A stretch of DNA of 29,224 nucleotides from Chrysochromulina tobinii (lineage: Eukaryota; Haptophyta; Prymnesiales; Chrysochromulinaceae). Location of the stretch: the NCBI GenBank assembly GCA_001275005.1, contig JWZX01002487.1, positions 1-29,224 on the forward strand. Direction: 5' to 3'. This document shows positions 1 to 29,224 of this stretch, piece by piece. Position 1 is the first letter of the stretch. Every line of letters begins with the position of its first letter. A program made the translations under genes and the position numbers. The notes below the pieces were generated by a model. It was not told where the DNA came from and ran no database searches. It worked only from the letters and a program-made list of their open reading frames with translations.

Positions 1-334
1 GTATGCTGTATGGTTCCCGTGGGGCGCTGGGGCCTAGCTGGGGCCGCGCGTGGCAGCACAGAGAGGTCCCGTCTCCCGTGCGCGCGTACCCGTGTTTGTG
101 TCGGAGAACCACTGACAGGCGCTGCACAGGCGACGAGGGTTAGACGAGGGTGCAGTAAGGGTGCAGGGTCGACCGGACGGGGATCCGGTGCTCGGTGTGC
201 GCATGCGAAGTGTGGACGCTCGGCATGGGAGCCCCCATTCACAATGAGAAAAGAGGGGCTGCGTGCTCTCCGTCATCGATACAGTACATGTCGCATACTT
301 TGGACTGTGCCCCGACGCGATTGGCCACAGGCCG
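1..334. other. Window edge, presumed 5' flank
   Basis: No supported gene. Frames are open on both strands here, but they are overlapping GC-rich shadows without recognisable domains. The last part is probably the 5' leader of the gene starting at 335. Confidence 0.4.
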
Positions 335-1027
335 ATGGCCTCGAGCTCCTCATCAAAAGCTCCTTCTGCATCAGACAATGCGATGCGAATGGTTGTCGCT
401 GCGGCGCTGGTGACTCTGGGCGCTACAGTGTGGCGATGGAAATTGCGCCGAGCATACAGTGTGGACACTGACGATGCTGCCGCCATGGAAGCATCTTCGG
501 TGACCGCCACACCTTGCGAGGCTTTGCCGTCGTCGTCAACACCGGAGGTGCAGTCTCACACTCCTGCCGCTCTGACGACATCAGTGGAACGCGTAGCATC
601 AGCCTCTCCAGCGTCGATCAACTGCGCGGATGAGCTGGCAGCACGTGTGGCCGAGCTGCTCGCCGAGCTGCGGCCGACACTCGCCGGCAGCGAGGAGCGC
701 AGGGTGTGTGTGGTCGAGCTGCTCACGACGCTGCAGACGGGTTCGGCGCTCGGCACGGCGCGCGAGCAGCGAGCCGTGGCGCGCGCATTCGTCGACCACG
801 CGGGCCCCGAGGTAGTGTATGAGATGGAAAGCTCCATGAACGGGAATTGGATTGCGGATGCGAAGAACGGGACAATGCAGAAGCTGAGCGACATTACGCG
901 ACTTCCAGGACCGATTGGAAAGGCTATGACCAATTATCGGTTGCTCGCCGAGAAGAACAAGCTCGATGCCGCGGAGCTGCGCTGCATGCACCACCTGAGA
1001 GCTCAATCAACCACACGCGCTCAGTGA
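335..1027 (+). CDS. Hypothetical single-pass membrane protein (230 aa)
   Basis: I do not recognise a family. From the ATG at 335 the protein has a Ser-rich N-terminus, one hydrophobic segment at about residues 17-35 (MRMVVAAALVTLGATVW) followed by a basic stretch, a low-complexity Ser/Thr/Ala linker to about residue 90, and then a helical Glu/Leu/Ala/Arg-rich part (ELAARVAELLAELR). The C-terminal 80 residues (around YEMESSMNGNWIADAKNG) look globular and are the best stretch for a homology search. The frame is open 24 codons further upstream, but this ATG puts a sensible Ser-rich start before the membrane segment. It converges on the HAD gene. The final coding bases are duplicated just past the stop (1009-1026 and 1058-1075). 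A signal-anchored or organelle-outer-membrane protein is possible; this is inference only. Confidence 0.6.
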   Translation: MASSSSSKAPSASDNAMRMVVAAALVTLGATVWRWKLRRAYSVDTDDAAAMEASSVTATPCEALPSSSTPEVQSHTPAALTTSVERVASASPASINCADELAARVAELLAELRPTLAGSEERRVCVVELLTTLQTGSALGTAREQRAVARAFVDHAGPEVVYEMESSMNGNWIADAKNGTMQKLSDITRLPGPIGKAMTNYRLLAEKNKLDAAELRCMHHLRAQSTTRAQ

Positions 1028-1075
1028 GCGCTCTACATAAATGACATTGACCACATTAACCACACGCGCTCAGTG
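1009..1075. repeat. 18-bp direct repeat at gene 3' end
   Basis: The 18 bases at 1009-1026, which run into the stop codon of the upstream gene, recur exactly at 1058-1075 in the 3' flank. The core is CCACACGCGCTCAGTG. Confidence 0.9.
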
Positions 1076-1211
1076 TGCCGGTCTCGCGTGCCTTGAGAGT
1101 AAGAGGAGAACTAAATCAGATCATACCAAACGGAGAAACGTCACGATAGTACGGTACGCGTGTTCGGGTCACAATGCGTCACTCGACTCACCCCCGTCTC
1201 CCACAGCAGGA

Positions 1212-2276
1212 CTACCACCGAAACTGCGCAATCGTGTACGTGGGCCGCTGGCCGTCGTTGGCCTGGAACAAGCGCTCGAGGATGTCACTGGATATCTCCA
1301 TGTCACTGGTCAAGCACGCACTCGCCTGCATGTCACACTCCGAAACCGAAACCGTCTCATCTCGACTGGCCAACGCCCTCAGCTCCCCAGAGTGGATGCC
1401 AGCCGCGACGAAGAGGGAGTCGAGGCCCGCTCTATTCGCGCCGGCCACGTCGTGAGCGAGCGAGTCGCCTACGTGCAGCACGCGCGCCGGGTCCGTGGCC
1501 TCAGGCAGTAGGGCGAGGCACTCGTCAAAGCTCTGTTTGTGCGGCTTTCCAAAGAACACGACGTGGCCGCCCATTGCCTCGTATGCCTCCGCGAGAAGGC
1601 CTGGCATGTGGCCACGCGATCCATCAGGGAGAGTCACGTGCAGGTCTGGATTCGCGCAGATCATCGGCACGCCGCGCGCGGCGCAGAGGGCAAGCGCCGC
1701 CTCGGTCACATCCCCCAACTCCCCCGAGCGAAGCAGGTTTGTCGGGGTCGGCTCGGCACTGCCATCGCGGATCATGCCAGACCCCTGGCAGAGCACGAGG
1801 TCGCACTCGCTGGCGGGTGCGAGGCAAATTTCGAGGCCGTCCAAGTACGCTGGGTCCCATGCTTGGAAGTTGGGATCCCAGCTGAGCCACAGAACACGCT
1901 TGCCGGCGCAGGTGGCGCGCATGTACTCCCATGCGGCCTCGCCTGAAGTTACGAAGCCTGTGAGCCTCGCCGGATCGAAGCCGAGCTTAGGCAATTTGGA
2001 GAGTGCAAAGGCTCGGCGCCGCGAGGTGTTTGAGAGCACGATGAGTTTCTTTCCAGCTGCAGCCAGGTTGTTGAAGCAATCGATGGCGCCGGGTATCGCA
2101 GTCGTGCCGTCATGGAGCACGCCAAACTGATCTAACAAAATGGCGTCGTATCTGTCGGCGATGACGGAGAGCGAGGGGATAATCAAATGCGACTGCAGCG
2201 AGGCCAGCGTCGCGAGCGGCCTCAACGAGGCCACAGACGAGGCCACAGCGAACGCGAGCCTTCGCATCGTCTGCAC
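1212..2276 (-). CDS. HAD superfamily subfamily IIA hydrolase (354 aa)
   Basis: A HAD-type phosphatase-like hydrolase resembling the IIA hypothetical group (TIGR01459-like). Motif I is LLDQFGVLHDG with the presumed nucleophile Asp49. Motif II is VLSNTS (Ser82). The motif III lysine lies in FFGKPHKQSF (Lys244), and motif IV is HVGDSLAHDVAGANRAG (Asp271, Asp276). The capping region lies between motifs II and III. The residue two after the nucleophile is Phe rather than the usual second Asp; related IIA proteins have a Trp or Phe there, so this is not a decayed copy, but general acid catalysis may differ. The first 35 residues (MQTMRRLAFAVASSVASLRP...) are basic, Ser/Ala-rich and lack acids, consistent with an organelle targeting peptide. 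The gene is a single exon and diverges from the BT1 carrier gene. The substrate cannot be deduced. Confidence 0.85.
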   Translation of the reverse strand: MQTMRRLAFAVASSVASLRPLATLASLQSHLIIPSLSVIADRYDAILLDQFGVLHDGTTAIPGAIDCFNNLAAAGKKLIVLSNTSRRRAFALSKLPKLGFDPARLTGFVTSGEAAWEYMRATCAGKRVLWLSWDPNFQAWDPAYLDGLEICLAPASECDLVLCQGSGMIRDGSAEPTPTNLLRSGELGDVTEAALALCAARGVPMICANPDLHVTLPDGSRGHMPGLLAEAYEAMGGHVVFFGKPHKQSFDECLALLPEATDPARVLHVGDSLAHDVAGANRAGLDSLFVAAGIHSGELRALASRDETVSVSECDMQASACLTSDMEISSDILERLFQANDGQRPTYTIAQFRW

Positions 2277-2449
2277 TTTTGTGAAAGTGAATGTGTGAAT
2301 GTGCGTCGACGTGGTCGTTTCGAGCCTGAGGTACCGGCTCTCCCCGGTGCCTTAACCGACACCTTCTGGAATATATTCACACACTTTTCACAGCCGCGCC
2401 GCGCTCGACGAGTGTGTGTGCTTCCCTTGCAAAAGCGGCGGAGGCCCAC
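2277..2449. promoter_or_regulatory. Divergent intergenic promoter region with TATA-like ATATATT
   Basis: The 173 bases between the HAD start (2276, minus) and the likely carrier start (2450, plus) must hold both promoters. An ATATATT stands out at 2371-2377, about 75 bases before the plus-strand ATG. The assignment as a TATA box is inference. Confidence 0.3.
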
Positions 2450-4564
2450 ATGACGACCTCAACTGCGCGCCGGACGCACGACGGCCTGGATCCAAAGCAT
2501 CTTGATGACATGTCGCCCATAGCTGGCGTGGTGGCGCAGCAGAAGTCCAGACTTGCACTCTTCGACCTGCCGGCGGCGCTTGCACTGCTCTACTTCCTCA
2601 ACTCGTGTGCTCAAAGCTTCCCGCTGACGGCGACCACAGGCTTCTTAAACGAAGAGATCAACATGCCTCAGCAGACCCAGTCGCTGTATTACGCCGTAAC
2701 GTTCATGCCATGGAGTCTCAAGCCGCTGTACGCCCTGATTGCGCAGTTGCTGCCGATCGGCGGCTACCATTACAAGCCCTGGCTTGCGATCTCGTCAGCC
2801 GGATCGGCAGCGTGCTACCTCATGATGGGCGGCACTGTCACGACCGCGGGTGGCGCCTTTGGCGTCACGCTGCTGCGTGCCATTTGCAACGCCTTCGCCG
2901 AGCTGATGCTCGATGCCCAACTCGTCAACCACGCTCGCCGCGATGGCAACGGCTCCGCAGCGACGCTGCAGGCTGCGGCCACGAGCATGCGGTATGCGGG
3001 CACGCTCGCGTGCGCTCTCGTCGGCCTGTACCTGTACCCTTGTGGGCTCATGCAGAAGCGCCTCGCCGATCGCACCGTCATCGCTCTGACGGCCGTCTTC
3101 CCGGGGATCGTCTCATTGATGAGTGTTGTTCTCCTGGATGAGCCCCGCGACGAGATCTCTATCTCGCGAGGCTGTGGCGGCTGTGGCGGCGGCGGCGGCG
3201 GTGGCGGCCGTGGCGGCGGCGGCGGCGGTGCAGCGTGTGGCGGCGGCGGCGGCGCAGCGTGCGCCTCCGCGCTCTCGTCCTCGTCCTCCAAGGGTCAGCA
3301 CACGCGCCTCGCGCTCGTCTTCTGCCTGGCGCTTCCGCTCCAGGCTGCCGTCCTCTGGGCGCAGGCGTGCTCCCCCTCCTTCTGCGCTCTCGTGCCGGTA
3401 GAGACGTGGCTGCAGGTCCTGTACGGGCTGATCACAACCTCGCTGGTGCTGCCCGTGCTCGCGTGGCTGTTCTACCTCTTCTATGCCCGTCCCCTTCGCG
3501 CTCCAGTACACCCAGGGCTGTGCCACGTCACGCCCTCCAGTTTCGTCACTCCAAGGCAGTGCCACGTCACGCCCTCCAGTTTCGTCACTCCAAGGCAGTG
3601 CCACGTCACGCCCTCCAGTTTCGTCACTCCGGTTTCGTCGATGGGCTCGCCGTCGGGCCTAGGCGAGGGGCTTCTCGACTCGAACAGCGCTGCCAGCCAC
3701 GCCACCAGCCACGCCGAATCCAGCAGCCACGCCAGCAGCAGCCACACGGCTCCCGCCGTCGAGGCGATCAGCGCTGTCGTGAGCGGCCACATCGCCAGCG
3801 ACGACGCAACGACGAACCTTCGGCCGTCGATGGCGCCCGGCGCAGCGGTGCTGCTGCTGCTCGCGTTGACGGTGACGCCCTCCGCCTCCATCCAAGTGGG
3901 CAACTTCCAGTATGCCCTCTTCAGTGGCGCCGGGCTGCTCTGCGAGACCCAGTACCTCGCGCTGATCGGCTACACGTCGACCATTGGAGCTAGCCTTGCC
4001 CTCGGCCGAGCCTTTCGAAAGAAGCCGTTGAGGCTCGTTGTGCTGGTAGCTGGGCTTCTGTCGACCCTTGGGGGGCTCTCCGACCTTCCGTTGCCGCTCC
4101 TCTGTGCCCACTCGCCCGCTCCCTTGATGCGCTACCCTCCTCCTGTGCTGCTGCCTGTGGCGCCGCCCTCGCCGCCTCTGACGCCGCCCCCCCCGCCGCC
4201 GTGCAACATGGACGTTGCGTTTGCGACGGCGGCGGCCTCAGCGGCCTTCGGGGGACTCATCTCACAGCTTGGCTTCCTGCCCAAACTGGTCGTCGCGACC
4301 GAGGTCGCCGCGGCGCTCGCCGACGCGGGCAGCGCGGGCAGCGGGGGCGCCGCCCAGTACTACGCCGTGATGATCACCATCATCGACGTCGGAGATGCAA
4401 TCTCCCTCCAGCTCACCGCGCCGCTTGTCGAAGCTTTTGGCATCACGTACACCAACTTCAGCGGGCTGCCGCCCTTGATGCTCCTCACGGCGGGCTGCTC
4501 CGTCCTCGTGCTGCTCGGGCTCGCGCTTGCCTGGTTCATGTCCTCGCGCTGCTACGCCGAATGA
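2450..4564 (+). CDS. BT1-family folate/biopterin transporter (704 aa)
   Basis: A multi-pass membrane carrier of the BT1/folate-biopterin transporter group of the major facilitator superfamily, expected to move pterins or folates across a membrane. Evidence is about 12 hydrophobic segments, the early block FMPWSLKPLYALIAQLLPIG followed by KPWL (family pattern W-LKP-LYG...P-G-RKP), and the late block FLPKLVVATEVAAAL...YYAVMITI..VGDAIS...FGITYTNF, which follows the family's last conserved region. Compared with compact family members it is long because of three inserts: a Gly/Cys run encoded by GGC repeats near 3172-3260, a loop carrying three 13-residue repeats (3521-3637) plus a Ser/His-rich stretch, and a Pro-rich loop near 4130-4200. 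All fall between membrane segments. The frame also has an ATG at 2414; 2450 (MTTSTARR) is preferred without strong proof. No intron is needed. Confidence 0.82.
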   Translation: MTTSTARRTHDGLDPKHLDDMSPIAGVVAQQKSRLALFDLPAALALLYFLNSCAQSFPLTATTGFLNEEINMPQQTQSLYYAVTFMPWSLKPLYALIAQLLPIGGYHYKPWLAISSAGSAACYLMMGGTVTTAGGAFGVTLLRAICNAFAELMLDAQLVNHARRDGNGSAATLQAAATSMRYAGTLACALVGLYLYPCGLMQKRLADRTVIALTAVFPGIVSLMSVVLLDEPRDEISISRGCGGCGGGGGGGGRGGGGGGAACGGGGGAACASALSSSSSKGQHTRLALVFCLALPLQAAVLWAQACSPSFCALVPVETWLQVLYGLITTSLVLPVLAWLFYLFYARPLRAPVHPGLCHVTPSSFVTPRQCHVTPSSFVTPRQCHVTPSSFVTPVSSMGSPSGLGEGLLDSNSAASHATSHAESSSHASSSHTAPAVEAISAVVSGHIASDDATTNLRPSMAPGAAVLLLLALTVTPSASIQVGNFQYALFSGAGLLCETQYLALIGYTSTIGASLALGRAFRKKPLRLVVLVAGLLSTLGGLSDLPLPLLCAHSPAPLMRYPPPVLLPVAPPSPPLTPPPPPPCNMDVAFATAAASAAFGGLISQLGFLPKLVVATEVAAALADAGSAGSGGAAQYYAVMITIIDVGDAISLQLTAPLVEAFGITYTNFSGLPPLMLLTAGCSVLVLLGLALAWFMSSRCYAE
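3521..3637 (+). repeat. 39-bp in-frame tandem repeat, 3 copies
   Basis: Units at 3521-3559, 3560-3598 and 3599-3637 are almost identical and encode CHVTPSSFVTPRQ-like 13-mers in a loop of the BT1 carrier. Each unit carries TTTCGTCACTCC, part of a motif that recurs elsewhere in the window. Confidence 0.95.
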
Positions 4565-4608
4565 CGCGCTTGCCTGTGGTTGATGCCCTCGCGCTTGCCT
4601 GGTTGATG
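4520..4608. repeat. Duplicated 3' coding end of the BT1 gene
   Basis: The coding segment at 4520-4540 (CGCGCTTGCCTGGTTCATG core) recurs with one change at 4588-4608 beyond the stop. A third copy with a small insertion is at 4566-4585, immediately after the stop. Confidence 0.85.
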
Positions 4609-5335
4609 CGCTTGTGTGTGGCTGCTGGCACGGCTGGTCTGAATACTGCTGGAACGCAAAGGGGGTGAGGGCGTCCGTTTGCGCTGGTTGTGGAAGCTGC
4701 TCGCTGAAAGGGCAGTGACGAGCAACTGCAGCACAAATGGTGCACTCATCTGGGCTAGGGGCAGAAGGCGAGAGGCGGGGGCGATGATGTTGAACTCGGA
4801 CACGTGCAAGACTGCGCGTCTGGAGGGAGCGGATCGAGCGCCGCTGTGCCCACTGTGGAGCGCTCGATGTGGAGACGTCGTGATCGTGGTCTACTGCACC
4901 CGGGAGGTGCGGTCGCGCGTCCCTCGCCTCGGGAGCAGGGTGGAGACTCAGACCAGGCCAATGGACACTTTGCAGACTTTGCATGCAATGGAAACTCAGA
5001 CCAGACCAATCGAATGGACACTTTGCACTGTGGAGTGGAGTGGAGTCGACGCGAGTGGAGTGTCGCGTGTCGGACGGACCGGAGCGCCTCGCGCGCTGCC
5101 TCGGCGCGGCTGCGGGCCGACCGGCTACCGTATACGATAACGACCGGACCCGACTCCCGAGCATACGATCTACGACGGATCAGTCGACGGGTCCGCGGGA
5201 CTAGTCACACGTAATACAGTACTGTAGCGGAGTAGATGGCAAAAATATAGTCGAAGCATCTGATTTCGGATTATATCTTGGGAGATTTACTACCGTGATC
5301 CTAGTGACGAAACCAACCAGTTACCTAATACAGAT
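4565..5335. other. Intergenic stretch, repeat remnants only
   Basis: I see no gene here. It holds the duplicated carrier 3' end (to 4608) and a two-copy repeat at about 4942-4980 and 4990-5030 (core ACTCAGACCAG...AATGGACACTTTGCA), followed by GGAGT repeats. Base composition drops to AT-rich between about 5200 and 5340 just before the next gene, as expected for a promoter. Confidence 0.6.
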
Positions 5336-6745
5336 ATGACGAAACTATGTGGTTTAGTGAAACTCGACGAAACCTTTTGTGCGGAATCGCGCGCGTACGG
5401 ATCCACGCAGTTAGAACCTGTACTTGCACACATGGCAAGAGCCGACATTGGCGCTGGCTTGTGCACCCGCCCACGCACGTGTATGGCCAACGCATCGACA
5501 GCACCGCTGCTCGTCTACCATCCACAGGGCGGTCTCGGTAATGTCCTCTTTGGCCTTGCGAGTTCCACACTGCTCGCCACAGTGCTGTGCCGCAGGCTTG
5601 GCATCGCGTGGGGCCACAATACCAACGTTCAAGCTTTGGGTTCGTTCGCTGAACTGTTTCAGGTGCCAGCTGGCGTGGAGTTCCTGAACGAAACTGAAGG
5701 CAAAGCACAGATCGTCGCGCTGGATGGTGGCAAGGTTACGAGCAACTGCACGGCGCACATGGGTAAGACCTGGACGGAAGGCGGCAGTCGACTCGCCAGC
5801 TTGATGCATCCTCGCGAATTCACATTTGCTGGACCGGGGGGTGAGCGTATTTCAGCCTGGCAGTGTCCAGTGCTCCACGTGCGCAGCAACATGTACTTTG
5901 CGCCTGCCCTCCTCAAGAACGTTGCTGCCAATCCTGCAGCGCAGTGGCTGCGTACGCATGGGCTCGCTTGCACCAGAACCATGACTGCCGTCTCAGCAGG
6001 AAGCGCCCATGAGCCTAGCCATCAGCGTCCCAAGCATGACACCGGTAACGCCAAGGTCGTGCCATACTTTGGTGAGCTTTCTTATCACTTGCTTGTGCCG
6101 CGAATCAAGCGTATCGAGCTGGCAGACGAGAGCATGTCCAGCACCACGAACATTGCAGTGGTTGGGGTGCACGTGCGCATGGTCATTCTGCTGGCGTACA
6201 CCGTGAAAAGGCTCAATGCCACACTTCAGAGTATACCTGCCGCGGTGTCTGTACCGTCGCCCGAGCACATTCTGCGCGACTTCGGCTTCCTAGACTGCAT
6301 TGCCAAAGTTCGCGCTCAGATCAAGGCAGACGGCGAGCAGGCTGCCCCCTCTCGAGTCTACCTTGCTGCTGATAACCACGCAGTGCGGGTTGAAGCCAAC
6401 GCCACACTGGGTGTGAATGTATTGCTGCCACCGCCGAGGCACATCATGCTAGGGGCCGAGCGTCGCGGCAAGATGGTAACGAAGCGAGGGTCATTGGCAA
6501 CCCAGGGCGCCCTTGACGAGCTGCTGATATTGGCAAGGACAAACGCCATGGTCGTGTGGGACCTGAAGGACTCAACCTATTCTGCTGTAGCCTCCAGTTG
6601 GGCTGCTCACCGTGCAGCCGGCCAATCACGCGGTGGTGGGCGCACGTCCCGCCCTTGGTGGGGGGTATACCTCGTGGCACACGGATGCCAGAGAGTGCCC
6701 GACGCAGAGGTGGAGCCTAGGATGGCTCCGCTGTTTGACAAATGA
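5336..6745 (+). CDS. Fucosyltransferase-like GT-B glycosyltransferase (up to 469 aa)
   Basis: A probable sugar transferase of the fucosyltransferase type (GT37/GT11/NodZ-like fold), expected to act in the secretory pathway on glycans. Supporting blocks, numbered from 5336, are QGGLGNVLFGLASSTLLATVL at 64-84 (the usual GG-x-GN...LA start of the domain), GVHVRM at 277-282 (the GDP-fucose-site G-H-x-R motif), VYLAADN at 341-347, and DELLILARTNAMVVWD...STYSAVA at 394-419 (typical D-LLS...STFS-A ending). The acidic residue often following the HVR motif is not evident. Start choice is open: ATGs at 5336, 5432 and 5483 are all in frame upstream of the domain, and none gives a clear signal anchor. 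The acceptor substrate is unknown. The exact GT family needs a profile search. Confidence 0.68.
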   Translation: MTKLCGLVKLDETFCAESRAYGSTQLEPVLAHMARADIGAGLCTRPRTCMANASTAPLLVYHPQGGLGNVLFGLASSTLLATVLCRRLGIAWGHNTNVQALGSFAELFQVPAGVEFLNETEGKAQIVALDGGKVTSNCTAHMGKTWTEGGSRLASLMHPREFTFAGPGGERISAWQCPVLHVRSNMYFAPALLKNVAANPAAQWLRTHGLACTRTMTAVSAGSAHEPSHQRPKHDTGNAKVVPYFGELSYHLLVPRIKRIELADESMSSTTNIAVVGVHVRMVILLAYTVKRLNATLQSIPAAVSVPSPEHILRDFGFLDCIAKVRAQIKADGEQAAPSRVYLAADNHAVRVEANATLGVNVLLPPPRHIMLGAERRGKMVTKRGSLATQGALDELLILARTNAMVVWDLKDSTYSAVASSWAAHRAAGQSRGGGRTSRPWWGVYLVAHGCQRVPDAEVEPRMAPLFDK

Positions 6746-7676
6746 CCTGATTCTCGATTATACGAGTACAAGGCAAAACAAGGTCGCGGTACTATTGCCA
6801 TATGGCCGAGATACAGTACCGGTATGAGTATCTCGGCTTTACATAGGGCGGGGGTAGGGTACAAGTGAGGGCCATAGATTGGTGAGGGCATTACGGCGTA
6901 CAACGGTAAAAGTGTCCATATGGACAAGAATCGCGTAAAACGGTAAAAGTACAGGCCTCTTGCCTGGTTGATGACGGACGAGGCACTTTGAGGCGTGTTT
7001 CAGGTCCAGAGGTCCTTGAAGGTGTGCATGGAGGTCATGATGGAGGTGCGGTGGGACCATGCGGTGGGACCAATGGGCGGGGGCCGGGCCGAAGTCACAC
7101 AAAGGCTCACGCGCAGCACGCCGTCGCCGTACGCCGATGAAAAAGGGGGTGTTTGCGGTACGAAACGGTAAAACGGTAAAACTAAGTGACAGTGTGACAC
7201 GTTTGTGACACGTGCATCACACTACGCGGAGCTCTACATTTGGAACGATGGGCGCCGTGGGACGGGGCGTACAGACGTCTACACGAACGGAACGAAGTTG
7301 CGCCCCGTGGGGCGAGATTCTCGATCTCGTAAAACTGGAAAAGTTCCGGGCGCTCTGGAAAAGCTACCCCCCGCGCCCTATGCTCGGGGCTATCCGGTAT
7401 TATAGAACGGAATACACACATACATGCCGATCCTTTGATATTGCTCCGCCCCGCGTTCGGTAGTTACGACGGGAATATCATGTACGTCATCAAAGCGTTT
7501 AGCTTCAAAGGCCGGAGATGACCAAGGCGTCAAGGGCGGTGGCTCAGCGCGGGAGCTCGCGTGATTCAAATCCAAGCGGTGGTTCAGCGCGGGAGCAGGC
7601 TCGCTACCTGACGCTCAAGCTCGACACGGCGCTCGTGCTCAGCGCGCGAGCACTCCGAGGCAGATGATGCCGCTCA
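6746..7676. other. Intergenic stretch with hairpin and CGGTAAAA repeats
   Basis: No gene is supported. It contains a perfect hairpin near the upstream stop (6805-6837), four CGGTAAAA octamers between 6902 and 7182 (two in tandem near 7167), a GCGGTGGGACCA doublet near 7048-7072, and TGTGACACGT twice near 7193-7212. From 7551 on it carries copies of the 3' end of the transporter gene that follows on the minus strand. Confidence 0.6.
6805..6837. repeat. Perfect 10-bp inverted repeat (hairpin)
   Basis: GCCGAGATAC at 6805-6814 pairs perfectly with GTATCTCGGC at 6828-6837 across a 13-base loop that itself contains the palindrome TACCGGTA. It lies 60 bases after the glycosyltransferase stop, so it could sit in that gene's 3' UTR. 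Confidence 0.85.
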
Positions 7677-7718
7677 TCAGCGCGGGAGCAAGCTCGCGAG
7701 GCAGATGATGCCGCTCAC
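7551..7718. repeat. Copies of the AAAP gene 3' end
   Basis: The minus-strand gene's terminal coding sequence (about 7680-7718, containing GAGGCAGATGATGCCGCTCA in plus orientation) is repeated just past its stop at 7641-7676. CAGCGCGGGAGC or a one-base variant also recurs near 7552, 7583 and 7638. Confidence 0.85.
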
Positions 7719-9235
7719 GGCGCCGACCGTGACCATACCGTATCCAGCAACCTCACGCGAGTAGAGCGAGTGGCAATATCGTCCGTCCTCGCTGCCCCCC
7801 ACCGGTGCGATCAGCAGCTGCGGACTTTCCGTCTCGGCCATGAGCAGCAGGCCCGAGCGCTGACGCTCGATTCGAATGGCTCCCGCGTAGAGTGCGCCGG
7901 GCAGGCAGAAGCAGACCATCATGCCGGCGGTGCACCCGCTCACTTGGAACGCGAAGGCGAGGTTGCGCGTAACGTCGGCAGCGCAGCCGGCAAGCGCGAC
8001 ACCCACCGCCGTCACACCCACGTGCATGGGCGTGCTCAACGGCGGGACGGCGCACAAGTCGAGCAAGAGCGAGCGCAGCGGGAGCACTACTAACGGCAAC
8101 TTGAGAATGTTGACCAGCGCGAGCGCCGCGGATCCCGCGAGGACGAGCTGGCTGTCTCCAAATGCCGTGAGGATGTTGGGGACGGTGCGCGCGCCGAGCA
8201 GCATGTAGCCTGTCGTCCCCACGAGAGCGTAGATGACGCACGCAATCGCGATGGCCGTGTGCACGATTGCCGGCAGCATGGGGCGCTCGAGCGGCGGCAG
8301 CTCGTTCTGCAGGTCGTTGATGTTGAATTGCGAGCAGAAGGCGAGCGCGTGGATGGGAATGCCGAGGCTCCAACGAACCTGATGAGGGATGTCATCATAG
8401 GTCATCAGAGGTCATCAGAGGTCATCAGAGGTCATCAGAGTTCATCAGAGGTCATCAGAGGTCATCAGAGGTCATCAGAGGTCATCAGAGGTCATCAGAG
8501 GCCATCAGAGGAATGGCGAGGCTCCAACGAACCGAAGGTGGGAGCACAACGAACATGATGAGGGATGTCATCAGAGGTCATCAGAGGTCATCCGAGGCTT
8601 CAACGAACCGAAGGCGGGAGCATAACGGCGTATGTATCGTCGACGTGTTGGGGATCGATGTGCTCGCGGTTCTGGGCAGTGAGGCACCCCTGCACGGCTA
8701 GGCCGATGATGCATCCGACCGAGAAGAGGATGGCGAGCACGCTCGCAGACGAGAGGAAGCGCAGCGCGTGCAGTTGCTTGGGCAGGCACAAGGGCACCGC
8801 ACCGAGCGTGATGATCGCCGTCACGCGCTCGCGCGAGATGTTGATCCCGACAGCCTCGACTGCCAGCATCTCGATCAGGTCGACGACACAGATCAGGATC
8901 TGGACGACTGCGCCGACCAGCAGCGCCAGCAATGACCAAAGGACGAGCTGCCGACCGCTTCTGCCGTAGACGCGCTCACCAAGATCGGCGTACGAGCTGG
9001 CGTGCATCCGACTCGATGCGCTCGCAATGAAGCGCATCGACGCGCCCGAGAGATAGGCAAAGAAGCAGAGGATGACTAGGCCTGGGATGAGGCCCGTATA
9101 GGAGAATGAGATCGGAATAGAGAGGACGCCGGTGCCGACCGTGGTGGCGATCAGGTTGATGCACGCCGCCCGTGAACGCGACGGCGCGTCCGGCTGCTGT
9201 TCCTTGATCCCCGATAAGAGCGGCTCTTCCTTCAT
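7677..9235 (-). CDS. AAAP amino-acid transporter, two exons (442 aa)
   Basis: An amino acid/auxin permease family carrier, SLC38-like, predicted to move neutral amino acids across the plasma or a vacuolar membrane. Exon 1 is 9235-8609 and exon 2 is 8378-7677 on the minus strand, joined in phase 0 (...LPPS|VRWSLGIP...). The N-terminal block NLIATTVGTGVLSIPISFSY matches the family's first helix (G-G-LSLP). About 11 hydrophobic segments follow, including LVLWSLLALLVGAVVQILICVVD and MLPAIVHTAIAIACVIYALVGTTGYMLLG. Total length is normal for the family. The start at 9235 (MKEEPLLSG) gives a short cytosolic tail, as usual. The intron is repeat-filled and described separately. A 68-bp relative of the first-helix coding sequence lies upstream at 9668-9735. 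Confidence 0.85.
8379..8608 (-). other. Intron of AAAP gene, minisatellite type
   Basis: 230 bases, GTTCGTTG...CCCTCATCAG on the minus strand. The intron opens with GTTCGTTGAAGCCTCGG, which matches the opening of exon 2 (GTTCGTTGGAGCCTCGG) at 16 of 17 bases. A third copy of the exon-end/exon-start junction lies inside at about 8512-8560. The rest is mostly 12 decamers at 8391-8510. Retention would give a stop three codons in. Confidence 0.85.
8391..8510 (-). repeat. 10-bp minisatellite, 12 units, intronic
   Basis: Twelve head-to-tail decamers. In the gene's sense orientation the unit is CTCTGATGAC, with single-base variants at the edges (one CTCTGATGGC). It is wholly inside the AAAP intron. 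Confidence 0.97.
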
Positions 9236-9876
9236 TGTGTGTGCGGGCGCGCGCGCGTCCTCTCACACGTGCGAACGCGCGAACGAGTGTGAGCGAGCGA
9301 CGCGCATTCTCATCACAGCAATGCGTTGCGATCTCTGTGCGATCTCACGTGGTCGTATTGCGGGTCGTTTAACTTCGTTTGTCAGTTCAACGTTACTTCT
9401 GACGTTTCACTCGCGCAACACAGCAACAATCGACTCGGACAAGTGTTGAAGTGTACCGGTACAATTGAAGTGTCGTGCCAAAGTGCCCGCGGCTCGGCGG
9501 ATTCCAAGCAGCTGTTAGCAGCTGGCTTCAACACTAAACCAGAGCGTGCGCGCGCGCCCGCGAGAGGTGCCCAAGTTCTGGACCTCTGAAGTACCTCGAG
9601 ACGTCGAGGAAGTCGAAAATCAGTCAAGACCGGTTACACCGGGTACCGGTACCGTACAAACTTCGTTCCTGGGATGAGGCCCGTGAAGGAGATTGAGATG
9701 GGAAGAGAGAGGACGCCGGTGCCGACCGTGGTGGCTCCGAAATCCCCCGAGATTGCGAACCTCATCAAAGACTTCGTGGCGCTGCATCGCGGGAGCGCCG
9801 CGGCTTGGTGAGAGGGGATCCGCGCGAGGAGGAGGAGACGCGCGGCGGGAGTGGTGGATCACGGCGGTGACCCATC
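9236..9876. other. Intergenic stretch between AAAP and PDZ genes
   Basis: It presumably holds both divergent promoters. It contains GC alternation near 9245-9260, two TACCGGTA palindromes (about 9454 and 9649) and the 68-bp transporter fragment at 9668-9735. A plus-strand frame from ATG 9698 to 9811 encodes 37 residues and ends at a GTGAGA that resembles a donor site. I could not join it in frame to the PDZ gene, so it is not called. Confidence 0.5.
9668..9735 (-). pseudogene. Fragment of an AAAP transporter first helix
   Basis: This 68-bp stretch matches 9082-9149 at 63 of 68 positions without gaps. On the minus strand it reads TTVGTGVLSLPISISFTGLI. All three amino-acid changes are conservative (Ile to Leu, Phe to Ile, Tyr to Phe), which suggests descent from a functional paralogue rather than free drift. 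Nothing of the transporter is visible on either side. Confidence 0.8.
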
Positions 9877-12800
9877 ATGCCGGGAGGGCAGTCCAAGATG
9901 CCCCCCAAGCCAACTACCAAGCTACTGACGGCGATGGAGAACCCAAACGTCATCCCAGAGCCGCCGCGGGCGCGAATCGGTGAGACCCTTGGCGTTGATG
10001 AGCTGGAAAAGTACGTGGCCCGTTTGCAGTCGCTGCTCTCGCAGCTGCACCTTTCATACGAGTATTTGACGGCCGAGAATGAGGAACTGCGCCTCGCGCT
10101 CTCTCCGGGCATTGTGCCCGATCCTATTCGCATCACGATCCTCATCGACGAGGCGACGGCACGCATGTCCGAGATGGAGCTGCAGGCCACGGACGACCCC
10201 GTGGCCATAGCGAAGGCCTTCTGCGCACGGCACGGCATAAAAGGCGAGCGCGCGCGCGAAGTGCGCGTCAGCGCCGAGCGTGCCGTCAGCACGCGCAAGG
10301 CGACGCGTGCCACCGCCGAGGCGGTGAAGAAGGGCACTCCGGGCATGGCCTTGAGCCCCTTGAGCTCCCGCGCGAGCCGCGCCGCGGATGTGGCGCCGCC
10401 GCCGCTCGCGCCGACAGTCAGCTTCGATGATCTTGTTGGCAAGGCCTCCGCGGGCGGCTCTGCCAACGGCTCTGCCCGCGCGTCCAGCGCTGCGAAGGCG
10501 TCGTCGGCCCCGTTTGAGGCGAAGGCGTCGTCGGCCCCGTTTGAGGCGCGGTTCGACGACGGGTTTGCGGCGAGCTTCGGCGACGGCTTCGACGCTGTCG
10601 CTTCAAAGGGCGCGTCGCTGGCGACACAGCGTCCTGCCAGCGGGGGCGCTGCGCCTGCATCGTCGGCCCCATTCGAGGCGCGTTTTGACGAGGGGTTTGC
10701 GGCGAGCTTTGGCGATGCCGTTGACTTCGGCACCCCCCTTGGCGCTGTGTCGGGCACCCCAAACGGCGCTGTTTCGGGCACCCCAAACGGCGCTGTGTCG
10801 GTCACCCCCAACGGGGTTGGGTCGCAGGCGATCCGGCATCCGGCCAACGGGGCCGCAGCGCGCACGCCCGGCACGGCGGGAGGCGGCGCGAACGGTGGTG
10901 TCCAAGGCGGTGCCCAAGGCGGTCTCCATGGCTTCGGCGGCGCGACCGGGCATGCCAACGGCTGCGATTCGAGCACTGGCTTCGAGGCCGCGTTCCTTCA
11001 CAGTCCCGGCGGCTTCCTTCACAGTCCCGGCGCCTTCGCGGCGGCCTTCGAGCCGTCGCGTGCCAGCGGCTTCGAGCCGGCCTTTGAGCCGTCGCCGTTC
11101 GCACCCACAGCAGCAGCGGCGGCGGCGGCAGCGGCCTTCTCTCCCCTTTTCGACGCGCCTCCCGCGATGATGGCCGACTTTGGCGCTGTGTCGGGCATCC
11201 CAAATGGCGCTGTGTCGGACGCGCCTCCCGCGATGATGGCCGACTTTGGCGCTGTGTCGGGCACCCCACAAGGCGCTGTGTCGGGCGCGCCTCCCGCGAT
11301 GATGGCTGACTTTGGCGCTGTGTCGGGCGCTGGCTTCGGCGCCGACTTTGGCGCCCCTCCCACCGGCATGTCGGGCGCTGTGTCGGGCGCCTCTGCGGGC
11401 TCGTCGATGGCGTTCGGTACGCCGCCCGGCCCGTCGCCTGGCCGTAGGCTGAGCCGCCAGGACTCCGGCTCCAGGCTGCTCGCGGGCTCGGGTCCGCCGA
11501 CGGTTGGGGGCGATCGGCAGGATTCCGAGGCGTTCGACGCGTTTGACGAAGCGGAGATTTCGGGAGATCTCTTGGACGAGGCGGGATCGGCCGAGATCGG
11601 CGGCTTCGGCGCGGTCGACCTCTCGTTCGATGATTTCGGAAACGACTTTGGGGAGATCGAGGTGGAGTGGAAGGAGGCTGGCGCGCTCAAGCTCGACGAC
11701 GAGGGCAGCCGCACGCTTGGGGTGGGCGCCGTCGTGGGCGCCGCCTACAGCTACGCCGCGCCGCCGCCCGCGTCGGACATGAGGACGGGCATGGGGGCAG
11801 CCCCCTCGGGTCCGACACGCATTCTGATCCGGATCATCTCAATGGCCAAAGGGCTCGGCATGACCCTCGCAAGGCCGGCGCCCGGGCAGCCCGAGGTCTT
11901 GCGTGTGCGGGCGATCAAGGCAGGCAGTGCCGCGGACGAGTCGGGTGGGCCTCGCCGGAGCACATCCCTCTGATTGCCTCTGATTGCATGCTGATGGCCT
12001 CCCTCATTGCATGCTGATGGCCTCCCTCATTGCATGCAGGGATGCGGGCCGGCGATCGGCTGCTCAAGGTCAACGGCCATCCGGTCAAATCGTCCGCAGA
12101 TGTGCGTCGGCTGCTCAATCCCGCCGAGCCCAACACGGTGCTGGTCGAGCGGCTTGATCGGGTGGAGCCGAGCGGGCCGGTGGAGGCGGCGGCGGCAGCG
12201 GCGATGGCGACAGCGGCGGCGACGGCGGCGGCGGCGGCCGAGCGCGGCGCCGCAGCCGCGGGCGCGCTGGGGAGCTTCGCGCCGGCCCTCGAGCACCCGG
12301 CGGTGACGAAACCCGAGCGCCCGATGGTGACGAAACCCGAGCACGAGGTGGTGACGAAACCCGAGCACGAGACGGTGACGAAACCCGAGCACGAGATGGA
12401 GATTGCCGCCCTCCGCGCCACGCTTCGTCAGCAGATCGACGCCGAGATTCGCGCCGAGATTCGCGCCGAGATTCGCGCCGAGGTGCATGCCGAGGCGCTG
12501 GCGGAGGTGCGGGCAGAGGCGCTCGCCGCGCAGGCGTTTGCAGACACGGGGATGGAGGTGCCCACGGCGGCGTCTTCGATGGTCTCGACGCCTCCCTCGA
12601 TGGGTCACATGCCGCCCGCAGCCCTACCGCTGGATATCTTTGGAGGTGGAGGCGCCGTCGTGGGCGGTGGAGGCGCCGTCGTGGGCGGTGGAGGCGCCGT
12701 CGTGGGCGGTGGAGGCGCCGTCGTGGGCGGTGGAGGCGCCCTACCGGCTGATCTGTTCGCCGCGCCTTCGGATATGTTCGCTGCGCCATCAGCTATGTTC

Positions 12801-13018
12801 GCTGCGCCTTCGGATATGTTCGCTGCGCCAGCGGAGGCGCCAGCAGGGGCGCGGGCGGAGGTGAGGGCGGAGGTGAGGGCAGAGTTGAGAGCAGAAGTGA
12901 GGGCGGAGGTGCGGGCGGAGGTGGAGAATGAGTTGCAGGCGCAGGTGGCGGCGCAGGTGGCGGCGCAGGTGGCGGCGCAGGTGGCGGCGCAGGTGGCGGC
13001 GCAGGTGGCCGCAGCGCA

Positions 13019-13106
<88 letters not shown>

Positions 13107-13196
13107 GAGGAGGAGGAGGAGGAGGAGGAGGAGGAGGAGCAGCAGCAGCCGCGGCAGCCGCAGCAGCCGCAGCAGTATAATCACCAACAAGTATAA
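9877..13196 (+). CDS. PDZ-domain protein with coiled coil and repeats, two exons (1074 aa)
   Basis: Exons are 9877-11944 and 12040-13196, joined in phase 1 (DES|G|MRAGDRL). Residues about 35-75 form a short coiled coil (LEKYVARLQSLLSQLHLSYEYL region). Residues 170-620 are low-complexity Ala/Gly/Ser/Phe sequence with tandem repeats (SSAPFEA, GAVSGTPN, and a 22-residue PPAMMADFGAVSG unit). Residues 645-728 form a PDZ domain: GLGMTL at 659-664 takes the carboxylate-loop place, then VLRVRAIKAGSAADES, then GMRAGDRLLKVNG. The second half has VTKPEHE repeats, helical (IRAE)n and (VRAE)n stretches, Gly/Val repeats, AQVA repeats, then Gln27-Glu12-Gln3. A scaffold role is likely from the PDZ plus coiled-coil layout; no partner is known. 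Splicing is essential: intron retention truncates the PDZ domain nine residues on. The start is the first ATG of the frame and is uncertain (a second is at 9898). Confidence 0.8.
11155..11336 (+). repeat. 66-bp in-frame repeat, 2.6 copies
   Basis: Units start at 11155, 11221 and 11287 (GCGCCTCCCGCGATGATGG...). They encode the PPAMMADFGAVSG units of the PDZ protein. A 24-bp GGCGCTGTGTCGGGCACCCC-type repeat upstream (about 10740-10815) shares part of the unit. Confidence 0.93.
11945..12039 (+). other. Intron of PDZ gene, minisatellite type
   Basis: 95 bases, GTGGGC...CATTGCATGCAG. It starts with a GC-rich piece weakly like the start of exon 2, then two CTCTGATTGC decamers, then a 23-bp unit TGCATGCTGATGGCCTCCC repeated to the acceptor. 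Three TGCATG hexamers are present. Splicing restores a complete PDZ domain, which is the main evidence for it. Confidence 0.9.
12303..12398 (+). repeat. 24-bp in-frame repeat, 4 copies
   Basis: Units start at 12303, 12327, 12351 and 12375, with core GTGACGAAACCCGAGC. They encode VTKPEHE-like octamers in the PDZ protein. Confidence 0.95.
12651..12734 (+). repeat. 21-bp in-frame repeat, 4 copies
   Basis: Four exact copies of a 21-mer (core GCCGTCGTGGGCGGTGGAGG) encode GAVVGGG heptamers in the PDZ protein, with partial units on both sides. Confidence 0.95.
13023..13148 (+). repeat. (CAG)27 (GAG)12 (CAG)3 coding tract
   Basis: Pure CAG codons run from 13023 to 13103, pure GAG codons from 13104 to 13139, then three CAG. 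They encode Gln27-Glu12-Gln3 near the C-terminus of the PDZ protein. The absence of CAA or GAA interruptions suggests recent slippage. Confidence 0.97.
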
Positions 13197-14761
13197 TCAC
13201 CAGTCCCATCAGCTATGGCGCTGTCGGCCGAGGTGGCGTGTGCGCCCTGAGCCCTCTGCTTCGGCCTGGACTGCATTGCATTGCATGTGAGTAAATGTTC
13301 TCCCTTGGGCTGGCTGGCTGGCGCCAGCCTTGTCCCAGAAGTGGCCTCGAGCAACCATGAAGCTAGTCGCGCTGGCTGCGCTCGGGTCCCTTCAAGCTGG
13401 GGCAAAAGAAGAGCTCAGTGAAGGACATGATCGGATGATGATGATGATGGCATGGAAATCCACACGTGGCACGCCACCTCGGACGCATGGAAGCGCATAG
13501 GAAGCATATGGGTCAAGATGGCACGCCGCCCCATGTGGCAGACGAGGAGCCGAGACGAGAGTGACGGTGCTCGCAAGTGTGAAGGCGGCAGAGCGCACTG
13601 TCGTGACGCGTCCATGAGACAGGCCACACAGGGGGAGGGTGTGATGTACATGTAGTAGCAGCATGCATGTATTTGGCAACATACGGGCTGGTTTGGTTAC
13701 GCTCTGGCTTTCAACGCTCACTCCGGCGCGGGCGAAGTTTCGCAACTTCGTGCACACACGAGGAGGAGGTGGTGGCGGTGACGGTGGTGGTGTGAGTATT
13801 CAGGGGGTGATTGGTTTTCAGTGTGACGACGGGCGTGTTGTCGTGTTCACAAGTAAGAAGAGCTATCTACTCTAACTGCACTAACGGTACTGCGGGAGAA
13901 CGTTACTAGGACGGTAGGTCCCTCACAGTACCACAGTTATACTCACGGTTTGCTACTGGAAGCCGTCTACCGCAGCTAGACGTCTTGCGTGGCTCAGATG
14001 CTTGCGCAGCGCCGCAGCCACGGGCGAGCTCGGCTGGATGTTTCGCCCGGCCTTTGCCGCTCAACAATTGGAGCGTCCACGAACTCAACCAGCGTCCAGC
14101 GGCTGGAGCACCTTTCACAGCTTGCCAGAAGCCTCATGAACACGGCCCGATGCGCCGACCGCAGAGCCGCGGCGATTCCAGGGAGAGTGGCGAGAGTCAC
14201 CGCACGCCGAGGTTAGGGAGCCGCACAGCCGCTCCTTCCGGCTCGAACGTCCCGCTCGCCGTTAGCTCGCCGTCGCACCACGCACCGTTGCGGTCGCCTA
14301 CAAGCGCGTTGCCGTGCCGAGCGTGGGCACGTGCGTGGTATTGCAGACAAATGTGACGCCGTCTAACAGAAAAATCGAAACCGAACCATCAAATAGGTTC
14401 CAAAAAAGGGCTCTGGTGAATGAAATGCATGCAACTTTGGCAGGCGCGCTCCGTGCACCAGCGTGTCCCCAGACGCTCATCTTCGGCCGACCGAAGGCCA
14501 CACACCGGCCCAAGGCAACGCACGCGTGAGCGCGGGCACTTACTCCCCCACCCCTCATATCACATTGGGGCCGGGAGGTGTGGTGAGCGCGGGGGGACCG
14601 CGATGAATCTGACGGAAAAAAAGGCAGACATGAAAGCGCTGGGGCGCGCACGACTTGTCATGACTTGACTTCTCTTGGCACGACGTGGTTCTCGTGCTGT
14701 CTACAGCCTCTACGTTGGCCCGCGCGAGCTGCGGCGCACTTCAATTCTTCAGCACGCTACC
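13197..14761. other. 1.6 kb intergenic stretch, no supported gene
   Basis: Several frames up to about 120 codons exist on both strands, but none shows a domain or a preferred composition. I note a (TGA/ATG)n run near 13436-13449, a small hairpin (CGAAGTT TCGC AACTTCG, 13733-13750), and a purine-rich GAGGAGGTGGTGG stretch near 13760. The last 100 bases (TCTTCAG shortly before the ATG) are presumably the U1-C 5' leader. Confidence 0.5.
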
Positions 14762-15172
14762 ATGCCACGATACTACTGCGAGTACTGCGACATCTCACTC
14801 ACCCATTCATCCGTGCCCGGCCGCAAGCAGCACCACTCCGGCCGCAAGCACATCATGAACTTTATCGAATACTGGGCTGCCTTTCAGGCAGCGGTGCCAC
14901 AACCGCAGGCAAGGGCGCCTGCACGCACGGGCCCGATGCCACCTCCGGGCCCTGTGCCACACGGGGCTGGCGCGCCGCGCCCTCCATCTGGGCCAATGCC
15001 ACCGATGCCTCCGATGATGTCAGGGATGCCGCCGGGCTATCGACCCGGCATGCCGCCGCCTCCGATGATGCCTGGGATGCCGCCGGGTGGCCCTCCGAGG
15101 CCAGGAATGCCGATGCCTCCTTACCCCATGCCTCCCGGATATCCACCTGCATATCCTCCGCCCCCGCGATGA
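14762..15172 (+). CDS. SNRPC: U1 small nuclear ribonucleoprotein C (136 aa)
   Basis: This is the U1 snRNP subunit that stabilises pairing between U1 snRNA and the 5' splice site. The N-terminus [17 protein letters not shown]...[14 protein letters not shown] carries the U1-C-type C2H2 zinc finger, with ligands Cys6, Cys9, His24 and His30, at the expected spacing. The C-terminal two thirds are Pro/Met/Gly-rich ([13 protein letters not shown]-like), also typical of U1-C. The ATG at 14762 is chosen because U1-C proteins begin with MP(K/R)(F/Y)YC directly; the frame is open 29 codons further upstream. No intron is visible. It converges on the coiled-coil gene. Its presence is notable beside genes whose introns have weak, exon-derived donor sites. 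Confidence 0.95.
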
Positions 15173-15385
15173 GCGCTAGTTTTACGGAACCAGTGTGCAT
15201 AAATCAGTCCGGGGCACAGTCTCATGACTCCTCCGGCGTGCTTTGTGTGTGCGCGCCGATCTGTGCAGTGCACCAAACTAGCACCAAACACAGTCTAGAA
15301 TGCGCTTGCGCGCGCGCTGTCGTTTTGTAGCATGTGAGAATAGGATACAATCTACCACTCAGGCCGGTCTAATGCTGAAAACACG

Positions 15386-18300
15386 TCATCTCGAAAACAG
15401 TGCCTCCAGATCGAAAGGGTTGTGGGCTCTGCCTCCGGCGCCACCCGCGCCGCCGGTCTGCTTCGGGGGCTTGGCCACCGGGCCGTGTTCATCGCGGAAC
15501 AGGTCACCCGGCCGAAGCACACCTTCGGCGGTGAACACTGCGGCGCCGCGGCTCGGGCTATTCGAGACCTGCTGGAGCAGCCTACGCGTGGCGGCGAGCT
15601 CGGCGAGCAAGAGGGGCAGCTGCACCCGCGCGTCGGCATCGCCCTTATCGGAGTACGCATCAATCTCTTTCTGGATGGTCTCGAGCTGACTGGAGTACGC
15701 ATCGCGCTCCTTCTGGGTCGCGTCGAGCTCTCTCCGCATGGCATCGAGCTGGCTCGCAAGGGCCTCCGAACGCCGACGTGCTCCCTCGGCTTCCAGCTGC
15801 ATCGCCTCGCGCTGGTCCGCATGCAGCCTCGCAAGCTGCATCTCACCGAGCGTTCTAGTCTCCTGAAGCTGCGCGTCGCGATATCCCTCTGCCAGCGAGG
15901 CTTGTCCGCCCCAATCCTTGGAGGAGGGCTTGCCTTCTGGACTAGTCTGCTGCTGAGCGTCTCCCTTGCCCTGCGCAAGCGCGGCGTGTCCAAACCTCCC
16001 TTGCTCCCCCTTGAAGGGCCTAGTGGGGGACGTGGCTCGAGGGCTGGTCTGTTGCTGCGCGTCGCTCGCCGGGCGTCGTATCGGCGAGGCTGGCTCGGTG
16101 TCCTTGGAGGCTCGCTCACGCTCGAGCGCCGTCTCGAGCGCCTCGATCTCATCAGTGAGCTGCGCCTCTCGCCTCTCGTACGTTTGCCTCTCGCGCACAA
16201 AGCTCTCCTGCAGGGCTCTGGTCGCTGCCTGATGTTGCTCCGTCAGACTCCGGAGCGCGTCCGCGTGCGCCGCGTCCTTCTGCGCTGCGACAGCGACGGC
16301 CCCGCTGCTACCTGCCCCACCCCCTCCCTCGCGCGCTTCCGCGAGCTGAGCGAGCAAGCGCGCCGCCTCCACCTGATGCGCCTGCTGCGCATCGACCAAG
16401 GCCAGCTTGGCGGCACGGCACTCGGCGCGCGCGTCCGCGAGGCTATTCTGCAGGTCCTTGCGGTCGACGAGCTGCTCGAGGAAGGCCTCGCGCTCGACAC
16501 TCAGCTGCGCCTCCATCGTGTGCCCCTGCTGCGTCAACTCGAGAGCGTGCCGTGCCGCTTGACGGTCAGCCACTTCCTGGAGCACACGACGGCTCGCGTC
16601 GCGCGCCGCGTTGGTCGCCTCGCGCTCCTTGGCAAGTGCACTCTCAAACGCTTCGCGCTCGGCGAGAAGTTGACGAGACTTGTCCTCAAGCGCGTCGGAG
16701 AGCCAATCGAGTTGCGACGAGAGCTTGGACGTCGCTGCAAAGGAGGCCTCACGCACGTGGTGCAGTGTGGCGCCGAAGTGCTCGCGCTCCTTTTCCATCC
16801 ACGCATCCGAGCGTCGTCGCTCCGCTTCGATCGCCTCTCGTTTGCTCACTTCGGCATGCGAGAGTGCCTCGCGAAGGGCGCCCGCCTCTTCGCCGCCCAA
16901 GGCCGCATAGTGGGCCGCCGCGCCGCGCATCGCCGCCACGTCGGCATCGGCGACGAGCAGCATGGCGCGCAGCGAGAAGACTGCGGACTGCTCCGAGAGG
17001 TATTGGGCGGACGCGAGCTCGAGGGCGCCCCTCGCCTCCGCCAGCTGCCGCTTGAGCGACTCATTCTGCCACTGCGCCTCCGCCTGCACTGTCTCGATGT
17101 GCTCGTCGGCGAGCGCCTTGGCCGCGCGGGCTATGTACTCCGCCTGCTCCAAGCGCGTCTCGTTCAGCGCGAGCGTCTTGGCCGCGGCCGCCGCCTTCGC
17201 CTCGCTCTCAGCGATCGCCTCAGCGAGCCGCTGCTCGCTCGCTCGCTCGCTCACCTCGAGCCTCGACTCGCTCTGATGGAGCTTCGACGAGAGCTCAGCA
17301 TTGGCCAAGCGCGCTTCTTGCAGGTAGGTGCGCGTGAGCGCCTCGGACTCGCTCGCCGCGGCCATGCCAACCTGCGCCTTGGTGGCCGCCGCCTCCGCCT
17401 CGGCCGTCGCTCGCGTCGCCTCCGCCACCGACAGCCTGGCGCGCTCCAGTTCATTCCGGCCCTCTTCCCGCTCCCGCTGCGCCGCATGCAGGCCTTCTTG
17501 TCGGGCCGCCTCGGCCACCGCGAGCAGCTCGTGCAGCTTCTCAATTTGCTGCGCATAGCTCCCTGAGACGCTCGCCGCAGCGGCCGCCGCTGCGATGCGC
17601 TCGGCTTGCAGGGCATCAGCATAGGCGCTCCGGTCGCGTTCCATCAATGCATGCACCTCAAGCCTCTCGGCCTCCAGCTCACTCCATGCGGCGGCGAGCG
17701 CCTTGTACGTGGCCTGCGTCGCTGCCTCGCAGTTGGCAAGCTCCAAGCGCGCCGCCGCCGCCTCGCGTGTGATGGCCGCAGCGTCCGCATCGAGCTGCAG
17801 TCGAGATCGCGCGAGCTCTGATTGCTCCTCAAAGAGGATCGCGCTCTCCGCCCCCAAACCGACGAGGGCCGCCTGCGCCGCGGCCGCCGTCCTGCGCTCC
17901 TCGAGCTCCCGCAGCAAGCTCTCACGCTCCGCCGCCAGCTCCGTGCGAGCGAGGCTCTTCCATTGCTCGAGCTCCGCCCGGCCCGCCTCTCGCTCCGCGC
18001 GCGCCGCCGCTCGCTCGTTCTTGAGCGCACGGCGCTCGCTGCTCTCATGCTCCTCGAAGGCGCTCTCTCTAGCCTTCAAGTCGGCCGATCGCCTCTCAAA
18101 GTCGCTCAGATCCGCCGCCATGGCCTGCATGGCCGCCTGCGCCTCCTTGGCCGTTACACGCGCCGCCTCGAGCTCGGGCCGCATGGACGCATTGACCTCG
18201 GCGGCGGCGGCGGCGGCGGCGGCGGCTATGGCGGCCTCTCCACGCGCCCGTGTGGCTGCTGCGTCCATCTTGGCCATGTCCGCCTCCATCTTCACCGCGC

Positions 18301-19243
18301 TCGCCGACGCGGCGGAGGACTCTGCCCGGTTGATTGCAATCTGCGCCTGCGCTTGCGCTGCTTGGACGGCCACCTCGCTCTCACGCCGCACTGCGGCCAA
18401 CCGTCGATCCAAATCATCCTTGAGCTGCTGCAGGCTGGCCTGGTGCTCGCGCTCCTCGCGCTGCAGGTTGTGCTCCAGCTCGCGACAGCGCGCCTCCGCC
18501 TCGATGCGCGCTGAAGTCTCCTTTGCTTGCGCCTGCGCCACCACCGCCATGGCCGCCGAATCGTCGAGAGCCTTGAGCAGAGTGGCCGGCGAGGCGCCCG
18601 TAACCGTCGGATCGCTTGGCGGCTTGCTCTTCAGGTCCCGGATCACCTGCTCGTGCCGTTTCTCGGCGTGCCGTCGCTCGGCGGTCGTCGACTCCTCGAG
18701 GGCCTTCAGCATGCGTTTCACCTCGTCCAGCGACGCCTGAACGGCGGATGGGTCCACGGAAGGTGGTTGTGGGGCTGTCGGATCGGCAGTGACGGGCGAC
18801 TTCCACGCGACCCGACCAGCTTCGGCGGCCAATTTGGCCCCAGCGATGGACGGCTTCACCGGTCGAGGCGATGCCGTCGCCGATTTGGGCGAGGCTTGTG
18901 GAGAGTCCGCCCCTTCCTTCCTCCTGCGCCGGTGCTCTCGCTTCGGCTTGCTCTCACCGGTGCTCTCAGGCGTGGGTGTCGTCGGCTGAAGCAAGGTTGA
19001 GAGTGTGTTGCTTATCAGCTTGTCCATGGTCGCAGAGGGTGCAGCCGGGCGCGCCGGACTGAATCCCTCCACGCTTTGGCCGTCCGCGAGAGCCCTGTCG
19101 AGCGAGTTGGCGAGCGCTCTTCCGAGCGCGCGCTTCGGCGTAACGGCGACCCGAGCCCGATAGGACCGATCTTTCACATGAATGACAACAGCAGAGTTGC
19201 ACCAAAATGCCACTGCGAAACTCCTGCGAATAGGTCCCTTCAC
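15386..19243 (-). CDS. Long coiled-coil protein (1285 aa)
   Basis: I recognise no family. After a basic Ser/Pro/Lys-rich N-terminal third (to about residue 160), the protein is almost continuous Ala/Glu/Arg/Leu-rich coiled coil from about 165 to 1040. It is interrupted by an Ala run near 345 and a Gly/Ala hinge (EGGGGAGSSGAVAVAA). A linker follows with two DAQQQTSP repeats and TSPTRP sites, then a second coil, a Pro/Gly tail with the motif NPFDLEALFSR at the end, and the stop. It is a single 3.9-kb exon. The first ATG is at 19243; MDKLISNTLSTLLQ at 19027 (residue 73) is an attractive alternative start because it opens an amphipathic helix. The gene is divergent from WDR34, with only 86 bases between the outermost starts. 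A ciliary or centrosomal scaffold is plausible from architecture and neighbour, but this is inference. Confidence 0.75.
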   Translation of the reverse strand: MKGPIRRSFAVAFWCNSAVVIHVKDRSYRARVAVTPKRALGRALANSLDRALADGQSVEGFSPARPAAPSATMDKLISNTLSTLLQPTTPTPESTGESKPKREHRRRRKEGADSPQASPKSATASPRPVKPSIAGAKLAAEAGRVAWKSPVTADPTAPQPPSVDPSAVQASLDEVKRMLKALEESTTAERRHAEKRHEQVIRDLKSKPPSDPTVTGASPATLLKALDDSAAMAVVAQAQAKETSARIEAEARCRELEHNLQREEREHQASLQQLKDDLDRRLAAVRRESEVAVQAAQAQAQIAINRAESSAASASAVKMEADMAKMDAAATRARGEAAIAAAAAAAAAEVNASMRPELEAARVTAKEAQAAMQAMAADLSDFERRSADLKARESAFEEHESSERRALKNERAAARAEREAGRAELEQWKSLARTELAAERESLLRELEERRTAAAAQAALVGLGAESAILFEEQSELARSRLQLDADAAAITREAAAARLELANCEAATQATYKALAAAWSELEAERLEVHALMERDRSAYADALQAERIAAAAAAASVSGSYAQQIEKLHELLAVAEAARQEGLHAAQREREEGRNELERARLSVAEATRATAEAEAAATKAQVGMAAASESEALTRTYLQEARLANAELSSKLHQSESRLEVSERASEQRLAEAIAESEAKAAAAAKTLALNETRLEQAEYIARAAKALADEHIETVQAEAQWQNESLKRQLAEARGALELASAQYLSEQSAVFSLRAMLLVADADVAAMRGAAAHYAALGGEEAGALREALSHAEVSKREAIEAERRRSDAWMEKEREHFGATLHHVREASFAATSKLSSQLDWLSDALEDKSRQLLAEREAFESALAKEREATNAARDASRRVLQEVADRQAARHALELTQQGHTMEAQLSVEREAFLEQLVDRKDLQNSLADARAECRAAKLALVDAQQAHQVEAARLLAQLAEAREGGGGAGSSGAVAVAAQKDAAHADALRSLTEQHQAATRALQESFVRERQTYERREAQLTDEIEALETALERERASKDTEPASPIRRPASDAQQQTSPRATSPTRPFKGEQGRFGHAALAQGKGDAQQQTSPEGKPSSKDWGGQASLAEGYRDAQLQETRTLGEMQLARLHADQREAMQLEAEGARRRSEALASQLDAMRRELDATQKERDAYSSQLETIQKEIDAYSDKGDADARVQLPLLLAELAATRRLLQQVSNSPSRGAAVFTAEGVLRPGDLFRDEHGPVAKPPKQTGGAGGAGGRAHNPFDLEALFSR

Positions 19244-19329
19244 AAACGTCTCTTCATGCCCGGAGAAAACGCCAGGGCAGGATCACCACATCGGCGGAGC
19301 CTGCCCGCGGCGGGCGGGCGGCTGGACCA

Positions 19330-21323
19330 ATGCTGGCACCATCCTTCTCCGACTCGGCCTCTGAGGCGGTGGGCTTCGAATCGTGCTGGCGCGGAGAGAT
19401 CAGCACGAAAGTGGGCCAAGCGCAGACCGACCCGCTCGAGCAGGCGCACCAGCGCACGCAGCACCCGAAGCTCAAGGACATGGAGATGGTGACCGATCCG
19501 GTGGAGATGATCGGGGCGGTGCCCATGGTACGCTCGGGCTTCCAGAAGCTCAAGGAGCTGGACGCCTTCCTCGAGCAGTGCACGCCTATGCTCGAGGCGC
19601 AGCTGCACCGCAACCTCAACACGCGCGCCTTTGAAGGCCATGAGGTCTCGTGGGATGAGCAGTATGACCAGGTGAGCTGCCTGCACGCGCTCAAGCACAA
19701 GGGCACGCGTCCGGCGAGTTCGCCCGAAGGGTGCACCGCGGTCGTGTGGAATGCCCCCGGCACCGTCGTCGCCGCCGCATACGGCGCGCTCGATCGCAAC
19801 GACTGGCAACGCACACCTTCGATGCTGTGCACTTGGTCCGTCTTCCGCCGCTCTCTGGACCCCAGCAAGGCCGACGTGGCGCTCGAGCTGTCCGACTGCC
19901 TCACGTGCCTCGCCTTCCACCCGGAGGACCCGGCGCTCCTCGCGGGTGGCGCGTACAACGGCGACGTACTCCTGTGGAGGCTCGGTGAGAAAGGCGACCC
20001 TTTGGTCGGCCGATCGGTGCTCACCAATTTCACGCACCACGAGCCGGTGCAGCAGCTGCAGTGGACGCGCGACCCGCAGCGCGGCAAGGCGTCCGGCGGC
20101 TACGTGCTCGTCTCCGTCGCCGCCGACGGCAAGATGCTCGTCTGGTCACCTTCCGATGGGCTCAAGGCCCCGGTCGGGGGCTTCCACCTCCTGAGCACCA
20201 ACGGGCGCGGCGGCGGCGGCGGCGGCGGCGGCCAGCCCAAGGAAGGCAAGGGGATGCTCGAGGGCGCGTCCGGGCTCTCGTTCAACGCGGAGGACCCGAC
20301 GACCTTCGTGGTCGCCCTCGAGGCTGGGCAGCTGCTCAAAGGCTCCCTCCTCGCCCACGAGCTGCGCACCGTCCAGTCGATCCTGAGGGAGCATGCGGAG
20401 CTGCCCTGGTCGGCGAGCGCGGCGGCGCTGCTCACGCGCGTGCCAGGCGCGCAGTACCATCGGCTCAAGAGCAAGGTGTGGAACAGCAGGGCCGATCCTC
20501 ATACGCGCGCGAGCGCCCTTTCCGTCCTTGCATGCTGATGCCCCCCCCTCCTTGCATGCTGATGGCCCCCACATTGCATGCTGAAACCCCCTCATTGCAT
20601 GCAGGTGGAGAAGCAGGCGATCCTCACACGCGAGCGCGAGGTGCTGCCCGCGCACGTGTATGCGGCCGCCCCAGAGCCGCGCACACTCTTCGCCTCTCCC
20701 ATACAGTTCGGGTACGCGGCGCACACAGGGCCCGTCTACGGCCTCGCTTACTCGCCATTCCACCGCAACGTCATCCTGACGGCGGCAACGGACTCCTCGC
20801 TCCGGTTGTACAACCAGCTGCAGCCCGCCCCCTTTTACGTCACCGAGCCCTCGTCGGTGCCACTGCTGGCGGCGCAATGGTCTCCCGCGCGCCCGTGTGT
20901 GTTCGCGGTGGGCGCGGCCGACGGCTCGCTCTTCATCTATGATCTCAAGCGCTCGAAAGCGAAGCCCGAAGTCACGCTCAAGGTGTGAACAGCGACCAGT
21001 CGGCCCGTTACGTCCTCTCTCTTGCGTTCCAACCCTCATGGCCTGTCGAGTGCCCCTCTCCTCGCATGCAGGTGACCAGCGACAAGTCGGCCGTTACATC
21101 TCTGGCCTTCAACCCTCGCTCGCCCGAGCTCCTCGCGACCGCCGACGCGCAGGGTTCCGTCAAGATCTGGCGCCTCTCGACGGCGCTCTCGGAGGTGAGG
21201 CCACGCGAGCTTGAGACGCTCCGTCGCATGGCCTCGCGCGGCCTCGGCGTCGAGCCGAGCGCCGCGGAGGCTGAGCAGGAGGAGACCGAGGGGTACGAGG
21301 AGGGATTCGAGGAGGACGACTGA
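19330..21323 (+). CDS. DYNC2I2: Dynein-2 intermediate chain, WDR34-like, three exons (591 aa)
   Basis: A WD-repeat intermediate chain of the retrograde intraflagellar-transport dynein (WDR34/FAP133 type), needed for building cilia. Exons are 19330-20475, 20605-20982 and 21072-21323, all joined in phase 0 (RLKSK|VEKQ and VTLK|VTSDKSA). The N-terminal part has GFESCWRGEIS and QAQTD-like motifs before the propeller. Family blocks are AVVWNAPGTVVAAAYGALD.NDW, CLAFHPEDPALLAGGAYNGDV, YVLVSVAADGKMLVW, GPVYGLAYSPFHRNVILTAATDSSLRLY, AAQWSPARPCVFAVGAADG and LLATADAQGSVKIWRLS, closely following animal WDR34. The acidic tail (EEGFEEDD) is extra. A Gly run encoded by GGC repeats interrupts a propeller loop near residue 295. 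Splicing is needed to complete the C-terminal blades. Confidence 0.92.
20476..20604 (+). other. Intron 1 of WDR34, exon duplication plus TGCATG repeats
   Basis: 129 bases, GTGTGG...CATTGCATGCAG. Its first 40 bases pair with the first 36 of exon 2 at about 31 positions, allowing two 2-base insertions (shared cores GCAGG and CGATCCTCA). The remainder is three diverged TTGCATGCTGATGGCC units plus a final TTGCATGCAG, the same unit as in the PDZ-gene intron. Confidence 0.9.
20983..21071 (+). other. Intron 2 of WDR34, begins with a copy of exon 3
   Basis: 89 bases, GTGTGA...CTCGCATGCAG. About 55 bases at the start align with the start of exon 3 with few changes and small gaps: AACAGCGACCAGTCGGCC against ACCAGCGACAAGTCGGCC, then GTTACGTC against GTTACATC and CCAACCCTCA against TCAACCCTCG. 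There is no decamer array. Removing it joins LK to VTSDKSAVTSLAF, matching the family. Confidence 0.88.
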
Positions 21324-21586
21324 ATATTAGATAACCACAGAGAGCGTCGCCTCACAGTCTCGAGTGATCATCCTCGTCCCGAGAGCGAGAACGAGATGGT
21401 CGCGCGCCTTGGTCCCTTGTTTGAGGCACAGTGAGTGTCGTCGAGTCCTTCAAAGTCTTACTAGTAAATTAGCGAGCCCACACTCCGCGGGTTCAGGTCT
21501 GAAGACTTGAAAATGCCGCGAATTCTTCCAAGTCGGCGGGATCTCGCGATTCCATATAGGATTCTTTGGACGGACACACCGTCGGC

Positions 21587-22387
21587 ATGGAGCGCCTATT
21601 CCTCCTATTGCTCGCGACCAGCGCGCACGCCTTGATTCAAAGCGCACGGGTGCAACGTGCATCGCAGCTTCGGGCGCAGCAGGCCTCCATGAAGGACGAC
21701 CAGCTCACACTCAGCTCCGAGCGGCAGCAGCAGCAGCACCAAGATGGGCCGGTGGCGTGGCGATGGATTTCGGGCGACGGGCGGAGGAACTCGTGGATGG
21801 ATGTGCTCAGCCACACGCACCTCGCCGAGCAAACCCGCAACAACGTCGAGGTGCACGTTGCTTGTGACTCGGCTGTGCAGGGGAGGTTTGTGGTGTTCGC
21901 CACAGTGGTGTGCGTCATTGCCAAGGGCCAGGCGGGGCGCTACTTCTACTCGCGGCTCATCGAGGAGAAGCGCCAGTACCCAGTGTTACAGACGAGGCTC
22001 CTCCGTGAGGTGCAGCTCTCGCTCGATACCGCCGAGGCGCTCAAGCTGGAGGACGTCGCCGTCGCCCAAGTCCACTGCGATTCGAACACCGACCCTGGGG
22101 CCAAGAGCACTGAGCACACGCGCATGCTGACAGGGTACATCCAGTCGATGGGATGTATGTCCTCTGCCCCGCAGCTCCACCACCTGCGCCGCGGCGCGAT
22201 CCGAACACGAAACGCCCCCCGTCCCGACCCTCGCTTTGACACAGCGGCTGCTCTTGACATTTGTGCAGATGAATACATGGTCAAACCGGAGGCGTGGGCC
22301 ACCATGGTGGCCGACCGCCACTCGCGCGGATTCGTGCGCCACTCGCGCGCCATCCGCCGTCGGCGGGAACCTCAATATGCTGCCTAG
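21587..22387 (+). CDS. DUF458 (YkuK-like) RNase H-fold protein with presequence, two exons (228 aa)
   Basis: Exons are 21587-22154 and 22269-22387, joined in phase 1 (IQSMG|Y|EYMVKPEAW). The domain matches the DUF458/YkuK group with a ribonuclease H-like fold: VEVHVACDSAVQGRFVVFATV (Asp94), YFYSRLIEE..YPVLQTRLLREVQLSLDTAEAL, VAQVHCDSNTDPGAKSTEH (Asp165) and YMVKPEAWATMVADRHSRG (Asp205). The three aspartates are candidate catalytic residues. The ATG at 21587 is chosen over one seven codons upstream because it starts a signal peptide (MERLFLLLLATSAHA) followed by a basic Ser/Gln stretch without acids. That is the bipartite layout expected for plastid import in algae with secondary plastids. YkuK relatives are mostly bacterial, so a plastid or transferred origin is possible. 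The biochemical role is unknown. Confidence 0.8.
   Translation: MERLFLLLLATSAHALIQSARVQRASQLRAQQASMKDDQLTLSSERQQQQHQDGPVAWRWISGDGRRNSWMDVLSHTHLAEQTRNNVEVHVACDSAVQGRFVVFATVVCVIAKGQAGRYFYSRLIEEKRQYPVLQTRLLREVQLSLDTAEALKLEDVAVAQVHCDSNTDPGAKSTEHTRMLTGYIQSMGCMSSAPQLHHLRRGAIRTRNAPRPDPRFDTAAALDICADEYMVKPEAWATMVADRHSRGFVRHSRAIRRRREPQYAA
22155..22268 (+). other. Ordinary intron of DUF458 gene
   Basis: 114 bases, GTATGT...TTTGTGCAG, with near-consensus ends and a pyrimidine-containing acceptor tract. It has no tandem repeats and no copy of the flanking exon. Its length is a multiple of three and it has no in-frame stop, so retention would insert 38 residues inside the catalytic domain. Splicing restores GY before the conserved KPEAW block. 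Confidence 0.85.
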
Positions 22388-22961
22388 CGCCGCATCGAGC
22401 CCTCGCGCACGAGCGTGAAACGACTTCGGATGTGAATTTAGCCAACATCGATCGTCGTCGTTCAAGTGTGTACGTTTAGCGACTATATATTTTGGAGCCT
22501 TATATGGCGACAAAGCCATATCTGGCCAAAATACACATCCGCCGTCGGCCGCAACATCGTATGATATTTTCCTATCGGCGGTTCGGTTCGGTGCACGCTT
22601 ATCGTAGTGCCCCGCTGAAACGTATAGTCGTAGTACGTAGAGGCGGCCGTTTTTCCTGTCGGCCGGCGGACCATGATCCATGTGTACCTCTCTAAGAGTG
22701 AGACGTGGCCGAAGGCAGGCCATGTCTTGCAGCCGCCCGGCGCGGCAGCCGGAGCGTCAGCCGCAATCCGACTGTCAATTTGGCGGAGCACCCGGATGTA
22801 CCGTGAAGGCTGCTGTGGCATGGATTATAGTGGGAAGATGGCGCGGCTCATCGACGAAACCCCGTGAAAGCACGTACTGTATTTCAGATAAGTTTAGAAT
22901 TGACTTGACTTGTCTCTTCGCGATTGGATCTTCACGCGAGCGTGTGCTCGTCACCTCAACT
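22388..22961. other. AT-richer intergenic stretch
   Basis: No gene is supported. An imperfect inverted repeat lies at 22488-22533. The frame of the next gene is open from 22680, but that part has no hydrophobic or domain character. Confidence 0.5.
22488..22533. repeat. 46-bp imperfect inverted repeat
   Basis: TATTTTGG...ATATGGC on the left pairs with GCCATAT...CCAAAATA on the right around GACAAA, with a short unpaired bulge in each arm. Confidence 0.8.
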
Positions 22962-23996
22962 ATGTTGGTCTTGCACTTCATCTCGGTGGCCGTGGGGCGC
23001 GGCAGCGGCGGCGGCGCGCGCGCGCCCTTTGTTGTGTCCGGCGCTACCTCATGGAGCACGTGCTCCTCGCCCCGCATGCTAGCCCGCATGACTCTGTCAG
23101 ATCAGCCTGGCAATTACGTCGCGCCGTATAGCTCAGCCCTCGGCGTTTCCACTGCGGCGATCTTGTGTAGCGAGCTCATCTGCCTGCCAGGTGCGGCCAG
23201 CACGGCGCTGGCTGGCCGCGCTGCAGCTTGCACGAGCCTGCCGTTGATATGCTGCGCCTTCCACATCTTGCGCACGGCGGCTATGAGCGGACCAGTGCTC
23301 TTGAGGCAGCCGCAGCAGCAGCGCCTCAACATTGGGCTTGCACTCTCGAGCTTGGTGGCGGTTCTACCTGTGTTCGCGCCTCTACCTGTCATGCCAGTCG
23401 TCATTGCTCGTGGAGGTAGCGCTCTGCTTTGTTTCGAGGTGTGGTCAAAAGGCCTCGTCGGCGGAAAAGCCGGCGACCCGTTTGCAGAGGTGATCGGCGT
23501 GGTACGCGAGGTGGTCGCTGCAATGCTGCGCGCGGTCGAGCTGCTGACCAAGGGAGGTGCGCCCGCTGTGTTCTCCATGGTGGCTCTTGGTCACTGTGGC
23601 CTGATCGGTGCCGCGATGGCGGCGCCCGCGGCGACGGCAGCCGCGTGGTGGCCCGCCGCCGCACCGGGCCTGGGCGGTGCACGCGTCGCGGCGTCAACGG
23701 CGCTGCTCTCGGCATGCTCGGCAGTGCTGCTTGGTGACGTGGCGGCGAACCGCCAAGCGGGCGGCACGGGAGACGGGCTGCGCCCGTGGCGGTGGCTCAA
23801 CCGTGCGTTGCTGCTGTCCTCGGCGGCGCACGTAGCCGTGCAGTGCGCCGCCCTTGCCGCCTCGAGGGGCGGTGTGGGACTGGCGCCGCTGGCGATCGCG
23901 TCGCGCGCGATGGTGCTCGCAACGATCGCCGCGCAGGCTCTGGTGCTCGGCACCGCGGTCCTGTGTGCGACGCAGGACGCTCTGTTCTTCAAATGA
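22962..23996 (+). CDS. Polytopic membrane protein, unknown family (344 aa)
   Basis: I recognise no family. From ATG 22962 it begins with a short hydrophobic stretch (MLVLHFISVAV) and a Gly/Arg-rich piece ending in ARAPF, possibly a targeting sequence. About six to eight hydrophobic segments follow, including LNIGLALSSLVAVLPVFAPL, VFSMVALGHCGLIGAAM, ASTALLSACSAVLLGDVA, ALLLSSAAHVAVQCAALA and a final MVLATIAAQALVLGTAVL. A small amphipathic part (EVIGVVREVVAAMLRAVELL) lies in the middle. Alanine content is very high, as in other GC-rich genes here. The frame is open upstream to 22680, but that part is Arg/Cys-rich and unlike a targeting sequence. It ends 236 bases before the Sfi1-like gene on the same strand. 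Confidence 0.65.
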   Translation: MLVLHFISVAVGRGSGGGARAPFVVSGATSWSTCSSPRMLARMTLSDQPGNYVAPYSSALGVSTAAILCSELICLPGAASTALAGRAAACTSLPLICCAFHILRTAAMSGPVLLRQPQQQRLNIGLALSSLVAVLPVFAPLPVMPVVIARGGSALLCFEVWSKGLVGGKAGDPFAEVIGVVREVVAAMLRAVELLTKGGAPAVFSMVALGHCGLIGAAMAAPAATAAAWWPAAAPGLGGARVAASTALLSACSAVLLGDVAANRQAGGTGDGLRPWRWLNRALLLSSAAHVAVQCAALAASRGGVGLAPLAIASRAMVLATIAAQALVLGTAVLCATQDALFFK

Positions 23997-24232
23997 ACGC
24001 AAAGACCTCTGAGGGACTATGTGGAGGAGTGGGAGCAGGTCATGGGTGTTGGAAGCCACATGATGCAGCAATGCGGGGCAATTTTTGTAATCGATCTGAA
24101 ATACAATCTGTGCGCCTCCCACGCACGCCTTTTCGGGGCTTGTGGGTGTGTGTCTGGCCGAGAGGGCCCTGTGTGACGAACGAACGAACGAACGTGAACA
24201 AACGAAGTGCTCGACACAGCGCCTTTCGACTT

Positions 24233-27200
24233 ATGTCGACTCAAGTAGTGATGCCTACGCCGGAGCGCTGGCGCGCTCAGAACCGGTACGTGAGGACCGC
24301 CGAGAACGTGATCGTAGGACGCGAGCCTCTTTCCGTCGCCGCGCCGCGTAGCAGTCCCCGCCGCACACAGTGGTCGCCGGAGGCGGCGGCACAGGACGCA
24401 TACTTGCAGGAGGCGCTCCGGCGCAACCTGGGGTTCGCATCGCTGCGCATCAGCATCCAGACGGGCCTGCGTGACGAGATCCGTCGGGCCTTGCACGCCT
24501 GGTTCGAGGCGGCTGGCGCACGCGCGCTCCAGCAGCAGCTGCTCGATGTGGCTGAGCACCACCTGAGCGTGGAGACGTTGACGCGAGGCCTTGCGCGCAT
24601 GCGCTCCGAGGCGGCGCTGATGCGTCTGCGTTGGGCGCGCGCGCTGCAACATTGGCGGCTCGCATCGCTCGTGCGCGGCCTCGTCTGCTGGAATACGAAG
24701 CTCAAGGTGGCGCGCCGCAGGGCCTTTGAGCGGCAGCGGCGGAAGGCACAGCAGGAACAGACACTGGTGATGCTGCACGCGCGGCTGCTGCTGTGGAACT
24801 GGCGGCGGCTGCACGGCGCCGTGCGCGTCGCGCTCCGGGGCTGCGCCGCCGCTGTCCAAACCGCGCGCTCCTCGCGTGCTCTTCGACTCGCTTGGGGAAC
24901 GTGGATGGGCTTCAGGGCACTCGAGGCGAGGCTCGAGCGCCGTATCGGGCACGTGATGGAGCGTGCTCTTCGACTCGCTTGGGGAACGTGGATGGACTTC
25001 CGGGCACTCGCGGCGAGGCTCGAGCGCCGTATCGGGCACGTGATGGAGCGTGTGCGATCCAAGCGGCTGGGACGCGGGCTGCGTCGGTGGCGCCGGGCGG
25101 CAAGCGTCCGCTCGGTCGCGACTGCTCGTCTCCGCCTCGCACTGACCCATATGCGCCACGCGCCCCTTCTCTGGGCACTGCGCTCGTGGCGGCGCGAGGC
25201 TCGCCTCCGCTTGCTCATGCACGTCTACAAGCGGCGAGGGGTGCGTCGCTGGGCGGCGGCCACCACGCTGAGGCGCGCGAGGCATCGTCTCGGCACCCTC
25301 GCTGGGCGCGCCTGGCTCTCTTTTCGTCAGCGGCGGGTGAGCGACGCCCTCGATCGCTGGATGTCCTTGGCGCGGCCGTTTGGGCAAAGGAACCGTCTGG
25401 TGCGGATCGCCCTTGGGCGGCTCATGCACCGACGTCAATGGATGGCTCTCTCGACCTGGCGCGTCGCGGTGGGTCTACGGGGGGCCGCCGCACGCGGGCG
25501 CCAAGCTGCGTGCAAGGGGCAGCTCGCCGGTCTGCTGCGCGCCTGGGTACGAAGCGGACGGGACGCCCTTGAGCGTGCGAGGCTGTTCACACTGAGCGTG
25601 CACAGTGCGCGCGCGTCGCTGCTCGACCGCTCGGTGCGCCTGAGCTGGGGCTACTGGGCACGTGCGGTCGCACCTGCGGCGGAGCTGCAGAGACGAGGCC
25701 GGCGCTTCATTTCGATGGGCCGCTGGCGGCTCGTGGCGCGGGCCTTCCACAGCTGGGCAGACGAGGCGTACGTGGATTGCCATGGATGGCGTGTCTGATG
25801 GCGTCTGAGTGCCTCGGATGACGTCTGATGGCGTCTGAGTGCCTCGGACGACGTCTGATTGCCTCTGAGGACCTCGGATGACGTCTGATGGCGTCTGAGT
25901 GCCTCGGATGACGTCTGATTGCCTCTAAGGACCTCGGATGACGTCTGATTGCTGCCCTCATCAGGCACGCTCGGATTTCGATCGCCGAGCTCATCGAGGG
26001 GTGGGAGGCGCGCCACCACGGCGCTCTGCGACGGAGCCTATTGCGTTGGTGGACTGCAGCGGGGAGCGTCGGGCGCCATCGGATGAGCGTCGCGGCCCTC
26101 CGCTCCCTCCTTCTCTCCGGAGCGCTCGGCACCTGGTGCGCGCGCCGTGGTGAGCGCTCGGCACGACGCGAGGCCGCCATCGAGCTCGCCGCCGCGCTCA
26201 ACACGGCGCGCGAGCGGCTGCGCGTGCTCCGCCTCGGCTTCGCGATCGACGCGTGGCTGGCGCAGCACGAGGCCGAGAGCGCCCGCCGCGCCCGCCTCGA
26301 CGGGCGCGCACTCTTACTCTGGTCGGAGCGAGCCCGCGTCGCGATCATCGCGGCGTGGCGCACATGGCGCACGCGCGCGCACGCGTCGTCGCGGGCGAAC
26401 CGATGGCTCACCCTCGCGGACGGCCACCGCATCCTCCAAGTTTGGATCGCTTCTGATGGCCTCTGATGGCCTCTGATGGCCACTGATGGCCACTGATGGC
26501 CACTGATGGCCACTGATGACCTCTGACGGCCACTGATGGTCACTGATGGCCACTGATGGCCTCTGATGACCTCTGACGGCCACTGATCACCTCTGATCAC
26601 CTCTGACGGCCACCGCATCCTGCAGGCTCTCGGCAGCGCCACCCATCGCTGGCGCACCCTCCTGCTCAACACGGCGCTCGCGCATCGACGCGCGCTCAAC
26701 ACGGCGCTCGTCGCCGGCCGCCCGTCGCCCTCACCCCCCTTGGTGCCTCCTCTCGCGCGCGCGCCGCCGGCACTCGCGCTCAACACGGCGCTACCCGACG
26801 ACTCGCGCTCGCCGCCGCCCCGCTCACCGCCGCCCACGCCACGCGAGTACCACTACTGCGGCGGCGCCCTCCCCACCAACCCCGTGTGGTCGCGCCAGCC
26901 GCGTCCGCTGCCGCCGTGGCGCCCACCCGATCTGAGCGGCGGAGATTTGCTCGACCGGCTCGTTGTGATGCACCAGCTGCTCGGGCAGCCCTCGCTCTCC
27001 CCCCCCGCGCTTTCGCGCGCCGCCGCGCTCACCGCCGCCGGCCGCGGAGGGGGAGGGGAGGGGGAGGAGGAGGGGGGATTGGCAGAGGGAGCTGTCGGTG
27101 CGCCGGCGGCCTTTCGGCCGGTCGCAGCGCCGCTGGCCCCTCGACTCGCCCAGTTTCGTCATGAATCAGTTTCGTCATCAGCCGCGCCGCTGGCCCCTCG

Positions 27201-27393
27201 ACTCGCCCAGTTTCGTCATGAATCAGTTTCGTCATCAGCCGCGCCGCTGGCCCCTCGACTCGCGCCACCTCAAGCTGCACCCGCGCAGTACCAGCCCGCG
27301 CGCAGCGTCGACTCGCTCCGCGCGTCGTTTGCGGGCGAACTACTCTTGCACACTGCCGCCATGACCGCCACCCAGCGGCAGCACGCCCTGTGA
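24233..27393 (+). CDS. Sfi1-like Trp-repeat protein, three exons (925 aa)
   Basis: Exons are 24233-25767, 25965-26439 and 26626-27393, joined in phases 2 and 0 (DEA|HARISIAEL and RILQ|ALGSATHRW). Residues about 85-720 are Arg/Leu/Trp-rich helical repeats with a Trp roughly every 25-35 residues (LRRWRRAAS, LWALRSWRREA, LDRWMSLA, LGTWCARR, IAAWRTWR). This resembles the centrin-binding repeats of Sfi1, so a centriole or basal-body filament is the best guess. The last 200 residues are Pro/Ala-rich with LNTAL and APLAPRLAQFRHESV repeats. One 29-residue repeat is a direct 87-bp duplication (24878-25051). The ATG at 24233 (MSTQVVMPTPERW) is chosen because the open frame further upstream overlaps the end of the preceding gene. 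Both introns are of the decamer type. Family assignment is moderate because Trp spacing is irregular. Confidence 0.72.
24878..25051 (+). repeat. 87-bp in-frame tandem duplication
   Basis: Units at 24878-24964 and 24965-25051 differ at only a few bases. They encode 29-residue helices (ALRLAWGTWM...ERRIGHVMER) of the Sfi1-like protein, adding exactly one structural repeat. Confidence 0.96.
25768..25964 (+). other. Intron 1 of Sfi1-like gene, decamer type
   Basis: 197 bases, GTACGT...CCCTCATCAG. The opening GTACGTGGATT resembles the opening of exon 2 (GCACGCTCGGATT). The body is about 16 decamers built from GTCTGATGGC, GTCTGAGTGC, CTCGGATGAC and GTCTGATTGC. It ends with the same CCCTCATCAG as the AAAP intron. 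Removal joins two Trp-repeat segments in frame. Confidence 0.85.
26440..26625 (+). other. Intron 2 of Sfi1-like gene, decamer type
   Basis: 186 bases, GTTTGG...CCTGCAG. The 21 bases before the donor (26419-26439) and the 21 before the exon 3 boundary (26605-26625) agree at 19 positions (GACGGCCACCGCATCCT core), so the intron sits exactly between matching points of a tandem duplication. The body is about 15 decamers, CTCTGATGGC or CACTGATGGC. Confidence 0.88.
27127..27263 (+). repeat. 57-bp in-frame repeat, 2.4 copies
   Basis: Units start at 27127, 27184 and 27241. They encode 19-residue APLAPRLAQFRHESVSSSA repeats near the C-terminus of the Sfi1-like protein. Each full unit contains TTTCGTCAT twice. 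Confidence 0.95.
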
Positions 27394-27971
27394 AATAGGC
27401 GACGCACGAGTGGGCGCATTTGTGCCGTGCGAGCATCAACTACGACGCATTGCAACCTCCAGTCCTCAGAGCTCAGTAACATTTTGGGTATCGAGTTTCT
27501 GTGATTTCTGAGCGCCACCGAGAAGGGGGGGGGTTGGACGCCTCGCACACCACACACGCGAAGCCGGGGGCCAGCCGACTCTCCCCACAGGTTCAAAAAG
27601 CGAGAGAGCAGGCTAAAGGCGCCCTGAGAGATTCCCGGGGAAAAACAAAAAGGAAGCGTCCTTTCGCCTCTCCCGTTCAGCCCGAGCGTGCTGTCGTCCT
27701 GCGGTCTTGCAGATTTATGATTATGATGTCAGAGTCTTTCTTTTGTGGCGGAGGCTGGGTTAGCCGTTTCGAGGGTCAAACGGCGTCCCGTCGATTCAAA
27801 TTCACGAGAGAAAAGTGATAGTTTCGCCTTCGAAGTCGCCCTGCGTTGAACGCTGGAGAGACGCGCCACCAGGTCGTCGCCGCCATCTTGGGAGAGCGCG
27901 CGCGCGCGCGCTGACGCCGTTGGGGCGCCTCCGTCGTTCTGCTCTCGATAAGCCGTGGCGTGCGCGGGAGT
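27394..27971. other. Intergenic stretch, nothing recognised
   Basis: It has moderately lower GC content, a G8 run near 27526, A-rich patches near 27641 and a (GC)n alternation near 27896-27911. A 105-codon plus-strand frame (27501-27818) is Arg/Lys/Ser-rich without a domain and is not called. The part nearest 27972 is presumably the leader of the next gene. Confidence 0.5.
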
Positions 27972-29224
27972 ATGGTGAAACAAGTCCACCGTGTGCTCCT
28001 CCTTCAGTTGGGACAACTCTGCACGACTCTGCAGGCCTTTGGATTCCGTGGGCACGGGCACGGCCACCATCCGCACTCTCCGCACAGCCACCACCCGCAC
28101 ACGCCGCACACGCCGCACAATCACTCGCTGCCGCCGCCGCCCCCGCTTGCCCCTCCCCCTTTATCCCCCCGCTCGGATGGCACCACCCCCCTCACTTATG
28201 CTTACTCTCCAGACGTGTCGGCACCGTCTGCTCCCTCTGGTGCTGGTAGCCCGACCGCCGAGTGCCAAAATTGCGCCCACGGCGGCCCGCGCCAACCGCT
28301 GCCACCGCTGGCAGCCGGCCTACCCCCATTGCCTGCCGGCTCTGGCATCGTTGGACTCACTTGCCTTCTCTCGATCAGGGTCTTCTTGGTGACGGCCGAA
28401 CTCGTCGTACGGTCGATGGGGCTTTGGAGCGTGATGCAGAAGGCGATGCAACATGCAAGTGTGAAAATGCGTGGACTATCGGGAAGTGCTCCCTGGAGAT
28501 TCTGGAGATTCTGGCCATATGCCATCCGAGTCGATGCACCCCGCCACTCGATGCTCACATGTTTGCTGCTCCTCCTCCAGCTGCGCGGCACGGTGGGACA
28601 AATCAGCACAACCCTGCTCGTGCAGGCCGCCCCCGTCGCTGCCGCCGACCCCGACGCCGAAAGTGCCGCACGCGAACGTGGCCACCGCGAACTCTACGGC
28701 GGCGGCACCCCAATTGGTTGGCACTACCACACTCCGCAGCACGACCACTATCCCGTGGCCTTGCACTACCACCATCCGCACCATCCGCACCATCCGCACC
28801 ATCCGCACTCTCCGCACAGCCACTATCCGCAGCACAGCCACGCGCCCTACACCTGCTGCACAAACACGTGTTCACTTTCCTATGACGGCGATTGCGATGA
28901 CGGCGGCCCCGGATATGAGTACAGCGCTTGCGCCGTGGGCACCGACTGCTACGATTGTGGCATTACGTACAGAACACAGCCATGTCACAGCCACATTCCG
29001 CATACCCATCATCCGCACCATCCACACCATCCGCATCATCCGCATCATCCGCATCATCCGCATCATCCGCACATTCCGCACACCCACTATCCGCCGCCGC
29101 CGCCGTCGCCGCCACCGCCGCCGCTTCCACCCTCGCCGCCGCCGCCCTCGCCCTCGCCGCCGCCACCTTCGCCCTCACCGCCGCCGCCCTCGCCTTCGCC
29201 ACCGCCTCCGCCGCCACCGCCACC
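27972..29224 (+). CDS. Secreted His/Pro-rich protein with Cys (DGDCDDGGPG) motif, 3' end missing
   Basis: The frame is open from ATG 27972 to the window edge (417 codons, no stop). It starts with a signal-like MVKQVHRVLLLQLGQLCTTL, then HGHGHHPHSPHSHH-type His repeats and a Pro-rich linker. A middle region with one hydrophobic segment (GIVGLTCLLSIRVFLVTAELV) follows. A second signal-like segment (MLTCLLLLLQ, ATG 28551) comes next, then (HHP)n, then a Cys block at residues 295-331: CCTNTCSLSYDGDCDDGG, then CAVGTDCYDCG. More (HHP)n and an SPPPP tail run off the end. The Cys block is a recurrent extracellular motif of algal Pro-rich wall-type proteins. An extracellular, possibly metal-binding, surface protein is likely. 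The two signal-like segments are related at DNA level, so there may be two tandem genes or an unseen intron; the second start (28551) may be the true one for the Cys-motif protein. Confidence 0.65.
   Translation, partial: MVKQVHRVLLLQLGQLCTTLQAFGFRGHGHGHHPHSPHSHHPHTPHTPHNHSLPPPPPLAPPPLSPRSDGTTPLTYAYSPDVSAPSAPSGAGSPTAECQNCAHGGPRQPLPPLAAGLPPLPAGSGIVGLTCLLSIRVFLVTAELVVRSMGLWSVMQKAMQHASVKMRGLSGSAPWRFWRFWPYAIRVDAPRHSMLTCLLLLLQLRGTVGQISTTLLVQAAPVAAADPDAESAARERGHRELYGGGTPIGWHYHTPQHDHYPVALHYHHPHHPHHPHHPHSPHSHYPQHSHAPYTCCTNTCSLSYDGDCDDGGPGYEYSACAVGTDCYDCGITYRTQPCHSHIPHTHHPHHPHHPHHPHHPHHPHHPHIPHTHYPPPPPSPPPPPLPPSPPPPSPSPPPPSPSPPPPSPSPPPPPPPP
28768..28812 (+). repeat. 9-bp CATCCGCAC repeat (His-Pro-His)
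   Basis: Tandem 9-mers encode HPH triplets upstream of the Cys block of the secreted protein. A related array follows downstream of the block. Confidence 0.9.
29000..29085 (+). repeat. 9-bp CATCCGCAT/CAC repeat (His-Pro-His)
   Basis: About eight 9-mers (CATCCGCAT, with CATCCGCAC and CATCCACAC variants) encode HPH triplets. They are followed at once by CCGCCGCCG and TCGCCGCCG Pro-codon repeats to the end of the window. Confidence 0.9.

Follow-up and report, generated by a model that had tools for sequence, protein, structure and literature searches.

A probable introner-like family of spliceosomal introns with a minisatellite body in Chrysochromulina tobinii

Described routes of intron gain

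The closest described systems are taken here from four papers. In PMC9860276, introner target-site duplications measure 3–9 bp, with evidence in 49 of 130 judgeable families rather than in every family, and terminal inverted repeats are reported for 72 of 177 families. In the introners shown for a Chrysochromulina MAG, the duplications measure 4 bp and the 5′ site is carried by the element (PMC9860276). Daphnia introns derived from the repair of staggered double-strand breaks show 33 repeats of 4–12 bp (PMC4202315). Direct repeats of 4–30 bp (mean 11.4 bp, 71–100% similar) lie near the splice sites of all 213 introns examined in PMC11782384; those introns are of many kinds and cover all classes, and the similarity is looser. 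Among the papers listed by searches of an open-licence library, none deals with minisatellite introns or short-period tandem introners.

The candidate introns described below resemble introners, as presented in PMC9860276 and PMC3443670, in being similar across many unrelated genes, in transcript orientation, in apparent recent gain and in splice sites divided between the element and the target duplication. They differ in a body made of a short-period tandem array and in that the same repeat can give the donor or the acceptor side (PMC9860276, PMC3443670). The duplication is mostly 11–35 bp and variable rather than 3–9 bp (PMC9860276). Fungal introner-like elements are described in PMC3443670 as having a stable RNA fold, whereas seven stretches folded here (all or part of array introns) gave z-scores from −1.6 to +2.7, as a group no better than shuffles, and a stem-based RNA function of the arrays is thus unsupported. 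The repeats here exceed those of the Daphnia introns in PMC4202315 in length, and a single genome-wide family makes up the filler. As in the tandem duplication of AGGT segments outlined in PMC3443670, an exon duplicate gives donor and acceptor and precise splicing is possible; unlike there, the intron is not made of duplicated exon alone, a non-exonic repeat array standing between the copies. The introns of PMC11782384 likewise have repeats at both borders, interpreted there as an insertion scar, and they are without a shared tandem body.

Array introns and their orientation

The predicted introns of the window, the whole stretch of 29,224 nucleotides that was analysed, are collected in Table 1. 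Four introns in the transporter, PDZ and Sfi1-like genes were listed in the original prediction, and their coordinates are exact; all have GT..AG ends, splicing yields an open frame (sequence check), and the arrays are found by TRF. The acceptor said to be common to two of them was confirmed as CCCTCATCAG, which ends the transporter intron and Sfi1-like intron 1. The decamer proposed as the one shared unit is present in all four, the PDZ intron consisting mostly of a 23-bp variant. All four listed introns stand, and a fifth, in the WD40-like gene, had been overlooked. The transporter intron has the borders TCG/GTTCGTTG (donor) and CCCTCATCAG/GTTCGTTG (acceptor). No flanking duplication was seen by eye at the PDZ intron, and none above background at Sfi1-like intron 1. 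Rfam gave no match in the window. Some introns without long arrays hold single unit-like words (by eye), and the window carries many coding tandem duplications.

Table 1. Predicted array introns of the window and their component sequences
Feature	Position	Strand	Description
AAAP transporter (Aa_trans) intron	8608..8379	minus	230 bp; two decamer arrays parted by exon-sequence copy
Transporter, main decamer array	8391..8511	minus	CTCTGATGAC on transcript strand, 12 copies (TRF)
Transporter, short decamer array of same intron	8567..8597	minus	3 copies (TRF)
Transporter, exon copy GTTCGTTGGAGCCTCGGCATTCC	8356..8378	minus	23 bp; directly after acceptor
Transporter, intronic copy of GTTCGTTGGAGCCTCGGCATTCC exon sequence	8510..8532	minus	1 mismatch
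Transporter, first copy of exon sequence	8593..8608	minus	bases 1-2 are the GT donor of the intron
PDZ-gene intron, within PDZ domain	11945-12039	plus	95 bp; decamer and 23-bp variant units (TTGCATGCTGATGGCCTCCCTCA); acceptor TTGCATGCAG
WD40-like gene intron, fifth of type	20476-20604	plus	22-24-bp variant units; acceptor TTGCATGCAG/GTGGAG; spliced frame open
Sfi1-like intron 1	25768-25964	plus	30/60-bp higher-order decamer array; acceptor CCCTCATCAG
Sfi1-like intron 2	26440-26625	plus	decamer array, ~16 copies; 3′ end, with acceptor, carries the second exon-sequence copy
Sfi1-like intron 2, exon copy GACGGCCACCGCATCCT	26419..26435	plus	before donor
Sfi1-like intron 2, second copy of GACGGCCACCGCATCCT	26605..26621	plus	17 bp; 3′ end of intron

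Decamer arrays are far above chance in this genome. With up to one mismatch tolerated, a two-unit decamer word has at least 4,912 + 5,023 (at least 9,935) genome matches, both counts being lower bounds, versus 1 + 2 (3) for the reversed word. The acceptor word CCCTCATCAG has 1,399 + 1,490 matches versus 16 + 19 for its reversed control, and arrays of at least 20 bp number 40 in a 229-kb sample versus 2 in one Markov-shuffled copy. Similar introns thus recur in many copies at non-homologous positions, as introners do. Two exact words gave no match in viral contigs, and one exact word gave none in the prokaryote genome collection.

An ordinary minisatellite would have no orientation or gene bias, and the decamer arrays have both. 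Within the 229-kb sample, same-strand gaps of at most 450 bp (intron-sized) hold 69 sense and 0 antisense units, longer same-strand gaps hold 6 and 4, and 47 units lie between opposite-strand genes, about 43 of them grouped in the tracts L036 and L037, where they share the upstream gene's strand. The coding strand of the array flanks was sense for 24 arrays of this sample, antisense for 2 (both weak 20-bp matches) and undecided for 14; the corresponding figures for array-anchored loci are 30, 1 and 25. Among the matches listed, 150 of 155 neighbouring sites at most 1 kb apart are on the same strand, and the ratio beyond 6 kb is 5:13; opposite-strand neighbours within 1 kb do occur (C127, C1054, C107, C307). 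Read in sense, 53 of 60 arrays have stops in all three frames; read in antisense, 41 of 60 have no stop in any frame. Of the antisense cases, L002 is clear and forms an in-frame insertion in coding sequence; L052 is a possible second.

Since a sense array brings stops in all frames, sense insertion into an exon would be tolerated only if the array is spliced. The decamer had been claimed to run always in the sense of the transcript; this is true in all four introns. The interpretation offered with that claim was either a mobile or seeded repeat selected for an RNA-level function or an intron-generating process. The refuting conditions set for it, arrays equally common outside introns or in both orientations within them, did not hold in the 229-kb sample. 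The second alternative, intron generation, best explains the family, which is genome-wide, oriented in sense and associated with introns; RNA-level selection is not needed for the orientation because sense arrays carry stops and antisense arrays stay open.

Flanking duplications and relatives that read through

A direct duplication brackets 33 of 62 arrays versus 128 of 2,480 random intervals of the same loci (5%), and a duplication score of at least 14 is reached by 26 of 60 arrays versus 0.4% of 3,492 swapped flank pairs. The duplication includes at least 10 bp of non-repeat sequence in 28 of the 33 (28 of 62 arrays), where its length is variable and mostly 11–35 bp. These 28 have a direct repeat of adjacent exon at the opposite end, as neo-introns from double-strand break repair do; the heterogeneous filler of that class is absent, the filler here belonging to one family and to a second besides. 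The duplication is repeat-only at 5 more arrays, and none exceeds the threshold at 29 of 62, including Sfi1-like intron 1. The array's start phase after the duplicated copy looks, by eye, biased and not constant. On the predicted splicing, one duplicate leaves with the array. This scar had been overlooked in the original prediction.

The second family, with 628 + 669 (1,297) genome matches, has a non-tandem body. Both L036 and L041, the latter a diverged copy, have this scar and a spliced frame that is open. Among five matches, with L052 and L056 at the locus edge left out, the scar is found in 2 of 3 judgeable copies, L053 having none clear by eye.

Tandem genomic duplication of AGGT exon segments, with the decamer grown inside the new intron by slippage and no mobile element, could also leave direct repeats. 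AG/GT lies inside several duplicated copies (L010, L011, L017, L029, L049), and chained units of exon copy plus array occur at L024, L029 and L038, as they do in the transporter intron. Coding tandem duplications are frequent in the window, and 5% of random intervals score at least 14, so the genome makes short tandem duplications generally. We nevertheless regard this origin as unlikely. Independent slippage would not give the same decamer and terminal CCCTCATCAG at thousands of places, the array is not exon-derived in simple cases, and a non-tandem family with the same scar (L036, L041) cannot stem from slippage.

The splices considered here are predicted from frame, domain and homology; the splice evidence leaves out L060, for which an automatic splice took the wrong frame, and L058, L054 and L017. 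In six genes (Aa_trans, PDZ, Sugar_tr, Tudor-knot, Galactosyl_T and DNA polymerase delta) the domain continues over the predicted array introns without a break. The spliced transporter protein matches Aa_trans across the junction (E 6.4e-42), and the spliced PDZ gene matches PDZ_6 (E 5.1e-13), the first-exon fragment alone being without a match. The DNA polymerase delta gene (L040) has five introns and a spliced open frame of 1,123 residues. Its junctions are gap-free in 5 of 5 cases against the yeast chain and in 4 of 5 against the human chain, which has a one-residue gap next to the fourth junction.

The transporter intron site is read through by the relatives P0017 (93% identical; longest contig 14,966 bp) and P0016 (78%). 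The polymerase delta introns are read through by P0030 (80%; 9,751-bp contig) at introns 1–4, by P0029 (82%) at introns 1–3 and by P0028 (82%) at all five; P0028, on a 2,590-bp contig, could be a transcript rather than a gene. Recent gain, as in introners, is the reading of these candidates, with gain versus loss judged from two genes and from relatives compared at the protein level.

The arrays might instead be a common minisatellite that filled old introns by gene conversion or drift, the sense strand being kept for splicing as branch-point arrays. The word CTGAY in every decamer unit, which we take to fit the branch-point consensus, would suit this account, as would the single unit-like words seen by eye in introns without long arrays. 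Both the two-sided duplications and the read-through in relatives 78–93% identical are left unexplained by it, and we disfavour it as quite improbable.

Splice signals and the proposed insertion route

The bases that follow the 2,889 CCCTCATCAG words are GT in 1,827 cases, GC in 401, GA or GG in 187 and not G in 474; such an excess of GT and GC is expected if the duplicated copy gives the donor. On the array side, AG/GTGATG occurs 30 times versus 2 for AG/ATGATG and 0 for AG/TTGATG, and AG/CTGATG, the plain unit, occurs 20 times. A seam test was applied to 28 scars with the repeat sequence trimmed off beforehand. In sense, 15 of 28 allow a seamless GT/GC..AG splice versus 9 of 28 in reverse complement, or 11 versus 3 with GT donors alone, which favours seamless splicing only modestly. 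The untrimmed test, confounded by the arrays themselves, gave 24 of 49 in sense and 28 of 49 in antisense. The trimmed result is too weak for splicing to be called usually seamless, and no seamless site was found at L038 or L058. Introners borrow one of their splice sites from the target, and this property is seen here in single genes and in the genome counts, the seam test adding modest support.

These observations probably reflect spliceosomal introns gained as an introner-like family, in which the body is a minisatellite and the duplication is long and variable. First, a decamer array, which in many cases ends in CTGATTGCCTCCCTCATCAG, would be placed into an exon, leaving a host stretch of mostly 11–35 bp on both sides; insertion itself is inferred. 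An allele with a sense array, and hence stops in all frames, would survive only when the array is spliced. The duplicated exon could give a GT or GC donor and the array a CATCAG acceptor; the first unit of the array could give a GTGATG donor and the exon copy an AG acceptor; or an exon copy with AG/GT could serve both ends. Sequences fitting all three options are seen in single genes. Loss of the array and one exon copy would restore the reading frame, as judged at the protein level in conserved genes, and CTGAY in the units may let the array aid splicing. Older copies would then decay, and units of exon copy plus array may multiply inside the intron (L024, L029, L038 and the transporter).

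A conventional mobile element, either a DNA transposon or a short retroposon, could account for the same pattern if non-autonomous CTGATGA...TCATCAG copies carried the array and inserted with target-site duplication. Full copies start with CTGATGA and end with TCATCAG, so that these 7 bp may form a terminal inverted repeat, and the copy number of the decamer word and CCCTCATCAG is high. The antisense in-frame insertion at L002 (L052 possible) is what orientation-blind insertion predicts, and introners elsewhere in eukaryotes are tied to DNA transposons (PMC9860276). The inverted ends, however, arise from the repeat word itself, some copies lack the CATCAG end (for example polymerase delta intron 1), and most duplications are 11–35 bp and variable versus the 3–9 bp given for introners there (PMC9860276). 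An element of this conventional kind appears doubtful.

For the DNA step of the introner-like family, the variable duplication length tentatively favours staggered-break repair or template switching, with filler copied from an array already present. A route through a transposase or reverse transcriptase is held with somewhat lower confidence. More speculatively, the decamer minisatellite may act as a self-spreading intron factory, its arrays being copied either way round into exon breaks during repair, with the exon duplication able to supply half of the splice signals. Sense copies would become introns by the thousands, antisense copies would become in-frame peptide insertions, and no transposase would be needed.

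How new introns arise has long been an unsettled question, and genomes that reveal such gain as it happens are few. Thousands of candidate gains from two unrelated element families seem to be present in this one, with many scars still readable, and the candidates reach a gene as deeply conserved as that of DNA polymerase delta. Such cases allow the shares of element and gene in the splice signal, the lifetime of the scar, and repair versus enzymatic insertion to be measured. The opposite outcomes of sense and antisense copies offer a simple, testable account of the one-way orientation of such introns. If true, the intron-factory reading would represent an intron-generating route without a transposase.

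Decamer introns of the window and their abundance in the genome

The four introns that the original prediction placed in an amino-acid transporter (AAAP/Aa_trans), a PDZ and an Sfi1-like gene were confirmed at their predicted coordinates, with GT..AG ends and a frame that is open on splicing. A fifth intron of this type, absent from that prediction, was identified in a WD40-like gene; it and the PDZ intron have a variant unit word in common. The predicted splicing of the transporter and PDZ introns is supported by Pfam domains: Aa_trans (6.4e-42, residues 23-381 of the spliced protein) spans the transporter junction, and PDZ_6 (5.1e-13) appears in the spliced PDZ stretch, with no match for the first-exon fragment alone.

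Coordinates of the decamer introns of the window and of two introns from a second, non-tandem family
Intron	Location	Strand	Features
Transporter	window 8608..8379	minus	GT..AG ends, open spliced frame
PDZ	window 11945-12039	+	GT..AG ends, open spliced frame
Sfi1-like, first	window 25768-25964	+	GT..AG ends, open spliced frame
Sfi1-like, second	window 26440-26625	+	GT..AG ends, open spliced frame
WD40-like	window 20476-20604	+	
Second family	L036 7745-7820	minus	single-copy, 17-21 bp duplication by eye, open spliced frame
Second family, diverged copy	L041 3331-3423		single-copy, 17-21 bp duplication by eye, open spliced frame

The genome (53.15 Mb, 2,253 contigs) was searched with a two-unit decamer word at ≤1 mismatch, which gave at least 4,912 + 5,023 matches versus 1 + 2 for the reversed word. 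The word CCCTCATCAG occurs in 2,889 copies genome-wide versus 35 for the control. Unbiased counts were obtained from a sample of 229,224 bp (G+C 63%), composed of the window and of 20 contigs, taken at even contig-number steps and each represented by its first 10 kb. Arrays (tandem decamer runs) of at least 20 bp number 40 in this sample versus 2 in one Markov-shuffled copy. Half of them (20/40) reach 30 bp, which extrapolates to roughly 4,600 such arrays in the genome.

Other tandem repeats of the window lie in long open frames (10492-10548, 11152-11328, 12645-12740, 13011-13175, 24874-25052, 27127-27263, and 28992-29080) with unit lengths divisible by three (27, 66, 21, 3, 87, 57, and 27/9 bp, respectively), which suggests a tendency of the genome towards short tandem duplication. 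Sample loci on 7 contigs, and gaps in L033, L034, L038, and L047, carry a recurrent pentamer repeat, (TTGAC)n, in sequence that is non-coding and may be 3' UTR or intergenic.

Orientation relative to genes

Coding strands were assigned by segmentation on codon usage, with the sample itself as the training set, and short exons are therefore missed. Both orientations were not equally represented within introns, in line with the sense orientation originally predicted: unit cores in same-strand gaps of ≤450 bp all lie on the gene strand (same:opposite, 69:0), and the ratio is 6:4 where such gaps are longer and 25:10 inside coding stretches. Another 47 cores lie between opposite-strand genes, about 43 of them on the upstream gene's strand in two tracts (L036 and L037) that are probably unrecognised parts of that gene, and 9 lie at contig ends. 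Flank calls for the arrays were sense, antisense, and undecided in 24, 2 (both weak 20-bp matches), and 14 cases for the sample, and in 30, 1, and 25 cases for the array-anchored loci, respectively.

Among the matches listed, acceptor words less than 1 kb apart share a strand in 76/76 pairs. Consecutive sites, which are not independent introns, agree in strand in 150 of 155 cases at ≤1 kb (several listings pooled) and are 5:13 same:different beyond 6 kb, again among the matches listed. Real opposite-strand neighbours within 1 kb (C127, C1054, C107, and C307) were retained as exceptions.

Stops are present in all three frames of 53/60 sense arrays, and all three frames are open in 41/60 antisense arrays. 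Array orientation is thus explicable by survival after insertion, and active strand choice is unnecessary to explain the bias. An antisense array at L002 (1499-1538), with a 25-bp duplication and 57 bp in total, is read in-frame as MLQSIGR-NQSSSEVISGHQ-MLQSIGR within a 972-residue open frame. At L052 (~64-115), a sense array is preceded, at a distance of about 100 bp, by antisense 21-bp units, which are possibly coding given their open frame.

Flanking duplications and splice-signal arrangements

Direct duplication of host sequence on either side of the array was scored against two controls. Of the arrays of ≥30 bp, 60 were testable, and 26 of these reached a flank-to-flank match score of ≥14, versus 0.4% of 3,492 swapped flanks. 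Duplications flank 33/62 arrays versus 128/2,480 (5.2%) random intervals in the same loci, a rate which shows short tandem duplications to be frequent in the genome. Only repeat sequence is duplicated in 5 of the 33; the other 28 include at least 10 bp outside it and measure 11-35 bp, except for a 55-bp case that takes in decayed units. By eye, L060 has a 33-bp copy and L051 duplicates AGGTGCACTATTC (score 13, under the cut of 14). The duplicated stretch is demonstrated to be predicted exon in the readable genes only. According to the available text of PMC11782384, each of the 213 introns examined there has direct repeats of 4-30 bp close to its borders, so a border repeat by itself is not new; the claim is carried by the swapped-flank and random-interval controls.

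Three arrangements of candidate splice signals were found. In one, seen in the transporter intron and L051, the donor is a GT or GC that opens the first exon copy, and the CATCAG at the array end provides the acceptor. Another, in polymerase delta intron 1, pairs a donor at the array start (GTGATG) with the AG at the end of the exon copy. In the last (L010, L049), AG|GT inside the exon copy supplies both sites. Seamless GT/GC..AG splicing is possible for 15/28 scars in sense versus 9/28 in reverse complement, or 11 versus 3 with GT donors only; L038 and L058 are among the loci without any seamless site. These counts lend modest support to duplication-aided splicing. The bases after CCCTCATCAG across the genome are GT (1,827), GC (401), GA/GG (187), or non-G (474), a distribution which fits a putative donor inside the duplicated copy; ordinary AG|GT site preference could be a partial source of this pattern. 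Arrays start as AG|GTGATG 30 times versus 2 for AG|ATGATG and 0 for AG|TTGATG. The plain unit, AG|CTGATG, occurs 20 times, several being chained copies. CTGAY words in the array may assist as branch points.

Probable intron gain and a second family

The DNA polymerase delta gene (L040) has five introns and a stop-free spliced frame of 1,123 residues. All five junctions are gap-free against the yeast chain (2.5e-209) and four against the human chain (3.8e-229), where a one-residue gap adjoins the fourth. Introns 1 and 3 have duplications of 22 bp and ~23 bp (two mismatches, by eye), respectively. Three further genes with array introns encode domains that run unbroken over the junctions: Sugar_tr of a sugar transporter (6.4e-88), that of a Tudor-knot protein (5.6e-08), and that of a galactosyltransferase (1.7e-19).

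The transporter intron site is read through in the relatives P0017 (93% identity, 63% query cover; longest contig, 14,966 bp) and P0016 (78% identity). Polymerase delta introns 1-4, 1-3, and 1-5 are read through in P0030 (80%, contig of 9,751 bp), P0029 (82%), and P0028 (82%), respectively; P0028, on a 2,590-bp contig, could be a transcript. For these two genes, parsimony favours intron gain over loss. The points at which the P0017, P0029, and P0030 proteins stop, for example after VPNIL, lie elsewhere and hint at separate introns in these relatives and at fast intron turnover.

The second family was recognised by GCATGCAAGYGCTCAYSACGGCGCC, with 628 + 669 = 1,297 genome matches at ≤1 mismatch and 0 for the control. 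The examined loci contain five matches, of which some are to a less strict word. Two are tabulated, the L053 copy has no clear duplication, and those at L052 and L056 lie at the locus edge, outside the scar count. The two tabulated cases, though few, argue that the scar is made by insertion and that the decamer family would be the tandem member of a set.

The decamer introns act like introners (PMC9860276) and, as far as the available text describes them, like the staggered-break introns of Daphnia, where the repeats shared with one neighbouring exon measure 4-12 bp (PMC4202315). They differ from both in their short-period array body and their longer, variable duplication. On this evidence, it is moderately probable that they are introner-like gained introns with a minisatellite body and a long, variable duplication.
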